Below, one piece after another: positions 1 through 64,000 of a stretch of 64,000 nucleotides of DNA (its first letter is position 1; each line of letters starts with the position of its first letter). The notes under the pieces were generated by a model. It had not been told where the DNA came from, made no database searches, and saw only the letters and a program-made list of their open reading frames with translations. Source of the stretch: Niabella aurantiaca DSM 17617 (GTDB lineage Bacteria > Bacteroidota > Bacteroidia > Chitinophagales > Chitinophagaceae); the NCBI RefSeq assembly GCF_000374125.1, contig NZ_KB893625.1, positions 778,945 to 842,944 of the forward strand, written 5' to 3'. A program made the position numbers and the translations under genes.

Positions 1-31
1 CGCAACAGTTATCCGGGGGTGCTCTCCGGGA

Positions 32-247
32 TCAGTTCTGGTGCTCTTTCTCCAGTTTTTTCAGTTTCCGTTCTACCCGGAACAGATAGAGGAATATACC
101 CAGCAGGATCACCAGCAATACGGCGATAACCACATAGATCCTTCCGTTGCTTCTCATAAGGGAATCGGCACCCGACTGCGCCATGGCCAGGCAGGGGGAG
201 GATAGCAATAGTAAGAAAGCGAAGAAACGGTTGATAGCTTTTTTCAT
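32..247 (-). CDS. CcmD-like small membrane protein
   Basis: This 71-residue protein has an N-terminal signal-like hydrophobic stretch (about residues 8-24, ending in a likely AMA-Q cleavage site), a short linker, a second membrane helix (about 37-57) and a charged Lys/Glu-rich tail. The start codon overlaps the stop of ccmC by four bases (ATGA-type junction), so the two are translationally coupled. Size, topology and position directly after ccmC match the CcmD-like subunit that holds the heme-handling complex together in cytochrome c maturation. Sequence conservation in this family is poor, so the call rests mostly on topology and context. Confidence 0.75.
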   Translation of the reverse strand: MKKAINRFFAFLLLLSSPCLAMAQSGADSLMRSNGRIYVVIAVLLVILLGIFLYLFRVERKLKKLEKEHQN

Positions 248-939
248 TTTTTTAAGAGCGATTTTTCTTTCAGTAAATTGATCCGGATCTTAAGCGTGGC
301 GATCCAGACGCCCAGCAGAGCCCATCCGATAAACGCCGGAAATTCGACCATCCGCATTTGGGAGCTTACGTCATTGAAATTCAGGGCCGGGTTTCCTTCC
401 TGGCCCGGGTGCAGACTGGGAAGCAGCCGGGGCACAATAAATATGGTAGGGAAGAGCATCGCAAAGGCAAAAATGTTATAGACCGCGCTTACCCTTGCTC
501 TTTTGTCCAGGTCATTTATGGAATCTCTTAAGATGAGGTAGGCAAAATAGATCAGCAGGCCAACAGCGGTTCCGATCAGTTTAGGCTCCCGGGCAACAGC
601 GCTGAACGACTGAAAGGCCGGGTTATTGGGGTCCGCCCAGGTGTAGCTGGCCCAGATGGCACCCGTAGCATAACCCAGCAACCCAAAGAAAATACCCACC
701 GTAGCATAGTTTTTTGCAGCAATGTCATACTTCAGGTTCATCGTTCGCAGGTACCTGATGGAGTGCACCAGGGAACAGACAAAGAGCACCATCATCGCCG
801 CCCACATACCCACATGGTAAAACAGGTTGCGACTGGTTTCTCCGAGAATAGGAAGATTGGGAACTTTAACAAGCAGTCCTGCTACAAGAGCGTACACCAA
901 CAGGATGACACAAAGGATTTTCCACCACGTTTTATACAT
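244..939 (-). CDS. ccmC: Cytochrome c maturation protein CcmC (heme delivery)
   Basis: The protein has 231 residues with about six predicted membrane helices. It belongs to the CcmC/CcsA heme-handling family. A tryptophan-rich segment W96-A-S-Y-T-W101-A-D corresponds to the WWD signature of the family, and His42 in an F-Y-H-V-G-M-W context and a second His near residue 177 are plausible external heme ligands. Family knowledge places it in the inner membrane, presenting heme on the periplasmic side for attachment to apocytochromes. It is followed by ccmD with a four-base overlap. It is separated from ccmB by 220 bases that hold its own promoter and a dyad, so it need not be co-transcribed with ccmB. 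The ATG at 937-939 lies about 37 bases after the predicted transcription start. Confidence 0.9.
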   Translation of the reverse strand: MYKTWWKILCVILLVYALVAGLLVKVPNLPILGETSRNLFYHVGMWAAMMVLFVCSLVHSIRYLRTMNLKYDIAAKNYATVGIFFGLLGYATGAIWASYTWADPNNPAFQSFSAVAREPKLIGTAVGLLIYFAYLILRDSINDLDKRARVSAVYNIFAFAMLFPTIFIVPRLLPSLHPGQEGNPALNFNDVSSQMRMVEFPAFIGWALLGVWIATLKIRINLLKEKSLLKK

Positions 940-961
940 ATGCGAATCTTAACAGTACACC

Positions 962-976
962 TTAGTAAAGTACTAA
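962..976. promoter_or_regulatory. Perfect dyad at the ccmC transcription start
   Basis: TTAGTA, three bases, then TACTAA form a perfect inverted repeat. It lies immediately downstream of the -7 box of the ccmC promoter, where it would overlap the predicted transcription start. This is a typical position for a repressor operator. The regulator is unknown. Confidence 0.4.
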
Positions 977-980
977 AACA

Positions 981-1014
981 CAAAAGTAAGCGTAAAGTTG
1001 TTTCATAGACCAAA
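981..1014 (-). promoter_or_regulatory. Predicted Bacteroidota promoter for ccmC-ccmD
   Basis: On the minus strand TTTG (1011-1014) is followed 22 bases later by TACTTTTG (981-988). This matches the TTTG / TAnnTTTG consensus of the Bacteroidota primary sigma factor, with slightly long spacing. Confidence 0.55.
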
Positions 1015-1159
1015 TTTGCAAATTGCATAAAGAAAACAGAGTTCTTATAGAAATTCGGTAAGACTTGGAAGCCGTTCCCCGGTTTTGATCAACAAAAAAT
1101 CAGAAATGCTGATCCCGGCCCTGGACGGAACGGTCCGGCTGCCGTTTTTGAGCAGGGGA

Positions 1160-1876
1160 TCAGTCCCTCCATAGAAAAGGAAAGAGAATAACGGCGAGGA
1201 TGGCCACCAGCAGATCCAGCGAAACAAGCAGGGCAATATCGTTCCACAAAATGGGAACGGCGGGGTTAAAGGCCGCGGTGGTGATCTTCATCAGTAACAT
1301 CAGCTGCGGCACTACGATGGGAAATCCCAGTATGGCCATAATGGCTGCATTTTGCTGTGCCTTGGCTGCAATGGCGGCTAAAAAGGTAAAAACCATACTG
1401 AGGCTCCAGCCCCCCAGCAATACCAGGCCGGTGAAGGGCAGGACCTTCTGAACCGGGTTGCCCAGCAGCGCAAAAAAAAGCAGCAGGCTGATCAGGGACA
1501 TCAGCAACATCAGCACCGAATTGAACAGCAGCTTGGCAAGCACAAAATGAACCGGAGCGGAGATGGTATAAAAATAAAGCATCCGTCCCCGGCTTTCCTG
1601 TAAAAAGCTTTTGGCCACCGCATTGATGCAGATAAATAACTGGATCACCCAGAAGAGCCCGTTCCATATATTGCCTTCCGGCTCATCAATCACCAGGAAG
1701 AGTACAAATACGGTTGCCGCTATGTATAGCAGAATGCCATAAAAACTGTACTGCTGCCTGATTTCCAGGAGCAGATCTTTTTTTATTAATGTTGCAATTG
1801 AGTGAAACAAGGCTTTAAATGTTAGGAGTTTAAACTTTATCAAAATAGCATTTACGGCAACGGGGTTCATAGGCAT
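1160..1876 (-). CDS. ccmB: Heme exporter-type ABC permease CcmB
   Basis: The 238-residue reading frame has a charged amphipathic N terminus containing [11 protein letters not shown], followed by about six membrane helices and a C terminus ending F-L-W-R-D, as usual for CcmB. CcmB is the membrane part of the CcmAB transporter that helps release CcmE/heme during cytochrome c maturation in the inner membrane. No CcmA ATPase is visible in the window. The only upstream ATGs lie inside the 3' end of tdk (47-base overlap). Homologues usually begin close to the L-I-K-K-D motif, so a TTG codon about 25 residues further in is a plausible alternative start. It is probably co-transcribed with tdk. Confidence 0.88.
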
Positions 1877-2399
1877 CTGTGGCGCCCAGCATGATCTGCT
1901 CTTCGTCCGGAATTTTACGGTAAGAATAGTTGGCGATGTTGCCGCATTTTACACAGATCGCATGGAGTTTGGTGATATAGTCTGCCTTTGCCAGCATAAA
2001 GGGCATCTGCCCGAACGGCTTCCCGGTAAAATCCATATCCAGCCCTGCAACAATAACGCGCACGCCCTGGTAGGCCAGCCGGTCGCAGACCTCCGGCAGC
2101 TCGGGATCAAAAAACTGGGCTTCATCAATGCCGATAACATCTGCCCCCTGTCCGAAGAGAAGGATCTTTTGTGAATTATCGATGGGAGTGGAACGGATGG
2201 CATTGGTATCATGAGATACGATGTCGTCTTCATCATAGCGGGTATCCAGTGCCGGCTTGAAAATTTCTACTTTCAGGTTCGCGAATTTTACACGTTTTAA
2301 CCGCCGGATCAGCTCTTCGGTTTTGCCGCTAAACATGGAACCGCAGATCACTTCAATCCATCCGCGCCGGTCGCCTGTAAGATTCGGTTCAATAAACAT
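1830..2399 (-). CDS. tdk: Thymidine kinase (type II)
   Basis: The protein has 189 residues, the usual length for the small tetrameric thymidine kinases that convert thymidine plus ATP to dTMP in the cytoplasmic salvage pathway. The P-loop G-S-M-F-S-G-K-T is at residues 20-27. A D-E-A-Q-F-F segment supplies the catalytic acid region. Two cysteine pairs near the C terminus (C-V-K-C and C-R-K-C) form the structural zinc site. The final coding bases overlap the open frame of ccmB. The upstream spacer is shared with the divergent gene at 2493. Confidence 0.96.
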
Positions 2400-2411
2400 G
2401 TTGTGTTTTTA

Positions 2412-2423
2412 TTGTAATTACAA
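2412..2423. promoter_or_regulatory. Palindrome between tdk and the divergent gene
   Basis: TTGTAATTACAA is a perfect 12-base palindrome in the 93-base divergent spacer, 13 bases upstream of the tdk start. It could be an operator for either gene. The half-site TTGTAA also occurs in dyads upstream of araB and of the endonuclease V gene, with different spacers. Confidence 0.3.
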
Positions 2424-2492
2424 CAATTTTTGGAGTGTTATTTGTATATTGCTATAGTTACATTCTGTCCATAATAGTTCAAAAGTAGGATA

Positions 2493-3233
2493 ATGCAACG
2501 AATAGAAGCACTGATCGAAAAGTTAAGAACCCAGTTTGATAATAAGGCGGACCTGTCTCAATTACTGATCACCACTCAGATGATCCAGCGGGAGATCAAT
2601 GGTGAAATGAAGGAGACGGCGGTCCTGGGCAGTAGCAGTGTGGCTGTTTTTGTACCCAATATGCCGGCGGTGAACAAGGGTGTGATGGTGAAAGATAAGC
2701 AGGGTAACGAAAAGGAATATTTTCAGCTGGACAGCATCAGCGAAGAAGAAACGGATGAGGAAGAGCTGCGGTTGCTGGAGTTGCAGCATGAGGCGGGGAT
2801 GTACCTTCAGGGTAGTGAAATAGGATCCTTAAAAAAAGAAGATACCCGGGATAAGGAGCTGAAACATAGTTATTTCAATCCATTGGTTGAAGTTCCCACT
2901 CTCTTTCAGCAGGTGCGGAATGGAAAGCCGTCCGGAGGGGTGAAACAGCAAACTGCCATTGCGGAAGAGCCTGCTGAAAGCGTTTCATCAAAACTGATCA
3001 GCGATCTTACGAACGACATTACAGACCCCGATAAAGAACGGTTTGTGAAAAACCTGTTCAGAGGAGATGAGGTCATGTACAGCCGCAGCATCAAGACCAT
3101 TAATAATTTTGATACCCTGGAGGAAGCGGAGTTCTGGGTAAAACGGGAGCTGAAGACAAAACTGGGATGGAACAATACCCGGGATGTGGAATACTTCGAC
3201 CGGCTGCTTTACCGGAGATTTTCGCGGATATAA
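2493..3233 (+). CDS. Conserved hypothetical protein
   Basis: I do not recognise a characterised family for this 246-residue soluble protein. It has no signal peptide or membrane helix. The first 45 residues look helical. A central acidic stretch (S-E-E-E-T-D-E-E-E around residues 83-91) and a polar variable linker follow. The last 80 residues, beginning near S-K-L-I-S-D-L-T and containing R-S-I-K-T-I-N-N-F and the W-V-K-R-E-L motif, look like the conserved folded part. The gene is transcribed away from tdk, and its last 25 bases overlap the 3' end of the convergent waaA gene. Confidence 0.75.
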   Translation: MQRIEALIEKLRTQFDNKADLSQLLITTQMIQREINGEMKETAVLGSSSVAVFVPNMPAVNKGVMVKDKQGNEKEYFQLDSISEEETDEEELRLLELQHEAGMYLQGSEIGSLKKEDTRDKELKHSYFNPLVEVPTLFQQVRNGKPSGGVKQQTAIAEEPAESVSSKLISDLTNDITDPDKERFVKNLFRGDEVMYSRSIKTINNFDTLEEAEFWVKRELKTKLGWNNTRDVEYFDRLLYRRFSRI

Positions 3234-4459
3234 TCGGATATGATCCGGGTGGCGCCGGTGTTTTCATGTACCAGCCTGCCCGCATTGGCACCTAACGCTG
3301 TACGTAACACGCTATCTTCTTTAAGTTTATTTATTGTTTCTATTAGCTGATCCTCAGTATTGTAGCTAATTCCACCTCTTTTTTTAATAAGTGCTTTGGC
3401 CTCAGAGAACTTCTGGTAGTTGGGGCCAAACAGGACCGGCCTGGCAAAAACGGCTGCTTCGAGGGTATTGTGGATCCCCGATTTATTGAATCCCCCGCCG
3501 ATATAGGCTATATCTGCATAATGGTAAAGCCGTGATAACATCCCGATGTTGTCAATGATCAGTACCTGGCTTTTCAGCGAGGGCTGATCTTTTAACCGGG
3601 AAAAAAGGAGTGCGCCGGGAAACCGACTCTCTATTTCCTTGATGTGATCTTTATTAATTTCATGAGGGGCAATAATTAATGTTGTATTACTGCTGTTTAA
3701 TTTCATGTATGCGGCCAGGTGCTTTTCATCGTCGGGCCAGGTACTTCCGGCCACCAGCAGGAAGGGCCGGTCACTGGTGAAGGTCTCTATAGCCGGTATG
3801 GACTCAAAACCGGAAGCGATCTGCTCCACCCGGTCAAAACGGGTATCCCCTGCAACTGTGATGCCGGTTGCCGGAATAACGGAAGCCAGGCGGTTTTTAC
3901 TTTCATCATCCTGCACAAAAATATGGGTAAAACACCGGAGCATGTTCCGGTGAAAGCCCCCGTAAGGTTTAAAGAAAACGGAATGCTCCCGGAACAGCGC
4001 TGAGATCAGGAGTATGGGGCGGCCTGTAGCTTTCAATGCATGAAGCAAATGATACCAGTATTCGTACTTTACAAATATGGTCAGCACAGGTTTTACAAGA
4101 TGTACAAAATCTGCAGCGTTGCGGCGGGTATCCAGCGGAAGGTAAAAAACCCAGTCGGCATAGGCGTAGTTTTTCCGGATCTCGTAGCCGGATGGGGAGA
4201 AAAAGGTGAGCAGGATCTTGTGGGAAGGATATTCCTTACGGAGGGTTTCGAGAATGGTACGCCCTTGCTCAAACTCTCCCAGGGATGCACAATGAACCCA
4301 GATCACCGGGGCCGTATTTGCTTCCAATGCGGCTTTCAGTCTTGCAAAAAGATCCTTTCTTCCCTGGATCCACAGCCGGGCCTTTTGATCAAACAAAGAG
4401 GCGATAAAAATACCGGCCCGGTAGCTGTACAGGAAAAGAGAGTAGAGTACTGTTGACAC
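3209..4459 (-). CDS. waaA: 3-deoxy-D-manno-octulosonic acid (Kdo) transferase
   Basis: This 416-residue GT30-family glycosyltransferase adds Kdo from CMP-Kdo to lipid A precursor at the cytoplasmic face of the inner membrane. An N-terminal hydrophobic anchor (residues 1-22) is followed by the acceptor domain containing W-V-H-C-A-S-L-G-E-F-E-Q-G, which includes the conserved catalytic glutamate. The nucleotide-sugar half shows G-S-T-W-P-D-D-E and the C-terminal G-G-G-F-N-K-S-G-I-H-N-T-L-E-A loop. The start is GTG at 4457-4459, about 13 bases beyond a good promoter box, so the leader is very short. It converges on and overlaps the preceding gene by 25 bases. Confidence 0.95.
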   Translation of the reverse strand: MSTVLYSLFLYSYRAGIFIASLFDQKARLWIQGRKDLFARLKAALEANTAPVIWVHCASLGEFEQGRTILETLRKEYPSHKILLTFFSPSGYEIRKNYAYADWVFYLPLDTRRNAADFVHLVKPVLTIFVKYEYWYHLLHALKATGRPILLISALFREHSVFFKPYGGFHRNMLRCFTHIFVQDDESKNRLASVIPATGITVAGDTRFDRVEQIASGFESIPAIETFTSDRPFLLVAGSTWPDDEKHLAAYMKLNSSNTTLIIAPHEINKDHIKEIESRFPGALLFSRLKDQPSLKSQVLIIDNIGMLSRLYHYADIAYIGGGFNKSGIHNTLEAAVFARPVLFGPNYQKFSEAKALIKKRGGISYNTEDQLIETINKLKEDSVLRTALGANAGRLVHENTGATRIISDYIRENLR

Positions 4460-4472
4460 TTATTGTTTTTTG

Positions 4473-4504
4473 CAAATTTAATAGGGAAGGCCAAGTGTTG
4501 CAAA
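4473..4504 (-). promoter_or_regulatory. Predicted promoter of waaA
   Basis: On the minus strand TTTG (4501-4504), 20 bases, then TAAATTTG (4473-4480). Both boxes match the Bacteroidota consensus with ideal spacing. Confidence 0.65.
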
Positions 4505-4543
4505 CCAAATAGCAATACGCTTCAGGTTTGCAGCAAATTTAAT

Positions 4544-4551
4544 TACATTTG
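4544..4551 (+). promoter_or_regulatory. Possible -7 box for the aminotransferase operon
   Basis: TACATTTG matches TAnnTTTG and lies 22 bases before the ATG at 4574. No matching TTTG is found at the normal distance upstream, so only half of the promoter is supported. Confidence 0.35.
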
Positions 4552-4573
4552 CAACCCTATTAAAGTGATTTAT

Positions 4574-5698
4574 ATGAGACCTTTACATATGGTTGATACG
4601 CATTCGCAGTATCACAAGATAAAACAGCAGGTAGATAAGGCGGTACTGGATGTAATGGAAAGTACCGCGTTCATTAATGGCCCGGCGGTGCAGGAGTTTT
4701 CGGGCAACCTGGCCACTTACCTCGGTGCCAGCCATGTTATTCTCTGTGCAAACGGAACCGATGCATTGCAGATCGCGCTGATGGCCCTGGGACTGCAGCC
4801 GGGTGACGAGGTCATTACGCCGTCTTTTACTTATATTGCTACAACAGAAGTGATCGCTTTGCTGAAGCTGACCCCCGTTTTTGTAGAAGTAGATCCCAAA
4901 ACCTTCTGTATCGATCCTGCCGCCATCGAAAAGGCCATTACCCCGCGTACAAAAGCGATCGTTCCGGTGCATCTCTACGGGCAGTCGGCTAACATGGAAG
5001 CCATTATGAAGATTGCCGGACAGCACAAGCTGTATGTAATAGAGGACAACGCGCAGGCGATCGGCTGTAATTTTCATTTTTCGGATGGCACTTCAAAGAA
5101 AACGGGAACGATCGGGCATATCGGCTGTACCTCTTTTTATCCCAGTAAGAACCTGGGCGCTTTTGGAGATGGAGGGGCGCTTTGCACCAATGACGATGCG
5201 CTTGCACATAAATTAAAGATGATCGCCAATCATGGCCAGCAAAAAAGATACTATCATGATGTGGTTGGCTGCAACAGCAGGCTGGACAGTATCCAGGCGG
5301 CTATCCTGAATGTAAAGCTGAACTACCTGGATGGCTATTGCGATGCGCGGAGGACCGTTGCCGCTTATTATGATGAAGCGTTTGCACAAACAGACCGGAT
5401 CATCACCCCCTTCAGAGCCGCAAACTCGGATCACGTGTACCATCAGTACACCATTATCCTGGAGGGTGTGGACCGGGATGCATTTAAAACCCGGCTGGAT
5501 GCAACGGGTGTTCCTTCGATGATCTATTATCCCGTGCCCGCACATAAGCAAAAAATGTTTGAACAGTTTGGCGTAGACGGGCTGGAGCTGCCACTTACAA
5601 CGTATTTAACGGAAAGGGTAATTTCCCTGCCGGTCCATACGGAAATGGATGAAGAACAATTGAAGTTTATAACGGACACCGTGTTGTCCCTCATTTAA
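4574..5698 (+). CDS. DegT/DnrJ/EryC1/StrS family sugar aminotransferase
   Basis: This 374-residue PLP-dependent enzyme transfers an amino group to a keto-sugar bound to a nucleotide. Visible family features are the E-D-N-A-Q segment (157-161, with Asp158 binding the PLP nitrogen), Lys192 in S-F-Y-P-S-K-N-L-G-A as the Schiff-base lysine, and the G-D-G-G loop right after it. The frame is open further upstream, but the ATG at 4574 follows a promoter-like box and gives the normal N terminus. The operon continues with a nucleotide-sugar dehydrogenase, rfbC and rfbD, so the product probably enters cell-surface polysaccharide synthesis. The exact sugar cannot be told from sequence alone. Confidence 0.9.
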   Translation: MRPLHMVDTHSQYHKIKQQVDKAVLDVMESTAFINGPAVQEFSGNLATYLGASHVILCANGTDALQIALMALGLQPGDEVITPSFTYIATTEVIALLKLTPVFVEVDPKTFCIDPAAIEKAITPRTKAIVPVHLYGQSANMEAIMKIAGQHKLYVIEDNAQAIGCNFHFSDGTSKKTGTIGHIGCTSFYPSKNLGAFGDGGALCTNDDALAHKLKMIANHGQQKRYYHDVVGCNSRLDSIQAAILNVKLNYLDGYCDARRTVAAYYDEAFAQTDRIITPFRAANSDHVYHQYTIILEGVDRDAFKTRLDATGVPSMIYYPVPAHKQKMFEQFGVDGLELPLTTYLTERVISLPVHTEMDEEQLKFITDTVLSLI

Positions 5699-5718
5699 GA
5701 TCAAAAGGCGGGCGATTG

Positions 5719-7008
5719 ATGTACAAAGCATTATTGAATAAACAGGAAAAATTAGCCGTTATCGGATTGGGATATGTGGGATTGCCCATTGCCCTGGAGT
5801 TTGCAAAAAAGCTCTCCGTTATCGGCTTCGACATTAATGAAAAACGGATCGGCCAGATGCAGGAAGGCATCGATCCCAGCAATGAGCTGGAGTCCGGCGA
5901 CTTTGAAGGGTGCGACATTACGTTTACCAGTTCCCTGGAAGTGCTGAAAACGGCGCGGTTCTTCATTGTAGCAGTACCCACACCGGTGGATGCGTCCAAT
6001 ATTCCTGATCTTACGCCGGTGCTAAAGGCGTCGGAAACCATCGGAAAGGTCATTAAGAAAGGCGACTATGTGGTCTTTGAATCTACCGTATATCCCGGGT
6101 GCACCGAAGAGGATTGTTTGCCCGTCATTGAAAGGATATCCGGCTTAAGGAACCGGCAGGACTTTAAGCTGGGCTATTCGCCGGAAAGGATCAACCCCGG
6201 CGATAAGGAGCATACGCTCAGCTCCATCGTGAAAGTGGTTGCCGGTTGTGATGCCGGATCGCTGGATACGATTGCGCAGGTTTATAGCCTGGTGGTAAAA
6301 GCCGGCGTGCATAAAGCCTCCTCCATAAAGGTGGCAGAAGCTGCAAAGGTGATCGAGAATACACAGCGCGATCTGAACATTGCCCTGATGAACGAGCTGT
6401 CCATCATTTTCAACATCATGGGCATCAATACCTTTGAAGTACTGGAAGCTGCCGGCACAAAATGGAATTTTTTGAAATTCCAGCCGGGGTTGGTAGGCGG
6501 TCATTGCATTGGGGTAGATCCCTATTACCTTACCTACAGGGCCAACCAGCTGGGGTACAATGCGGAGGTGATCCTCGCGGGCAGGAGTATTAATGACCGG
6601 ATGGCCAAACACGTAGCCGAAAAAGTGGTAAAACATATCCTGAAGAGCGGTACCAATATTGGCGAGGCCGCTGTGCTGATCAAAGGGGTTACCTTTAAAG
6701 AAAATGTGAGCGATATCCGGAACAGCAAAATAGCAGATGTGGTGGCCGCGTTAAAGGAATATTCGGTGAATGTTCATATCGAAGACCCCCTGGCAGCTTC
6801 TGAAGAGCTGATGCAGGAGTACGGGTTCGGCCTGACCAGTGCCCCCGGCAATAATTATGATGCGGTCATTGTAGCAGTGCCGCACCGGCAATACACCGGG
6901 CTGGACGACGCTTATTTTTGCGGGATCACAAAAGAAAATGCCATTATTGCGGACATAAAAGGGATCTATCGGAATAAAATTCAAAACCGGAGTTATTTTA
7001 GTTTATAA
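5719..7008 (+). CDS. Nucleotide-sugar (UDP-HexNAc type) 6-dehydrogenase
   Basis: This 429-residue member of the UDP-glucose/GDP-mannose dehydrogenase superfamily oxidises C6 of a nucleotide sugar to a uronic acid in two NAD-dependent steps. The N-terminal Rossmann fold has G-L-G-Y-V-G at 16-21. Cys263 in G-G-H-C-I-G-V-D-P-Y-Y is the catalytic thiol. The third domain has F-K-E-N-V-S-D-I-R-N-S. The last motif and the overall length fit the WbpO/TviB/VipA branch acting on UDP-N-acetylhexosamines better than UDP-glucose dehydrogenase. The ATG at 5719 was chosen over an adjacent TTG. Its stop overlaps the start of rfbC by one base (TAATG). Confidence 0.9.
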   Translation: MYKALLNKQEKLAVIGLGYVGLPIALEFAKKLSVIGFDINEKRIGQMQEGIDPSNELESGDFEGCDITFTSSLEVLKTARFFIVAVPTPVDASNIPDLTPVLKASETIGKVIKKGDYVVFESTVYPGCTEEDCLPVIERISGLRNRQDFKLGYSPERINPGDKEHTLSSIVKVVAGCDAGSLDTIAQVYSLVVKAGVHKASSIKVAEAAKVIENTQRDLNIALMNELSIIFNIMGINTFEVLEAAGTKWNFLKFQPGLVGGHCIGVDPYYLTYRANQLGYNAEVILAGRSINDRMAKHVAEKVVKHILKSGTNIGEAAVLIKGVTFKENVSDIRNSKIADVVAALKEYSVNVHIEDPLAASEELMQEYGFGLTSAPGNNYDAVIVAVPHRQYTGLDDAYFCGITKENAIIADIKGIYRNKIQNRSYFSL

Positions 7009-7556
7009 TGCCATTTACCAATACACACATCGAAGGACTGCTATTATTTGAACCCCGCGTTTTTGAAGACGCACGGGGATGTTTTTTTGAAGCATACAAC
7101 CAGTCTGTTTTTAAGGAAGCAGGCGTGGATGCCCGCTTTATTCAGGACAACCAGTCGCATTCCACATACGGGGTGATCCGTGGATTGCATTACCAGCTAA
7201 AGCCCCATGCACAATACAAGCTGGTACGCGTTCTTGAAGGAAGAATCCTGGACGTGGTGGTGGATGTGCGGAAAGATGCGCCCACATACGGCGTGGTATT
7301 TTCCGTGGAGCTTTCTGCAGAGAACAGGAAGCAGCTGCTGGTGCCGCATGGATTTGCACATGGGTTCTCCGTTCTGAGCGCAACGGCAACGGTGCTGTAC
7401 AAATGTGATGCCCTTTATCATAAAGAAAGCGAAGGTGGCATCATTTACAACGATGCCGGCCTGGCCATCGACTGGCAGGTACCGAAGGAAAAGCAGATCG
7501 TTTCGGAAAAGGACCTGCTGCTTCCTTCATTTAAAGATGCTGTAAATAATTTTTAA
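7008..7556 (+). CDS. rfbC: dTDP-4-dehydrorhamnose 3,5-epimerase
   Basis: This 182-residue cupin-fold enzyme epimerises C3 and C5 of dTDP-4-keto-6-deoxyglucose in dTDP-rhamnose synthesis. Family residues include the R-G-L-H-Y-Q segment with catalytic His61, the K-L-V-R-V-L-E-G strand, and P-H-G-F-A-H-G-F (around 110-117). Start and stop overlap the upstream gene (TAATG), and rfbD follows after one base, indicating one transcript. rfbA and rfbB are not in the window and must be elsewhere if rhamnose is the product. Confidence 0.95.
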   Translation: MPFTNTHIEGLLLFEPRVFEDARGCFFEAYNQSVFKEAGVDARFIQDNQSHSTYGVIRGLHYQLKPHAQYKLVRVLEGRILDVVVDVRKDAPTYGVVFSVELSAENRKQLLVPHGFAHGFSVLSATATVLYKCDALYHKESEGGIIYNDAGLAIDWQVPKEKQIVSEKDLLLPSFKDAVNNF

Positions 7557-7557
7557 T

Positions 7558-8442
7558 ATGCAATCACCCGTTAAGGTGCTGGTGACCGGATCCAACGGAC
7601 AACTGGGCTTCGAGATCAGGGAACTGGCAGCAGCATATCCGGATCTTGTATTTGATTTTACGGACCGGAGCCGGCTTCCCGTTGCGGAAGAAGAAAGCAT
7701 TGCGCAGTATTTTGAGGAATTTCAGCCCGATTACTGTATCAATTGTGCAGCTTATACCGCTGTGGACCGTGCGGAGGCGCCGGAAGAAGCCGCGGTAGCG
7801 GAAAAAGTGAATGCCACAGCAGTGGCCTGTCTGGCCCGGGCCTGTGCTTCCGGGGGCACGAAACTGATCCATATTTCTACCGACTATGTTTTTGACGGCC
7901 GGGCAACGGAGCCATACAAACCATCGGATGCCACCCATCCGCTCAGCGTTTACGGCGCCACCAAACGAAAAGGCGAGCTGCTGGCACAGGAGCAAACCGA
8001 TGCCGTCATCATCCGTACCGCCTGGGTTTATTCGTCGTTCGGAAAGAATTTTGTAAAAACGATGATCCGTCTGATGCAGGAACGACCGGCCATCAATGTG
8101 GTCAGTGACCAATACGGCGCACCCACCTATGCAAGAGACCTGGCCAAAGCCATTATCGACATCATCAGCGGCGACAGCTGGCTGCCGGGAATTTATCATT
8201 ATACCAATGAAGGCGCTATCAGCTGGTATGATTTTGCCGTGAAGATCAGGGAGCTGACCGGGAGCTCCTGTACCATCAATGCCATTCCGGCCACAGCGTA
8301 TCCGACCCCTGCAAAAAGGCCCGCATACTCGGTTTTAGATACGGCCACGATAAAAGAAGCCTATAAAGTTGATACACCCTACTGGACAAGTAGTTTAAAA
8401 GAATGCATCGAAAAGCTCAAACAGGAAAAATATTTTTTATAA
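7558..8442 (+). CDS. rfbD: dTDP-4-dehydrorhamnose reductase
   Basis: The 294-residue short-chain reductase carries out the last step of dTDP-L-rhamnose synthesis. It shows the Rossmann motif G-S-N-G-Q-L-G near the N terminus, N-C-A-A-Y-T-A-V-D-R-A-E, S-T-D-Y-V-F-D-G, and the active-site pair in V-Y-G-A-T-K. The C-terminal substrate region includes P-A-K-R-P-A-Y-S, typical of RfbD. It is the last gene of the run that starts at 4574. A 140-base spacer with a new promoter follows. Confidence 0.95.
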   Translation: MQSPVKVLVTGSNGQLGFEIRELAAAYPDLVFDFTDRSRLPVAEEESIAQYFEEFQPDYCINCAAYTAVDRAEAPEEAAVAEKVNATAVACLARACASGGTKLIHISTDYVFDGRATEPYKPSDATHPLSVYGATKRKGELLAQEQTDAVIIRTAWVYSSFGKNFVKTMIRLMQERPAINVVSDQYGAPTYARDLAKAIIDIISGDSWLPGIYHYTNEGAISWYDFAVKIRELTGSSCTINAIPATAYPTPAKRPAYSVLDTATIKEAYKVDTPYWTSSLKECIEKLKQEKYFL

Positions 8443-8525
8443 AACATTGTTACAGTTAGTGGTTATTGATCAAAACTGTATTTATTTTTAATATTATGTA
8501 AATAAAAGCAGGGCCCCCTGTAACA

Positions 8526-8556
8526 TTTGTTACCATTTTTTGTTTCTATAATTTTG
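8526..8556 (+). promoter_or_regulatory. Predicted promoter of the dsbD-like gene
   Basis: TTTG (8526-8529), 19 bases, then TAATTTTG (8549-8556). Both boxes match the Bacteroidota consensus exactly. The ATG is 27 bases further on. Confidence 0.75.
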
Positions 8557-8582
8557 TCCATCTCCTAATTAAACAAAAGTGT

Positions 8583-10646
8583 ATGAAGCGGATCTTATTG
8601 GCCTTTCCTCTTTTTTTTCTCTTTTTAGTTGCGGCGGCGCAGGACAGTTCCAGGGTAAAATTCTCTTATAGCCAACGTCCGGCCGGTGAAAATGAGGTCC
8701 AGCTGATCATTACCGCTCATGTAACAGATCCGGGCACAGAGCTGTTTGGTATCCAGACCGCTCAGAACAAAGATGTGTACTCCGCCATTGTTTTTGATAC
8801 GGCAGCAGCAAAATATTTAAAGGACAGTCTTTCAGAAAAAGGGAGCCTGCAGCAGCAGACCGATCCGGTGCTGAGTGTACCGGTTGCCTTTGTAAAAGAT
8901 TCCTTGCAATGGATACAAACGGTAAAGCTTGAGAAAGGAGACAGTGCGGTTGTGAAAGGAGCTGTTACCTATATGTTCAAATCAGGGGAAACATTCGCTT
9001 CTTTTGAGGAACCTTTTAAATTTTATGTAAAGAACGAGGATGTTCCGGGAACGGCATCGGTGACGACCGGTGCAAACAATAGTGACACTGCAGCAGGCGG
9101 ACAGTCACTGCTCTGGATCTTCCTGGGCGCCTTTGGCGGTGGATTGCTGGCATTGTTAACGCCCTGCGTGTATTCGATGATTCCGGTTACGGTAAGCTTT
9201 TTTACCAAACGCAGCAAAACAAAGGCAGAAGGCAGGAAGAATGCGCTGATCTATTCGGGATCGATCGTCTTTATATTCACGTTCATCGGTTTTTTGATCA
9301 CCTTGATCTGGGGGCCGGCTGCTTTGAACAATATTTCTACAAACTGGATCTTCAACCTGTTCATCTTTATTTTATTCCTGGTATTCGGGATCTCGTTCTT
9401 AGGGGCCTTTGAAATTACATTGCCGGCCTCGTGGTCAACCCGGGCCGATGCCAAAGCCAATACGTCCAGTTTCCTGGGTATCTTTTTCATGGCTCTGGTG
9501 CTGGTTATTGTTTCCTTTAGCTGTACCGGTCCCATACTTGGGTTTTTGCTGCCCATCATTTTTAAGGGCGGTTATGTGGGACCATTGGTAGGATTCTTTG
9601 GTTTTTCGCTGGCCATGTCCATTCCCTTTGCGCTCTTTGCATTTTTTCCTTCCTGGCTAAACAGTTTAAGCAAGCCGGGGGGATGGATGAATTCAATAAA
9701 GGTCACGCTCGGGTTTATGGAGCTGGCGCTTGCCCTTAAATTCCTCTCAAATGCGGATCTTGCAAAGAACTGGCGGATCCTGGACCGGGAAATTTTTATC
9801 GTATTGTGGGTAGTGATCTTCTTGCTGCTGGGGTTATACCTGCTGGGGAAACTAAAGTTCAGGCATGATGATGAGTTGCCCAAAAATGATTTCGGATTGC
9901 CGTATCTTACGGTAACCCGGCTTTCCTTTGCCATTGCGTCCTTCTTTATGGTCGTATATCTCATTCCCGGGCTGTTTGGTGCGCCGTTGAAAGGCCTGGG
10001 TACGTTTTTGCCGCCGATGGGCACCCAGGACTTTAATGCAGATGACTTGCCCTCCGGAACGGATCTGAGGGCGCTCGGCGGCCGGACCGGAAATACCGGG
10101 GATACGGCACACTACGCAGATGGATTGCCCGGGCCGGTGAAATATGCGGCCATCATGAAAAAAAATGAACCGGCTGTGGTGGTCAATAACGGGCTTGTGA
10201 CCTACTTTGATTATCGGGAGGCGCTCGAAGTGGCCCGCAGGTCAAAACGGCCGCTGATGCTGGATTTTACAGGGATCAATTGTATCAACTGCCGCAAAAT
10301 GGAAGCCCAGGTATGGAGCGACCCGGAAGTGATGAAGCTGCTGAAGGAGCAATTCGTGATTGCTTCTTTATTTGTGGATGTGCATAATGGCGTGGATATA
10401 CCCAAGGCAGAACAATATCCATCGAAGGAGCTTGGAAAAACGGTGGAAACCCTGGGAGAGCTGAATACCGATATACAACTTTCCCGTTTTGGATCCAATA
10501 CCCAGCCTTTTTATTTCTTCCTGGATGGAAAAGAAGAGCGCCTGGCGCCGGATGGGTTTCCCTACGATCCGCTTCCGGATCTGAAAGGGCGCTTTAAGAA
10601 GCATCTCGAAAAGGTAATTGCAGAATATAAAAAAAGAAACGCTTAA
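8583..10646 (+). CDS. DsbD-family protein-disulfide reductase (thiol:disulfide interchange)
   Basis: This 687-residue membrane protein moves electrons from cytoplasmic thioredoxin to periplasmic disulfide reductases, keeping apocytochrome cysteines reduced. A signal peptide (1-20) is followed by an immunoglobulin-like alpha domain (to about 155). About eight membrane helices carry the redox pair Cys195 (L-L-T-P-C-V-Y) and Cys314 (F-S-C-T-G-P). A C-terminal thioredoxin-like domain follows with C567-I-N-C570. All three DsbD modules are present, although the alpha domain shows no obvious cysteine pair of its own. The function fits the ccm genes at the left edge of the window, although the genes are not adjacent. 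A consensus promoter lies directly upstream. Confidence 0.9.
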   Translation: MKRILLAFPLFFLFLVAAAQDSSRVKFSYSQRPAGENEVQLIITAHVTDPGTELFGIQTAQNKDVYSAIVFDTAAAKYLKDSLSEKGSLQQQTDPVLSVPVAFVKDSLQWIQTVKLEKGDSAVVKGAVTYMFKSGETFASFEEPFKFYVKNEDVPGTASVTTGANNSDTAAGGQSLLWIFLGAFGGGLLALLTPCVYSMIPVTVSFFTKRSKTKAEGRKNALIYSGSIVFIFTFIGFLITLIWGPAALNNISTNWIFNLFIFILFLVFGISFLGAFEITLPASWSTRADAKANTSSFLGIFFMALVLVIVSFSCTGPILGFLLPIIFKGGYVGPLVGFFGFSLAMSIPFALFAFFPSWLNSLSKPGGWMNSIKVTLGFMELALALKFLSNADLAKNWRILDREIFIVLWVVIFLLLGLYLLGKLKFRHDDELPKNDFGLPYLTVTRLSFAIASFFMVVYLIPGLFGAPLKGLGTFLPPMGTQDFNADDLPSGTDLRALGGRTGNTGDTAHYADGLPGPVKYAAIMKKNEPAVVVNNGLVTYFDYREALEVARRSKRPLMLDFTGINCINCRKMEAQVWSDPEVMKLLKEQFVIASLFVDVHNGVDIPKAEQYPSKELGKTVETLGELNTDIQLSRFGSNTQPFYFFLDGKEERLAPDGFPYDPLPDLKGRFKKHLEKVIAEYKKRNA

Positions 10647-10655
10647 GCCCGTATT

Positions 10656-11074
10656 ATGGAGGATAAGACCACACCCGACAACGAAATGCGGTTCCACACC
10701 CGCAAATGGGTAAAACCGGAAGATCTCAACCCCAACCAGTCGCTGTTTGGCGGACGCTTGTTGCAGTGGATCGATGAAGAAGCGGCCCTGTACGCCATCA
10801 TCCAGCTGGAGAATACCCATGTTGTGACCAAGTTCATATCCGAAATTAATTTTATTGCTTCACCCCGGCAAGGCGATATCATTGAGATCGGGATCATTGC
10901 CACCAAGTTTGGGAATACTTCGCTCACCCTGCGTTGCGAGGTGCGGAATAAGATGACGCAGGAGCCCTTCTTACCGTTGACCGCATGGTGTTTGTAAACC
11001 TCGATAAGAACGGTACACCCACGCCACATGGCAAAACGGCCATTACCTTTGTGGCAGAACGATTGTTAAAATAA
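10656..11074 (+). pseudogene. Acyl-CoA thioesterase (hotdog fold), frameshifted
   Basis: The first 103 codons encode a typical hotdog acyl-CoA thioesterase, including N-P-N-Q-S-L-F-G-G and W-I-D-E-E-A-A. After a Glu codon ending at 10964 the frame runs into P-F-L-P-L-T-A-W-C-L and stops at 10997. From 10967 the next frame continues the family sequence L-L-T-V-D-R-M-V-F-V-N-L-D, with P-T-P-H-G-K-T, and stops at 11072-11074. Loss of one C from a run of four (now CCC at 10965-10967) explains this. An intact protein would have about 139 residues and hydrolyse acyl-CoA to free acid and CoA. It may be a true recent pseudogene or a homopolymer sequencing error. It starts nine bases after the dsbD-like gene. 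Confidence 0.85.
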
Positions 11075-11224
11075 GGGCTGTTTTACACCATTGCAGGGTG
11101 TTTCACCGGCAATGGATGCTTGCGTCACCCGGCAGCCGGATTTGGTGTATAGGCGCGGACCACCCTGGCCCAGGCGGGGTAAGTTCTTCAGACCGGTATC
11201 TTTTAAAGAAAACAACAGTTATGT

Positions 11225-12196
11225 ATGAAAAAAATAATCGCGATATCCGGCCTGGTCCTCCTGTTTTCCGGGGTCTACGGGCAGAAAAAGTTTTCCGGAA
11301 ATCCATTGTTCCCGGGGTGGTATGCGGATCCGGAAGGAGTGATCTTTGACAAAACCTACTGGATCTATCCCACCTATTCGGCGCCCTATGAGCGGCAGGT
11401 CTTTATGGATGCCTTTTCCTCAAAGGACCTGGTACAATGGACAAAACATGAAAAGATACTCGATACCGCAGCAGTAAAGTGGGCTCGGCGGGCACTTTGG
11501 GCACCGGCTATTATAAAGAAAGATAACCGCTATTTTCTTTTTTTCGGGGCTAACGATATTCAGAACGACCGGGAAACGGGAGGGATCGGTGTTGCCGTAG
11601 CGGCACAGCCACAGGGGCCTTTTAAGGATTATCTCGGGCATCCGCTGGTAGACCGGTTTCATAACGGTGCGCAGCCCATTGACCAGTTTGTTTTTAAAGA
11701 TAAGGACGGGGCTTATTACCTCATTTACGGAGGATGGCGGCATTGCAATATCGCCCGGTTAAAAGATGATTTTACCGGGTTTATACCGTTCCCGGACGGC
11801 GGCGTTTTTAGAGAGATCACACCCGAAAAATATGTGGAGGGACCGGTAATGTTCATCCGCAAGGGCAAATATTATTTTATGTGGTCGGAAGGAGGGTGGA
11901 CCGGCCCGGATTACAGCGTGGCCTATGCAGTGGCCGATTCACCGCTGGGGCCGTTTAAGCGCGCCGGAAAGATATTGCAACAGGATCCCAAAATAGCAAC
12001 AGGGGCCGGGCACCATTCTGTGATACAGGTGCCGGGCCGGGACGAATGGTATATTATTTATCACCGGCGGCCGCTTGCTGAAAAGGACGGCAACTCGCGG
12101 GAAACCTGTATAGAGCGTCTTTATTTTAACAGCGATGGTACCATCAGGCCCGTAGTGCTTACGAACAGCGGGGTTCCGGCAAGGCCGCTGCGCTGA
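11225..12196 (+). CDS. Secreted glycoside hydrolase family 43 (likely arabinosidase/xylosidase)
   Basis: The protein has 323 residues and an N-terminal signal peptide ending near V-Y-G-Q. It has the five-bladed beta-propeller pattern of GH43. The three expected catalytic acids are visible: Asp35 (Y-A-D-P, general base), Asp153 (P-I-D-Q, pKa modulator) and Glu205 (V-E-G-P, general acid). It probably releases arabinose or xylose residues from plant polysaccharide or oligosaccharides in the periplasm or outside the cell. It lies just before the arabinose catabolic genes on the same strand, which favours an alpha-L-arabinofuranosidase role. Substrate specificity within GH43 cannot be fixed by these motifs alone. 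Confidence 0.9.
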   Translation: MKKIIAISGLVLLFSGVYGQKKFSGNPLFPGWYADPEGVIFDKTYWIYPTYSAPYERQVFMDAFSSKDLVQWTKHEKILDTAAVKWARRALWAPAIIKKDNRYFLFFGANDIQNDRETGGIGVAVAAQPQGPFKDYLGHPLVDRFHNGAQPIDQFVFKDKDGAYYLIYGGWRHCNIARLKDDFTGFIPFPDGGVFREITPEKYVEGPVMFIRKGKYYFMWSEGGWTGPDYSVAYAVADSPLGPFKRAGKILQQDPKIATGAGHHSVIQVPGRDEWYIIYHRRPLAEKDGNSRETCIERLYFNSDGTIRPVVLTNSGVPARPLR

Positions 12197-12210
12197 TCCC
12201 GCCTCCTTTT

Positions 12211-12239
12211 TGCTTAAATGGCCCAGGCCAAATTAAGCA
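12211..12239 (+). terminator. Hairpin after the GH43 gene
   Basis: An inverted repeat (TGCTTAA...TGGCC pairing with GGCCA...TTAAGCA, two-base loop, one bulge) lies 14 bases after the GH43 stop. A run of six T follows only about 8 bases after the stem, so termination is possible but unproven. Confidence 0.4.
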
Positions 12240-12288
12240 GGGACCGTTTTTTCATTTCTCTGTATCTTACCCGCTATTATTCAGCGCA

Positions 12289-12945
12289 ATGAGATACAAA
12301 GCATTTATTTTTGATTTGAACGGGACCATCATTGACGACATGGCTTTTCATGCGGAAGCCTGGTTCAGGATCCTGAATGAGGAGTTAAACGCAGGTTTAA
12401 GCCGGGCAGTGGTAAGCAGCCATATGTACGGAAAGAACAGTGAGGTACTGGACCGGATCTTTGGCAGCAGCAAATTCACGGAGGCCGAAAAAGAAGCACT
12501 CTCCTTCCGGAAGGAGCAGATCTACCAGGAAGCCTATCTGCCGCATCTGCGGTTGGTACCGGGGCTGGACGATTTTCTAAAAAAGGCCGCATCAAAAAAC
12601 ATTCCCATGGCCATCGGTACGGCCGCTATCCCTTTTAATGTTGATTTTGTGGTAGACCGGTTGCATATCCGCCGGTATTTTCAGGCCGTGGTAACGGCCG
12701 ATGACGTTTCGAAAAGTAAACCGGACCCGGAAACCTTTCTCACCTGCGCCCGGCTGCTGGATACGGCGCCTTCGGATTGCCTGGTTTTTGAAGATGTGCC
12801 CAAAGGGGCCGAAGCGGCTGCCAATGCCGGTATGGATACGGTTATCATTACCACGGGGCACGGGCCGGAGGAATTTAAAGAGCAGCGCCGGATCTTATGC
12901 GATATACCGGATTTTACGGACCCGCGTTTGAATGACCTGTTCTGA
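12289..12945 (+). CDS. HAD-superfamily phosphatase / beta-phosphoglucomutase-like
   Basis: This 218-residue HAD hydrolase has a helical cap. The nucleophile loop reads F-D9-L-N11-G-T, so the usual second Asp of the DxD motif is Asn. Motif II is I-G-T-A, motif III is K-S-K-P-D-P, and motif IV is F-E-D-V-P-K-G-A. It would dephosphorylate a small sugar phosphate or act as a mutase in the cytoplasm. Its place between GH43 and araB suggests a housekeeping or detoxifying role in pentose metabolism. The Asn substitution could lower phosphatase activity, but similar N-type loops occur in HAD proteins of this phylum, so loss of function should not be assumed. Confidence 0.85.
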   Translation: MRYKAFIFDLNGTIIDDMAFHAEAWFRILNEELNAGLSRAVVSSHMYGKNSEVLDRIFGSSKFTEAEKEALSFRKEQIYQEAYLPHLRLVPGLDDFLKKAASKNIPMAIGTAAIPFNVDFVVDRLHIRRYFQAVVTADDVSKSKPDPETFLTCARLLDTAPSDCLVFEDVPKGAEAAANAGMDTVIITTGHGPEEFKEQRRILCDIPDFTDPRLNDLF

Positions 12946-12961
12946 AAAGCATGCGTGAAAA

Positions 12962-12986
12962 AATAATTGTAATTTTTACAATTATT
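12962..12986. promoter_or_regulatory. 25-bp perfect palindrome upstream of araB (candidate operator)
   Basis: Arms AATAATTGTAA and its reverse complement are separated by TTT. The dyad is centred about 54 bases before the araB start, in a 82-base AT-rich spacer. This is the expected position for the operator of an arabinose regulator. No regulator gene is adjacent. Confidence 0.55.
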
Positions 12987-13027
12987 GCAAATAAATTGTA
13001 TTTTTAATTTTTAAACGATCGTAGTCG

Positions 13028-14698
13028 ATGAAAGAAGCATACGTGATCGGAGTGGATTTTGGTACGGATTCGGTTCGCTCCGTTATAGTAAATGCGTTAA
13101 ACGGAAACGAGGTTGCGGCCTCGGTATTCCAGTATCCCCGTTGGAAACAGGGATTGTATTGTGTACCTTCAAAGAACCAGTTCCGGCAACATCCGCTGGA
13201 CTATATGGAAGGGCTGGAGGCCACCATTAAAGATTGTGTACAAAAAGCGGGGGCAGCCGTTGCCGCACAGGTCAAGGGGATCTCGATTGATACCACCGGC
13301 TCAACCCCGGTAGCGGTCGACAAAAAAGGCCGGCCCCTGGCCCTGTCTGCGGAGTTTGCAGACAACCCCAATGCCATGTTTGTTTTGTGGAAGGATCATA
13401 CGGCAACCGCCGAGGCGGCAGCCATCAATAAACATGCAGAACAGTTTGAGACCAATTACCTCCGGTATGTTGGAGGCATCTATTCCAGTGAGTGGTACTG
13501 GGCAAAATTATTGCGCATTTTCAGAACGGATGAAGCCGTCCGCAACCATACGGTAAGCTGGGTGGAGCATGCGGACTGGCTGCCTTTTCTGCTGACCGGC
13601 GGCGCGGAGGTGCAGCAGCTGAAACGGGGCGTTTGCACCGCGGGGCACAAGGCGCTCTGGTCCGAAGCTTTTAACGGATTTCCTCCCAATGAATTCTGGG
13701 CAACGCTGGATCCGTTGCTGGAGGGCTTTGCCGACCATCTTCCGTCCCGGACCTACGCGGCGGATGAAGCTGCAGGAACACTCTGCCCGGAGTGGGCAGA
13801 AAAACTGGGGCTGAGCACCAGTGTGGTAGTGGGCATCGGCGCCATGGATGCACATATGGGCGCTGTTGGCGGACAGATAGAGCCATATCATCTGAGTAAG
13901 GTGATGGGAACCTCTACCTGCGATATGCTGGTGGTGCCCCCGGAAGACCTGTTGGGCGATAAAACAGTTAAAGGTATCTGCGGTCAGGTTACGGGATCGG
14001 TGATCCCGGGTATGACAGGACTGGAAGCCGGGCAGAGCGCTTTTGGAGACGTATATGCCTGGTTTAAAAATGTATTGTCATGGCCCATGCAGCTGGTGAA
14101 AGAATCCAGTGTATTGACCCAGGCGCAGGCGGCAGCACTTATTGAAGAAACGGCAGCGCGGGTGATCCCGGAACTGGCTAAGGCAGCGGCGGCCCTGCCG
14201 CTGGAAGAAAAGGATGTGCATGCGGTGGACTGGCTGAATGGCCGCCGGACACCGGATGCCAACCAATTGCTGCACGGGGCATTGACCGGGCTCAGCCTGG
14301 GAAGCGATGCGCCCCGGATCTTTAAAGCGCTGGTGGAAGCCACCTGTTTTGGTGCCAAGGCTATTGTGGACCGGTTTGAGGAAGAAGGTGTTCCCATCAA
14401 AGGGCTGATCGGTGTGGGCGGGGTTGCCCGTAAATCGGCCTACATCATGCAGGTGATGGCGGATGTAATGAATATGCCGATCCGGATCCACCGGTCGGAA
14501 CAGACCTGTGCCATCGGGGCTGCCATGTTTGCCGCAACCGTTGCGAGCATTTACCCGAAGGTAGAGGCAGCCATGGAGGCCATGGGGCAGGGCTTTGACC
14601 AGGAATATTTCCCCGATCCGGCAAGGCATGCATATTATAAAGAACGAATGGAGCAATATCATAAAATAGGTGCTTTTTTAGAACACAACAACCTGTAA
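13028..14698 (+). CDS. araB: L-ribulokinase
   Basis: This 556-residue FGGY-family kinase phosphorylates L-ribulose to L-ribulose 5-phosphate. The N terminus carries the phosphate-binding G-V-D-F-G-T-D-S-V-R, the second nucleotide-binding region shows I-D-T-T-G-S-T-P, and the C-terminal half has G-G-V-A-R-K-S with the adenosine-binding loop. Length and the D-F-G-T-D-S-V-R variant match AraB rather than xylulokinase. It is the first gene of a tight araB-araD-araA run (gap of two bases to araD), preceded by a 25-bp palindrome that may control the operon. Confidence 0.96.
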   Translation: MKEAYVIGVDFGTDSVRSVIVNALNGNEVAASVFQYPRWKQGLYCVPSKNQFRQHPLDYMEGLEATIKDCVQKAGAAVAAQVKGISIDTTGSTPVAVDKKGRPLALSAEFADNPNAMFVLWKDHTATAEAAAINKHAEQFETNYLRYVGGIYSSEWYWAKLLRIFRTDEAVRNHTVSWVEHADWLPFLLTGGAEVQQLKRGVCTAGHKALWSEAFNGFPPNEFWATLDPLLEGFADHLPSRTYAADEAAGTLCPEWAEKLGLSTSVVVGIGAMDAHMGAVGGQIEPYHLSKVMGTSTCDMLVVPPEDLLGDKTVKGICGQVTGSVIPGMTGLEAGQSAFGDVYAWFKNVLSWPMQLVKESSVLTQAQAAALIEETAARVIPELAKAAAALPLEEKDVHAVDWLNGRRTPDANQLLHGALTGLSLGSDAPRIFKALVEATCFGAKAIVDRFEEEGVPIKGLIGVGGVARKSAYIMQVMADVMNMPIRIHRSEQTCAIGAAMFAATVASIYPKVEAAMEAMGQGFDQEYFPDPARHAYYKERMEQYHKIGAFLEHNNL

Positions 14699-14700
14699 CA

Positions 14701-15396
14701 ATGAAATACGAAGCGATCCGCCGGAAGGCATATAATGCCAACATGCAGCTTCCTGAACTGGGGCTGGTGCTCTTTACTTTTGGGAACGCCAGCGAAGCAG
14801 ACCGGGAAGAAGGTGTTTTTGCCATTAAGCCCAGCGGGGTGGCTTACGCCGAGCTTACACCGGAAAAGATGGTGATCGTTGACTTTGACGGAAAAATGGT
14901 GGATGGATCGCTGAATCCCAGCTCCGATACCCAAACGCACGCTGTGCTGTACAAGCACTGGGAGGGCATCGGAGGTATTGTACATACGCATTCGACCTAT
15001 GCAACAGCCTGGGCACAATCGCTGAGGGCCATTCCCATTTACGGAACCACCCATGCCGATTATAACATTGTAAACATTCCCTGTGCGCTGCCCATGGATG
15101 ATGAAATGATACAGGGCGATTATGAAGTGCAGACGGGACACCAGGTTCTGAACCATTTCAGGGAAAACGGCTTTGATTACCGGGAGGTAGAAATGATCCT
15201 GCTGGGCAATCATGCGCCCTTTACCTGGGGAAAAAATGCGGCCAAAGCCGTGCACAACAGTGCGGTACTGGAGCAGGTGGCGCAGATGGCGTACCTCACC
15301 GAGCAGATCAATCCGCAGGTATCGCTGCTGAAAAAAGCCCTGATGGATAAGCACTACCAGCGCAAGCACGGCCCGCACAGCTATTACGGACAATAA
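14701..15396 (+). CDS. araD: L-ribulose-5-phosphate 4-epimerase
   Basis: This 231-residue class II aldolase-fold enzyme converts L-ribulose 5-phosphate to D-xylulose 5-phosphate, which enters the pentose phosphate pathway. Zinc ligands are seen in V-H-T-H-S-T-Y-A-T (the two His around 97-99) and in the C-terminal G-N-H-A-P-F-T-W-G segment. The family motif S-G-V-A-Y-A-E-L near residue 45 binds substrate phosphate. It follows araB by two bases and precedes araA by 19 bases. Confidence 0.97.
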
Positions 15397-15415
15397 TAAA
15401 CTATATCGAAAATAT

Positions 15416-16918
15416 ATGATCAATCTGGAGCAATTAGAATTGTGGTTTGTTACCGGGAGTCAACACCTCTACGGCGCCGATACCTTAAAGGAAGTAGCGG
15501 CACATGCACAGGAAATCGTCAATCACATCAACGGTACAACAAAAATACCGGTAAAGCTTGTCTGGAAGGATACGGTGAAAACACCGGAAGAGATCTCCTC
15601 GGTTTTTTCCGAGGCCAATTTCAGCGGGTCCTGTATCGGTGTGATTGCGTGGATGCATACTTTTTCTCCTGCAAAAATGTGGATCAACGGGCTGAAGATC
15701 TTTCATAAGCCCCTGCTGCAGTTTCATACCCAGTTTAACCGGGATATTCCCTGGAGCACGATCGACATGGACTTTATGAACACCAACCAGTCGGCACATG
15801 GCGACCGGGAATTTGGCTTTATGCTGAGCCGGATGAACAAGCACCGGAAGGTAGTGGTGGGGCACTGGAAGGACGACAGCGTTTTAGAGCGGATCGCGGC
15901 CTGGAGCCGGGCGGCCATCGGCTGGCACGACTGGCAGGGAGCACGGTTTGTACGCTTTGGCGATAATATGCGCTATGTGGCCGTGACCGATGGGGATAAA
16001 GTAGAAGCGGAATTGAAATTTGGCTACAGCGTCAATACACACGGCATCGGCGACCTGGTGGCCGTGATCAACCAGGTAGGTGTAAAAGAAACGGACGCGC
16101 TGGTACAGGAGTACCTGGATACCTATCATGTTGCCGTGCAACTGAAAAAAGACGGTGCACAATACCAATCGCTGGCAGATGCAGCGCGCATGGAACTGGG
16201 TTTAAAGCAATTTCTGGAACAGGGCAATTTTAAAGGATTTTCCGATACATTTGAAGATCTGCACGGGATGATGCAGCTGCCGGGGATCGCCGCGCAGCGC
16301 CTGATGGAGCAGGGATACGGATTTGCGGGGGAAGGCGACTGGAAAACGGCGGCGCTGGTGCGCGCAATGAAATCAATGGCGGTTGGCTTGCCCGGGGGGA
16401 ATTCCTTTATGGAAGATTATACCTATCACTTTGATCCGGATGGCCCGCTGGTGCTGGGAGCACATATGCTGGAGATCTGCTCCAGTATCGCAAACGGAAA
16501 ACCATCCTGTGAGATCCATCCGCTGGGGATCGGCGGTAAAGCAGACCCCGTCCGCCTGGTATTTGATGTAACGGGTGGTCCGGCGCTGAATGCCTCCATT
16601 ATGGATATGGGCAACCGGTTCCGCCTGCTGGTAAACGAGGTAGAGGCCGTAGCGCCAACAAAGGAGCTGCCAAAACTTCCGGTGGCCCGGGTGCTCTGGA
16701 AGCCCTACCCGGATATGAATACCGGTTGTGCCGCCTGGATCCTGGCCGGAGGCGCGCATCATACCTGCTACTCACAAAACCTTACCGTTGAGCACCTGGA
16801 AGATTTTGCCGGCATGGCGGGTATCGAATTCGTGCGGATCGGTAAAGAAACTGATCTGTATCAGTTTAAAAACGAACTGCGCTGGAGCGATGTATATTAC
16901 CAGCTCAACAAAAATTAA
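15416..16918 (+). CDS. araA: L-arabinose isomerase
   Basis: This 500-residue protein has the standard length of AraA and isomerises L-arabinose to L-ribulose with a divalent metal. The N-terminal [10 protein letters not shown] and the metal-site segments around G-N-S-F-M-E-D-Y and A-H-M-L-E-I-C provide the expected Glu/His ligands. G-A-H-H-T-C near the C terminus supplies the last His. Gene order araB-araD-araA followed by transporters is the common Bacteroidota arrangement. It has no signal peptide and is cytoplasmic. Confidence 0.97.
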
Positions 16919-16990
16919 TTTAATCCTGGAAAACGGGGTAATTAATTATTTTAGCAAACTTTTAAAGGAACATATTAACATTGCATGCAT

Positions 16991-18682
16991 ATGAATAATG
17001 AGTTAAGAGTATCAGACTACATCGTTTTTCTGGTGTATTTCATTATTGTGGCTTCTTACGGGTATTGGGTGTACCGGAAAAAGAAACAGGCCTCCGTTTC
17101 TGCCTCACACGACTATTTCCTGGCGGAAGGTTCTTTGACCTGGTGGGCTATCGGGGCCTCCCTGATCGCTTCCAATATTTCTGCGGAGCAGTTTATTGGT
17201 ATGAGCGGAAGCGGTTTTAAGATCGGGCTTGCCATTTCTACCTATGAGTGGATGGCCGCTGCGACGCTGATCATCGTTGCCGTATTTTTTATGCCGGTGT
17301 ATCTGAAAAACAAAATATACACCATGCCGCAATTCCTGAATCAGCGGTATAACGGAACCGTGGCAATGATCATGGCGGTTTTCTGGCTGCTGCTCTATGT
17401 AGTAGTGAACCTGACCTCCATTCTATTCCTCGGAGCGCTTGCCGTAAGCACCATTTCCGGCATCAATTTTTGGATTTGTATGTCTATGCTGGCGCTTTTT
17501 GCACTGATCATTGCGCTGGGCGGTATGAAAGTGATCGGCTACACCGATGTGATCCAGGTGTTCTTCCTGATCCTGGGTGGCCTGGCTACCACTTACCTGG
17601 CATTATCGCTGGTTGCAGACCATTTTAAGCTGGATGGTGTGATGAGCGCACTGGGAACATTGAAAGCAAAAGCAGACGATCATTTTCACATGATACTAAA
17701 GAAGGATAACCCCAATTACCTGGATCTTCCGGGTCTTACAGTGCTCCTGGGGGGCATGTGGATCGTGAACCTGAATTACTGGGGATGTAACCAGTACATT
17801 ACGCAACGGGCGCTTGGTGCTGATCTGAAAACGGCCCGTTCCGGTCTGCTATTTGCAGGATTCTTAAAATTATTAATGCCCATTATTGTGGTGATCCCCG
17901 GTATTGCTGCATATATTCTGCACCAGGAAGGCGTTGTGGGCGGGGTCGATTTCCAGGCCCAGATGATTGAGCATGGGGAAATGAACCCTGACAGGGCTTA
18001 CCCGGTATTGCTGAACCTGTTGCCGGCTGGTTTAAAGGGGCTTGCTTTTGCCGCGCTTACAGCCGCCATTGTAGCGTCACTGGCTGGTAAAATAAACAGT
18101 ATCTCCACCATTTTTACGCTGGATATTTATAAAAAGCGGCTGAATACGGCGGCTACCGAAACCCAGCAGGTAAATGTAGGCCGGATCACCATCGTGGTAG
18201 CAATGATCCTAGCGATCATTATTTCGCCGTTCCTGGGTATTGATAAAAAAGGCGGGTTCCAGTTTATACAGGAGTACACCGGCTTTGTATCGCCGGGTAT
18301 TTTTGCCATGTTCCTGTTGGGATTCTTCTGGAAAAAAACGACTTCTTCCGCGGCATTGTTCGCTACGATAGGCGGTTTTATTTTTTCTGTGGCCCTCAAA
18401 TTTTTACCAGGCGTAATGGATCTTCAATTCCTGTCTTCCCTTGGTCTTTCGGTTCCCAATAGCGCCGGGGTTTATGAAATTCCCTTTCTCGACCGGATGG
18501 GGATCGTGTTTGTTTTGTGTATTGTGGGCATGTTCATCATCTCCAGGATCGACATTGCAAGGGGCGTACAGCCCAATGGTCTGGAAGTAGATACGAAAAT
18601 GTTTAAAGTAAACTCGGGTTTTCTTGTAGGAGCTTTGATCATCTGTGGTATTTTAACCGCATTGTACACCTTGTTTTACTAA
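16991..18682 (+). CDS. Sodium/sugar symporter (SSS family), copy 1
   Basis: This protein of about 563 residues has some 14 membrane helices and belongs to the sodium:solute symporter family. It starts with a short leader and a first helix, followed by F-L-A-E-G-S-L-T-W-W and the sodium-site region I-A-S-N-I-S-A-E-Q. It probably imports arabinose or a related sugar across the inner membrane using the sodium gradient. Two in-frame ATGs (16985 and 16991) are possible starts. It lies 66 bases after araA, probably in the same transcript, and is closed by a strong palindromic terminator before a second, closely similar transporter. Confidence 0.92.
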   Translation: MNNELRVSDYIVFLVYFIIVASYGYWVYRKKKQASVSASHDYFLAEGSLTWWAIGASLIASNISAEQFIGMSGSGFKIGLAISTYEWMAAATLIIVAVFFMPVYLKNKIYTMPQFLNQRYNGTVAMIMAVFWLLLYVVVNLTSILFLGALAVSTISGINFWICMSMLALFALIIALGGMKVIGYTDVIQVFFLILGGLATTYLALSLVADHFKLDGVMSALGTLKAKADDHFHMILKKDNPNYLDLPGLTVLLGGMWIVNLNYWGCNQYITQRALGADLKTARSGLLFAGFLKLLMPIIVVIPGIAAYILHQEGVVGGVDFQAQMIEHGEMNPDRAYPVLLNLLPAGLKGLAFAALTAAIVASLAGKINSISTIFTLDIYKKRLNTAATETQQVNVGRITIVVAMILAIIISPFLGIDKKGGFQFIQEYTGFVSPGIFAMFLLGFFWKKTTSSAALFATIGGFIFSVALKFLPGVMDLQFLSSLGLSVPNSAGVYEIPFLDRMGIVFVLCIVGMFIISRIDIARGVQPNGLEVDTKMFKVNSGFLVGALIICGILTALYTLFY

Positions 18683-18708
18683 GGGACCCGGAAAATCTGC
18701 GATCGGTA

Positions 18709-18745
18709 AAACCCGGTTCCGGCATGCCGGAACCGGGTTTCTTTA
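18709..18745 (+). terminator. Strong palindromic terminator between the two symporters
   Basis: A perfect 32-base palindrome (16-base arms starting AAACCCGGTTCC) ends in TTT and is followed by CTTT. It lies 27 bases after the copy 1 stop and should end or attenuate the araBDA-symporter transcript. Confidence 0.85.
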
Positions 18746-18822
18746 TTAAAAATTCCCGTCAATCGCGTTAAAAACAATATATTTAGTACTTCTTTTTCTG
18801 TTAAACGAAAAAAAATGTACAT

Positions 18823-20502
18823 ATGAAAGGTTCAGATTACCTGGTGTTCTTCATTTATTTTATCGTAGTAGCCTCCTACGGGTACTGGGTGTACCGGAAA
18901 AAGAGGCAGGAGAGCGTTTCGGCATCGCATGATTATTTTCTTGCCGAAGGTTCGCTTACCTGGTGGGCTATTGGCGCTTCGCTGATCGCTTCCAACATCT
19001 CCGCGGAGCAGATGATCGGGATGAGCGGTTCGGGATTCAAGCTGGGGCTGGCTATTTCGGCCTACGAATGGATGGCCGCGGCCACATTGATCATCGTGGC
19101 GATCTTTTTTATGCCGGTATATCTGAAGAACAAGATCTTTACCATGCCGCAGTTCCTGAGCCAGCGGTACAATTCCAAAGTGGCCATGATCATGGCGGTG
19201 TTCTGGCTGATGCTGTATATTGTGGTAAACCTCATGTCCATCCTTTACCTGGGAGCCCTGGCCATCAGCGGTATTTCGGGGATCAATATCACGTTCTGCA
19301 TCCTGGCGCTGGCCATTTTTGCGATCGTCATTACCCTTGGAGGCATGAAGGTGATCGGATTTACCGATGTGATCCAGGTATTTTTCCTGGTGCTGGGCGG
19401 ATTGGTGGCTACCTATATCGCATTAAATCTGATTTCCGGCGGTAAGGGTATTGGTGCCGGTTTTAGTATGTTGCAATCAAAAGCATCCGAACATTTTCAC
19501 CTGATCTTTAAGAAAGACAATCCCAATTATATCGATCTGCCCGGGCTAAGCGTTCTGATCGGCGGTATGTGGATCGCCAACCTCAGTTACTGGGGCTGCA
19601 ACCAGTATATCACACAGCGGGCGTTAGGCGCCTCGTTGCCCGTGGCCCGCAAAGGCCTGTTGTTTGCCGCGTTTTTAAAAATGCTGATGCCCATCATCGT
19701 GGTGCTGCCGGGTATTGCCGTATATTATATTGTAAAAGAGAACCTGGGCGGGATCACACCGGATCAGCTGCTCACGGCCTCGGGCGTTCAGGATCCCAAC
19801 AAAGCCTATCCTGCATTGATAACCTTGCTGCCGTCAGGTCTTAAAGGATTGTCGTTTGCGGCGCTGACGGCAGCCATTGTGGCCTCCCTGGCGGGTAAGG
19901 CCAATAGTATTGCTACTATCTTTACGCTGGATATTTATAAGAAAGTATTCAATGCCAATGCCAGTGAGCGCAACCTGGTGAATGTGGGAAAGATCTCGGT
20001 AATCGTTTCCATGCTGTTTGCGGTATTGCTTTCCCTGATCGTTGGCGATGCCCTCATGGGCGAAGGCAAGCAGGGGTTCCAGTATATCCAGGAGTATACC
20101 GGTTTTGTATCGCCGGGTATTTTTGCCATGTTCATCTTTGGTTTCTTCTGGAAGAAGACCACTTCCAGCGCCGCGTTGTTTGCCACGATCGGGGGCTTTA
20201 TCGCATCCGTGCTGCTGAAGTTTTTGCCGGGTTGGGTCGATCTGTCTGCCCTGCACCAGTTTGGCTGGTCCGTCCAGAATGCAGCTGGTATTTACGAAAT
20301 TCCGTTTATGGACCGGATGGTGATTGTATTTCTGATATGCACCCTCGGTATGTACCTGATCAGTATGTATGAGCACAAAAAAGGCGTGGTCACAAAAGGC
20401 CTGGAAGTGGATACCGGTATGTTTAAGACTTCCACCGGTTTTGCCGTAGGATCCCTCATCATTGTGGCTATGCTGGTGGCATTGTATTCCGCGTACTGGT
20501 AA
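18823..20502 (+). CDS. Sodium/sugar symporter (SSS family), copy 2
   Basis: This 559-residue paralogue of the preceding transporter keeps the same topology and many identical blocks (V-A-S-Y-G-Y-W-V-Y-R-K-K, S-N-I-S-A-E-Q, N-Y-W-G-C-N-Q versus S-Y-W-G-C-N-Q, L-A-A-L-T-A-A-I-V-A-S-L-A-G-K with minor changes). Divergence concentrates in the loop after helix 5, around residues 200-225, and in the segment after helix 7. This fits a tandem duplication followed by a change in substrate or affinity. It is separated from copy 1 by a strong terminator and has its own terminator, so it may be expressed independently. The sugar is not determined. Confidence 0.92.
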   Translation: MKGSDYLVFFIYFIVVASYGYWVYRKKRQESVSASHDYFLAEGSLTWWAIGASLIASNISAEQMIGMSGSGFKLGLAISAYEWMAAATLIIVAIFFMPVYLKNKIFTMPQFLSQRYNSKVAMIMAVFWLMLYIVVNLMSILYLGALAISGISGINITFCILALAIFAIVITLGGMKVIGFTDVIQVFFLVLGGLVATYIALNLISGGKGIGAGFSMLQSKASEHFHLIFKKDNPNYIDLPGLSVLIGGMWIANLSYWGCNQYITQRALGASLPVARKGLLFAAFLKMLMPIIVVLPGIAVYYIVKENLGGITPDQLLTASGVQDPNKAYPALITLLPSGLKGLSFAALTAAIVASLAGKANSIATIFTLDIYKKVFNANASERNLVNVGKISVIVSMLFAVLLSLIVGDALMGEGKQGFQYIQEYTGFVSPGIFAMFIFGFFWKKTTSSAALFATIGGFIASVLLKFLPGWVDLSALHQFGWSVQNAAGIYEIPFMDRMVIVFLICTLGMYLISMYEHKKGVVTKGLEVDTGMFKTSTGFAVGSLIIVAMLVALYSAYW

Positions 20503-20530
20503 CCTTATTTTATTTTAGTTGTTTTAAATA

Positions 20531-20555
20531 AGAGCGGGTTTTCCCCGCTCTTTTT
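20531..20555 (+). terminator. Terminator after symporter copy 2
   Basis: AGAGCGGG, a short T-rich loop and CCCGCTCT, followed by TTTTT, 28 bases after the stop codon. This is a classic factor-independent terminator. Confidence 0.85.
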
Positions 20556-20566
20556 AATTTTGGACC

Positions 20567-21295
20567 ATGAACCACTATGAACAGATCGCTTTTTCAGAAA
20601 TGCGGCGCTGGCAATTCAATATGCAGCGTACCCCTGGGTTATTGAACCGGCTTTCAAAAAGAACGCAGGATAAGATCAATGCGCTGATCCCGGAGAAAGT
20701 GCATAAGGGGATCACTGTGGTGATCAAACAAATGATCCAGGCTGTTTTATTCGGCGCCAAACATACTACTGCCCGGCCTTTAAAAGATGCGGTATTTATA
20801 TTGCGGGAGCAGACGGCAAAAGAAAAAATAAAGTTCTACCGGAGTGCGGCTGCGGTGGAAGGGGGTGTAACCGGGGCCGGTGGTTTTTTAATGGGACTGG
20901 CAGATTTTCCGTTATTGCTGGCCCTCAAGCTGAAGCTGCTTTATGAGATCGCTTCGGTATATGGGTTTGATCTGAATGACTACCGGGAGCGGGTATATCT
21001 GCTGCATATTTTTGAGCTGGCCTTTTCGAGCACTGCCCACCGGAATGCGGTCTATCGAAAAATGGAGCACTGGAATACAAAGATGGAAGCGATGCCTGCG
21101 GATATATCCGGATTTGACTGGCGGCATTTTCAGCAGGAATACAGGGATTATATCGATCTCGCAAAAATGGCACAGCTATTGCCGGTGATAGGGGCGCCGG
21201 TGGGGTTTATTGCCAACTACAGGCTGGTACGGAAACTTGGGGTCACGGCCATGAACGCCTATCGCATGCGCCTCCTGGACGGGAGCAATGCGTAG
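20567..21295 (+). CDS. EcsC family protein
   Basis: This 242-residue protein of the EcsC family is named after a Bacillus gene beside an ABC exporter. The biochemical role of the family is unknown. The glycine-rich hydrophobic segment G-V-T-G-A-G-G-F-L-M-G-L-A-D-F-P (around 99-114) and a second one near P-V-I-G-A-P-V-G-F-I (around 205-215) are the conserved family parts and may associate with the membrane. The N-terminal 75 residues are amphipathic and basic. It starts right after the terminator of the symporter unit and is followed by a spacer of about 100 bases, so it appears to be a single-gene unit. Confidence 0.85.
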   Translation: MNHYEQIAFSEMRRWQFNMQRTPGLLNRLSKRTQDKINALIPEKVHKGITVVIKQMIQAVLFGAKHTTARPLKDAVFILREQTAKEKIKFYRSAAAVEGGVTGAGGFLMGLADFPLLLALKLKLLYEIASVYGFDLNDYRERVYLLHIFELAFSSTAHRNAVYRKMEHWNTKMEAMPADISGFDWRHFQQEYRDYIDLAKMAQLLPVIGAPVGFIANYRLVRKLGVTAMNAYRMRLLDGSNA

Positions 21296-21398
21296 CCCGG
21301 TCTGGGCGGCTTACCGGATTATGTTTAGGATATTTTAACAGGGGTGTAAACGGCCGCTGTCGTTTTTGAAGCCTATCTTTATGATTGAACAGTTTAGT

Positions 21399-22445
21399 AT
21401 GACAAAACGATTTTATTGTATTCATGTTTTTTTGATTGGATTTTTTGCAATAGCCTGTACGGCCTCCGGCTCCCAGGAAAAAGAAGCTTCGGTTACGCCT
21501 GTGCCGGTGAAGGCGGTGGCACCGGATACGACCCGTACAGAACCCGAAACGCCGGCCGTGGCTGCTCTTGACACGGCGGAGTATGACAAACGGATGCGGG
21601 CGATCGCAAACGGGGATTCCACGGGACGCTGGCCGGTAAAAGCGCCCTATCCGTTACCGGGAGCGGTTTTTCCGTTCAATCGCGTCATTGCCTATTATGG
21701 AAACCTGTTCTCTAAAGGGATGGGCATTTTGGGTGAGTTGCCCAAAAAAGAAATGCTCCGTAAATTAAAGGGGGAGGTGGCAAAATGGGAAAAGGCGGAC
21801 CCGGGCACTCCCGTATTGCCCGCCCTGCATTATATCGCCGTTACGGCACAGGGCAGCCCCGGAAGGGATGGTAAATACCGGCTGCGGATGCCTTTTCACC
21901 AGATCGATACCATTCTTAAATGGTCAAAAGAGATCGGTGCATTAACGTTCGTTGATATACAGGTGGGGCAGAGCACACTGCAGGAGGAGCTTCCGCGGTT
22001 TGAAAAGTATTTCAGGCTGCCGGATTTTCATTTAGGGATCGATCCTGAATTTTCCATGAAGAACGGGGATGCCCCCGGCAGCAAGATCGGAACGTTCAGT
22101 GCCGGCGATATCAATTATACCATTGACTATCTCGCGGAAATTGTGCGGGAAAATAAATTGCCTCCCAAAATACTGGTGGTGCATCGCTTTACCAACGATA
22201 TGGTAACGGGGTACAAAAACATCAAGAAGGTTCCGGAAGTACAGGTAGTGATCGATATGGACGGCTGGGGCAGCAAGGCTTTAAAGACCGGAACGTACAA
22301 TAGTTTTGTGTACCGGCAACCGGTACAGTTTACAGGGTTTAAGCTCTTTTATAAGAACGACCTGAAACGCGGCAGCACCGGCTTGTTTGAGCCGGGGGAG
22401 TTACTGCTGTTCAAACCCAAACCGGTGTACATTCAATACCAGTAG
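21399..22445 (+). CDS. Putative lipoprotein of unknown function
   Basis: The 348-residue product begins with a basic N terminus, a hydrophobic core and a lipobox ending F-A-I-A-C20, so it should be lipid-anchored. Upstream ATG and TTG codons are in frame, but this ATG gives the best lipoprotein signal. After a Pro/Thr/Glu-rich linker the domain begins near residue 60 with a P-L-P-G-A-V-F-P-F-N segment. It has alternating strands and helices with F-V-D-I-Q-V-G, H-L-G-I-D-P-E-F, I-L-V-V-H-R-F and V-I-D-M-D-G-W-G at strand ends. That pattern suggests a TIM-barrel-like fold, possibly a hydrolase, but I recognise no characterised family. It is convergent with the propeller gene across an inverted repeat. 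Confidence 0.75.
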   Translation: MTKRFYCIHVFLIGFFAIACTASGSQEKEASVTPVPVKAVAPDTTRTEPETPAVAALDTAEYDKRMRAIANGDSTGRWPVKAPYPLPGAVFPFNRVIAYYGNLFSKGMGILGELPKKEMLRKLKGEVAKWEKADPGTPVLPALHYIAVTAQGSPGRDGKYRLRMPFHQIDTILKWSKEIGALTFVDIQVGQSTLQEELPRFEKYFRLPDFHLGIDPEFSMKNGDAPGSKIGTFSAGDINYTIDYLAEIVRENKLPPKILVVHRFTNDMVTGYKNIKKVPEVQVVIDMDGWGSKALKTGTYNSFVYRQPVQFTGFKLFYKNDLKRGSTGLFEPGELLLFKPKPVYIQYQ

Positions 22446-22450
22446 AAGCG

Positions 22451-22491
22451 TACGATACCTGTTAGGTTTCTAAAATCTAACAGGCATCGTA
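22451..22491. terminator. Inverted repeat between convergent genes
   Basis: TACGAT-A-CCTGTTAG pairs with CTAACAGG-C-ATCGTA around an 11-base loop. It lies between two convergent stop codons 59 bases apart, as expected for a bidirectional terminator, although no strong T run follows. Confidence 0.55.
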
Positions 22492-22503
22492 TGCCCACTG
22501 AAA

Positions 22504-23331
22504 TCATTTGAATTCAAAAGCAACTACGCTGTAATTGTTAAACGTAGGCACATACATCGTTTTTGTTACAGGATCATAGGCAAGGTCTGCTGTATTCATG
22601 ATCCCCTGTACATCCAGCATTTTTTGCAGAGAGCCGGTTGGAGAGATATAATAGATGATGCCCGGCCAGCAGGTTACAATAAAATCACCATTACCGGCAG
22701 GTTCAAGCCCGTCGCCGCCCTGCTCCAGCCCGGAGGCGATCACCGTTTTGTTTTTATTCTTATCGACCTTCCACAGCTCTTTTCCCGCCAGTATATAAAG
22801 GTCGGTGCCCATTGCCTTCAGCCCATTGGCGCTGGTAGCTTTTTCGAGATACACCTCCGGCTCGTCCCCGGTTATCTTATAAACCTTGTTTTGCCGGGTA
22901 TCGGATACGTATACCGTTCCTTTTTTATCAACCGTTACATCGTTCAGGAAAACCGATCCGGGAACAGGGATCGTCTTTACGACTTTTGATGCTTTTACAT
23001 CAATGACCACCACATCGGTAATGTCCGCAACATATAAAAACCGCTTGTGCAGCGCCATTCCCTTGGGCGCATTCAGGCCGGCAATCCAGTTGAGGTCCTT
23101 TACCTTCCCGTTTTTATAAATGATGCCGACGCCGCCCTTGCCATCTTTTTCATTTCCATTCCCGTCGATCAGGGACACATAAAGTTCGTTCCTGTGCGGA
23201 ACGGGCAAAACAGATTCGGGAACAGGTATGGAATCGGTGGTTCTCCACTGCTCAACAATGGTATGCTGCCCGTAACCGGTTACCGAAGCCATCAGGGCCA
23301 GTGCAGATATAAAAACAGATATGCGTTTCAT
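22504..23331 (-). CDS. Secreted SMP-30/NHL-like beta-propeller protein
   Basis: This 275-residue protein has a clear signal peptide (cleavage near T-G-Y-G-Q). Repeated four-stranded blades carry the motifs L-Y-V-A-D-I, V-Y-V-S-D-T-R-Q-N-K-V-Y and L-Y-I-L-A-G, as in SMP-30/gluconolactonase and NHL-type propellers. A lactonase function would need a specific set of metal ligands (Glu, Asn, Asp) that I cannot assign confidently, so a binding or scaffold role is equally possible. It is a single gene on the minus strand, 167 bases away from the antiporter. Confidence 0.75.
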   Translation of the reverse strand: MKRISVFISALALMASVTGYGQHTIVEQWRTTDSIPVPESVLPVPHRNELYVSLIDGNGNEKDGKGGVGIIYKNGKVKDLNWIAGLNAPKGMALHKRFLYVADITDVVVIDVKASKVVKTIPVPGSVFLNDVTVDKKGTVYVSDTRQNKVYKITGDEPEVYLEKATSANGLKAMGTDLYILAGKELWKVDKNKNKTVIASGLEQGGDGLEPAGNGDFIVTCWPGIIYYISPTGSLQKMLDVQGIMNTADLAYDPVTKTMYVPTFNNYSVVAFEFK

Positions 23332-23498
23332 TTTTTATGGTTGTTCGGGTGAAGGTAGCAAAAAAAAGCGATCGGGAGGAGTGCTTCCGGTGAGCGCGTA
23401 AAGTTACAGTCGCTGGTCCGCAGATTGATATATGAACACCTGCAGCATCAAAGAATGTTGGCATGCTGTCGGGATCCGCTACGATCCCGGAACGGCGC

Positions 23499-25655
23499 TC
23501 ATTCATGTTTATCCCGTGTGAAGATCCTTCCGATATCTTTGCCAAGGCCCTCGAGATCCACCGTTGGATTGAGGAAATCATGATCGCTGACATAAAAGTC
23601 ATCAGCCTCTGCCGGTTTCACCTGTATCGGGTAAATGAGGAGAAAATTGTTCGACCTGAAGTAGCGGTCGAGGTAGGTGAAGATCCTGTCCATATGCTGA
23701 TTGTAGGAAGGGTATTGGGGACGGCTCAGCACAAAGGTGATGAGGTCATTTTTATCCGCTTCGCGCGACAGGATCAGGATATCTTCCCAATTGGTAAATT
23801 CATAAAAATGATAGGAGATAGGGTTCTTCTCATTCAGGTTGTACAGGAGAGGCTCTATGTTTTTTGCGGCAAAGAATTTTACCCCGCCGCCACAATGTTT
23901 GGCCAGCGTCCACAGGTTCGATAACCAATAGAAAAAGCCCGTTTCCCGTTCCGCATTTTTGGGAATGACGATGATGTTGTTCTTAATGGTAGATAAGGGC
24001 TGCACGGGATTGTAAACGTAGGTGGTTATTTTTTCGTTTTCAAGGATCCCGTTGATCAGGGCAAAGCTTTTGACGGAATTGTAAGGCTTGGTGCTGTAGC
24101 CCAGGATCAGATCGGTTATTTTGTTGGCCTTAAGCTCGCCGGTGATCCCGTTGGTGATGTTATCGTCATAGCGGATGATGTCGTGCACTTTGACGTCTGC
24201 GGAAGCGCCAGTTTGTACGGCCAGTTCCAGCATCTTTTTCCCGGCTTTGTCGGACTCGTCAGGCGCGTCGTGCTTGTTAATGATGTTAAGGGCATATACC
24301 TGGTCGGTATTGGCGGATGTTTTAATAGAGAGCGCCAGCTGAACCAGGTGCTCTGTTTTTTCCAGGGCATTGATGGCGATCATTATTTTTTCTCCTTCAT
24401 CATCTCCGGTGGCGGCATCGTCCGTTTGTACCGCGGTTTCTTTGGCCAGCTCCTGCCCGCCTTTCTGAGCGGTGAGCGAGGCTATGGTACAGGTAATGAG
24501 GATCACCAGGATCGATCCGTTAAGCACGGCTTCATTGAGCAGGCGGATGGGCTCCCCGTCCGGCGTTTCGGATATAATGATGTTATAGCCAACCATTACC
24601 GCCGCCAGGGTAGCGGCTGCCTGCGCAATGCTGAGACCAAAGATCACCTGCAGCTGGTGCTTGTTGAGGCGGAATGTTTTGGTGGTGGCCCAGGCGGCCA
24701 GGTATTTGGCAACGATCACGCCCACCGTCAGCACCGCTGCTACCTTAATGGTTTCAATATCTTTTACAAACGCTTTAAAATCGATCAGCATGCCCACGCT
24801 GATCAAAAAGAAAGGAATGAAGAGCGCATTGCCTACGAACTCCACACGGTTCATCAGCGGCGATGTGGCAGGGATCAGCCGGTTGAGTGCCAGCCCCGCA
24901 AGGAACGCGCCAATGATGCCCTCCACACCGGCCAGCTCGGCCAGCACGGCACCCAGGTAAACCATCACCAGTACAAAAATGAACTGCGAGATCTTATCCG
25001 GAACTTTTTTAAAGAACCACCTGCCGATAATGGGGAACAGGAACAGCACGATAAATCCGAAAGCAAGAATGGAAAGCGTCAGCCGCAGCCAGAACGCGGT
25101 ATTCACCTGGCCTTTGGTCATGCCTACAATTACGGCCAGTACCAGCAGGGCCAGGGTATCGGTGATCATCGTGCCGCCTACGGTGATGTTCACCGATTTG
25201 TCCTTTGCAACACCAAGCTTGCTGAGGATCGGGTAGGCGAGGAGCGTGTGCGACGAGATCAGGCTGCCCAGCAGGATGGAGGTCATCCAGTTAAAATGCA
25301 GCAGGTAATAGCTGGCAAGTGTGCCAATGATCATAGGGATGGTAAACGTGTACATCCCAAAAGTGATGCTCTTCCACTTGTTCTTTTTGAATTCGATCAG
25401 GTCGATTTCCAGCCCGGCCAGGAACATGATATAGAGCAGCCCCGTTGTGCCGGAAACCACAATGCTGCTGTCGCGGTCCAGTAACCCGAACCCATTGGGC
25501 CCGGTCAGCGCTCCGGCGATGATCAGCCCGATCAGGTGCGGGATCTTCAGCTTGTTCAGCAGGATGGGCGCCAGCAGCACAATGATGATCACGATCAGGT
25601 ATTTTAAGATAGGATCGGTGACGGGGAGGGTAGCTTCTGCGATATTTAACAGCAT
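23499..25655 (-). CDS. CPA2-family cation/proton antiporter with C-terminal USP-like domains
   Basis: The 718-residue protein has about 12 membrane helices in the first 400 residues, with the antiporter features L-I-I-A-G-A-L-T-G-P-N-G-F-G-L-L, F-L-A-G-L-E-I-D and G-A-F-L-A-G-L-A-L-N-R-L-I-P. The cytoplasmic half (about 425-718) contains two universal-stress-protein-like folds, starting with K-I-M-I-A-I-N and I-I-V-I-P-K-N-A-E-R. It probably exchanges Na+ or K+ for protons and is regulated by nucleotide binding in the tail. A long reading frame exists on the opposite strand within it, but it is a shadow. A small lipoprotein gene lies upstream on the same strand (24-base gap), so both may share a transcript. 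Confidence 0.92.
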   Translation of the reverse strand: MLLNIAEATLPVTDPILKYLIVIIIVLLAPILLNKLKIPHLIGLIIAGALTGPNGFGLLDRDSSIVVSGTTGLLYIMFLAGLEIDLIEFKKNKWKSITFGMYTFTIPMIIGTLASYYLLHFNWMTSILLGSLISSHTLLAYPILSKLGVAKDKSVNITVGGTMITDTLALLVLAVIVGMTKGQVNTAFWLRLTLSILAFGFIVLFLFPIIGRWFFKKVPDKISQFIFVLVMVYLGAVLAELAGVEGIIGAFLAGLALNRLIPATSPLMNRVEFVGNALFIPFFLISVGMLIDFKAFVKDIETIKVAAVLTVGVIVAKYLAAWATTKTFRLNKHQLQVIFGLSIAQAAATLAAVMVGYNIIISETPDGEPIRLLNEAVLNGSILVILITCTIASLTAQKGGQELAKETAVQTDDAATGDDEGEKIMIAINALEKTEHLVQLALSIKTSANTDQVYALNIINKHDAPDESDKAGKKMLELAVQTGASADVKVHDIIRYDDNITNGITGELKANKITDLILGYSTKPYNSVKSFALINGILENEKITTYVYNPVQPLSTIKNNIIVIPKNAERETGFFYWLSNLWTLAKHCGGGVKFFAAKNIEPLLYNLNEKNPISYHFYEFTNWEDILILSREADKNDLITFVLSRPQYPSYNQHMDRIFTYLDRYFRSNNFLLIYPIQVKPAEADDFYVSDHDFLNPTVDLEGLGKDIGRIFTRDKHE

Positions 25656-25679
25656 ATCGGGTATAAATTGGGTAAGGAA

Positions 25680-26267
25680 TTATTGATTCTTTGACCGTTC
25701 CATATCTACCTTGAAGATGGTTTCACAGCCATCGGATTGGGTGATCAGCCGCTGACCGCTCATCTTGTTGAGCTGATCCACCTTCAGCTCTACCTGCATC
25801 AGGGCCGCAGACCGTGAGGTCTCGGCTTCAGGGGTAGAAAGTTTCAAGCCATTACTGGTAAACGTACCGGTGTAGATGCGGATCAGCTTATTGCCCTGCA
25901 TGGCGCGGATCGAAACAACGGTGCCGCTCCCGCCGAGCAGCCAGTTCTCCTTCCGGATATCACCTACGGCGGAGCCCGTGCAGTTGGTTTGCGTACAAAC
26001 CATGGTCACGTTCCAGCTTCCGGCAAGAGAGTCCGGCAGGGGAATGCCCGGCTCTGCGATCATCCGGCTTGCGGAATCCATTTTGGCCGCATATTTTCTT
26101 ACACTGTCTTCCATCAGCCGGATCTCTTTTTCCTTGAGCATCACCGCCTGCTCGCGCAGGTTCAGGGCCTGCTCCCGCTCATCCAGCTGTTTTCGCCGTT
26201 CTTCAAAGCCACAGCCATACAGGCAGAGCAGGGATAAAAAAAGCCCGGTTATCATTGGTTGCTTCAT
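25680..26267 (-). CDS. Lipoprotein with coiled-coil N terminus
   Basis: The 195-residue product starts M-K-Q-P-M-I-T-G-L-F and has a lipobox ending L-Y-G-C, giving a lipidated cysteine near residue 19. Residues 22-65 form a highly charged heptad-like coiled coil (E-R-R-K-Q-L-D-E-R-E-Q-A-L). A compact C-terminal beta domain follows that includes G-S-W-N-V-T-M-V-C and a few cysteines which may pair. No characterised family is recognised. It precedes the antiporter on the same strand by 24 bases, so a joint envelope-stress role is possible but only inferred. Confidence 0.7.
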   Translation of the reverse strand: MKQPMITGLFLSLLCLYGCGFEERRKQLDEREQALNLREQAVMLKEKEIRLMEDSVRKYAAKMDSASRMIAEPGIPLPDSLAGSWNVTMVCTQTNCTGSAVGDIRKENWLLGGSGTVVSIRAMQGNKLIRIYTGTFTSNGLKLSTPEAETSRSAALMQVELKVDQLNKMSGQRLITQSDGCETIFKVDMERSKNQ

Positions 26268-26297
26268 AATCATATACATTGAGGTGAGATCACGCTA

Positions 26298-26313
26298 AGA
26301 TATAAAAATATCT
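26298..26313. promoter_or_regulatory. Dyad upstream of the coiled-coil lipoprotein gene
   Basis: AGATAT, four A, ATATCT form a perfect inverted repeat 31 bases upstream of the start at 26267. Its position suits an operator or promoter-overlapping site. Confidence 0.3.
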
Positions 26314-26843
26314 ATAAACGGCGGGGTATTGCAAAGGAGGGGGTATCGCCTTCTTATTCCTGGGATGATGGCGGTTACGCGGATCAGAAAAATAGGACGC
26401 ACCCGAAAAGGAAGAAGGACGAACGTATCAACCACCCGTATCGCCTTCTTCCGGTGCATTCAGCCCTGGGTTGCGATCGTGCACCGGATGTGCTGGTGCT
26501 GCGGGCTGTTTGTGTGGCCCGTAAATATTCCATTAAGCTGGAAGCAACTTGATCCGGCACAATGACAACCTGCTGAGTCATTATTGTTTTTTCCAGGTAA
26601 AACCTGTTGTGTCACTTTCTTATATCAATAGAAGAATGAGTTTGTTACCCCTGTTCCTTTCGGGGATGCCGGGGCCTCGGGTATCGCTGATCGACCGGCT
26701 TGTTGCGGTTCATTTTTTTTATTTCATAGCCTGTTTTTCAATGGCCCGAAGGGCATCACCGGTTATTGACCCCAGGCTTCTGCGTCCCTGGCGTATCCCT
26801 GTGTGCTTGGCGGCTCAAATCTTACTGCGAGGTTCGCGAAGGC
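26314..26843. other. Spacer without a supported gene
   Basis: About 530 bases between the lipoprotein gene and the SDR gene. Several short frames are open on both strands, but none has a plausible start, family resemblance or normal composition. The best is a stop-bounded plus-strand frame, about 26335-26560, with a charged Lys/Arg-rich stretch but no ATG. No promoter, RNA or repeat is recognised with confidence. Confidence 0.5.
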
Positions 26844-27605
26844 TTACTCCGGCTGTATGCCCACACTGGTCCAGCCTCCGTCGATGACGAGGTGCTGCCC
26901 GTTGATATGCCGTGACCGTTCATGTACCAGGAATAGCGCGGCATGTGCAATGTCGGCTACCGTAGCCGGCCGGCCCCCGGGAGTGATCTTTTTCCAGGCG
27001 GCTTCATAATTTTTATCGGTGGTGGTGCGTTCGGTAAGTGTAGCCCCGGGGGCAATGGAGTTGATATTAATACCGTATTCCGAAAGCTCGATGACCAGGT
27101 TGCGCGCCAGCATTTCCAGCGCTGCCTTGCTCATTCCGTAAGCCACCAGTCCCTTATGGGCCAGGTGACCGGTAACTGAAGACATGAACAAAATAGAGCC
27201 GCCGCTGCCTTGTTGTCGCATCAGGCGTGCTGCGGCCTGCGCCAAAAAAAAGGAGCCGCCCAGGTTCACCTGCATCACCTTGTAAAAATCTTCAGGCGTG
27301 TAATCTAAAAACGCTCCGAATAATGTAATGCCTGCATTGGCGATGAGGATGTCCAGCCGGCCAAACCGGGTATGGGCTTCAAGCACCAGTTGCTGAATAA
27401 CGCCTGTTTCACTGCAGTCGCCGGGAAGCGCATGGGTGCTGCCGGGATAGAGCTGGTTGATGGCACCGGTGGCTTTCAATGCCAGGTCTGCATCGATATC
27501 GTTCAATACAACGCGGGCGCCGTTCGCTGCCAGCTGCCGGCAAATTTCAAAACCAATACCTTGCCCGGCCCCGGTTACGATTGCTGTTTTGTTCGTAAAA
27601 TCCAT
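26844..27605 (-). CDS. SDR-family NAD(P)-dependent oxidoreductase
   Basis: This 253-residue classical short-chain dehydrogenase has the cofactor loop T-G-A-G-Q-G-I-G (about 10-17), an N-A-G motif (about 86-88), catalytic Ser in M-S-S-V-T-G and the Y-G-M-S-K catalytic pair (about 151-155). It ends with D-G-G-W. The upstream frame is open, but the ATG at 27605 gives the standard N terminus. It lies 16 bases after a sugar-acid dehydratase gene in the same direction, so the two probably form a small operon oxidising a sugar or sugar acid. The substrate is not determined. Candidates are an aldose or a uronate derivative. Confidence 0.9.
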   Translation of the reverse strand: MDFTNKTAIVTGAGQGIGFEICRQLAANGARVVLNDIDADLALKATGAINQLYPGSTHALPGDCSETGVIQQLVLEAHTRFGRLDILIANAGITLFGAFLDYTPEDFYKVMQVNLGGSFFLAQAAARLMRQQGSGGSILFMSSVTGHLAHKGLVAYGMSKAALEMLARNLVIELSEYGININSIAPGATLTERTTTDKNYEAAWKKITPGGRPATVADIAHAALFLVHERSRHINGQHLVIDGGWTSVGIQPE

Positions 27606-27621
27606 GTTGTGTTTTTGTACA

Positions 27622-29334
27622 TTAATGAGAATCCTTTGCAACGCCGGCCCCGCTGCCGCCTCTTAAAAAATCCAGATCGGCTCCAAGATGTGCCTGCTGT
27701 ACGTGGTGGGTGTACAGCTGCACATAGCCCCGTGTGGTGTGGGGTTGCGGCGGCTGCCATTGTTTTTTTCGTTCGGCCAGCTCGGCATCGCTCAGGTGCA
27801 CGTGAAGGGTCCTGTTTTGTACATCCAGGGTGATGAGGTCCCCGGTTTTCAGAACGCTGAAATTACCACCCGCTGCTGCTTCCGGGGCTACGTGTAGTAC
27901 AACGGTTCCGAAACCGGTACCACTCATGCGGCCGTCGGAGATCCGCACCATATCGGTGACGCCTTTTTGCAGCAGCTTCCGGGGTAATGTCATATTGCCT
28001 ACTTCCGGCATGCCGGGATAGCCTTTGGGCCCCACATTTTTCAGCACCAGGATGCTGTTTTCGTCCACTTCGAGGCTGTCGTTATGAATACGTTGCTTAT
28101 AATCCTCGATCGATTCGAAAACAACGGCCGGCCCTGTATGCTGCATCAGGTGCGCACTTGCCGCAGAGGGTTTTATTACAGCGCCGTCTTCGCAGATATT
28201 CCCGGTCAGAACGGCCAGCCCGGTTCCGGTATTGAAGGGCTGGCGGGTATTGCTGATGATGGATGCATTATAGCATTGGGCATTGTGATAGTTCTCGCCG
28301 ATGGTTTTGCCATTGACCGTAAGCGCGTCTTTGTGCAGATGGGCGTCCAGTTCTTTCATCACTGCCGGCAATCCGCCGGCGTCGTAAAGATCCTCCATAA
28401 AGAACTGTCCGGAAGGCTGCAGGTTTACGATCAGTGGAATGTTCCGGGAAAGGATGTCAAAATCGCTGAGTTCCAGTGGCACGCCTATACGGCCCGCAAT
28501 GGCCAGCAGGTGAAGGATGAAATTGGTGGAACCGCCAATGGCGGCATTGGTAATGATGGCATTTTCAAAAGCAGCACGGGTAAGGATGTCGGATGGTTTG
28601 AGGTCTTCGCGCACCATTTCCACGATCCTGCTTCCGGATTGTTGCGCCAGCACCTTGCGGCGGGCATCCACGGCAGGTATGGCGGCGTTACCCGGCAGCG
28701 CAAGTCCCAGCGCTTCTACCATGCAGGCCATGGTAGAAGCGGTGCCCATTACTGCGCAATGCCCATGGCTGTGGCAAAGGGCTTCTTCCATTTCCCGGAG
28801 CTGTGCTTCATCTACCGAGCCTTCCTCCAATCCGGCAGCAAGCCGCCACACATCACTGGTGCCAATGCTGGTGCCTTTGTATCTGCCGGTCAGCATCGGA
28901 CCTCCGGAAACCACTATGGAAGGCAGGTTTACACTGCAGGCACCCATTACCAGTGATGGGGTGGTCTTATCGCATCCGCAAAGCAGTACCACTCCATCCA
29001 GCGGATTTCCGCGGATGCTTTCTTCCACATCCATACTGGCCAGGTTGCGGAACAGCATGGTGGTGGGCTTCATTAATGTTTCGCCCAGCGACATAACGGG
29101 GAACTCTACCGGAAAGCCGCCGGCCTCCAGGATGCCTCGCTTTACATATTCGGCCAGGTCCCTGAAATGGACATTGCAGGGCGTTAATTCGCTCCAGGTA
29201 TTGCAGATGCCGATCACCGGCTTCCGGAACTCATGATCCGGGATCCCGTTGTTCTTCATCCATGCCCGGTAGATAAAACCGTCCTTCCCGGTACGGCCAA
29301 ACCAGTTGTGGCTTCTGAGGTTTTCTGTTTCCAT
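27622..29334 (-). CDS. IlvD/Edd-family sugar-acid dehydratase (L-arabinonate type)
   Basis: The 570-residue protein belongs to the [2Fe-2S] branch of the IlvD/Edd dehydratases. The cluster cysteines are expected at Cys53 (L-T-P-C-N), Cys121 (C-G-C-D-K-T-T-P) and Cys193 (S-H-G-H-C). Lys123 is in the metal-site loop and the catalytic Ser is in S-D-G-R-M-S-G. The spacing matches the L-arabinonate dehydratase group rather than branched-chain amino acid IlvD. The enzyme would convert an aldonic acid to a 2-keto-3-deoxy acid. With the adjacent SDR it suggests a non-phosphorylative sugar oxidation route that complements the araBDA pathway, but the exact sugar acid is an inference. Confidence 0.88.
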   Translation of the reverse strand: METENLRSHNWFGRTGKDGFIYRAWMKNNGIPDHEFRKPVIGICNTWSELTPCNVHFRDLAEYVKRGILEAGGFPVEFPVMSLGETLMKPTTMLFRNLASMDVEESIRGNPLDGVVLLCGCDKTTPSLVMGACSVNLPSIVVSGGPMLTGRYKGTSIGTSDVWRLAAGLEEGSVDEAQLREMEEALCHSHGHCAVMGTASTMACMVEALGLALPGNAAIPAVDARRKVLAQQSGSRIVEMVREDLKPSDILTRAAFENAIITNAAIGGSTNFILHLLAIAGRIGVPLELSDFDILSRNIPLIVNLQPSGQFFMEDLYDAGGLPAVMKELDAHLHKDALTVNGKTIGENYHNAQCYNASIISNTRQPFNTGTGLAVLTGNICEDGAVIKPSAASAHLMQHTGPAVVFESIEDYKQRIHNDSLEVDENSILVLKNVGPKGYPGMPEVGNMTLPRKLLQKGVTDMVRISDGRMSGTGFGTVVLHVAPEAAAGGNFSVLKTGDLITLDVQNRTLHVHLSDAELAERKKQWQPPQPHTTRGYVQLYTHHVQQAHLGADLDFLRGGSGAGVAKDSH

Positions 29335-29390
29335 ATTAAAAACGTCGTTATGCTGCAAGCTACTGTTTTCCTGCTGAAAAAGTTGGTTCC

Positions 29391-29446
29391 AGATCTCAAT
29401 TCTGACAACAGACCGCTAAAGGTAGTTTGTGTAAAAGAGTGACTGG
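29391..29446. repeat. Heptad-register direct duplication, copy 1
   Basis: Eight consecutive 7-base units (AGATCTC, AATTCTG, ACAACAG, ACCGCTA and so on) that realign, with no gap, with a second copy 536 bases away (29927-29982). ACC(G/A)CTA AAGGTAG TTTG is nearly identical in both. Confidence 0.65.
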
Positions 29447-29562
29447 AGAGCCCGTTTACAGAAGGCTGATCGCGATATGTGTTGAAGATTGTAACCGGTT
29501 GAAACCTGATTCCCGGATCTGATAAAGAAGTATTTCCGAATTTCGCAATTTCAGATTCAACA

Positions 29563-29630
29563 CTAAGAAGCTGTTTAAAAAGGATCCGGGAGCATCCTTA
29601 TCATCACAAAAGGTACCGGCTTTTTATCGC
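29563..29630. repeat. Lone end of an inverted-repeat element
   Basis: Starts with CTAAGAAGCTGTTTAAAAA, identical to the right terminal repeat (reverse complement) of the 276-bp element at 32852-33127. It continues with a GATCCGGGAGCATCCTTATC block that closely matches the left part of that element. No matching right end is found nearby, so it looks like a truncated copy or a solo end. Confidence 0.6.
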
Positions 29631-29693
29631 CTCTCTTGTGGTTTCGCTGTAGCCGCCGTCTGTAACAAAACGAGGTTCAGCGATCATTTTATA

Positions 29694-29742
29694 GTGTCAA
29701 AAAAAGTGTATCAACATTATAATGATACAAACGGACTGACAC
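29694..29742. repeat. Nested symmetric dyad
   Basis: The order is GTGTCA, 7 bases, TGTATCA, 9 bases, TGATACA, 7 bases, TGACAC. Inner and outer arms are each perfect inverted repeats with equal 7-base spacing. Further TGACACA copies follow at 29783 and 29798 and another TGTATCA at 29861. The function is unknown. It may be a multi-site operator or the subterminal binding sites of a transposase. Confidence 0.6.
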
Positions 29743-29852
29743 ATTCTCATTAGTGGCAACCGAAACGGTATCTACTAAAAAATGACACACGCCGGCTTGA
29801 CACAAAAATAAAATGACCAATCATTATATCCGTATCTACACCGGGCAATAAA

Positions 29853-29875
29853 AAAGAGGCTGTATCAACCTCTTT
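29853..29875. terminator. Hairpin in the dehydratase-icd spacer
   Basis: AAAGAGG, a 9-base loop containing TGTATCA, then CCTCTTT. It could serve as a weak terminator, or it may be part of the repeat element just upstream. Confidence 0.35.
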
Positions 29876-29905
29876 AATGGCCTGCAGCGTTGTTCTTAAG
29901 AGCTA

Positions 29906-30033
29906 AATGCTGAAATCTCAAATCTCGATTCTCAAATCCGGTAGCTGACCACTAAAGGTAGTTTGGGTGACCGCGTGACCGGGGAAAACTTATTCCCGGA
30001 TCCTCCTGAAAACTGAAGACCGATAGCTGACTA
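29906..30033. repeat. Heptad repeat array beside the icd stop
   Basis: Units of 7 bases run in register from 29906 (AATGCTG, AAATCTC, AAATCTC, GATTCTC, AAATCCG, GTAGCTG, ACCACTA, AAGGTAG). The second copy of the 56-base duplication lies inside. After a short break CTGAAAA, CTGAAGA, CCGATAG, CTGACTA run from 30006 up to the icd stop codon. Confidence 0.7.
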
Positions 30034-31485
30034 CTACTGGCCCTGTGCCTGACTGTATGCTTTTTTGCCGTCCCATTCATTGAGCAGCTCCAGCGAACAG
30101 ATCTTAAAATCGCCGCTAAGGCTCACGTACAGCCCGATCACATCCTGTTGCGTCAGCGGATGCTCATCAATGCTTTCAAAACGTACATTGTACTGGTTTA
30201 CCAGGTTGGTATATACGGACCCTGTTGGCCATACCTGAGTACCGCGGTTGCTTACGTTCACGATCTTGAACTTTACGCCTGCATGGCGCTGGCATTTTTT
30301 TGCGATCACCTCCGGGAGTTCGGAACTTTCGATAAACAGGTCGACCCCTGCGATCTTTTCCTGGCTGGTTTCTTGTGATTCCAGCATTACATTCTTATCC
30401 AGGTGCAATACGGTGCAGGAGCTGGCCACGTCTGCCAGCTCGGGCTTGGCATTCTGTTGCGGTTTCTTGCCCAGGTTGGCGATAATGGCGCCGGCGAATT
30501 CCGGGGTGTTTACTGCCGGGATGGATTTGTTTCCGAAATCGCCGGTATGCACTCCCTGTTCCAGGGTATAGAGCAGGGCGTTCTCGATCTGTGCTGCTTT
30601 TTCCAGTAAACCCAGGTGGCGCAGCATGGCAATACCGCTCAGCAACAGGGCGGTAGGGTTGGCAATATTTTTACCGGCAATATCCGGTGCAGTGCCATGC
30701 ACGGCTTCAAAAATGCAGATGTGGTCACCAATGTTGGCAGAGGGGGCAAACCCCAGTCCGCCCACCAGCCCGGCGCAAAGATCGGAAACAATGTCGCCCT
30801 GCAGGTTGGTGAGCACCACCACATCAAAATTATTGGGCTGAACCACCAGCTTCATGCACAGGTCGTCCACGATCACATCGTCGGCCTTCAGCTCCGGGTA
30901 TTCCTTTGCAACTTCGTAAAAGCATTCCAGGAAAAGCCCGTCAGTGATCTTCATGATATTGGCCTTATGACCACAGGTGATCCTGCGGGCATTCTTCTGA
31001 CGTGCCATTTCGAAGGCATAACGGATCACCTGCAGGCTGCCCGGCCGGGTAATAAAACGCCGGCTCAGCGCCACATCATGCGTCAGCATGTGCTCAATGC
31101 CGCCGTAAGTATCCTCGATATTTTCACGAACGATGGTAATGTCAATAGGGATACCGGCTTTACTGAATACCGTATCCACACCGTGCAGGGTCTGGAACAC
31201 CCGTTTATTGGCATAGGTATTCCAGGTCTTGCGGGCCGTAACATTAATGCTTTTTACGCCTTTGCCTTTTGGTGTTTCCATGGGCCCTTTGAATAGGATA
31301 CCCAGTTCTTCAATGGTCCTTTTTGCTTCTTCGGTCATCCCGTTGTTAAACCCTTTGTCAAATACCCATTTTCCCATCTCTACATACTCATATTCGAGGG
31401 GGACCTCAGCGGCTTTAAAAACAGTGATCACCGAGTCCATAATTTCCGGACCGATCCCGTCGCCTTTAGCTACAGCAATTTTCAT
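30034..31485 (-). CDS. icd: NADP-dependent isocitrate dehydrogenase
   Basis: This 483-residue beta-decarboxylating dehydrogenase converts isocitrate to 2-oxoglutarate in the TCA cycle. Motifs include G-D-G-I-G-P-E, the substrate phosphate loop near S-I-N-V-T-A-R-K-T-W-N, the invariant K/D region G-H-K-A-N-I-M-K and N-L-Q-G-D-I-V-S-D, and the cofactor segment H-G-T-A-P-D-I-A-G-K-N. The C-terminal 130 residues are an extra domain seen in the longer Thermus/Rickettsia-type enzymes. The ATG at 31485 starts the family N terminus M-K-I-A-V-A-K-G-D-G. A promoter about 140 bases upstream predicts a long leader. Confidence 0.95.
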   Translation of the reverse strand: MKIAVAKGDGIGPEIMDSVITVFKAAEVPLEYEYVEMGKWVFDKGFNNGMTEEAKRTIEELGILFKGPMETPKGKGVKSINVTARKTWNTYANKRVFQTLHGVDTVFSKAGIPIDITIVRENIEDTYGGIEHMLTHDVALSRRFITRPGSLQVIRYAFEMARQKNARRITCGHKANIMKITDGLFLECFYEVAKEYPELKADDVIVDDLCMKLVVQPNNFDVVVLTNLQGDIVSDLCAGLVGGLGFAPSANIGDHICIFEAVHGTAPDIAGKNIANPTALLLSGIAMLRHLGLLEKAAQIENALLYTLEQGVHTGDFGNKSIPAVNTPEFAGAIIANLGKKPQQNAKPELADVASSCTVLHLDKNVMLESQETSQEKIAGVDLFIESSELPEVIAKKCQRHAGVKFKIVNVSNRGTQVWPTGSVYTNLVNQYNVRFESIDEHPLTQQDVIGLYVSLSGDFKICSLELLNEWDGKKAYSQAQGQ

Positions 31486-31628
31486 GAACAGACTTAATTT
31501 ACGTTTTAACGATTTTTTGCGAATTGAACTGAGTGCTATTGTTAAAGAACATTGGGTTTCAGACCCTAATAATTTACTACCTAAAAAAATTAAAAAGGTT
31601 GGCCCATTTAACAAGCTCAATAGTGGTG

Positions 31629-31659
31629 CAAAGGTAAGAGAATCTGCCGCCATAATAAA
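31629..31659 (-). promoter_or_regulatory. Predicted promoter of icd
   Basis: On the minus strand TTTA (31656-31659), 19 bases, then TACCTTTG (31629-31636). The -7 box is perfect and the -33 box has one mismatch. The predicted leader to the ATG at 31485 is about 140 bases. Confidence 0.55.
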
Positions 31660-31704
31660 TGCGAAGACCATTAAAAAATGCTATATTTACCAAAACTCCC
31701 ATAA

Positions 31705-32091
31705 ATGAGCAGTTTGATTTCAGCCGGTATCCATGTAAATGTTGAAGTATTCTTTCAGCCGGAATACAGCAATGCGTTACAGTCTGAATTTATGTTTGCT
31801 TATCGCATCACGTTGGAGAACTACAATCCTTTTTCTGTTAAATTACTGCGGCGCAGCTGGTATATTTTCGACAGCAACGGCAGTTACCGCCAGGTGGAAG
31901 GGGAAGGGGTCGTAGGCGTACAACCGGTATTGGCTCCGGGGGAAAGCTACCAGTATATGAGTGGCTGCAACCTGCGTTCCGAAATGGGAAAAATGAAGGG
32001 CAGCTACGAAATGGAGAACCAAAACAGCCACCAGCTTTTTTCTGTAGAGATCCCCGAATTTGAAATGGTTGCCCCGTCAAAATTCAATTGA
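31705..32091 (+). CDS. apaG: ApaG domain protein
   Basis: This 128-residue single-domain protein of the ApaG family has an immunoglobulin-like beta sandwich of about 125 residues. The conserved core shows F-A-Y-R-I-T-L-E-N, the L-L-R-R-S-W-Y-I-F segment, the V-V-G-V-Q-P-V-L-A-P-G-E-S-Y-Q-Y-M-S-G-C motif and a C-terminal G-S-Y-E-M. The E. coli protein is linked to metal efflux phenotypes and ApaH, and the domain is often a binding module. No enzyme activity is established. The gene diverges from icd and is followed by the 2H phosphoesterase gene after a spacer with its own promoter box. Confidence 0.92.
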   Translation: MSSLISAGIHVNVEVFFQPEYSNALQSEFMFAYRITLENYNPFSVKLLRRSWYIFDSNGSYRQVEGEGVVGVQPVLAPGESYQYMSGCNLRSEMGKMKGSYEMENQNSHQLFSVEIPEFEMVAPSKFN

Positions 32092-32154
32092 CCCTGTCCC
32101 GGATTTTTTTTAAATAAAAAGCTAAAAATATTAGTATTTATAAACTAATTTTTT

Positions 32155-32162
32155 TAGCTTTG
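32155..32162 (+). promoter_or_regulatory. -7 box upstream of the 2H phosphoesterase gene
   Basis: TAGCTTTG matches TAnnTTTG. It places transcription just before the ATG at 32178 and argues against the in-frame ATG-like start further upstream. The -33 region (TTAG) is weak. Confidence 0.5.
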
Positions 32163-32177
32163 TGTAAAACTGTTTTT

Positions 32178-32786
32178 ATGCAAGTTATAGAATCCGTAAA
32201 AGCGGTGGCCGTTGCTGAATACCTATTGCTGATCACACCTCATGAAGATCTTTTCAACCGCATCCGGATGGAAAAGCAGGTTTTTTTTGAAAAGTACAAA
32301 GCTCCCGAGGCGATCCGCGGAAAACCCCACCTTACGCTGGTCCGGTTTACACAATTTGAGGGCGCGGAGGAGCGGATCCGTCAGAAACTCAGGAAGAGGG
32401 CAGCTGAGTGGCTGCCCTTCTGCGTGGAACTCGCCGGCTTTGGGAGCTTTCCTTCGCATACTATTTATCTCAACGTGACTACGCGGTCGGGCATTCAAAA
32501 CCTGGTGAAAAGCATCCGGGCCGACAGTCAGGCGCTGATGAAGCTCGACAAAGACAACAAGCCGCATTTTATCCTGGAGCCGCATATTACCATTGCGCGG
32601 CGACTGAAGCCCTGGCAGTATGAAGCCGGATGGCTCGAATACCGGAATAAAAGTTTCAGCGGAAAGTTTATGGCCAATGCAATGACCCTGTTGAAAAGAA
32701 CAGATGAAACGACGCCGTATAAAACAGTGGAACGTTTTGAATTTGCCGGCCGGCCTTTGCTGCCAAAGCAGGGGGTGATGTTTTAG
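32178..32786 (+). CDS. 2H phosphoesterase / 2'-5' RNA ligase-like protein
   Basis: The protein of 202 residues carries the two H-x-T/I-hydrophobic motifs of the 2H phosphoesterase superfamily, H-L-T-L in the first half and H-I-T-I in the second. It also has the typical alternation of a small R-x-T-Q-F segment and a bilobal beta core. Such enzymes hydrolyse or form 2'-5' or 2',3'-cyclic phosphates in RNA or nucleotides in the cytoplasm. The precise substrate is unknown. The start was chosen because the promoter box ends only 16 bases upstream. It is followed immediately by a heptad array and an inverted-repeat element. Confidence 0.85.
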   Translation: MQVIESVKAVAVAEYLLLITPHEDLFNRIRMEKQVFFEKYKAPEAIRGKPHLTLVRFTQFEGAEERIRQKLRKRAAEWLPFCVELAGFGSFPSHTIYLNVTTRSGIQNLVKSIRADSQALMKLDKDNKPHFILEPHITIARRLKPWQYEAGWLEYRNKSFSGKFMANAMTLLKRTDETTPYKTVERFEFAGRPLLPKQGVMF

Positions 32787-32793
32787 GGGATTT

Positions 32794-32849
32794 GGGAATG
32801 GTGAAATGCGAAGGGTGAGAATGGGGTGAATGGGTAATAGTCAATAGCG
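32794..32849. repeat. Heptad repeat array after the 2H phosphoesterase gene
   Basis: Eight 7-base units (GGGAATG, GTGAAAT, GCGAAGG, GTGAGAA, TGGGGTG, AATGGGT, AATAGTC, AATAGCG) begin seven bases after the stop codon and stop two bases before the inverted-repeat element. Confidence 0.65.
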
Positions 32850-32851
32850 CT

Positions 32852-33127
32852 CTCAGGAGCGGTTTAAAAACGATCCGGGAGCATCCTTATCGTTACAAAA
32901 AGCTGCCGTTTTTTTATCGCATGGCCTCGAAAGATCCGGCGAGAACGGGTTTCAATCTGTTTATAAGTCCAAAAGAAGAACGGAGAGCCAGGGGCCGGGG
33001 GCATGATGAGCCGTGCACATGGCATTTATGAAATTACGGCTTCCTTAAAGCCGGCTTTAAGGACAACAAAGCGCCGGATAGCGCTTATAAAGAGAACCAG
33101 GGTTCTATTTTTTAAACAGCTTCTTAG
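32852..33127. mobile_element. MITE-like 276-bp element with terminal inverted repeats
   Basis: The left 19-base end (32852-32870) and right end (33109-33127, reverse complement CTAAGAAGCTGTTTAAAAA) match with only a few differences. The interior encodes no plausible protein but holds a perfect 20-base palindrome (33043-33062, arms CCTTAAAGCC/GGCTTTAAGG), an AGCGC/GCGCT dyad (33070-33085) and an AGAACC-AG-GGTTCT hairpin followed by a T run (33093-33113). A related end is at 29563. This is the pattern of a non-autonomous transposable element or structured repeat. No target-site duplication was found and no transposase family can be assigned. Confidence 0.55.
33093..33113 (+). terminator. Terminator-like hairpin inside the inverted-repeat element
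   Basis: AGAACC-AG-GGTTCT followed by A and six T. It could end transcripts entering from the left. Confidence 0.45.
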
Positions 33128-33158
33128 GCAAAAAACGAAATCTAACCGGAACCTGGTT

Positions 33159-33247
33159 GGAATTTGGAAATGTGAAGATTTGAAAATGGGCACCAGGTCC
33201 GGAACCGGTGTGACTTCAAACTTTAAACATTAAACCGGGAACAAAAA
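33159..33247. repeat. Heptad repeats before the radical SAM gene
   Basis: Two blocks of 7-base units: GGAATTT, GGAAATG, TGAAGAT, TTGAAAA (33159-33186), and ACTTCAA, ACTTTAA, ACATTAA, ACCGGGA, ACAAAAA (33213-33247). The second block ends eight bases before the ATG at 33256. Confidence 0.55.
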
Positions 33248-33255
33248 AAGCTACC

Positions 33256-34365
33256 ATGGAAAAGAAATTACAACAGGACCATTTTAAAGTGGCCGTATCA
33301 AAAAAGGAAGAAGCACAGCAATACCTGCAGGGCAGGGGCGCGCAGATAAATACACCCAACCGGTTTCTTAAAAATGAAACAATAAAAGAACACATAGAGG
33401 CGATCGACGATTGGGAAGAGGACAACACAGGCACCCGTTACCTGGAGCAGGAAGCAAAAACGATCGTGAATAAAGTAGACAGTCCGGATGTGGGGATGGG
33501 CTACAGCATGAACGCGTACGCGGGTTGTGAGCACGGCTGTATCTATTGTTATGCCCGCAATGTGCATGAATACTGGGGATACAGCGCCGGTCTTGATTTT
33601 GAACGGAAGATCATAGTAAAAAAGAATGCTCCCCAGCTGCTGCGTAAACAGCTGATGCATCCGAAGTGGGAGCCGGTGCCCATCATGCTGAGTGGCAATA
33701 CCGATTGCTACCAGCCGGCAGAAAAGAAATACCGGCTCACCCGGGGCCTGCTGGAAGTATGCAATGAGTTTAACCAGCCCGTGGGGATCCTTACAAAGAA
33801 TGCGGGCATCCTGAGGGATAAAGATGTGTTGCAGGAAATGGCGAAGAAGAACATTGTAAGGGCAATGGTGTCCATTACCTCTTTTAATGAGGACCTGCGC
33901 AGGGTGATGGAGCCCCGCACCACAACGGCGTTGCAGCGGCTAAAGGTGATTGAAGAACTGAGCAGTGCCGGTGTCACCATGGGTGTAATGATGGGGCCAA
34001 TGATCCCCGGCCTGAATGAGCACGAGATGCAACGCATCATGAAAGCAGCTTCTGAGCGGGGCGCTACCTTTACGGCTTACACTTTTATCCGGTTGAATGG
34101 CGCGATCAAAGTTTTATTTCACGACTGGTTGTATAAGAACTTCCCGGACCGGGCAGATAAGATCTGGCACCTGATCGAGCAGAGCCACAACGGCAAGGTG
34201 AACGACTCCCGCTGGGGTCTGCGCATGCGCGGCGAGGGAAATATTGCGCAGCTGGTGGCGCAGCAATACGCCCGGTATGGAAAACTGTACCGGATGAACG
34301 AAGGCGAAACCGGCCTCGACCGCAGTGCTTTCCGGCGCCCGGGGCAGCAGGGGACCTTGTTTTGA
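33256..34365 (+). CDS. PA0069-family radical SAM protein
   Basis: This 369-residue radical SAM enzyme has the cluster motif C91-x3-C95-x2-C98 inside Y-A-G-C-E-H-G-C-I-Y-C-Y-A-R-N, which binds the [4Fe-4S] cluster that cleaves S-adenosylmethionine. The family, sometimes called SplB-like, has no established substrate. The barrel continues with S-G-N-T-D-C-Y-Q-P and L-T-K-N-A. The long N-terminal region (residues 1-75) is typical for PA0069 proteins. The gene stands alone. Its short leader is made of heptad repeats. Confidence 0.9.
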   Translation: MEKKLQQDHFKVAVSKKEEAQQYLQGRGAQINTPNRFLKNETIKEHIEAIDDWEEDNTGTRYLEQEAKTIVNKVDSPDVGMGYSMNAYAGCEHGCIYCYARNVHEYWGYSAGLDFERKIIVKKNAPQLLRKQLMHPKWEPVPIMLSGNTDCYQPAEKKYRLTRGLLEVCNEFNQPVGILTKNAGILRDKDVLQEMAKKNIVRAMVSITSFNEDLRRVMEPRTTTALQRLKVIEELSSAGVTMGVMMGPMIPGLNEHEMQRIMKAASERGATFTAYTFIRLNGAIKVLFHDWLYKNFPDRADKIWHLIEQSHNGKVNDSRWGLRMRGEGNIAQLVAQQYARYGKLYRMNEGETGLDRSAFRRPGQQGTLF

Positions 34366-34758
34366 CTGGCCTTGCTGCCAACCTGCCCCGGGGGTAGCGG
34401 TCCGTAACTGCGGCTGAGCGCTGCAGGCCCGGACTATGAATGAACGGCTGTAATGAAAACTGGACCACTTATGACCCGGATAAAGCAGTTGCCGGGGTGA
34501 TCTTGGAATAGCGGACCCTGTTTATGATCCGCTATTTGTCACTGACAAGGGCAGACCGCCGGTCACTAAGGCCGGACCGGGCAACATTACTCAAATATTA
34601 AGAACTGCTTATAGTTTTCCACATTTTACGGGATAGGTGGAAAATATTTTTTATAGCCCAACGGACAGATTTTATAATTTACCGGGAAATTTCCTGTTGA
34701 ACGGATTTTATGTGTGCACGATGGTGTGGTGTTTTAAAATAAGTAAAACCAGATTCAT
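34366..34758. other. Spacer without a supported gene, one hairpin
   Basis: About 390 bases with no credible reading frame. A perfect inverted repeat (AATAGCGGA / TCCGCTATT, 34507-34536) could be a terminator for the radical SAM gene, although it lies 140 bases after the stop. The right half is AT-rich and presumably holds the promoter of the next gene, but no consensus box is convincing. Confidence 0.4.
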
Positions 34759-35247
34759 ATGCAGAATAAAACAAAACAATGGAGAAAACTGACCGGTGAA
34801 AAAGTGACCGTCTATATTGAAGACGAGCTGCGTGGCGTGATCCAGCGTGAGCGCCGGATGGGCAGCCAGCTAAAGGTATGCATTGGTACCGACAGCCAGG
34901 TAAAGGGTGCAGATACGGAGTTCGCTACAGCCATTGTATTCATCCGTAAGGGGCGCGGGGGCTTTATGTACCTGAATAACGAAACAACACGGGAGAAAAT
35001 GAGCATCCGCCAGCGGATGATGACAGAAGTGGCGCGGAGCATTGAAGTGGCCTATGCCCTGAGCGGTGTTTTTAATACCCATGAAGTGGATATGGAAGTG
35101 CATGTAGACATCAATACCGATCCGATGTATAAAAGTCACGACGCGCTGAAGGAAGCCATTGGTTATATTACCGGGATGGGCTTTGCATTTAAAGCAAAAC
35201 CCGAGGCCTTTGCCAGCTCCTGCTGTGCCAATAAGGTGGTGCAGTAG
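34759..35247 (+). CDS. YkuK-like RNase H-fold protein (DUF458)
   Basis: This 162-residue protein belongs to the YkuK/DUF458 family, which is predicted to have an RNase H-like fold. Acidic residues that could coordinate metal occur in I-G-T-D-S-Q-V-K (about residues 42-49), the E in M-M-T-E-V-A-R-S and D-I-N-T-D (about 115-119). The C terminus has G-M-G-F-A-F-K-A-K-P-E-A, a strong family signature. The biological role is unknown and nuclease activity is only a fold-based guess. No signal peptide is present. Confidence 0.85.
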   Translation: MQNKTKQWRKLTGEKVTVYIEDELRGVIQRERRMGSQLKVCIGTDSQVKGADTEFATAIVFIRKGRGGFMYLNNETTREKMSIRQRMMTEVARSIEVAYALSGVFNTHEVDMEVHVDINTDPMYKSHDALKEAIGYITGMGFAFKAKPEAFASSCCANKVVQ

Positions 35248-35437
35248 GACGTTGTTTAAGATTTGACGGTTAATGTTTAACAGAAGCCTGCTGGTAGGCA
35301 TGATGTAGGCTCTATATTTTCTATTTTCACCAGTTAACGGGGCCGGGAATGGGATATCCGGTATCCAAAGCCAGTATCAACCGCTCCTGACACGGTTCCG
35401 ATCACTTCTACCGGGGATTGAATAGAAAAACCGGAAC

Positions 35438-36481
35438 CTAAACGATCCGCCGGGTACGCTCCTTCATCAGCGCGATCGCCTGCTCACGGGTTTCAAACAT
35501 ATTGTTGATGTTTACGAGGTTATCTGCAAGTTTGTTGTATTGCTTGGTCATCAGGTAAATAAATATATGCAGGTAATGGATCCCGTCAAATACAATGGCC
35601 TTGCGGGCGGCAAACTCATCTTTGCGTTTCAGAAATTCGCCGGGCATTTCGGTATAGTGCAGGCCGGGCCTTAAATGATGAATGATGTGGTACCCGTCGT
35701 TCCAGCAAACCCGGTTGTAAGGAGTATTGATGCAGTTGATGGAATTGGTGTACAGATTTTCCGGGTCTGTATGGTCTATAAACGAATGCTGGGTCCAGTT
35801 TCCCAGCATCATCACGAAACGGGCAAAGAAGAATGGAACAACATACACCACCAGGGTGGCTTTCAGGTTGATGAAGCACATACCGATACAGAAAAAAATA
35901 AAGATCCACTCACCAAGTGTCAGCCGGGTATAAAGCTTTTTCCGTTTCCTGCGAAACAGATACTGGAAGGTTTGTTGAAAACCGAGAAAAAGAAAATTAA
36001 AAAAATAGGCAAAGAAACTGCGCAGGCTGTCCCGTTGATAGGCCATCGTACTGCTGGCATCGTCCTCGTTGTTGTTCTCTACATGATGCATGCCCATATG
36101 ATGACTGAAATAGCCTTCCGGTGCGTGACCAAACAAGGGACAAATGATCCAGGTAATATAGTTGTGCGCTGCCTGCTGAAATTTAGGCTTGAACATCTTC
36201 CGGTGGCAAAGGCAATGGAACATCAGCCCGAACCGGCCTTTAAAATAAAACTGCGCCAGGTAAAAATAGGGGATCGCCACCGCCCACCAGACCCAGCCAT
36301 TCAGCAAAGAGGTAAAGAGCAGCAAGGCAACGGGTACCACCGTAATGTGGATGAGGGTCAATAAATAGATAAAAGGAAGATCCCTTTTATCATTCATGAA
36401 CTTCAGCCAGAAACGGTCGTAATGGCTAAACGACTTCTTGGGCTGATAAACCGGATCAGCCAGTGTGGACAAGGTTTTCAT
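35438..36481 (-). CDS. Membrane fatty-acid desaturase
   Basis: This protein of about 347 residues has four membrane helices and three histidine boxes typical of diiron desaturases: H-x3-H in H-C-L-C-H-R-K, H-x3-H-H in S-H-H-M-G-M-H-H and H-x2-H-H in Y-H-I-I-H-H-L-R-P-G. It would insert a double bond into a fatty acyl chain or modify a related lipid in the inner membrane with molecular oxygen. The ATG at 36481 (M-K-T-L-S-T-L) is preferred. The frame is open to 36547, which would add a hydrophobic 22-residue leader. It diverges from nadE. Confidence 0.85.
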   Translation of the reverse strand: MKTLSTLADPVYQPKKSFSHYDRFWLKFMNDKRDLPFIYLLTLIHITVVPVALLLFTSLLNGWVWWAVAIPYFYLAQFYFKGRFGLMFHCLCHRKMFKPKFQQAAHNYITWIICPLFGHAPEGYFSHHMGMHHVENNNEDDASSTMAYQRDSLRSFFAYFFNFLFLGFQQTFQYLFRRKRKKLYTRLTLGEWIFIFFCIGMCFINLKATLVVYVVPFFFARFVMMLGNWTQHSFIDHTDPENLYTNSINCINTPYNRVCWNDGYHIIHHLRPGLHYTEMPGEFLKRKDEFAARKAIVFDGIHYLHIFIYLMTKQYNKLADNLVNINNMFETREQAIALMKERTRRIV

Positions 36482-36584
36482 ACCGGATATTTCAATGAAT
36501 GCATATAGCAGCACGGCAATATAAGGAATCTTTTTAATGGAAGGCACCGCGGTGGTCGATAGAGAATGTTAAAGTATATTTGGC

Positions 36585-36615
36585 TTTATTCTTTGTTATC
36601 ATAGGATTACATTTG
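36585..36615 (+). promoter_or_regulatory. Predicted promoter of nadE
   Basis: TTTA (36585-36588), 19 bases, then TACATTTG (36608-36615). The -7 box is perfect and the -33 box has one mismatch. The ATG is 20 bases further on. Confidence 0.55.
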
Positions 36616-36635
36616 TAAATATTAAAGGGTACTCC

Positions 36636-38336
36636 ATGAGAATTGCTTTAGCGCAACAGAATTATCATATTGGCAACTTTGAAGTGAATACGGGGAAGAT
36701 CATTGCCGCCGTTGAGCTGGCAAAAGAAGAAGGTGCTGATCTTGTGGTTTTTACCGAATTGTGCGTTTGCGGGTACCCACCCCAGGATTTCCTGGAGTTT
36801 GATGATTTTATTACCGCCTGCGAAAAGGCCGTGGATACGATCTGCAAACATACGGACGGTATCGGTGTACTGATCGGGGCACCCTGCAGGAACAAAAAAC
36901 GGGAGGGCAAGGATCTTTATAACGCCGCTTTTTTACTGGCAGACCTTGAGGTGCGGGGTGTTGTACATAAATCACTGCTGCCCAACTATGATATTTTTGA
37001 TGAATACCGGTATTTTGAGCCTGCCGATCAATGGCAGGTGCTGGAGTTCAGGGGAACAAAGCTGGCAATAACGATTTGCGAAGACATCTGGAACATGGGC
37101 GAAAATCCCCTCTACGGTGTTACGCCGATGGATCAGCTGATCCAATACCAGCCGGATATCATGATCAACCTTTCCGCATCCCCTTACAATTACGCACAGG
37201 ATGTGGTTCGGAACAGTATTGTAAAAGCGCATACGCTGAAATACGGTATCCCGATGATCTATTGCAATACCGTGGGATCACAGACAGAAGTGGTGTTTGA
37301 CGGGGGGAGCCTGGTATATGACCATGCGGGAGCAAAAGTGAAGGAATGCCTGTATTTTGAAGAAGATTTTTATGTTACAGACCTGGCGGCACTTCAGTCA
37401 GGCCAGGCGAAGGCGGCTGCAGAAGCCCCGGTCTTTTTCTCGGCCTCCGAAGTGGGGCTTGGAAAAAATACCCTGGAATATCTTGCCGATGATAAAAATA
37501 TTGAAGAGATCTGCCAGGCCCTGGTGTTGGGGATCAGGGATTATTTTACCAAGATGGGGTTTACGCGGGCTATCCTGGGCGCTTCCGGGGGGATCGACAG
37601 TGCCCTGGTGCAGGCTTTGGCGGTGGCGGCATTGGGAAAAGAAAATGTGTGGGCCATATTGATGCCCTCGCAGTATTCTACCGGTCATTCCGTGGAGGAT
37701 GCCGAACAGTTGAGCAGGAACCTGGGCAACCCGTATCATATTGTTCCTATAAAGAATATTTATGATGCATTTCTTGGAGAACTGGCGCCCATTTTTAAAG
37801 GCCTGCCGTTTAGCGTGGCAGAGGAAAATATCCAGAGCCGCAGCCGGGGCAACCTGCTGATGGCATTGTCGAACAAGTTCGGGAACATCCTGCTGAACAC
37901 GTCCAATAAAAGTGAGCTGGCAACGGGCTATGGAACGCTGTATGGCGATATGGCCGGAGGCATCGGGGTATTGGGGGATGTGTACAAGACACAGGTATAT
38001 GCCCTGGCGAAATACCTGAACCGGAACGGGGAGGTCATCCCCGGAAACATCCTTACCAAGCCGCCGTCTGCGGAGCTGCGCCCGGGGCAAAAAGACAGCG
38101 ACAGCCTGCCGGATTATGCAGACCTGGATACCATCCTGGTGGAATATATCGAAGGAAGAAAAGGACCCCGGGAAATTGAAGCGATGGGATTTGATGCACA
38201 ATTGGTAGACCGGATCCTGAAAATGGTCAACCGGAATGAATATAAAAGAAAACAGTTTTGCCCGATCATCCGTGTAAGCTATAAAGCCTTTGGTCCGGGC
38301 AGAAGGATGCCGGTAGTGGGAGAATATCTTTCATAG
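36636..38336 (+). CDS. nadE: Glutamine-dependent NAD+ synthetase
   Basis: The 566-residue protein has two domains. The N-terminal carbon-nitrogen hydrolase (1-260) liberates ammonia from glutamine: the Glu is in F-T-E-L-C-V-C-G-Y, the Lys is near K-S-L-L-P-N-Y and the nucleophile Cys is in T-I-C-E-D-I-W. The C-terminal NAD synthetase domain (about 290-566) has the ATP-pyrophosphatase motif G-A-S-G-G-I-D-S-A-L. It amidates nicotinic acid adenine dinucleotide to NAD+ in the cytoplasm. Fusion of both domains means free ammonia is not required. The gene stands alone with a good promoter. Confidence 0.96.
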   Translation: MRIALAQQNYHIGNFEVNTGKIIAAVELAKEEGADLVVFTELCVCGYPPQDFLEFDDFITACEKAVDTICKHTDGIGVLIGAPCRNKKREGKDLYNAAFLLADLEVRGVVHKSLLPNYDIFDEYRYFEPADQWQVLEFRGTKLAITICEDIWNMGENPLYGVTPMDQLIQYQPDIMINLSASPYNYAQDVVRNSIVKAHTLKYGIPMIYCNTVGSQTEVVFDGGSLVYDHAGAKVKECLYFEEDFYVTDLAALQSGQAKAAAEAPVFFSASEVGLGKNTLEYLADDKNIEEICQALVLGIRDYFTKMGFTRAILGASGGIDSALVQALAVAALGKENVWAILMPSQYSTGHSVEDAEQLSRNLGNPYHIVPIKNIYDAFLGELAPIFKGLPFSVAEENIQSRSRGNLLMALSNKFGNILLNTSNKSELATGYGTLYGDMAGGIGVLGDVYKTQVYALAKYLNRNGEVIPGNILTKPPSAELRPGQKDSDSLPDYADLDTILVEYIEGRKGPREIEAMGFDAQLVDRILKMVNRNEYKRKQFCPIIRVSYKAFGPGRRMPVVGEYLS

Positions 38337-38475
38337 CGTGCCATTCACGACCCGGGGTTCATGGATCCGGCACCGGGAGCAGCGGAGGCGGGCAATGCGC
38401 AGACGCATTCCGGCAAGTTATTTGCAGAAAGGAGGTGGGGCGGGGAATAGCGAGTGGTGCTGGTGAAAGGATGGC

Positions 38476-38524
38476 AGATCCCAGATCAAAGATCACAAAT
38501 CTCAAATCACAAATCTCAAAAATA
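38476..38524. repeat. Heptad repeat leader of moxR
   Basis: Seven 7-base units (AGATCCC, AGATCAA, AGATCAC, AAATCTC, AAATCAC, AAATCTC, AAAAATA) in strict register run to within three bases of the moxR ATG. No Shine-Dalgarno site is present. Confidence 0.7.
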
Positions 38525-38527
38525 ATC

Positions 38528-39529
38528 ATGGCAAAAACGGGAGAAGATATACGTCAGTTAAATGAAAAAATAGTTGGGGCCGGTTATTTTGTAGATGCCC
38601 TGCGTCAGGAGATCGGCCAGGTGATCGTTGGGCAGCACCACATGCTGGACCGGCTGCTGATTGGCCTGCTAAGCAACGGGCATGTGTTGCTGGAGGGTGT
38701 TCCGGGTCTGGCAAAAACGCTGACCATTAAATCGCTGGCAACGGCCATACAGGCAAACTTCAACAGGATCCAGTTTACACCGGACCTGCTGCCGGCGGAT
38801 GTGATCGGTACACTGATCTATAACCAGCAGCAAAACGAATTTGTAGTGCGGAGAGGCCCCATCTTCGCCAATTTTATCCTTGCAGATGAGATCAACCGGG
38901 CGCCCGCAAAAGTACAGTCGGCCCTGCTGGAAGCCATGCAGGAGCGGCAGGTGACCATCGGTGATCATACCTACAAGCTGGATGATCCCTTCCTGGTGCT
39001 GGCAACACAGAATCCGCTGGAGCAGGAGGGTACCTATCCGTTGCCGGAGGCGCAGGTAGACCGCTTCATTATGAAGGTGATCGTACGCTATCCGGAAATG
39101 CAGGAAGAGCAGCTGATCCTGCGGCACAATGTGCAGGGCGAACAGCTGCCGCCGATCCGGCCGGTGGTCAAGATCCGGGAGATCCTGGACGCTAAAAGCC
39201 TGGTACGCGAAATTTACCTGGATGAAAAGGTGGAACGCTATATCCTGGATATCGTTTTTGCCACCCGCTACCCGGGGCGCTATCAGCTGGAAAAACTGGC
39301 ACCCCTGATCTCCTACGGTGCTTCTCCCCGCGGCAGTATTAACCTGGCGCTTGCCGGGAAGGCGCAGGCATTCCTGAACAAGCGCGGATTTGTGATCCCG
39401 GAAGATATCCGCAGTGTGGTGTACGATGTGCTGCGGCACCGGATCGGGCTTACCTACGAAGCAGAGGCGGAAAATATTGCAGCGGAAAATATCATCGATG
39501 AAGTGCTGAAAGCGGTGAATGTGCCGTAG
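38528..39529 (+). CDS. MoxR-family AAA ATPase
   Basis: This 333-residue AAA+ ATPase of the MoxR/RavA class has the Walker A motif G-V-P-G-L-A-K-T, the Walker B D-E-I-N-R-A-P-A-K, and the arginine/sensor region P-L-P-E-A-Q-V-D-R-F. Members act as chaperones that assemble or activate partner proteins with VWA domains, here the bat products downstream. The frame is open upstream, but those codons are made of the heptad repeat, and ATG at 38528 gives the family N terminus. The next gene follows after a 137-base spacer made of heptad repeats. Confidence 0.93.
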   Translation: MAKTGEDIRQLNEKIVGAGYFVDALRQEIGQVIVGQHHMLDRLLIGLLSNGHVLLEGVPGLAKTLTIKSLATAIQANFNRIQFTPDLLPADVIGTLIYNQQQNEFVVRRGPIFANFILADEINRAPAKVQSALLEAMQERQVTIGDHTYKLDDPFLVLATQNPLEQEGTYPLPEAQVDRFIMKVIVRYPEMQEEQLILRHNVQGEQLPPIRPVVKIREILDAKSLVREIYLDEKVERYILDIVFATRYPGRYQLEKLAPLISYGASPRGSINLALAGKAQAFLNKRGFVIPEDIRSVVYDVLRHRIGLTYEAEAENIAAENIIDEVLKAVNVP

Positions 39530-39532
39530 GAG

Positions 39533-39658
39533 GTGAATGGTCAATGGTGAACGGGGGAGAAGCGAATAGGGTGATTGCTGAAGACTGATAACGGAAAGCT
39601 GAAGACAAATACGGATCGTTCAAGTCTCGAATCTCAAGTCTCAAATCTCAAATCTCAA
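39533..39658. repeat. Eighteen-unit heptad array between moxR and the DUF58 gene
   Basis: The whole spacer reads as 7-base units in one register: GTGAATG, GTCAATG, GTGAACG, then AGCGAAT, AGGGTGA, TTGCTGA, AGACTGA, AAGCTGA, and finally GTCTCAA and repeated ATCTCAA. Three unit types seen separately in other spacers occur here fused in one array. Confidence 0.8.
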
Positions 39659-39666
39659 AAGAATCA

Positions 39667-40551
39667 TTGCGAACGCGTGAAGAAATATTAAAAAAAGTAC
39701 GGGAGCTGGAGATCAAGAGCAAGAAACTGGCAACAGAATTGTTCTCCGGGGAGTACCATAGTGCATTTAAAGGCAAAGGAATGTCCTTTAAGGAGGTGCG
39801 GGAATATACTCCCGGCGATGATGTGCGGTTTATCGACTGGAATGTTTCTGCGCGTATCGGGCATCCTTATAGCAAGATATTTGAAGAGGAGCGCGAGCTG
39901 ACGGTAATGCTGCTGATCGACATCAGCCGGAGCGGTCTGTTTGGTACCTCCTACGGGCGTAAACGCGATGTTGCTGCGGAGATCGCCGCCGTACTTTCCT
40001 TTTCGGCCGTAGCCAATGCAGACAAAGTAGGCGCGGTGTTTTACAGTGATCAGATCGAAATGTACATTCCGCCCAAAAAGGGCCGGCAGCATGCATTGTT
40101 CATTGTAAGGGAGATGCTGGGACTGGAGCCCTCAGGTAAAGGGACCCGCACAGAAATGGCGATCCGGTTTTTGACCAATGCCATGAAACAGGGATGCATT
40201 GCATTTGTGCTGAGCGATTTTATTGATACGAATTACGAAGATGCCCTGCGTGTTGCCGGAAAGAAGCACGACCTTATCGGGATCAAGCTGTATGACCGGA
40301 TGGACAAGGAATTGCCGGATGCAGGACTCATCCAGCTCTTAGATGCGGAGACAGGCGCTCTCCAGTGGGTTGACTCGGGAAATGCATATGTGCGCCGGAA
40401 ATACGAAGAGGAATTTTTCCGGATCACCGCCTATTGTGCCGCCGTGTTTAAAAAGGCCAACAGCGACCTGCTGCATCTGAAGACCGGCGATGACTATATC
40501 CAGGTATTGCGCCGTTTTTTCAAGAGCAGGGTCAAAGGCAGTATTAAATAA
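39667..40551 (+). CDS. DUF58 domain protein
   Basis: This 294-residue protein of the DUF58 family has a VWA-like fold. The core motif is V-R-E-Y-T-P-G-D-D-V-R-F-I-D-W-N-V-S-A-R (about 40-59), followed by L-L-I-D-I-S-R-S and the C-terminal A-F-V-L-S-D-F-I-D. In the bat clusters this protein is encoded between MoxR and the VWA membrane proteins and is thought to be a MoxR partner. The start is probably TTG at 39667 (no ATG is suitable), just after the heptad array. It is 15 bases before the next gene. Confidence 0.88.
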   Translation: MRTREEILKKVRELEIKSKKLATELFSGEYHSAFKGKGMSFKEVREYTPGDDVRFIDWNVSARIGHPYSKIFEEERELTVMLLIDISRSGLFGTSYGRKRDVAAEIAAVLSFSAVANADKVGAVFYSDQIEMYIPPKKGRQHALFIVREMLGLEPSGKGTRTEMAIRFLTNAMKQGCIAFVLSDFIDTNYEDALRVAGKKHDLIGIKLYDRMDKELPDAGLIQLLDAETGALQWVDSGNAYVRRKYEEEFFRITAYCAAVFKKANSDLLHLKTGDDYIQVLRRFFKSRVKGSIK

Positions 40552-40566
40552 AGAAGAAGATATCGG

Positions 40567-41523
40567 ATGTTTAAGAAAGGAGCTTGGATCATTGGTTGGT
40601 TGTATCTGCTGACAGCGGGGATAAACACATCGTTGCTGGCACAGGAAGTATCGGTCAGTGCTTCGGTAGACAAAAACAAGATCCTGCTTGGAGAACCCGT
40701 TTTACTGACGCTGGAAATACGGGCACCGGCAGACAGCCGGATACAGCCGTTCCGGATCGACACATTACCGCATTTTGAATTGCTGTCGAAAGACAGCCTT
40801 GTAAAGGAGAACACCGGGGGGCAGCAGGTGATCCGGCAGTACTTCCGTATAACGAGCTTTGACTCCGGCCGGTGGGCGATTCCCCCGATCGTTCTGAGCT
40901 CCGGACCCAAAACGGCATCCATCTTAATGGACGTGGTCTTTACGGAGCCGTTTGATCCCAACCAGCCTTATCATGATATACAGGATGTTCGATCCATTCC
41001 ATTCAAACTGAGCCAACAGTTTGAAAAGTGGTGGTACATGATCGCCTTGCTGCTGGTCATGATTACCCTGGTCACATACTATATGACGGGCGAGAAGAAA
41101 CCCAGAGCCGAAGCAAAAGTGTATCGAAGTGCCTACGCAAAGGCCCGTCAGCAGTTAAAAGAATTAAAGGATGCGCAGGTGTCTGAGAGCCGTTTTTACG
41201 CCCGGCTGGTAGAGATCCTGCGGGCCTTTTTATCGGAACGCGCAAGAGTGAATTCCCTGCAGCAAACATCGGTGGATCTGGTGGAAAAGATCAGGCCGCT
41301 TTTTACGGATGAACAGCTGTACCAAAGCCTGGCGCAGGTGCTGTCCTTATGCGACCTGGTGAAGTTTGCGCGATACGATCCCGAAGATGCCGAAGCGCAA
41401 TCCGCTTATGAGGTGATCCAAAAAGGAGTGGATCATATAGAGGAAGGCATACGGAATGCCGCTAAATCCAAAAAAGAAGAAGGCGCTGCTCCCGCAGGGG
41501 ATGGGGCCGTAAAGAAACAATGA
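40567..41523 (+). CDS. BatD/BatC-like membrane protein
   Basis: This 318-residue protein has a signal peptide (to about residue 25), a BatD-like beta-sandwich region (to about 155), a single membrane helix (around 158-178) and a cytoplasmic helical tail containing R-F-Y-A-R-L-V-E-I-L-R-A-F-L-S-E-R. Such hybrids lie between DUF58 and BatA genes in Bacteroidota bat clusters. The protein is expected in the inner membrane. Its last bases overlap the start of batA (ATGA), so translation is coupled. Confidence 0.78.
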   Translation: MFKKGAWIIGWLYLLTAGINTSLLAQEVSVSASVDKNKILLGEPVLLTLEIRAPADSRIQPFRIDTLPHFELLSKDSLVKENTGGQQVIRQYFRITSFDSGRWAIPPIVLSSGPKTASILMDVVFTEPFDPNQPYHDIQDVRSIPFKLSQQFEKWWYMIALLLVMITLVTYYMTGEKKPRAEAKVYRSAYAKARQQLKELKDAQVSESRFYARLVEILRAFLSERARVNSLQQTSVDLVEKIRPLFTDEQLYQSLAQVLSLCDLVKFARYDPEDAEAQSAYEVIQKGVDHIEEGIRNAAKSKKEEGAAPAGDGAVKKQ

Positions 41524-42518
41524 TCTACGACTGGTTACAAAATATAAAATTTATCTGGCCGGAGAATTTTATTTTCCTGGCCCTGATCCCGTTTTTAATT
41601 GCCCAGTATATCAAGAACGGAAAACGGGGTAAGGGCGCCATCCTGACCTCCAGTGTACAATCAAAAATACCCGGCACTTTTAAGACCCGGTTCCGGCACC
41701 TTCCTTTTGTACTTCGCCTGATCGGCATTACCTGCCTGGTAACGGCGCTGGCACGCCCGCAGCACCAGGAAGAAATGTCGCGCAGTGAAGGGGAAGGCAT
41801 CGATATTATGATGGTAATGGATGTGAGCGGCAGTATGAATACACCGGATGTAAAACCAAGACGGTTCATCGTTGCAAAAGAAGTGGCGATTGATTTTGTA
41901 AAGAACCGGCCTACGGACCGGATCGGGTTGGTTGTTTTTTCAGGCGAGGCATTTACCAAGGTACCGCTCACACCAGATAAGGCCACCCTGCTGAATCAGC
42001 TGGTTGAGCTTAAAGTAATGGATGGAGGCTACCTGGAGCCGGGCACGCTGATCGGGGAGGGACTGGCAACCGCCATAAACCGTATCAGCAAAGGCAGCAG
42101 CAAAACGAAGGTGATCATTTTGCTGACGGACGGCAAGGAGGATGCCCCGCCTACGCGCATCATCGATCCGGCCATGGCATTGGAGATCGCCAAGGCCAAC
42201 AATGTAAAAGTTTATTGCATCGGGTTGGGGGTGAGCGAATTTACGGAAGAGCAAATGGCTTCAGGTGTCCGGAATTTCCTGGATGAGGACCTGCTGAAAC
42301 GTATCGCCGGCCAAACCGGCGGTCAGTATTACCACGCCGTAGACAAAACCTCCCTGCAGGCCATTTATGGGCAGATCGATAAGCTGGAAAAAACAAAGGT
42401 AGAAGTGATCCGTTATAAACAAACCGAAGAGATGTTCCTGCCGCTGGTACTTGCTGCCCTGGGGCTATTGCTCCTGGAAGTGCTGCTTCGTTATACGGTG
42501 TTTAAGCGGTTCCCCTGA
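41520..42518 (+). CDS. batA: VWA-domain membrane protein BatA
   Basis: This 332-residue protein has two N-terminal membrane helices, a von Willebrand A domain (about 90-280) and a C-terminal helix (around 308-328). The metal-ion-dependent adhesion site is complete: D-V-S-G-S-M-N, then a Thr in T-P-D-V and D in L-L-T-D-G-K-E-D. In Bacteroides the bat operon is linked to oxygen tolerance. The usual batB and later genes are missing here. Instead a spacer and an aquaporin gene follow. The start overlaps the preceding stop by four bases. Confidence 0.9.
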   Translation: MIYDWLQNIKFIWPENFIFLALIPFLIAQYIKNGKRGKGAILTSSVQSKIPGTFKTRFRHLPFVLRLIGITCLVTALARPQHQEEMSRSEGEGIDIMMVMDVSGSMNTPDVKPRRFIVAKEVAIDFVKNRPTDRIGLVVFSGEAFTKVPLTPDKATLLNQLVELKVMDGGYLEPGTLIGEGLATAINRISKGSSKTKVIILLTDGKEDAPPTRIIDPAMALEIAKANNVKVYCIGLGVSEFTEEQMASGVRNFLDEDLLKRIAGQTGGQYYHAVDKTSLQAIYGQIDKLEKTKVEVIRYKQTEEMFLPLVLAALGLLLLEVLLRYTVFKRFP

Positions 42519-42766
42519 TTTGCCGGTAAATGGTTTGATTTTTGCTGTAGTCCCGGATGGGGCGATGCTTGCTGTGCGCCATGCTTCTTTTAAAAACAGG
42601 GATCCGTTTTATTAAAATTGTGCTCCGGCAGCAGCCGTATAAAATTATTGTCCGGATGTTGGCGCAATTGGGGAGTTTTGGTAACTTCAGAAAATATTTT
42701 GTGATTGCGGAGAAGGAAAAGGTATTGATCCCGGCATTGTTTATTCATCCTTAAAACATAAATCAT

Positions 42767-43480
42767 ATGAAAGTAACTGCTGTATCAAAGTTCTTTGCCG
42801 AACTGATCGGGACCATGGTGCTGGTGCTTATGGGATGCGGAAGCGCTGTAATAGCGGGCGCAGACGGAACAACGGGTGTAGGCTTGCTGGGAATTGCTTT
42901 TGCCTTTGGATTAAGCGTGGTGGCAATGGCTTATGCCATCGGGCATATATCCGGCTGTCACATCAATCCTGCGATCTCTATTGCAATGGTGGCTGCCGGG
43001 CGGATGAAGGCCGGCGAGGCGGCTTATTATATTGCTGCCCAGATTATTGGTGCCATTATCGGTGCAGCGGTGTTATTGCTGATCGCCAGCGGCAAAATGG
43101 ATTATATGGGTGGACTGGGTCAAAACGGGTACGGAGACTTTTCGCCTCAGAAGTATTCATTGCAAAGCGGGCTGATCGCTGAAATTATTTTTACATTTAT
43201 TTTCCTGCTGGTGATCCTGGGGGCTACGTCTACCAAGAACATTCATGGCGGCTTTGCGGGGCTGAGCATTGGTTTGAGCCTGGTGCTGATCCACATTGTG
43301 GGGATCCCCATTACCGGCGTTTCTGTAAACCCGGCCCGCAGCATTGGCCCGGCATTGCTGAAAGGCGGCGAGGCATTGAGCCAGGTCTGGCTGTTTATTG
43401 TGGCACCCGTTATCGGGGCCGTCCTGGCAGCCGTTGTATGGAGCCTGCTGTTAGAGCGGCCCGAGCGGAAAGCTGCCTGA
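42767..43480 (+). CDS. Aquaporin (MIP family)
   Basis: This 237-residue protein with six membrane helices forms a water or small-solute channel. Two NPA boxes are visible: H-I-N-P-A-I-S in the first half and V-N-P-A-R-S-I-G-P-A in the second, the latter carrying the conserved Arg of the selectivity filter. The C-terminal motif and the Ile and His near the filter resemble AqpZ (water-selective) more than GlpF. It probably has its own promoter in the 248-base spacer after batA. It converges with the cytochrome gene, with a strong terminator between them. Confidence 0.93.
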   Translation: MKVTAVSKFFAELIGTMVLVLMGCGSAVIAGADGTTGVGLLGIAFAFGLSVVAMAYAIGHISGCHINPAISIAMVAAGRMKAGEAAYYIAAQIIGAIIGAAVLLLIASGKMDYMGGLGQNGYGDFSPQKYSLQSGLIAEIIFTFIFLLVILGATSTKNIHGGFAGLSIGLSLVLIHIVGIPITGVSVNPARSIGPALLKGGEALSQVWLFIVAPVIGAVLAAVVWSLLLERPERKAA

Positions 43481-43535
43481 CCCAAAAGCAGATGCCCCGG
43501 ATACCCGGAAAGGCAATGAACAAAATTTTAAGTGA

Positions 43536-43573
43536 GCAGCATCGTGGTGCGGATCAGCGCACCGCGATGCTGC
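43536..43573. terminator. Bidirectional terminator between aquaporin and cytochrome genes
   Basis: A 16-base stem (GCAGCATCGTGGTGCG against CGCACCGCGATGCTGC, one G-U pair) with a six-base loop and T-rich flanks on both strands, between convergent genes. Confidence 0.8.
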
Positions 43574-43676
43574 TGTTTGTTACAGGGGATACCGTTTGGA
43601 AATATGATTGATAAAATGGTGCAGCTGCCAGGCGGAGCGCCAGGGCCGGTCAAAAGATCAGGGCGATGCCCTTTTG

Positions 43677-45926
43677 CTATTGTAGCATTCCCAGCTGCTG
43701 CCAGAGCTGGAAAAAGCGCTGATCGCCCGGGTAGTACTTCTTGAGCGTTTCTGCATAGCGTTTTGCAGCGGCTGCATTGTTCTGCTGTAAATACAATACA
43801 CAAAGCGCATAGTTGATGTCCGCATCTGCGGGCGCCAGTTGCAATGCTTTCAGATACTGCTGTTCTGCCGGCTGGTATTGCTGTTTTTGCTGCAGCAGAA
43901 TGGCATAGTTATAATACACGCGGGGATTGGAGGTCTTCAGATCGATTGCTTTTTTTAAGCTTTTTTCAACGTTCTCCGGTTGTTGGAGTTCATTGTATAA
44001 CAGCGCCAGGTTAAAATAAATACGGTCATTTTGGGGGTCGATGCGGGCGGCTTCTTCCAGCGTTTTTAAGGCTGCCTGGTTATTGCCCATGATATTGTAA
44101 ACGGTAGAAAGGTTCAGCCGCGCATAATTCATCTGGCTGTCTTTTTGAAGACCTTTCAGGTAGAAGGAGGCTGCTTTGTCGTAATTCTTCAGCTTTAAAT
44201 AATAGTCGGCAGCCATAATGTTGCCGGAGGCAAAGTCGGTCTGATAAAGCACGTGATCGTTCAGCTCCGCCAGCGCCTGGGTATAGGCGGTGCCCAGGCC
44301 GGCTATGAGGTCGGCGTCATTGGCGCCCAGCACCAGGTTGGCTGCAGCAATACGTACGGCACGTACCTTATCGGCAAGCATTTCCCCGATGGCATCCCGC
44401 CACAGGGCAGGAGTAAAATTGTTCAGACCAACCACGGCGCGATAACGTACCTGTGCATTTTTATTGTGAAGTTCCCGCAGTACACCGGCAACCGGGTTAT
44501 CGTTGTTCGGCACACCCGCCAGGTAATGTACGGCAGTTGCCTGAATGATCGGCGGTGTGGCCGTGTCCCGGATCAGTTTGATCAGGTGCGCCTGGCTGCC
44601 GGCATCCATTTTGCTGCCGGGGATCAGGTCTTCTGCAAAATGATATTTCCTGGAAGGACCAAACCATTTGTTCACGGCCGCTTCTGCCCATCCTGCAGAT
44701 TGGTTGGTATGGCAATTGTTACAGGCATTGGGGGTGCCGTATTTTACCGACAGGTCCGGACGGGGTACCCGGAAGGTATGATCGTGCCGCCAGTCGTTGC
44801 CCATATAGAATTTGCCGGGCATATGGCAATTCTTACATTCCGCGCCGGCGGTATTAACCGCGTGAAAGGTATGCGTGGGGGCATCGTATTTTTTATCATG
44901 GCATTGCAGGCAAACCCCGTTGCCCGCTATCAGCAGCTTACCGGTATGCGGGTTATGGCAGCTGCTGCATTTTACGCCCTGCTTATACATCTTGCTTTGT
45001 AAAAAGGAAGCGTAGGTATAGTCCTCGTCATCCGCCTGACCGTCTGCATGGAAGAATTCGGCAGTGGGAATCTCGGGGAGGTAATCATCCAGGATCTCAT
45101 TGCTGTTCTTTAGATCGGCGCTGATGGTACCTTTGCGCGCATGACAGGGGAAACAGGTCTGGATCTCCGCCAGCTGACTGCTGTTTTTGGCGGCTCTCAG
45201 GTAAGAACCAGGATGTTTTTCCCCGTTTTTGTAATCGCTGCTGCCAATGTAATCGATGTGCTGCTTTGCCGGTCCGTGGCAGGCCTCACAGCTTACCGTA
45301 AGTACACTGTAAGTGGTATGATAGCTGTCGGTTTCGGTATTGTAGTTCTTTTTTAAATTGGTGCTGTGGCATTCAGCGCACATGGTATTCCAGTTTTGCC
45401 CGTTGCCGGTCCAGTGCAGCCAGTCGTTTGCCGCCAGCTTTTGCCCGGCGTATTGATGAAACCATTTTTTATCCTTGCTGTTCCACGATTGGCGGGTAGC
45501 CTGCATGCGGCCTTTGTCAAATGTTACTAAATATTGCTGCAAAGGATAGTAGCCAAATGTATATTTGATCTCATAGTCGTGATTCTTTCCATCAGGACCC
45601 TCGGTGTTGATAAAGAATTTTCCGTCTTTTTTAAAGAATTTTGAAGTAACCCCGTCGGCGGTGTAAGAGGCATTATTGAAATCGCCCAGTACGGTAGAAT
45701 CATTGGCAGGCTGCATCGCTTTAAAATGATCAGAGAGTTGCCACTGATCGTGCTCGTTCTTATGACAGCTGATGCAGGCAGCATCGCCTACATATTCATT
45801 GGCGGTGCGACGCTCCTCTTTCTTTTTCCCCGGCTGCGAGCAACGGACAATGACCAGGCTGCCCAGGAAAAAGAGCAGGATGGAAAAAAGAACAAGAATG
45901 GTTTTTTTATGATGCGTCCACCTCAT
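43677..45926 (-). CDS. Eight-heme c-type cytochrome with HEAT and TPR tail
   Basis: The 749-residue protein has an N-terminal membrane anchor or signal (about 8-27) and eight C-x2-C-H heme-binding motifs: C-I-S-C-H, C-A-E-C-H, C-E-A-C-H, C-F-P-C-H, C-S-S-C-H, C-L-Q-C-H, C-K-N-C-H and C-N-N-C-H, all in the first 400 residues. A HEAT-like helical part and four to five TPR units (about 560-749) follow. It needs periplasmic heme attachment by the ccm system. Its redox partner is unknown. It may be an electron conduit or a reductase related to cytochrome c554/octaheme families. The start at 45926 is nearly leaderless after a TATATTTG box. Confidence 0.9.
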   Translation of the reverse strand: MRWTHHKKTILVLFSILLFFLGSLVIVRCSQPGKKKEERRTANEYVGDAACISCHKNEHDQWQLSDHFKAMQPANDSTVLGDFNNASYTADGVTSKFFKKDGKFFINTEGPDGKNHDYEIKYTFGYYPLQQYLVTFDKGRMQATRQSWNSKDKKWFHQYAGQKLAANDWLHWTGNGQNWNTMCAECHSTNLKKNYNTETDSYHTTYSVLTVSCEACHGPAKQHIDYIGSSDYKNGEKHPGSYLRAAKNSSQLAEIQTCFPCHARKGTISADLKNSNEILDDYLPEIPTAEFFHADGQADDEDYTYASFLQSKMYKQGVKCSSCHNPHTGKLLIAGNGVCLQCHDKKYDAPTHTFHAVNTAGAECKNCHMPGKFYMGNDWRHDHTFRVPRPDLSVKYGTPNACNNCHTNQSAGWAEAAVNKWFGPSRKYHFAEDLIPGSKMDAGSQAHLIKLIRDTATPPIIQATAVHYLAGVPNNDNPVAGVLRELHNKNAQVRYRAVVGLNNFTPALWRDAIGEMLADKVRAVRIAAANLVLGANDADLIAGLGTAYTQALAELNDHVLYQTDFASGNIMAADYYLKLKNYDKAASFYLKGLQKDSQMNYARLNLSTVYNIMGNNQAALKTLEEAARIDPQNDRIYFNLALLYNELQQPENVEKSLKKAIDLKTSNPRVYYNYAILLQQKQQYQPAEQQYLKALQLAPADADINYALCVLYLQQNNAAAAKRYAETLKKYYPGDQRFFQLWQQLGMLQ

Positions 45927-45932
45927 AGAGAA

Positions 45933-45940
45933 CAAATATA
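45933..45940 (-). promoter_or_regulatory. -7 box of the cytochrome gene
   Basis: TATATTTG on the minus strand matches TAnnTTTG and ends only seven bases before the ATG at 45926, predicting a leaderless or near-leaderless message. An upstream ATG inside the box cannot be the start. No clear -33 box is seen. Confidence 0.45.
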
Positions 45941-45942
45941 GG

Positions 45943-45998
45943 TATCAGTTTTCAGCTTTCAGCTATCAGTTTTCAGCAATCGCCTATCAGTTGTTAGC
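45943..45998. repeat. Heptad repeat array between endonuclease V and cytochrome genes
   Basis: Eight 7-base units in register: TATCAGT, TTTCAGC, TTTCAGC, TATCAGT, TTTCAGC, AATCGCC, TATCAGT, TGTTAGC. The complement of TTTCAGC (GCTGAAA) is the same unit type as AAGCTGA/TTGCTGA in the moxR spacer, in opposite orientation. Confidence 0.75.
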
Positions 45999-46019
45999 AG
46001 CCGAGCGGACTGTTGATAG

Positions 46020-46697
46020 CTACAGGCTGCCCTTTACCCGCTCCTGGTTCACCAGCAAGTGGGCCAGCCGGGTAGGCTCGGGGATCCGGTACCGACCGCA
46101 GCAGGCCTTGATGATCTCCAGGCTTTGTTCCATGCTTACTTTATTGCCGGGCGATACGAATACAGGGTTGCAATTGGGTTTGGTACGTAAAACGGAACCG
46201 ATCTGCTCCTGTTTATGAAACAAAGGTGACTGATCAAAACGGTGATTCCCCGGCTCCTGGTACACCCCGGTAAGCCGGGTTTTGGCGCAGCCGATGGTGG
46301 GCTGGTCCTTTATAATGCCAAAATGCGTGGCAATGCCCAACCGGCGCGGGTGTGCAATGCCGTGCCCGTCCAGTACCAGGATATCTGGCTTTAACGTAAG
46401 CTGCTCCCATGCTTTCAGCAGGGCGGGTACTTCCCGGAAGGCAAGCAGTCCGGAGATATAGGGGAACTGTACGGTGCAGGTAACGGAGGCATGCGTCTGC
46501 ACCACCATCTGCGGGTATTTGAGCACAACGATGCCCGCATAAACGGTTGTTTCATATTTATTGAAAGAAATATCGGCGCCGCCAATATAACGGACCGGAC
46601 CGGGAAAAGAAGTAAGGTCTATACGTTCGCGTAATTCATGTTGAATGGCTATGGCTTCGGAAGGGGTGAGGTTGTCGTAAAACTCAGGTGTGATCAT
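46020..46697 (-). CDS. nfi: Endonuclease V (deoxyinosine-specific)
   Basis: This 225-residue protein cuts the second phosphodiester bond 3' to a deaminated purine, the first step of hypoxanthine repair. The RNase H-like active-site acids are seen in G-G-A-D-I-S-F (about 43-49), the Glu in F-R-E-V-P, and L-V-L-D-G-H-G-I-A-H-P-R. The mismatch-wedge segment P-Y-I-S-G-L-L-A-F-R is also conserved. The frame is open upstream, but ATG at 46697 follows a TACCTTTA box by only five bases and gives the normal N terminus, suggesting a leaderless start. It ends 20 bases before a heptad array. Confidence 0.93.
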   Translation of the reverse strand: MITPEFYDNLTPSEAIAIQHELRERIDLTSFPGPVRYIGGADISFNKYETTVYAGIVVLKYPQMVVQTHASVTCTVQFPYISGLLAFREVPALLKAWEQLTLKPDILVLDGHGIAHPRRLGIATHFGIIKDQPTIGCAKTRLTGVYQEPGNHRFDQSPLFHKQEQIGSVLRTKPNCNPVFVSPGNKVSMEQSLEIIKACCGRYRIPEPTRLAHLLVNQERVKGSL

Positions 46698-46810
46698 GTA
46701 GTAAAGGTACAAGATCTTGCTGATCCCGTGGATCGGTTGTACCGGAGCCCTGTTTTTAACGCCGGGATCGTACATAGCGGGTGCGTGCTGTAAAAGTTGT
46801 CATACGCTGG

Positions 46811-46835
46811 TTGTAATTGAAAAATTTAATTACAA
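46811..46835. promoter_or_regulatory. Dyad upstream of nfi
   Basis: TTGTAATT, nine bases, AATTACAA form a perfect inverted repeat in the spacer between the kinase stop and nfi. It could end kinase transcription or act as an operator. Confidence 0.3.
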
Positions 46836-46895
46836 TATTTTAATTACACTTTTTAAAATGCGACCCGCCGGGATGACCGGATCGGGGTAAAACTG

Positions 46896-48623
46896 CTAAC
46901 TGTTGTCTGTAACCGGAAGCTTCACTGTAAACTCCGTGCCGGCCCCAAATTCACTGCGCACCCCAATGGAGCCTCCCTGGGCCTCGATCAGCTCTTTGCT
47001 GATGGAAAGCCCGAGTCCGGTACCTTCTTTTTTGGAACCGGGGATCCGGAAATAACGATCGAATATTTTGTCAATGTAAAATGGGGCGATGCCCTGGCCA
47101 AAATCTTTGACGGTGAACAGGACTTCGCCTTCGCCGGCAGTAACCGCTACTCGAATAAGTCCATTTTCGTGGCTGTACCGGATAGCGTTGGAGATCAGGT
47201 TGCTGAAGACCCAGGAAGTTTTATCGGCGTCCACGTTTAAAAAAGGCAGGTCTTTCGGTAACTGTACCTGTACCTGGATATTTCCGGCTGCTGCCGTAGT
47301 TTCATTGGCCTGGACCGCCTTGCCGATCAGGTCTCCCGGGCGGCACAATACCGGCTGCAATTGCAGTTTGCCGCTCTCCAGCTGGGTTACGTTCAGCAGC
47401 TCGCTGGTTATTTTCAGCAGGCGCGCTGCATCCTCCTGGATGCTTTCCACCAGCTCTTTTTGCTCGGGGTTTAAATTGCCGACCCGGTCGTTCTCGAGTA
47501 GCTGGGCGCTCATTTTTATGGAAGAGATCGGGGTTTTGAGTTCATGGGAAACCGTGGCTATAAAATTGGTCTTTGCATGATCCAGCTCCTTGAAAGGCGT
47601 AATATTTTTCAGGAAGATGACATCTCCCAGGTGCTGTGCCTCTTTTTCGCCGGTTGAAACAATGCGGATGGGAATGATGGCCTTGTCGAAATAGCTTTCC
47701 TTATTGTCTGCATATATTTTCAGCGGCTCATGCGGGGTTGCCGGCTCAAAGAAATCCCGGATCAGCATGCGGATCAGGTCGTTGCTTACAGCCAGGTCCT
47801 GCACGGGTTTGCCCAGTACGTCCCCGGGTTTTGTATTGGTGATGCGGGCGGCTTCTTCGTTGATAAAGATGACCTTTTTGGTTTCGTCCAGCCCGATCAC
47901 GGGTTCGTGTATGTTATTGATCAGGGTTTCGACCCGCTGTTTCTCACTCATCAGCCGGGCCAGGTTGCTGTTGTTGTATTCCTCCAGCTTTTGTGCCATG
48001 GTGTTAAAGGCCCTGGCCATGTCGCCAAATTCATCGGGTTTGTTGTAATAGATCCGCTGGGCATAGTTTTTGGAAGCGATGCCCCGGATGCTGGTGGTAA
48101 GGGTTTTGATGGGGTTAGAGATCGCTGCCGGGAGATTCAGCAGCAGGGTAAAGGCGATGATGAAACAAAGAGTGCCGCTTACGGCGATCCATCCAATGGC
48201 TTTGTCGGCGGTCTTTCCTGCAATGGAACTCTTGCGCCGAATCGCCTGCATATTCAGCAGCATGATATCCGCCAGGTCTTTGCGGAGCAGGCGTAGCAGC
48301 AGGGTATCGCCGGGTGCGCTTTTAATGCGCTCAAAATCGGCAGTTACCCGCCCGGTGGCTTCCAGTTCGTTGGCCTCGGTGATGTTTTCCTTCTGGCGTT
48401 TTAGCTGGGCTTCAAATTTTTGCTGAATATGCGGCATCTGGATCCCCTCATCCAGCGCCAGCAACATTTCCCTGGAATAGGACACCGAGTTATAATTGGC
48501 TACCAGGATGTTCTTGGTATCTGCTGAAAGACGATTGATGTAAATGCCTGAAAGGATCGCCAGGAAGGCCACCAATGCAAAGAGCGCACCCAATCCCAGG
48601 ACTAATTTTGTTTGAATACGCAT
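46896..48623 (-). CDS. Membrane sensor histidine kinase (HAMP-PAS-HisKA-HATPase) in the kdp locus
   Basis: The 575-residue kinase has two membrane helices (about 8-29 and 142-165) around a small helical periplasmic domain, a HAMP domain (about 166-220) and a PAS domain (about 235-345). The phosphoacceptor box V-S-H-E-L-K-T-P-I-S is near residue 362, and the catalytic domain has N-A-I-R-Y-S, D-F-G-Q-G-I and G-T-G-L-G-L-S. In this locus it appears to replace the C-terminal kinase half that KdpD lacks. A -7 box (TATTTTTG, 48820-48827) 190 bases upstream suggests it may also have its own promoter. The likely partner is the NtrC-type regulator upstream. Confidence 0.9.
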   Translation of the reverse strand: MRIQTKLVLGLGALFALVAFLAILSGIYINRLSADTKNILVANYNSVSYSREMLLALDEGIQMPHIQQKFEAQLKRQKENITEANELEATGRVTADFERIKSAPGDTLLLRLLRKDLADIMLLNMQAIRRKSSIAGKTADKAIGWIAVSGTLCFIIAFTLLLNLPAAISNPIKTLTTSIRGIASKNYAQRIYYNKPDEFGDMARAFNTMAQKLEEYNNSNLARLMSEKQRVETLINNIHEPVIGLDETKKVIFINEEAARITNTKPGDVLGKPVQDLAVSNDLIRMLIRDFFEPATPHEPLKIYADNKESYFDKAIIPIRIVSTGEKEAQHLGDVIFLKNITPFKELDHAKTNFIATVSHELKTPISSIKMSAQLLENDRVGNLNPEQKELVESIQEDAARLLKITSELLNVTQLESGKLQLQPVLCRPGDLIGKAVQANETTAAAGNIQVQVQLPKDLPFLNVDADKTSWVFSNLISNAIRYSHENGLIRVAVTAGEGEVLFTVKDFGQGIAPFYIDKIFDRYFRIPGSKKEGTGLGLSISKELIEAQGGSIGVRSEFGAGTEFTVKLPVTDNS

Positions 48624-48835
48624 TTTTTAATTTTTATACATCAAAGTTGTTTAAACTCCCCAGAATTCCGGTATGCCATATGACCATTTGCATTTTCTGC
48701 GGAGATTCCGGTATCAATAGTGAAGATTGCCATTCCACACCTGACAGGCCCTGAAGCAAGTCCGGGACCGTATTTGTGTTACACAGCAATACTTTTTCAA
48801 AAACGGACAGCCTCAGCAGCAAAAATAGAACAACA

Positions 48836-49945
48836 TTAACTCAGGATCACCAGGTCGATCCGGCTATCGCCCAGTTTTTTTAAAAGATTGCTGAAAATAC
48901 TGGTGGCTGCGATCACCTGCATTAAATTTAAATGGGGCTTGCCGATGCAAATGGTGGTGATCTTCCTGGCTTCTGCCTGTTCTGCGATCGCTGCTGCCAC
49001 GCGGTCGGCCTTTATCTTGATGATCTCTGCACCCAGCTCCGTAGCCAGCTGAAAGTTATTGATGAGGTAGCGCTGTTTGTCCAGCCGGATCTTATCGGCA
49101 CTCTCCGACGGGGTTTCTATGTACAGCACATACCATTTACTGTGATAGTAATTGGCCAGGCGTGCAGTTTTCCGGATCACGGTCTTCGACGTTTTTTCAT
49201 TACTGCTGATGCAGGCCATAAAACGTTCCTGCTGCAGCGGCAGTTTGACCACTTCTGTTTCCACTTTCCGCTCTACGGCAGAAGCTACTTCTTTTAATGC
49301 CAGCTCCCGCAGTTGCAGGATATGGTCGTGTTGGAAAAAATTATTGAGTGCGGACTGGATCTTGTCGCTTTTATAGATCTTGCCTTCCTTCAGCCGGGTG
49401 ATCAGTTCATCGGAGGGCAGGTCGATGTTCACGACCTCATCCGCCTCCTTAATGATGCTGTCCGGGATCCGTTCGGTTACGTTTACGCCGGTGATGGCCC
49501 GGATGTCGTCATGCAGGCTTTCAATGTGCTGAATGTTCACGGCCGAGATCACGTTGATGCCCGCATCAAGGATATCCCGCACATCCTGCCAGCGCTTGCT
49601 GTTGCGGCTTCCCCCGATATTGGTATGTGCCAGCTCGTCTACCAGAACAACCTCCGGACGCAGGTTGATGATGGTGCCTGTATCCATTTCTTCCAGCTCC
49701 TTTCCCTTGTAAAACAGCCTCCGTCGCGGAATTTCGGGAAGCCCTTCCAGCAGGGCGTGGGTTTCCGCGCGGTGATGGGTTTCCACATAGCCGATACGCA
49801 CATCGATCCCGTTCCGCAACAGTATATGTGCCTCCTGTAGCATGCGGTATGTTTTCCCCACCCCGGCGCTCATGCCGATGTAGATCTTGAACCGGCCCCG
49901 CCTGCTCTTCTGAATGAGTTGTAAAAAATCAGCTGCTGCGTTCAT
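48836..49945 (-). CDS. kdpD: KdpD sensor half (KdpD and USP domains only)
   Basis: At 369 residues this is only the N-terminal cytoplasmic part of KdpD. It has the Walker A loop G-M-S-A-G-V-G-K-T near residues 23-31, the Walker B-like V-L-V-D-E-L-A-H-T-N, the N-S-K-R-W-Q-D-V motif, and a universal stress protein domain in the last 130 residues. The four membrane helices, GAF and kinase domains of full-length KdpD (about 890 residues) are absent. The natural stop and the separate kinase gene downstream show a real gene split, known from Bacteroidota, rather than damage. It senses K+ or osmotic state together with the kinase. Confidence 0.93.
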   Translation of the reverse strand: MNAAADFLQLIQKSRRGRFKIYIGMSAGVGKTYRMLQEAHILLRNGIDVRIGYVETHHRAETHALLEGLPEIPRRRLFYKGKELEEMDTGTIINLRPEVVLVDELAHTNIGGSRNSKRWQDVRDILDAGINVISAVNIQHIESLHDDIRAITGVNVTERIPDSIIKEADEVVNIDLPSDELITRLKEGKIYKSDKIQSALNNFFQHDHILQLRELALKEVASAVERKVETEVVKLPLQQERFMACISSNEKTSKTVIRKTARLANYYHSKWYVLYIETPSESADKIRLDKQRYLINNFQLATELGAEIIKIKADRVAAAIAEQAEARKITTICIGKPHLNLMQVIAATSIFSNLLKKLGDSRIDLVILS

Positions 49946-49956
49946 GTTATGATGGT

Positions 49957-51045
49957 TTAAAAGGAAAACGCAAGTGAGCTTGTGATGGCAAAGTTATGAT
50001 CCTGGTTTGGAAAGATGCGGCTGCGGCTGTGAAAGCCCCTGCCTTCGATCCGCCACATAAACTGGCCGGTGATCCTGTGGTCGATGTTAAGCGAATAGCC
50101 CAGGGTTTTAAATCCATGTCCCGCGTCTACAGGAATGAGCGCTCCGTGAGGGTCCGAAAAATATTCGCCCCGCAGTCCTATATTCCATTGGTCGTTGAAC
50201 CAGGCAGCGATCAACACGGGGGCGTACCAGGTATTGTAGTCCTTGCTTTTGGGAGCTTTCTGTTCCGTGCCGATATCAAATCCGAGTGTCAGGGAAATAT
50301 GCGGCGATATCAGGAACTGACCATACAGATCGTGGAAATACCGCATCCGGCGGATGCTGTCCGGCTGATCATTGCCAATGAAGGAGCTGCTGTTGAGCGT
50401 GATCTTGTCTGTGGGTTTGAACACCAGCTGGTGGCCCCATGCGGGGGTATTGTTCCCGTTCACCCGCTCGATGCGTTGCCAGCCGTTCAGGATCAGACCG
50501 CTGATGTACCATTTGCCGTTATCCGGGGTATAGGAGATGCGGGCCCCTGTTTCAAAATAAGGCGAGTTTTCTGCAGCCATGCTTCGGGTTAAAGTCTGAC
50601 AATCCCTGCCAATAGCGCTTTCCCAGCCGATATGAGAGGGAAGAATGCCCGCATCGATCCAGAGGTTGCGGGCCTTTGAAAGTTTAAAGCCGGCATTGGC
50701 CTCATAGATGTTTTTTAAAGCACCTTTTTCGGCCGCCATATTATCGTTGCTGTAGGTGCCGGTCATTAAACCGATATTCCCTCTTACGCGGCCGGCGGTA
50801 TAGCTGGCTTTAATGAGGGCAAGGTTTACCTGAACCGTATTATGCCGGTTGTAACTGTACAGGAACGATCGTTTCATATGGTTTGCCGGCCTTCCGAAAT
50901 CATAACTGTAAAATACCTCGCCGTAACCGCTGATCTTTAAAGGCGGCACGGGGTTTTCTGTTTGAGCAATGGCCTTTTCCAGGGATATGAATGGGGCGAC
51001 CAGTACCAGCCAGGCGATGTTGTTCCGGATTGTTCTGCTGTTCAT
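49957..51045 (-). CDS. Outer-membrane beta-barrel porin of the kdp operon
   Basis: This 362-residue protein has a signal peptide (cleavage near K-A-I-A-Q) and alternating short beta strands through the chain, finishing with an aromatic C terminus (S-L-A-F-S-F) for BAM recognition. Blocks such as G-Y-G-E-V-F-Y-S-Y-D and the many tight turns fit the putative beta-barrel porin-2 (OmpL-like) family. Placement between kdpC and the KdpD half, 11 bases before the latter, suggests it opens a K+ path across the outer membrane when external K+ is scarce. Ion specificity is an inference. Confidence 0.82.
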   Translation of the reverse strand: MNSRTIRNNIAWLVLVAPFISLEKAIAQTENPVPPLKISGYGEVFYSYDFGRPANHMKRSFLYSYNRHNTVQVNLALIKASYTAGRVRGNIGLMTGTYSNDNMAAEKGALKNIYEANAGFKLSKARNLWIDAGILPSHIGWESAIGRDCQTLTRSMAAENSPYFETGARISYTPDNGKWYISGLILNGWQRIERVNGNNTPAWGHQLVFKPTDKITLNSSSFIGNDQPDSIRRMRYFHDLYGQFLISPHISLTLGFDIGTEQKAPKSKDYNTWYAPVLIAAWFNDQWNIGLRGEYFSDPHGALIPVDAGHGFKTLGYSLNIDHRITGQFMWRIEGRGFHSRSRIFPNQDHNFAITSSLAFSF

Positions 51046-51062
51046 GCGTTTTTGTTTTCCGA

Positions 51063-51090
51063 GTGAGAAGTTTGGAGTGGGATGTTTGCG
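51063..51090. repeat. Heptad repeats between kdpC and porin
   Basis: GTGAGAA, GTTTGGA, GTGGGAT, GTTTGCG, four units of the GTGAGA/GTTnnnA type in the 102-base gap. Confidence 0.6.
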
Positions 51091-51147
51091 GATCTCCGCG
51101 CGGCTTCCGGTTAAAGGGAGGCGGGGTGGTCATGGGATTGTTAAGGT

Positions 51148-51696
51148 TCAATGGGTCAATTGATCCAGGTCGATATTTAACTTTAGTACGTTTATTTTCT
51201 GGGGTCCCAGCAGTGGCCGGCTGGTATGCCGATGTACCAGCTCCTGAACGGCCTGTTGTGATAGTTTGCGGACTGCTGCGATACGGGGCACCTGGGCATT
51301 TGCAGCGGCAACGGAAATGTCGGGGTCCAGTCCGCTGCCGCTCGCCGTTACGATATCAGCAGGTATGATGGCGCCGGGGTTCTTTTGTTTAAAGTCCGTT
51401 ACCCGTTGCTGTACCTCTTTCAGGTAATCCGGGTTATCCGGTCCTTTATTGCTGCCACCGCTTCCGGCGGCGTTGTAGGCTACTGCGGATGGCCGTGAGT
51501 TGAAGTAAATAACGCTGTCGAAACGCTGCCCGATATGGGCATAGTAGCTTTTGCCATTGCGGTCGGCAACCTTTTCTCCCTTCCCTTTTTCCGGTGTGCA
51601 TCGGGCAAAGCCGGATAGCAGGAGTGGGTAAATGATCACGCAGAGGACCATCAGTGCAACGGTCAGGCGTATCGCGGGAATGATCTGTTGTTTCAT
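51148..51696 (-). CDS. kdpC: Potassium-transporting ATPase subunit C
   Basis: The 182-residue protein has one N-terminal membrane helix (about 10-30) and a periplasmic domain containing R-F-D-S-V-I-Y-F-N-S-R-P-S-A, the D-I-V-T-A-S-G-S-G-L-D-P-D-I-S segment and the V-R-K-L end region that define KdpC. It stabilises the KdpFABC complex and raises its ATP and K+ affinity. It follows kdpB after 107 bases that contain ten heptad repeats. The three last codons stay in frame to a normal stop. Confidence 0.95.
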   Translation of the reverse strand: MKQQIIPAIRLTVALMVLCVIIYPLLLSGFARCTPEKGKGEKVADRNGKSYYAHIGQRFDSVIYFNSRPSAVAYNAAGSGGSNKGPDNPDYLKEVQQRVTDFKQKNPGAIIPADIVTASGSGLDPDISVAAANAQVPRIAAVRKLSQQAVQELVHRHTSRPLLGPQKINVLKLNIDLDQLTH

Positions 51697-51722
51697 TGTT
51701 GTGTTTTTGGGGTGAGATGAGA

Positions 51723-51792
51723 GTAAGATGTTGGGAGTGAGATGTTTTTAGTGAGAAGTTTACAGTGATAAGTTTATAATGAGATGTTGATT
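51723..51792. repeat. Heptad repeat array between kdpB and kdpC
   Basis: Ten 7-base units alternate GTT-type and GTGAGA-type: GTAAGAT, GTTGGGA, GTGAGAT, GTTTTTA, GTGAGAA, GTTTACA, GTGATAA, GTTTATA, ATGAGAT, GTTGATT. The effective period is 14 bases. Confidence 0.8.
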
Positions 51793-51803
51793 GAAGGTCG
51801 TTT

Positions 51804-53885
51804 TTAAAAAAGCAGACCTGTCAGCATATCGATGACTTTGATGCCGATAAAGGGCGCGATGATGCCTCCGAGTCCATAGATCAACAGGTTCCTTCGCAGC
51901 AGGGCGCTGGCGCCGATGGGTTTGTAGGCAACCCCTTTCAGGGCTAGGGGGATCAGTAGCGGGATGATGAGGGCATTAAAGAGCACGGCTGAAAGAATCG
52001 CACTTTCCGGACTGTGCAGCTGCATAATGTTCAGCCCCTGTAAGGAGGGGATGGCGGTAATGAACAAAGCGGGGATGATGGCAAAATATTTAGCCACGTC
52101 ATTGGCGATGCTGAACGTGGTGAGTGTGCCACGGGTCATCAGCAATTGTTTCCCGATCTCCACCACCTCGATCAGTTTGGTGGGGTCATTGTCGAGATCT
52201 ACCATATTTCCGGCTTCTTTTGCGGCTTGTGTTCCGCTGTTCATGGCCACACCAACATCGGCCTGCGCCAGGGCAGGAGCATCGTTGGTGCCGTCGCCCA
52301 TCATGGCCACCAGGCGGCCTTCTGACTGCTCCCTGCGGATATAGTTCATTTTGTCTTCAGGCCTGGCTTCTGCAATGAAATCATCCACACCGGCTTTTTC
52401 GGCGATGAATTTTGCAGTAAGCGGATTGTCGCCCGTCACCATTACCGTTTTGATCCCCATCCGGCGCAACCGTTCAAAGCGTTCCTGTATGCCGGGTTTA
52501 ATGATGTCCTGTAATTCGATGACCCCCAGCGCAGCATTGTCCTTTGCCACCACCAGGGGTGTTCCGCCATTGCCGGCGATGGCTTTTGTTTTGATCAGGA
52601 TCTCCCCCGGAACCGTATTGCCGGCTCTTTGAACCAGTTTGGTAATGGCATCCATTGCGCCTTTGCGGATATGAATGCCGTTGACGTTCACACCGGAGCA
52701 TCTGGTTTCTGCGGAGAAGGGGACCGGTTTATAGCTGCTGTGCCCGGCAAGGAACTGTTGCCGGGTATGCGGGATATAATTTTTGTCTTTAAGCAAACCG
52801 GAGGCCAGCTCCACGATGGACTTTCCTTCGGGGGTTTCATCGGTGAGGGAGCCGAGTATGGCGGCTTCCATAAAGTCCTGATCACTGGTGCCGTTGGCGG
52901 GCCAGAAATGAGTGGCCCTGCGGTTCCCAATGGTGATGGTCCCTGTTTTATCCAGCAGCAGTACATCAATATCGCCGGCAGTTTCAACAGCCTTGCCGCT
53001 TTTGGTGATCACATTTGCCCTCAATGCCCGGTCCATACCTGCAATGCCGATCGCAGAAAGCAGGCCACCGATCGTAGTGGGGATCAGGCACACAAAGAGT
53101 GCGATCAGGGCGGCGATGGTAATGGGCGTATGTGCAAAATCAGCAAATGGTTTTAATGTCGTACACACGATAATGAATACCAGTGAGAACCCGGCCAGCA
53201 GGATGGTGAGCGCAATCTCATTGGGCGTTTTCTGGCGGGAGGCACCTTCCACCAGGGCGATCATTTTGTCGAGGAAACTTTCACCGGGCCTGGTGGTAAC
53301 TTTTACCTTTATTTTATCGGACAATACTTTGGTGCCTCCTGTTACGGAGCTTTTATCCCCGCCTGCCTCCCGGATCACCGGCGCGCTTTCGCCGGTGATA
53401 GCGCTTTCGTCGATCGTGGCGAGTCCTTCAATGATCTCCCCGTCGGTGGGAATGATATCGCCCGGTTCACAAACGAAAATATCATGGAGCTGCAGGGTGG
53501 AAGAGGGGACGATGCGAATCTCATTCAATGTCATTTCCCCAACGGGTTCTATTTTCTTAGCCGGGGTTGTTTCCCGGGTTTTCCGCAGACTGTTGGTCTG
53601 TGCCTTGCCGCGCGCTTCTGCAATGGCTTCCGCAAAGTTGGCAAAGAGCAAGGTGATAAAAAGAATAGCGGTGATGGTGATGTTGTAGGTGAGAGATCCC
53701 TGTCCTGCACGGTTACCGGCGATCCCGGTCCAGATGCAGACACCCAGCATCACCAGGGTGCCGGTCCACACCAGGAACATAACAGGATTGCGGAACATTT
53801 TTGACGGACTGAGTTTTACAAAAGATTCTTTCAGCGCTTCGATGAATTGATCCTTTTGAAACAGTGAAGTATGTTGCGTTTTCAT
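51804..53885 (-). CDS. kdpB: Potassium-transporting P-type ATPase subunit B
   Basis: The 693-residue catalytic subunit of the KdpFABC K+ pump. P-type hallmarks are the T-G-E-S dephosphorylation loop, the phosphorylation site D-K-T-G-T-I-T, the nucleotide-domain K-G-A-M-D and the hinge [10 protein letters not shown]. Six to seven membrane helices are predicted. It hydrolyses ATP to drive K+ taken through KdpA. It is separated from kdpA by about 690 bases that hold heptad arrays and an inserted pseudogene on the other strand, an unusual gap since these genes are normally adjacent. Confidence 0.97.
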
Positions 53886-53906
53886 TGTAAGGGGGATTTA
53901 ATGGGG

Positions 53907-54032
53907 GTGAGAAGTGAGATGTTGGGGGTGAGATGTTGTTAGTGAGATGTTATTGGTGAAATGATTTTAGTGAGATGTTGTTGGCTATTCCTAAAATGTT
54001 ATTAATGAGCGGAAGAATGTTGTTGGTGTGCC
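53907..54032. repeat. Heptad repeat array, kdpB side of the four-helix-bundle pseudogene
   Basis: Eighteen 7-base units in one register starting GTGAGAA, GTGAGAT, GTTGGGG, GTGAGAT, GTTGTTA, GTGAGAT and decaying toward GTTGTTG, GTGTGCC. The 14-base superunit GTTGTTA-GTGAGAT matches the array on the other side of the pseudogene. Confidence 0.85.
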
Positions 54033-54040
54033 GGAACGTA

Positions 54041-54072
54041 TTTGTTTTTTATATTATGATTAATTATATTCG
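54041..54072 (+). promoter_or_regulatory. Promoter-like site of the four-helix-bundle pseudogene
   Basis: TTTG (54041-54044), 20 bases, then TATATTCG (54065-54072). This is the Bacteroidota consensus with one mismatch in the -7 box. The ATG is 17 bases further on. Confidence 0.5.
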
Positions 54073-54089
54073 ATGAAATATTTAAACTT

Positions 54090-54443
54090 ATGAAACCACA
54101 CAAAAAATTAAATGCCTGGGCTGACAGCTTTGAGCTTGTTAAAGAATTGTATGCTGCAACGAATTCTTTTCCTTCCGCGGAGAAATTTGGCCTTGTTTCG
54201 CAGATTCGCAGAGCTGCTGTATCTGTTCCTGTAAACATCGCAGAAGGTGCTGCCTGAAAGAGTCCGAAGCAGTTTGCCTGGTTCCTGTACGTTTCGCTGG
54301 GATCGCTTACAGAACTGGATACGCTTATACTGCTCTGCGGATCCCTGGAATTTATTTCCCGGGAGGAATGTGACCGATTGGTTGAAAAAATGGATCTCAT
54401 TGGTAAGATGATTTATGGATTGATTAAAAGTTTGGAGAAGTGA
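54090..54443 (+). pseudogene. Four-helix-bundle (S23/IVP-type) protein with internal stop
   Basis: Translation from ATG 54090 gives a typical four-helix-bundle protein beginning M-K-P-H-K-K-L-N-A-W, with Q-I-R-R-A-A-V-S-V-P-V-N-I-A-E-G-A-A. There a TGA (54255-54257) replaces what is almost always an Arg codon (CGA to TGA fits one transition). Reading continues in the same frame with K-S-P-K-Q-F-A-W-F-L and S-L-G-S-L-T-E-L-D-T-L to a stop at 54443, 117 codons in all. The family includes proteins from intervening sequences of 23S rRNA and is structurally related to Avd of diversity-generating retroelements. Its cellular role is unknown. It lies opposite to kdp and is flanked by heptad arrays. 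Confidence 0.85.
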
Positions 54444-54447
54444 TGGG

Positions 54448-54517
54448 GTGAAATGTTGTTAGTGAGAAGTTGTTAGTGAGAAGTTGTTAGTGAAAAGTTG
54501 TTAGTGAAAAGTGAGGT
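54448..54517. repeat. Heptad repeat array, kdpA side of the pseudogene
   Basis: Ten 7-base units: GTGAAAT, then four almost perfect copies of the 14-base pair GTTGTTA-GTGA(G/A)AA, then GTGAGGT. It starts four bases after the pseudogene stop. Confidence 0.85.
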
Positions 54518-54563
54518 GAAAGGGAATAATCTGAATGTTCTACATCCTGCTTTTCACTAACAA
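54498..54563. terminator. Inverted repeat at the kdpA 3' end
   Basis: TTGTTAGTGAAAAG (54498-54511) and its perfect complement (54550-54563) can pair around a 38-base loop. The right arm lies 11 bases beyond the kdpA stop, so this could be an attenuator or an RNA-stabilising hairpin within the kdp message. It is created by an inverted copy of the heptad unit. Confidence 0.5.
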
Positions 54564-54574
54564 TATTTCACCGT

Positions 54575-56263
54575 TTATCCCATTCCAAAATACTCTGCAA
54601 TTGGCCCCAGCGTTAAGGCGGGGAAAAAGGAGAGTGCAGCTACAATGATGATCACTGCAAATACCATGAAACCGAAGGTGGCGGTATCTGTTTTTAAAGT
54701 ACCGGCGCTTTCCGGGATGTATTTTTTTGCTCCAAGAATGCCGGCAATAGCCACCGGGCCGATGATGGGCAGGTAACGGGAAAGGATCAGTACAAAACCG
54801 GTGCTGATGTTCCACCAGGGTGTATTGTCTCCCAGTCCTTCGAACCCGCTCCCGTTATTGGCGGCGCTGGAAGTGTATTCGTACAACATTTCCGTAAAGC
54901 CATGAAAACCGGGATTGGCAAGGGTGGAGGCCGTTTGCGAAGGCAGGGCCGCTGCCAGCGCGGTTCCGGTCAGTATCAGCAACGGATGCAACAATGCGAC
55001 GATCATGGCGATCTTCATTTCGCGGGCTTCTATTTTTTTACCCAGGAACTCGGGTGTGCGTCCCACCATCAGCCCGCTTATAAAAACTGCAAGGATAATG
55101 AAGACGAAATAGTTCAGGATGCCTACACCGCAACCGCCGTAAAAACAGTTGGTCATCATGGCCAGTAGCATATTCATTCCGCTCAGCGGCATATAACTGG
55201 AATGCATGGAGTTGATGGAGCCCGTGGAGATCACCGTGGTCGCAATGCTCCAGTAAGCGGAAGCGGGGGCGCCAAAGCGTACTTCTTTTCCCTCCATTGC
55301 TCCCAGTGCAGGACTGACACCCATTGCGGTGATATTCGGGTTGCCGTTCATTTCCATAATGATATTAGGGATGCACAGCGCCAGGAAGCCGAGGGTCATC
55401 ACGCACCAGATGGCCCATCCCAGTTTTCTCCGGTTGAGGAACTGTCCAAAAGCAAAGACCATTGCAAACGGGATCAGCATTTGTGCAATCATCTGCGTCA
55501 TGTTGGTGAGGTAGTTCACGTTTTCGAGCGGGTGGGATGAGTTGGCCCCGAAGAAGCCACCGCCATTGGTGCCCAGGTGCTTGATCGGCACGAATGCGGC
55601 TACCGGACCGGTAGATACATAAGTGGTATCGCCCTGCAGGGTGATCATTTGCTGTTTCCCTTCAAAGGTCATCGGGGTATGATTCAGGATCAGGATCATA
55701 CCGATAATGATGGAGAGGGGCAACAGGATCCGGGTAATGGATCTGACAAAAGCAGTATAAAAATTACCCAGGGTTTGCTGCGTGCCCTTCCGGAAGGCAT
55801 GGAACACCGCGGCAGCAGCAGCCATACCTGTGGCAGCCGTTACGAACTGCAAAAACATCAGATAGAGCTGGCTGAAGTAGCTGACGCCCGTTTCTCCGGA
55901 ATAATGCTGGAGGTTACAATTCACCAGGAAAGATATGGTGGTATTAAAGGCCTGGTCCGGCGTCTGGTCCGGGTTGTGATCGGGATTGAGCGGCAACCAT
56001 GATTGGTTCAGCAGGATAAACATCCCCAGAAAAAACCAGATAAAATTGATGACCAGCAAGGCCGTCAGCTGTTGCTTCCAGTTTTGCTCTTTATGAGGAT
56101 CAATGCCGCTGCACTTAAAAAGGAAGCGCTCAATGGGATTGAATACCGGATCTGAAAATGTGCGTTCGTTGGCGTACACCCGGGCAATATACCGGCCCAG
56201 CGGCAGTGACAGCAACAGGGTAAAAACAAACATGATGATAATGCCTGATATTTCTGTGTTCAT
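54575..56263 (-). CDS. kdpA: Potassium-transporting ATPase subunit A
   Basis: The 562-residue channel-like subunit binds and conducts K+ in the KdpFABC complex. It has ten predicted helices and four pore-loop motifs, of which T-N-G-G-G-F-F-G-A-N-S-S-H-P-L-E-N is the clearest. The open frame runs on upstream to 56425, but those codons are only heptad repeats (giving a repetitive H-F-T-L-H-F-S peptide). The ATG at 56263 gives the family start M-N-T-E-I. kdpF precedes it by 128 bases. Confidence 0.96.
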   Translation of the reverse strand: MNTEISGIIIMFVFTLLLSLPLGRYIARVYANERTFSDPVFNPIERFLFKCSGIDPHKEQNWKQQLTALLVINFIWFFLGMFILLNQSWLPLNPDHNPDQTPDQAFNTTISFLVNCNLQHYSGETGVSYFSQLYLMFLQFVTAATGMAAAAAVFHAFRKGTQQTLGNFYTAFVRSITRILLPLSIIIGMILILNHTPMTFEGKQQMITLQGDTTYVSTGPVAAFVPIKHLGTNGGGFFGANSSHPLENVNYLTNMTQMIAQMLIPFAMVFAFGQFLNRRKLGWAIWCVMTLGFLALCIPNIIMEMNGNPNITAMGVSPALGAMEGKEVRFGAPASAYWSIATTVISTGSINSMHSSYMPLSGMNMLLAMMTNCFYGGCGVGILNYFVFIILAVFISGLMVGRTPEFLGKKIEAREMKIAMIVALLHPLLILTGTALAAALPSQTASTLANPGFHGFTEMLYEYTSSAANNGSGFEGLGDNTPWWNISTGFVLILSRYLPIIGPVAIAGILGAKKYIPESAGTLKTDTATFGFMVFAVIIIVAALSFFPALTLGPIAEYFGMG

Positions 56264-56280
56264 TGTTTTCGAAGTTGTGG

Positions 56281-56371
56281 GTGAGAAGTGGAGAGTGAAA
56301 TGTGAGAAGTGGAGAGTGAAATGTGAAATGTTGGAAGTGAAATGTGAAATGTGAAGCGTGGAAGGTGAATG
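56281..56371. repeat. Heptad repeat array between kdpF and kdpA
   Basis: Thirteen 7-base units in register: GTGAGAA, GTGGAGA, GTGAAAT twice in a row as a 21-base superunit, then GTGAAAT, GTTGGAA, GTGAAAT, GTGAAAT, GTGAAGC, GTGGAAG, GTGAATG. Confidence 0.85.
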
Positions 56372-56391
56372 TGAAAGATTGGGGCGGCTCT

Positions 56392-56469
56392 TTAAAACTT
56401 TTCGGGTTTGAGCAGTACGTAGCACATATAGATGAAAACGAGGATGGCGATGATAAAGAGTTCTGTCAT
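56392..56469 (-). CDS. kdpF: Potassium-transporting ATPase subunit F
   Basis: This tiny frame of 25 residues starts M-T-E-L-F-I-I-A, continues as a single hydrophobic helix (about residues 4-20) and ends K-P-E-K-F. Length, one-helix topology, the L-K-P-E-K/R-F ending and the position directly upstream of kdpA all match KdpF, the small lipid-like stabiliser of the KdpFABC complex. It is the first structural gene of the locus, about 460 bases after the NtrC-type regulator. Confidence 0.9.
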   Translation of the reverse strand: MTELFIIAILVFIYMCYVLLKPEKF

Positions 56470-56933
56470 TTTTTTAAGTATTGAATTGTTTGGGATGTGC
56501 CTATATTTTTTCGAAAAAGGAAATGGATCTGAAAAAAAGTATGAAGCAGCCGATGCCGGAAAGAATAAGAATACCTGTGTACATATGCCGGTAATTATTT
56601 TAATATTTGATGTCGATCCTTCTATGCCAAAAACAGATCCGGATTTCTCAGGTGCTTGCAGTCGGTTGATTATGAATTATTTGAAATGATCCAGGGTTTA
56701 CGTGTATATGAAAAAGCCTATCAAAATGATAAGCCTGGTTCTCAAAATGAGTGGTACGTTGAAGGGTGTAAAGAAATGCGATACACGGGAGCCGCGAATG
56801 CGCCGTTCATTTCAATAAGAAAAAGATAGCTCCATGCCGCCCGGACGATGAACCGGCTAACGGTCATCTATGCCCGCTTTCGGGATTTCTTTTCACTGCC
56901 CGGCAAACCTCGTGTTGCCGTACCAGGCCCGGT
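56470..56933. other. Regulatory spacer upstream of kdpF
   Basis: About 460 bases between the regulator and kdpF. It holds an imperfect 20-base palindrome (56716-56735, arms GCCTATCA/TGATAAGC) with a second CAAAATGA copy 23 bases on, a candidate operator. A minus-strand AGGCACA (56496-56502) resembles a sigma-54 -24 box, but the -12 box is poor. A 47-codon plus-strand frame at 56686-56829 has no known family. No convincing primary-sigma promoter is seen. Confidence 0.4.
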
Positions 56934-58277
56934 CTATAATTTGTATTCGTCGATTTTCCGGTACAGCGTAGCTACGCCGATCTCCAGGATGCGGGCTGCT
57001 TCGGCTTTGTTGCCTTTGGTAAGTTGTAGTGTACGGCGGATATGGTTTTTTTCCATGAAGGCCAGCGACAAAGGATTTTCCGCGAGTCCCGCTTCCTGAT
57101 CCCCGTATTGCCGGATCTCCAGCGACAGATCTTCTGCATGCAATTCATCGCCCTGCATCAGGATCACGCTGCGTTCAATGCTGTTCTTTAGTTCCCGGAT
57201 ATTGCCCGGCCAGTTATAGTTTTCCAGTACACGAAGTGCCTCTGTTGAAATACGGAGGTCTTTCCGGTTTGTTTTTTGCGCAAACAGACGGAGGTAGAAT
57301 ACGGCCAGCTCTTTGATGTCCTTTTTCCGTTCTCTCAGGGCCGGGAGCGTTATCTTAAAAGTTGAGATCCGGTAATAAAGATCTTCCCGGAACTGTCCGG
57401 CCCCGATCTCCTTTAACAGGTTGCGGTTGGTAGCAGCCAGCAGCCGCACGCTGATCTTTGTAGGTTTGGTTTCCCCGATCTTAATGAATTCGCCGGATTC
57501 GAGGACCCGCAGCAACTTTGCCTGGAGGTCGGCAGCCATTTCCCCGATCTCATCCAGGAACAGCGTACCATTATGGGCTTCCTCAAGTAAACCGGTCTGG
57601 TCTCTTACTGCGCCGGTAAAGGAGCCGGCCTTGTGCCCAAACAGTTCCCCTTCCAGCAGCTCGCGACTGAAAGCAGCACAGTTGATGGCCACAAAACTTT
57701 TGTTTCGCCGGTCGCTGGCCTCGTGTATGGCTTTTGCAAATACTTCTTTGCCTGTACCCGTTTCCCCGGTGATCAATACCGTGGCGTCTGTGGGGGCCAC
57801 TTTTTTTCCCAGGCCGATGGCCTCCTGTATGGCTTCAGAATGTCCCATGATGCTGTCAAAAGAATATTTATTACCCAACTGTTGTTCCAGTTGCTGCACC
57901 CTTTTGCAAAGGATCACTTTTTCTATAGCCCGGTTTAATAACGGAATGATCCGGTTGTTATCGTCTCCCTTGGTAATATAATCGAAGGCACCGCTCTTTA
58001 TGGCCTGTACGCCATCGGGAATATTGCCGTAAGCCGTCAACAGGATCACTTCTGTTTGCGGAGCCCGGGCCCGGATCTCTTTTACCAGGTCCACACCGTT
58101 GGCGTCCGGCAGTTTTACGTCACAAAGGACTACATCGGCAGCCGTTTTTTCCAGTTGCTTCAACCCGGAGCGGGCATCCCTTGCCTGCAACACTTCAAAC
58201 CCCTCCAGGGTAATGATCCGGGAGAGGAGTTGCCGTAATTTTTCTTCATCATCAATGATCAGAACGCTGTGCTTCAT
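56934..58277 (-). CDS. NtrC-type sigma-54-dependent response regulator
   Basis: The 447-residue protein has three domains. The receiver (1-120) has phosphorylatable Asp53 in L-C-D-V-K-L-P-D. The AAA+ domain (about 140-375) has Walker A G-E-T-G-T-G-K-E, the sigma-54 contact loop in G-S-F-T-G-A (Ser where Ala is usual) and D-E-I-G-E. A Fis-type helix-turn-helix sits at the C terminus (K-A-E-A-A-R-I-L-E-I-G). It is the only response regulator near the kdp genes and probably serves the orphan kinase downstream. The ATG at 58277 follows a TACTTTTG box by about 16 bases. An earlier in-frame ATG lies upstream of that box and is excluded. Confidence 0.92.
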   Translation of the reverse strand: MKHSVLIIDDEEKLRQLLSRIITLEGFEVLQARDARSGLKQLEKTAADVVLCDVKLPDANGVDLVKEIRARAPQTEVILLTAYGNIPDGVQAIKSGAFDYITKGDDNNRIIPLLNRAIEKVILCKRVQQLEQQLGNKYSFDSIMGHSEAIQEAIGLGKKVAPTDATVLITGETGTGKEVFAKAIHEASDRRNKSFVAINCAAFSRELLEGELFGHKAGSFTGAVRDQTGLLEEAHNGTLFLDEIGEMAADLQAKLLRVLESGEFIKIGETKPTKISVRLLAATNRNLLKEIGAGQFREDLYYRISTFKITLPALRERKKDIKELAVFYLRLFAQKTNRKDLRISTEALRVLENYNWPGNIRELKNSIERSVILMQGDELHAEDLSLEIRQYGDQEAGLAENPLSLAFMEKNHIRRTLQLTKGNKAEAARILEIGVATLYRKIDEYKL

Positions 58278-58293
58278 GGTGTGAAACTTGGGG

Positions 58294-58301
58294 CAAAAGT
58301 A
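58294..58301 (-). promoter_or_regulatory. -7 box of the NtrC-type regulator
   Basis: TACTTTTG on the minus strand matches TAnnTTTG. A TTTG copy lies 26 bases upstream, longer than usual. Confidence 0.5.
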
Positions 58302-58415
58302 ATGCAATAATTTACGGGTTGTTTGTTCAAAAAAATAATAGGTTTGCGGGGCAGGAGCTTCTGGTATAACTATAAAATAATTGTTTTATCTTTAAATCTG
58401 GCATATATTAGAATT

Positions 58416-59438
58416 GTGAGTGAATCAATACCAACTATAAAAGAAATAGCCAAGCGGCTGAACGTTTCTGTCTCTACGGTATCGCGGGCGCTGAGCGATC
58501 ATCCCCGGATCAGTGCCAAGACTAAAGAGGCCGTAAAGGAACTGGCTAAAGCGCTGAATTATGAGCCCAACTCCAAAGCGATCTTTTTCAAACAGAAGAA
58601 AAGTTATGTGATCGGGGTGATCGTGCCGCATATTTATGAGGATTTTTTCTCAAAAGGGATCAGCGGTATTGAGGATACTGCCCTGGAAAACGGGTATACA
58701 ATTTTATTTGGACAAAGCCATGACCGGATCGAGAAGGAACGCCAGGTGGTGGATGCGATGAAGAACCAGCGGGTAGACGGACTGATCATTTCCTTATCGA
58801 AAGAAACCAATAAAAGTGATCACCTGAAAACCCTGGATGCCTATAATATACCGGTGGTCTATTTCGACCGGGTACCCTCCCTGGCAAATGTGAATAAAGT
58901 GTACTGCAATTTGTTTGAAGGTACCGTGGATATGATCGAGTGGCTGTTTAAACAGGATCGCAAACGCATCGCATTTATCAACGGCCCCAACGCCATCATT
59001 GCCTCCAAAGAGCGGCTGGACGGGTATATTGAAGGGATCTCCAGGAGGAAGCTGAAGGTAGATATGCAGATGGTGGAGCAGACCGATTTTTCGGAGGAGG
59101 GAACGCATAAGGCGGTGGCCCGGCTGCTGGGATTGAAAAAGCCACCGGATGCGATCATTAGCTTTAATGACTATGTACACATGGATGCGGTTAAATATGC
59201 CCTGAAAGAACACGTTAAGATCAATGAGGATATATTGTTTGCCAGCTACGCAAATATATCCGTAAATAAGCACACTGCTTACCCCCCGGTTGTTTCCATC
59301 GACCAGTTCCCTTACAGCCAGGGTGAGGCTGCTATGAAAATGCTGATGGATATTTTGCAGAACAAATCAGATGAAGATACCGCTACAAAAGCGTTCCAGC
59401 ACAAGGAAATTCCGGTTGCGCTGGTTTACAATTCATAA
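58416..59438 (+). CDS. LacI-family transcriptional regulator
   Basis: The 340-residue protein has the normal LacI length. The N-terminal helix-turn-helix I-K-E-I-A-K-R-L-N-V-S-V-S-T-V-S-R-A-L-S is at about 7-26. A hinge helix follows, and a periplasmic-binding-like effector domain starts near K-S-Y-V-I-G-V-I-V-P-H. The start is GTG at 58416, since upstream codons in the same frame give no family similarity. It diverges from the NtrC-type regulator and precedes a sugar-kinase-like gene by 86 bases, which it may control. The effector sugar is not determined. Confidence 0.93.
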   Translation: MSESIPTIKEIAKRLNVSVSTVSRALSDHPRISAKTKEAVKELAKALNYEPNSKAIFFKQKKSYVIGVIVPHIYEDFFSKGISGIEDTALENGYTILFGQSHDRIEKERQVVDAMKNQRVDGLIISLSKETNKSDHLKTLDAYNIPVVYFDRVPSLANVNKVYCNLFEGTVDMIEWLFKQDRKRIAFINGPNAIIASKERLDGYIEGISRRKLKVDMQMVEQTDFSEEGTHKAVARLLGLKKPPDAIISFNDYVHMDAVKYALKEHVKINEDILFASYANISVNKHTAYPPVVSIDQFPYSQGEAAMKMLMDILQNKSDEDTATKAFQHKEIPVALVYNS

Positions 59439-59524
59439 AATCGGTTACAGGGCAATCGTTTGCACCGGGTTTTTGAAAAAAAACTTAAACTTTATTTTAT
59501 ACATTTATCGCCTTAAACCAAATT

Positions 59525-60559
59525 ATGGATAAAGTACTTGCCGGTTATGGGTTGAAGGAAGTTCAGTGTTCATTAAAACCTTTTGGCAGCGGGCTGATCA
59601 ATCATACATGGGTGCTCTGTAACGGTGCAGAACAGTTTATTGTACAGAAGGTGAACAGGAACGTATTCCGGGAGCCGGAGGCGATCGCATGGAACCTGGC
59701 TTTTATTGATGCCTACCTGGAAAAACAGGATGAGGGATACTTTTTTGTATCACCGGTAAAAACGGCATCGGGGGAAACGATGTTGCATATAGAGGGCGAC
59801 GGGTATTACCGCATGTTCCCTTTTGTAAAAGGGAGCCATTCCATCGATGTTGTAGAAGATCCGCAGCAGGCTTATGAAGCGGCGAAGCAATTCGGAATGT
59901 TTACCAGGAAGCTATCGGGGATCGATGTGGATGCCCTGAAGATCACATTGCCTTCCTTTCATGATCTTTCCCTGCGTTACGAGCAATTCCTGGAGGCGCT
60001 CGGCAGCGGTAACCCCCTGCGGCTGGCGGCGGCCACTTCTCTGATCGAAGCGCTGAAGGGGCATTCATATATTGTAGACCGGTTCCGGGAAATACAACGA
60101 AATCCGGAATTTAAGCAACGGGTAACTCATCACGACACGAAGATCAGCAATGTGCTTTTTGATGCGCACAATAAAGGTCTGTGTGTAATAGACCTGGATA
60201 CGGTCATGCCGGGCTATTTTATCAGTGATGTGGGCGATATGATGCGTACCTACCTGTGCCCCGTAAGTGAAGAGGAAAAAGACTTTAGCAAGATCGTTGT
60301 GCGTGAAGATTACTACAATGCCATTGTGAAAGGATACCTGGAGGAAATGCAGGATGAACTGACGCAGGCCGAAAAGGCACACTTTTTTTACTCAGGGCTC
60401 TTTATGATCTATATGCAGGCCCTTCGGTTCCTGACGGATCACTTAAATGACGATCGCTATTATGGCGCCCGGTATGAGGGACATAATTTTGTAAGGGCAC
60501 AAAATCAGCTGACTTTACTGGAGCGGTTGCTGGAAAAGCGGGAGGTGCTGGAAAAGTAG
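59525..60559 (+). CDS. APH-fold small-molecule kinase (N-acetylhexosamine 1-kinase-like)
   Basis: This 344-residue member of the aminoglycoside phosphotransferase fold has the nucleotide-binding lobe with F-G-S-G-L-I-N and Q-K-V-N, the catalytic loop H-H-D-T-K-I-S-N-V-L-F-D (catalytic Asp after two His) and the metal-binding V-I-D-L-D-T-V. Overall it resembles NahK-type anomeric sugar kinases more than antibiotic kinases. It likely phosphorylates an amino sugar or similar compound in the cytoplasm. The LacI regulator upstream supports a role in carbohydrate use. Antibiotic resistance is not suggested by the context. Confidence 0.82.
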   Translation: MDKVLAGYGLKEVQCSLKPFGSGLINHTWVLCNGAEQFIVQKVNRNVFREPEAIAWNLAFIDAYLEKQDEGYFFVSPVKTASGETMLHIEGDGYYRMFPFVKGSHSIDVVEDPQQAYEAAKQFGMFTRKLSGIDVDALKITLPSFHDLSLRYEQFLEALGSGNPLRLAAATSLIEALKGHSYIVDRFREIQRNPEFKQRVTHHDTKISNVLFDAHNKGLCVIDLDTVMPGYFISDVGDMMRTYLCPVSEEEKDFSKIVVREDYYNAIVKGYLEEMQDELTQAEKAHFFYSGLFMIYMQALRFLTDHLNDDRYYGARYEGHNFVRAQNQLTLLERLLEKREVLEK

Positions 60560-60606
60560 TTTTTCTATCCCTGGCGTTTATTTTTATTTTTTTGCGATTT
60601 TTCCCT

Positions 60607-60614
60607 TACTTTTG
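60607..60614 (+). promoter_or_regulatory. -7 box upstream of tRNA-Pro
   Basis: TACTTTTG matches TAnnTTTG and ends 22 bases before the mature tRNA start. Confidence 0.5.
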
Positions 60615-60636
60615 CAGCCGCTTTGTTTATAAGCAC

Positions 60637-60710
60637 CGGGAAGTAGCGCAGGCCGGTAGCGCACCTGGTTTGGGACCAGGGGGTCGCAGGTTCGAATCCT
60701 GTCTTCCCGA
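60637..60710 (+). tRNA. tRNA-Pro (anticodon TGG)
   Basis: The 74-base cloverleaf is complete. The acceptor stem CGGGAAG pairs with CTTCCCG and is followed by A. The D arm contains AGCGC-AGGCCGGTA-GCGC. The anticodon stem CCTGG/CCAGG encloses loop TTTGGGA with anticodon TGG (60671-60673). The T arm has the GTTCGAATC loop. CCA is not encoded. A strong terminator lies 25 bases further on. Confidence 0.97.
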
Positions 60711-60734
60711 CTTTTTAGGATTTCAATTCCTATC

Positions 60735-60771
60735 AAAGCCTTACAAATCAAGATATTTGTAAGGCTTTTTT
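60735..60771 (+). terminator. Terminator after tRNA-Pro
   Basis: A perfect 14-base stem (AAAGCCTTACAAAT / ATTTGTAAGGCTTT) with a six-base loop runs into a T tract. Confidence 0.85.
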
Positions 60772-61116
60772 AATTTCAGCTTATCAAATAATCTCATATC
60801 TGCAACGGGATATGCTTTATAAAAAACGGGAAAAATCTGACCATTGGGTGATTATCCCCCTACGACACGAAACAAAATTAATTTTCACTCGACAGTTCCG
60901 GATAGAATCGCAATCCGGAGGTTACGGCACGATTCCGAAAGGGCACTTCTAACAGCTTTTGTGCTCGCCCGAACGTGTCATTCGGTACGGGCGGGCGGAG
61001 CGGCAGGTCCCGCCATGTTTATTCAACCCGGGGTGGGGTAGGACGCTCAGCTTCAGCATTTCCACGTCTTAATTGATACGGCACTATCTATTTGCTGCGG
61101 CGTAATTTTTACCCGG
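60772..61116. other. Spacer without a supported gene
   Basis: About 345 bases downstream of the tRNA with no reading frame of normal composition, no promoter pair and no second copy of the tRNA 3' end, so no sign of an integrated element is seen. Confidence 0.5.
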
Positions 61117-61734
61117 TTAAACAATATTCCGTACATCACCCGGGAGGTTACACCGGAGATTCTTTAAGGCCATTTGCAGGATATTGGAAACCGTCTGCGG
61201 TGCAATATTTAATATCGATGCGATTTCGTCCCGCGACATATTGTGGAAAAATTTGAGGTAAACCACCTCCTTTTGCCGCAGTGGGAGACCATTGAGCAGG
61301 GCGGTAACCTGGAGCGAAAGTTGCCGGGCCTGTTCTGTTTTGATCAGGCGCTCATCCACATAGGCGCTAAGATCAAATTTGTTTTCCAGGTAGGTAGCAT
61401 CCTTAAAGTCAACCATCCGGATCTGGGGGTTAAGCTTCCGGTGCAACATTCTCCGGAAGGAAGAAAAGAGATAGGCTTTAATATTGACTTCTGTTGCCAG
61501 GGTGGCGCGTTTTTCCCATATATAAACAAACAGGTCCTGGACGGTGTCTTTCAGCAACGCTTCATCCCTGGAATATTTGAGGCCGTAATTGAACAGCTGC
61601 CAGAAATATTCTTCGACAATCAACCGGTAGGCTTTTTGATTGCCGCCGGTTGCAAGTTTCCATAATGAAGTAAAGGCTTCCAGGTCAGATGATTTTAATT
61701 TTTTGACAAAATCATACTTCCGTGCACCGTCCAT
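61117..61734 (-). CDS. ECF-type RNA polymerase sigma factor
   Basis: The 205-residue sigma factor has region 2 (about 30-95, with L-K-D-T-V-Q-D-L-F-V-Y-I-W) and region 4 (about 145-195, with L-P-L-R-Q-K-E-V-V-Y-L-K-F-F and the helix-turn-helix I-A-S-I-L-N-I-A-P-Q-T-V-S-N). This is the Bacteroidota FecI-like type that usually works with a membrane anti-sigma factor and a SusC-type receptor. Neither is visible, so its partner genes may lie beyond the right edge. Two ATGs are possible, and the one at 61734 was chosen. A TACCTTTG box at 61986-61993 lies 250 bases upstream. Confidence 0.9.
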   Translation of the reverse strand: MDGARKYDFVKKLKSSDLEAFTSLWKLATGGNQKAYRLIVEEYFWQLFNYGLKYSRDEALLKDTVQDLFVYIWEKRATLATEVNIKAYLFSSFRRMLHRKLNPQIRMVDFKDATYLENKFDLSAYVDERLIKTEQARQLSLQVTALLNGLPLRQKEVVYLKFFHNMSRDEIASILNIAPQTVSNILQMALKNLRCNLPGDVRNIV

Positions 61735-62069
61735 ATAAAGGTAATAACTGCAACAAAACAATTTCAATCAATGATTTCCCGATGACGAAGCGAATGTACA
61801 TAAATGATATACCGTTTTGATTTCACTGATCTCAACCTGCCTGCAGACCTGCATAATGCAAATAGCGTAAGCTGGCATCTGGCAATTCCCTGCAATCCGG
61901 ATCGCGATCCTGCTGATAAAGAGACACCCACCCCTGGAACATACCATAAGTTGGGGATGTTTATTTTTATAATGGATTGCAGGATCAAAGGTATAACAGA
62001 TCGCTCAGGATTTGCAGCTTCAATCGTTATTTTGTTAGGATCCCAAACTTTAATAAAGAAAAGATATAT
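61735..62069. other. Spacer between sigma factor and sulfatase genes
   Basis: About 335 bases that likely hold the sigma factor promoter. TACCTTTG (61986-61993, minus strand) is a perfect -7 box, but a -33 box is not at the right distance. Short open frames on both strands have no family resemblance. Confidence 0.4.
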
Positions 62070-63932
62070 TTAAAACATAAGAGAAACGGGCCTCCGTTTA
62101 TGAAGTTCAGGCGGAGAGCTCTTTAATGGGGATGCAGCTGAAAATCGTTTTAACGGTCCCGGATAGCATGTTGCGGCGATCTTTACCTGTGGGGTCTTTA
62201 GGATCAATGCCCTGAAATCAGCGGTAATACCTGCATCGGGCTTCCGGGTAATCAGGGACACCTTATGGGGTCCGGGGGCGATTTTTATCGCCCCCCATTG
62301 GAGTTGACACCATTGGCGCTCATATACTTCTTTACGTTTTACCCGGTCGGGACTAGCGATAAAAGGCGGGTTGCAAATGGTACAAAGCGAATGCGTAAGA
62401 ATGGCTGAATCGTCTATCTGTAACGCTATTTCTGTTCCGTTGGGAGAGCCCGAAACCGCGTAGTCTATAAGAACGGAGAAGGATTTTTCTGTGTTTGCAA
62501 TAACCTTCCAGGAGATCGTATCCATGCCGGTACCCCAGTTTGTCAGCCAGTCATGCGCCCACCCATGACCTTCTTTGTATTTAGGCCCCCCCGAAAAAAC
62601 GGCCTCATAAGCGGGTAGCTCAACCCTGTCACCATAGAGGGGAACAGGCCGTTGCATATTGAAGTTTTTGGAGCAATCCCTGAACCAGGCAAGGTAATCC
62701 TTTTTTAGTGTCTCCGTGATCTGCGGAAATTGACGGGAAATTTCTTCCTTTTGTGAAGGATCCTTTACCAGGTCATATAGCTCCGTTCCGTTTTTTTTGT
62801 AGATCAGGGCATAGGTATTGTTCCGCACCGAGCCGGTTGCCTTGCTCAGTGTGCTGTCATGACGGCCGGAAGACCGTGATAGTACCCAGGAGTAAATATT
62901 CCTGTTTTCAGATATTTTTTTCCCGGAAAGTAAGCCGGCCCGGCTGATCCCGTCTATGGAGGAATCGCTGTTTATTTTTAATCTGCAGAGATCCCTGAGT
63001 GTTGGAAAGAGGTCAATATGCTGGGAAAGATCGGCAACCTGTAATCCGCCTTTGATATGTCCTTTCCAGGTTACAAAACAGGGCACTTTGATGCCCCCCT
63101 CATATACAGAGCCTTTGATGTCCCGCAGTATTCCGTTGTAGCGATGCCCGTTGGGGCCGTTGTCGCTGAGAAAGATAACAATCGTGTTTTTATCAAGCCC
63201 GGTTTTTTTTAACATATGGGTGATCCGGCCGATATTATCGTCAACAGATGCACACATGCCATAGATGCCGGCCAGCTCGTCGGAAAGTCCTTTCTCTTTG
63301 TATCGTTTAAAATACCGGTCCGGTACCTGAACGGGCGTGTGGGGGGCATTATAGGCCAGGTAACAAAAAAAAGGCCGACCTGCTTTTTGCATAAATTGAA
63401 GAGCCCTGTCAGTGAGTACGTCGGTAATATAGCCGCTGTCTGTTTCAAAGTCCTGGTTATGCTGGTAACGGGTATTGAAGTAGTTGCTCCAGTGCCCGGC
63501 ACAGAATCCGAAAAATTCCTGAAAACCCTGACCGTTGGGATCATTGGGATAGTGGGATCCGTTGTGCCATTTACCAAAACAGGCGGTGCGGTAGCCATTA
63601 CTTGCAAAGAGCTCGGCCAGTGTATTTTCACCGGTGTTCATAATTTCCAGCCCGTTTGAAACGGAGGCGACTCCTGTCCGGAGGTGATGCCTTCCGGTGA
63701 GCAGGCTGGCCCGGGTGGGCGCACAGAGCGGACTTACGTAAAAATTGGTAAAGCTGGCACCTGTCTCTTTGAGCTGATCGATATGGGGTGTTGTAAGTAC
63801 CGGGTTCCCGGAACCGGAAAAATCGCCCCAGCCCTGATCGTCTGTCAGGATCAATAACACATTGGGATACTGGGCATTAGCTTCTCCGGCTGCGAAAAAA
63901 AATAAATGAAACAATAAGAACAATCTGAACAT
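62070..63932 (-). CDS. Secreted arylsulfatase-family sulfatase
   Basis: The 620-residue enzyme has a signal peptide (1-20) and an alkaline-phosphatase-like catalytic domain. Cys70 in C-A-P-T-R is the residue matured to formylglycine by an anaerobic- or FGE-type enzyme, followed by the S-L-L-T-G-R motif. Asp31 and Asp32 (T-D-D-Q) and D-N-G-P-N are calcium ligands, and G-K-W-H carries a substrate residue. It hydrolyses sulfate esters, probably from sulfated glycans in the periplasm. The C-terminal 150 residues form an additional beta-rich domain. Together with the ECF sigma factor it points to a glycan-use locus continuing to the right. Confidence 0.93.
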   Translation of the reverse strand: MFRLFLLFHLFFFAAGEANAQYPNVLLILTDDQGWGDFSGSGNPVLTTPHIDQLKETGASFTNFYVSPLCAPTRASLLTGRHHLRTGVASVSNGLEIMNTGENTLAELFASNGYRTACFGKWHNGSHYPNDPNGQGFQEFFGFCAGHWSNYFNTRYQHNQDFETDSGYITDVLTDRALQFMQKAGRPFFCYLAYNAPHTPVQVPDRYFKRYKEKGLSDELAGIYGMCASVDDNIGRITHMLKKTGLDKNTIVIFLSDNGPNGHRYNGILRDIKGSVYEGGIKVPCFVTWKGHIKGGLQVADLSQHIDLFPTLRDLCRLKINSDSSIDGISRAGLLSGKKISENRNIYSWVLSRSSGRHDSTLSKATGSVRNNTYALIYKKNGTELYDLVKDPSQKEEISRQFPQITETLKKDYLAWFRDCSKNFNMQRPVPLYGDRVELPAYEAVFSGGPKYKEGHGWAHDWLTNWGTGMDTISWKVIANTEKSFSVLIDYAVSGSPNGTEIALQIDDSAILTHSLCTICNPPFIASPDRVKRKEVYERQWCQLQWGAIKIAPGPHKVSLITRKPDAGITADFRALILKTPQVKIAATCYPGPLKRFSAASPLKSSPPELHKRRPVSLMF

Positions 63933-64000
63933 CGCTATTGGTTTGATTTTAAAATAAGGCTATCAATTCTTAATTCTGTATAACTCTTCCCTTAGGCCCT

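Follow-up and report, generated by a model that had tools for sequence, protein, structure and literature searches.

Heptamer repeat arrays in Niabella spacers as probable arms, many orphaned, of small intergenic elements encoding a 23S rRNA intervening sequence protein

The window, a stretch of 64,000 nucleotides from Niabella aurantiaca DSM 17617, holds heptamer repeat arrays in many of its intergenic spacers. These arrays are probably the terminal arms, in many cases orphaned, of small elements of the intervening sequence (IVS) type that lie between genes and encode an intervening sequence protein (IVP; PF05635). A complete element would span the gap from a stop codon to the next start codon, usually within a co-directional gene pair, and would consist, in order, of a purine-rich heptad array running from the stop, an IVP/S23 gene of ~110-150 codons (PF05635), and an inverse-complementary array before the next start. 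The analysis directly showed how arrays and IVP genes are arranged, the polarity of the arrays, the complementarity within a locus, that array density rises with IVP copy number, and that at unrelated sites an arm unit is inherited along with its IVP clade. The earlier note that had pointed out the repeats contained neither their strand polarity, nor the inverted pairing of many arrays, nor their flanking of IVP genes.

The 42 spacers of the window (8,230 nt) were scanned at lags of 2-30, yielding 5, 7, 4, and 4 segments at lags 7, 14, 21, and 28, respectively, where 50 dinucleotide shuffles predicted 0.00-0.04; the other lags gave zero segments, except for one at lag 27. The period-7 spacers are thus real. 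That note would have given the idea up had arrays been absent elsewhere in the genome, but 864 kb of Niabella genome (525 spacers) contained 21, 19, 11, and 5 segments at the same four lags with an N run excluded, no other lag exceeding 7 segments; the shuffle mean, into which the N run was counted once per lag, was 1.0-1.6 (2.0 at lag 2). An amount of coding DNA equal to the spacers of the same genome gave no lag-7 segment, in a scan that counted the N run (one locus, one own-genome stretch), and the arrays do avoid genes, as had been described. The period is not, however, always 7: lags 8 and 16 hold seven segments each in the 864 kb, and in other genera a period of 8 is found in some arms. 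The heptamer arrays are no chance product and are not limited to the window. Within it, Tandem Repeats Finder (TRF) returned periods of 7, 14, 21, or 28 at 29913-29938, 33213-33235, 38478-38520, 39620-39659, 45943-45999, 51061-51088, 51736-51788, 53913-53984, 54448-54512, and 56281-56376. The program also gave period 14 or 21 rows at 45415, 46825, and 47385, outside the places named previously; two of these lie within genes.

An IVP gene lies in the kdp operon of the window, at 54090-54443 on the plus strand and antisense to the operon; it is degraded, with one in-frame stop (PF05635 match G000:C1:833046-833363, E 4.8e-32). The gene is open in N. drilacis (117 aa, E 7e-33), and at the kdp site of genome G005 the IVP match is without stops; G015 retains a partial IVP gene, and G010 and G006 have inverted arrays and no IVP gene. 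In the window, one flank of the degraded gene is the array directly 5' of kdpB (53907-53984, minus strand, found by TRF), which is of CT type in the mRNA sense. The opposite side is occupied by a GTGAAAAGTTGTTA 14-mer array in the same orientation (54448-54512, minus strand; TRF score 109). An inverted arm (54549-54573, minus strand; CGGTGAAATATTGTTAGTGAAAAGC in the mRNA sense) adjoins the kdpA stop and complements the units of both, and the whole of 53886-54574 folds with a z of -4.1. One array of this element is nevertheless a copy in direct, not inverted, orientation, which counts against the arm reading. A kdp-specific regulatory motif was rejected: TCTCACTAANAAC occurs six times in the genome, four of them in kdp gaps, and the remains of an IVP element fit better. 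Family assignments for ten proteins encoded near the moxR and kdp spacers provided no other lead.

By encoding a PF05635 protein, the IVP-bearing loci match an IVS/S23 element; most of the window's arrays lack a gene of this kind. The first of these arrays lies between isocitrate-dehydrogenase-type and ilvD-type genes, both on the minus strand, where the whole of 29391-30033 had been read as an array; only ~42 nt (29897-29938, minus strand; lag-7 score 15, TRF) passed and the remainder did not, the minus strand reading as GATTTGAGATTTGAG-like heptads of the AG/TGA type. Degenerate GGTGAAN/GTGAGAA heptads, of AG type in the sense strand, directly follow the stop of a LigT-family gene (32787-32849, plus strand); this array, previously placed at 32794-32849, is weak and visible by eye, but was found by neither TRF nor the lag scan. 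ACTTTAA heptads, CT type in the sense strand, were detected by both methods 20 nt 5' of a radical-SAM gene start (33213-33235, plus strand), and the orthologous spacers contain AACCTTAAACCTTGAAC-type heptads. The gene for a moxR-type AAA ATPase is preceded by a CT-type ATCACAAATCTCAA array (38470-38520, plus strand) that ends 7 nt before its ATG at 38528, and is followed by a composite array (39530-39659, plus strand). The latter, as had been noted, joins several unit types: GTGAATG heptads past the stop, AGCTGAA centrally, and ATCTCAA up to 7 nt before the next start, an order resembled, at other copy numbers, in G010, G005, and G006. It folds no better than shuffles (z +1.8). A TTTCAGC/TATCAGY array between the genes for endonuclease V and a TPR protein (45940-45999, minus strand; TRF, lag scan) folds weakly in the window (z -1.6) and strongly in the orthologous spacers of G005 and G006 (z -5.8 and -5.0).

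Three further minus-strand arrays, all found by TRF, accompany the kdp genes. Two 14-mers, a short copy of GAGTGAGAAGTTTG, lie just 5' of the gene that follows kdpC (51061-51088). The array 5' of kdpC (51736-51788) is AAACTTCTCACTAAAAACATCTCAC-like in the mRNA sense, nearly free of G, and without a fold; it is found in N. drilacis too, in a different unit order. A single-arm array, CACATTTCACTTCTCAC-like in the mRNA sense and also without a fold, separates kdpF from kdpA (56281-56371). Several arrays of the window are thus single arms, or arms of unlike unit type, without a hairpin, and folding at the moxR spacers (z +1.8 and +0.8) and at two structureless kdp leaders speaks against the arm reading.

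The purine-rich AG strand of the arrays reads away from stops, and its complement leads into starts. The ratio of AG to CT type was 27:2 near stops and 4:27 near starts (p 1e-10), in a count that left out 31 of 91 arrays, those that differed little in AG/CT or lay far from any gene end, and that combined partly orthologous Niabella spacers with eleven other-genus samples picked for having arrays; in the latter samples, start-side polarity was weak (3 against 5). IVP loci lay between co-directional genes in 113 of 128 cases (own-genome baseline 306/444), one of 129 loci having been dropped as it was without long flanking frames. The left array began a median of 1 nt past the stop and the right array ended a median of 11 nt before the first in-frame ATG, in keeping with the earlier observation that arrays adjoin start and stop codons. 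These short distances might instead reflect translation coupling, in which stop-to-start hairpins are favoured by selection since the ribosome, on terminating, unpairs the foot of the stem and so exposes the next start; IVP genes would make use of the hairpins. Stems at atpD-atpC would agree with this, as would the self-complementary spacer ends found in 10 of 208 co-directional spacers (1.8 expected); divergent and convergent spacers gave 0 of 45 (0.7) and 1 of 32 (0.3). We nevertheless think such coupling unlikely, for many arrays are single-armed with neither partner nor fold, the unit content of a gap varies between close species, and the stretches read of genomes with 0-2 IVPs have no arrays. 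A possible role as mRNA leader elements, one of three offered previously, fits the right-hand arms. G-depletion of leaders, taken alone, accounts for those same arms but fails for the left-hand arms and for the link to IVP. A stop-codon insulator was likewise discarded; many units do contain TGA, TAA, or TAG, and a period of 7 closes all frames, but GGGAACA-like units hold none.

Among Bacteroidota IVP loci, 73 of 113 had lag-7/14 arrays with the N run excluded (74 before the recount), and 40 had none at the threshold used. A sample of 39 loci, drawn from the match list blind to the flanks (L303, at a contig end, was dropped), contained 40, 33, and 17 segments at lags 7, 14, and 21, and 16, 12, and 10 at lags 8, 16, and 24; other lags had at most 5, and shuffles gave 0.4-1.3 at lags 7, 8, 14, 16, and 21. 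The two flanks of a locus were complementary to each other beyond their complementarity to the flanks of other loci (p 1.7e-18). The direction was the same for 16 own-genome, 27 genus, and 30 phylum loci (p 5e-5, 2e-10, and 4e-11), sets in which the N run was counted and of which the phylum loci were the best matches by E-value rather than a random draw. A lag-7/14 array was present in 38 of 78 IVP flanks, against 23 of 189 ordinary spacer windows taken from ten IVP-rich genomes (Fisher 5.8e-10, N run counted). Fifteen plasmid IVP loci from other phyla, mostly cyanobacterial, had 23 lag-7 segments (0.2 in shuffles) and were self-complementary (p 2e-5), with complementary flanks in 11 and a score below 15 in 4; 27 records came up in a further plasmid search, but the plasmid statistics are those of these 15 loci. 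The complementary termini of an IVS/S23 element are thus present in four locus sets and in the plasmid loci, and are lacking in several arrays of the window.

IVP carriers made up 153 of 198 sampled Bacteroidota genomes. No arrays were found in 25 genomes with 0-2 IVPs (66 kb of spacers read), whereas 26 genomes with at least three had 44 (77 kb of spacers); of the latter, 17 had at least one and 9 were array-free in the stretch read. Array density correlated with IVP copy number (Spearman 0.60, p 3e-6; control lags -0.22), a raw value that ignores phylogeny and G+C, and the IVP-free sample was higher in G+C than the IVP-bearing one. Polymerase slippage in non-coding gaps, with 7 nt favoured and IVP genes incidental, predicts neither the lack of arrays in the stretches read of IVP-poor genomes, nor the polarity at stops and starts, nor flanks that are more complementary to each other within a locus than to those of other loci, nor the sharing of units by related IVPs at unrelated sites. 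It does sit well with copy number and unit sequence that vary across species at one spacer, with adjacent units that grade into one another in register, and with the avoidance of coding DNA by arrays; the notion that polymerase contact favours 7 nt is credited to Mrazek 2007 in both PMC4679880 and PMC4692102. Taken as the whole explanation, slippage appears improbable to us, the least probable of those weighed. The earlier suggestion of slippage-generated spacer DNA therefore survives as a possible account of changes in array length, and not of the polarity, the flank complementarity, or the link to IVP.

Related IVPs at unrelated sites have arm units in common. Arm similarity for 33 pairs of similar IVPs was 0.455, against 0.303 when permuted (reached in 0 of 5000 permutations), and for the 28 pairs from different genera only, it was 0.426 (6 of 5000). 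Pairs shared no flanking gene, and the best of all arm combinations was taken; when the test was limited to like arms, the direction was unchanged. IVP matches with stops or of fewer than 95 residues and array-less loci were excluded, leaving 75 of 114. A correlation between unit and clade is also expected if whole elements co-descend, and it is therefore no proof that IVP binds heptads.

Comparison of orthologous gaps bears on whether the arms arrived with the gene. The atpD-atpC gap was compared across 16 Niabella genomes (of 17, G003 being left out). In five it held an IVP gene or its remnants, with flanks of TAGTATT type; among the remaining 11, nine gaps folded more stably than their shuffles (z -2.1 to -6.4), mostly with different heptads. 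The IVP-less hairpins seen at orthologous junctions would be expected if host hairpins or spacers pre-exist and IVP elements enter their loops, as IVSs replaced 23S rRNA tetraloops, and the published 23S rRNA insertion sites are indeed helix loops (PMC4990558). This order of events is doubtful, about as much so as translation coupling, since unit type tracks IVP clade across genera at unrelated sites and the IVP-less atpD-atpC gaps mostly hold other units; hence, gene and arms appear to move together. An element upstream of uvrB is 97.0% identical between G000 and G014, where its flanks are 87.6% and 77.3% identical, and this one case indicates a recent lateral acquisition at one site in two species. 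Identity above that of the flanks was seen in one of two IVP-bearing uvrB pairs of nearest relatives; the second showed no elevation (element 85.5%, flanks 91.1% and 87.8%), nor did the kdp IVP gene (84-91%). By eye, neither a target duplication nor a clean empty site was recognised in orthologous gaps.

We infer from these patterns that the IVP protein may recognise the heptads and help to spread the element, that insertion would be tolerated because the paired arms close the mRNA gap, much as IVSs do in 23S rRNA, and that arrays without an IVP gene could be ORF-less derivatives whose copies drift by slippage. Of the roles proposed previously, binding sites for a repeat-recognising protein came closest, with IVP (PF05635), encoded between arrays, the candidate protein. 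Phages as a vector were unsupported: one query confirmed no IVP relative in a viral contig collection and returned none in a phage collection. A bolder extension, which we offer tentatively and would not bet on, is that bacterial heptamers of several phyla (those of Bacteroidota, the cyanobacterial STRR, and perhaps Xanthomonas GGGAATC and Beggiatoa TAACTGA) form one system of mobile IVP-element arms. A pentameric, Avd-like IVP would read AG-containing heptads, one per subunit and in a clade-specific unit; the protein, not polymerase slippage, would set the period of 7 and carry the element between stop and start, with the pairing arms hiding it from translation.

According to PMC4692102 and PMC4679880, heptanucleotides are in excess among simple repeats in many bacteria, with no accepted cause. 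Genes of the IVP/S23 "four helix bundle" family occur often and have likewise had no explanation, and a link to heptamers would give both a context and make both testable. If it is true, a widespread repeat class gains a likely source, and the presence of IVP genes in unrelated operons, including CRISPR operons, is explained, with a warning against assigning IVP to those systems.

REP/RAYT palindromic repeats and MITEs are dispersed intergenic inverted repeats, some gene-bearing and many gene-less; heptad arms differ in being tandem and in varying in sequence by locus, and we know of no transposase for them. The likeness to cyanobacterial STRR drawn in the earlier note holds for tandem 7-nt units in intergenic DNA, but its remark that it knew of no established functional class in Bacteroidota passes over MacGregor 2015, where TAACTGA arrays were reported in five Bacteroidetes (PMC4679880). 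TAACTGA repeats occur in Beggiatoaceae, cyanobacteria, and Bacteroidetes directly 5' of starts, with 147 of 170 sets oriented toward the start, in present terms the CT type before starts, and further heptamers lie alongside them in Bacteroidetes (PMC4679880). That study, in contrast, treated a single unit, with one inverted repeat, and proposed S1, Csp, and Csr as binders; its main text mentions neither "four helix" nor S23. The GGGAATC and GGGGA(C/T)T heptamers of Xanthomonas and Nostoc share the period of 7, the mostly intergenic location near ORF ends, and the strand rule (coding strand past stops, non-coding before starts), but were treated as G-quadruplex repeats; inverted pairs were reported in Xanthomonas, usually kept between two species (PMC4692102). 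The main text of that paper contains none of "four helix", S23, "intervening", or XCC0516. XCC0516 is a Xanthomonas IVP of solved structure (2gsc); 2gsc and 2rld, both solved homologues, each have five chains per entry. HMM matches place IVP in the superfamily of Avd, the accessory protein of diversity-generating retroelements (bAvd E 2.6e-7, DivGenRetAVD E 8e-6, both below curated cut-offs), a resemblance noted in PMC10053308; around the kdp and moxR spacers, nine of ten proteins gave no hint of such a retroelement, and one was without a match or uninformative. Close, too, is the 23S rRNA IVS with its S23/IVP gene, for example that of Coxiella, a proposed selfish element of unclear origin and mobility (PMC4990558). 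The Niabella element differs in its stem of heptad repeats and in running from stop to start between protein genes; as IVP elements sit between protein-coding frames and not inside the 23S rRNA gene, we label them IVS-like rather than IVS. The two are alike in having the same protein family, its gene set between complementary, stem-forming ends (PMC4990558).

The earlier note's observation that tandem repeats of seven bases occupy at least ten spacers of the window was correct, and Tandem Repeats Finder called ten of the sites, with a period of 7, 14, 21 or 28. In a lag scan of spacers, in which high-scoring stretches repeating at a given distance are counted, lags 7, 14, 21 and 28 stand out both in the window and in 864 kb of the same genome (G000; C1:1-400000, C2:1-400000 and the window, a run of N being excluded from the counts). 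The 42 spacers of the window gave 5, 7, 4 and 4 segments at these lags, a single segment at lag 27 and none at the remaining lags from 2 to 30, and their shuffled versions gave ≤0.04 segments per lag at lags 7, 14, 21 and 28. Corresponding counts for the 864 kb were 21, 19, 11 and 5, with 7 each at lags 8 and 16 and ≤4 at other lags; an equal amount of coding DNA yielded no segment at lag 7. Among the individual arrays claimed, 29391-30033 is an array in part but not throughout, and 32794-32849 is too degenerate for detection by either method. Contig C1 starts within a TTGAGAT heptad array (bases 6-43), and assemblies may therefore break at such arrays. A dispersed repeat unrelated to the heptads, CCGGGAGCATCCTTATC, occurs at 29586-29602 and 32875-32891; it has 17 genome copies at ≤1 mismatch, vs. 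none for the reversed control, and two copies fall within spacers that also bear heptad arrays.

Heptad arrays surround genes for the 23S rRNA intervening-sequence protein (IVP; S23, PF05635). G000 has 16 PF05635 matches, 12 above the cut-off (one of them only together with neighbouring matches in frame), and matches are present in 17/17 Niabella genomes searched and in 153 of 198 sampled Bacteroidota genomes. With runs of N excluded, the 250-nt IVP flanks held 12, 35 and 27 lag-7 segments at 16 G000 loci, 28 genus loci and 30 phylum loci, vs. 0.4, 0.4 and 1.2 after shuffling, and complementarity of the left flank was higher to the right flank of its own locus than to other loci's right flanks (p = 5e-5, 2e-10 and 4e-11 for 16, 27 and 30 loci, respectively). 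A cleaner sample consisted of 40 further phylum loci drawn from the match list with their flanks unseen, 39 of them usable; it gave 40, 33 and 17 segments at lags 7, 14 and 21, 16, 12 and 10 at lags 8, 16 and 24, and ≤5 at every other lag. Own-flank complementarity in this sample had p = 1.7e-18, and at 22/39 loci it exceeded the 95th percentile of the cross scores computed for that locus. The claim that the period is always 7 thus holds for most IVP elements but not for a minority, in which it is 8. Units of eight bases, of CTAAGATT and CTGAGGTT type, replace the 7-base units in a minority of elements of other genera (e.g., at loci L204, L210 and L224). At a single threshold, with lags 7 and 14 alone counted, arrays were present on one or both sides of 73 of 113 IVP loci, on both sides of 43 and on neither side of 40; arrays were commoner in IVP flanks (38/78) than in ordinary spacers of ten IVP-rich genomes (23/189; p = 6e-10).

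Neighbouring genes were co-directional at 113 of the 128 IVP loci where they were clear (own-genome baseline, 306/444), and at 97 of these 113 the IVP gene was oriented like its neighbours. At co-directional loci whose arrays could be measured, the median array length was 33 nt. Left arrays started a median of 1 nt from the stop codon upstream of them (quartiles -3 and 78.5, n = 76), and right arrays ended a median of 11 nt short of the ATG that comes first in frame from the array end onward (quartiles 5 and 63, n = 81). Reading inward from either end, AG showed the strongest periodicity of any dinucleotide in the arms, with a mean occupancy per unit of 0.72 and 0.67, vs. 0.34 in shuffled left arms. 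When spacer arrays were chosen irrespective of IVP, those with the purine-rich strand in sense (AG type) and their complement (CT type) numbered 27:2 near stops and 4:27 near starts (Fisher 1e-10) in G000, five Niabella relatives and eleven other-genus samples selected for having arrays; the eleven alone gave 3 vs. 5 on the start side. The same strand rule is followed by the GGGAATC repeats in section 13 of Rehm et al. (PMC4692102) and the TAACTGA repeats in section 7 of MacGregor (PMC4679880).

The arms and the IVP gene form one element, the arms travelling with the gene. Among 75 loci that combine an intact IVP match with one or more arrays, the 33 pairs with similar IVPs (normalised score ≥0.6) and no common flanking gene had an arm similarity of 0.455, vs. 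0.303 permuted (0/5000); for the 28 pairs between different genera it was 0.426 (6/5000). The overall arm-IVP correlation was weak (r = 0.16, 7/5000; between genera 0.18, 0/5000). AGGCTTT-type arms occur at unrelated sites (Niabella L178 plus L279, L289 of another genus), as do AGCTATC-type arms (L282, L284 and L287). This signal shows a single element and not binding, because joint descent of gene and arms would give an equal signal. Of 21 own-genome arrays, 19 resembled some arm from the Niabella IVP loci more closely than did all 20 shuffled versions of the array, although shuffling removes the period too. Upstream of uvrB, G000 and G014 share a 470-nt element at 97.0% identity over its whole length, vs. 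87.6% for 900 nt of uvrB and 77.3% for the upstream gene, the high-identity block running from ~30-50 nt inside the latter to ~28 nt inside uvrB; the comparison suggests that one or both lineages acquired the element recently. No such excess was seen in a second uvrB pair (G016 and G008) or in the kdp IVP gene. The atpD-atpC junction, compared in 16 of 17 Niabella genomes, has differing versions across species of one genus. In five (G000, G014, G006, G002 and G004) an IVP gene or remnants of one lie between TAGTATT-type flanks. Of the eleven without the gene, nine surpass their shuffles in folding (z -2.1 to -6.4), for the most part with different heptads, TTTGAAA and AATGTGA among them, and two do not.

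Array density was compared with IVP number in 51 samples of ≤40 kb each (31 named kdp regions from the 80 retrieved, plus 20 genomes picked for zero or ≥6 IVPs). No arrays were found in the 14 genomes without IVPs (41.6 kb of spacers) or in the 11 that have one or two IVPs (24.8 kb); nine genomes with three to five had 9 (20.6 kb), nine with six to nine had 18 (31.4 kb), and eight with ten or more had 17 (25.0 kb). Within the stretch read, 9 of the 26 genomes with ≥3 IVPs were array-free. The Spearman coefficient was 0.60 (p = 3e-6; control lags, -0.22), a statistic that ignores phylogeny and in which the IVP-free sample is higher in G+C; five IVP-free genomes at 37-47% G+C likewise lacked lag-7 arrays.

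In the window, the kdpF-A, A-B and B-C gaps bear arrays, as do those of the close relative N. drilacis (KdpA identity 95%), the unit kind being shared and order and length differing. The kdpB-kdpA gap of N. drilacis contains a 117-codon frame enclosed by arrays, which matches PF05635 (E = 7e-33) and falls under the cut-off for bAvd (E = 2.6e-7). The IVP gene of the same gap in the window is interrupted by one in-frame stop, and G010 and G006 have inverted arrays there without an IVP gene. In Dyadobacter flavalbus, a further IVP copy immediately follows kdpA, with inverted heptad arrays on both sides. Within the window's kdp element, array 54448-54512 is oriented like 53907-53984, and the inverted partner is a short arm at 54549-54573. 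Several window arrays are single arms; in the spacers beside the moxR-type gene (ATG at 38528) the arms differ in unit type and fold no better than shuffled sequences do (z +1.8 and +0.8), and folding of two kdp leaders gave no structure whatever. Because these do not fold, and 54448-54512 is a direct copy, a working RNA hairpin is not a general feature of the arrays, and the majority of those in the window are most readily viewed as remnants. The window is collinear with five related genomes, the main blocks being 76-84% identical, and orthologous spacers there often have arrays at the corresponding position, in which the unit types follow one another in a similar order but copy numbers differ; G015 deviates most. 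AGCTGAA units pass into ATCTCAA units in these spacers, and since the transition stays in register, it suggests that arrays may slip and drift once the IVP gene is lost. Separately, the gap between kdpD and a histidine kinase gene (48624-48835) is 212 nt in the window vs. 35-37 nt in all five relatives. The LigT-radical SAM gap (orthologue of 32787-33255) has two near-identical ~200-nt copies of a stretch in G010, one in G015 and none in G005 and G006 (G014, having no anchor, was outside the comparison); the stretch looks like another intergenic element.

Beyond Bacteroidota, 18 plasmid records contained IVP relatives by tblastn, mostly from Nostoc, Calothrix and other cyanobacteria. Flanks at 15 of the 18 gave 23, 20 and 12 segments at lags 7, 14 and 21 and 8 at lag 8 (shuffles, 0.2-0.5), with a median self-complementarity of 27 vs. 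11.5 (p = 2e-5), the score being ≥15 in 11/15 and lower in four. Clear heptads in these flanks include GGGAGTA in the nrdB-nrdA interval of Nostoc edaphicum, GGTGACA in the cas6-cas4 interval of Anabaena sp. 90, GGGAACA at the Nostoc sp. C052 locus and AGGACGG-like units on an Azospirillum plasmid. Heptads resembling the STRR sequences of cyanobacteria, to which the earlier note drew an analogy, are therefore arranged alike on these plasmids. IVP genes also lie inside CRISPR operons of Anabaena sp. 90 (L312), Pseudanabaena galeata (L314) and Picosynechococcus PCC 7003 (L321), as cas6-IVP-cas4 twice and cas10-IVP-cmr3 once. A "23S rRNA IVP" appears among proteins associated with CRISPR adaptation modules in PMC10910872; the gene orders suggest that such associations can be insertions at operon junctions and not cas genes.

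Beyond the observed arrangement, polarity, within-locus pairing, tie to IVP copy number and arm-gene co-inheritance, we infer that the IVP protein is a heptad-binding factor aiding the spread of the element; the element would survive between a stop and a start because its arms can pair, closing the gap. A search of the open-access literature (subscription journals and preprints being outside its scope) found no paper joining heptamer repeats with IVP genes, and IVP-related terms are absent from the main text of the two main repeat papers (PMC4692102 and PMC4679880). Neither heptamer repeats nor IVP genes are new by themselves, and Rehm et al. (PMC4692102) describe heptamer repeats in inverted pairs for Xanthomonas. 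Two IVP relatives have solved structures (2gsc and 2rld), each entry containing five chains, and Avd, another relative, acts in retroelements (PMC10053308). Intervening sequences are tolerated in helices of the 23S rRNA in the way inferred here for the heptad-arm elements (PMC4990558).
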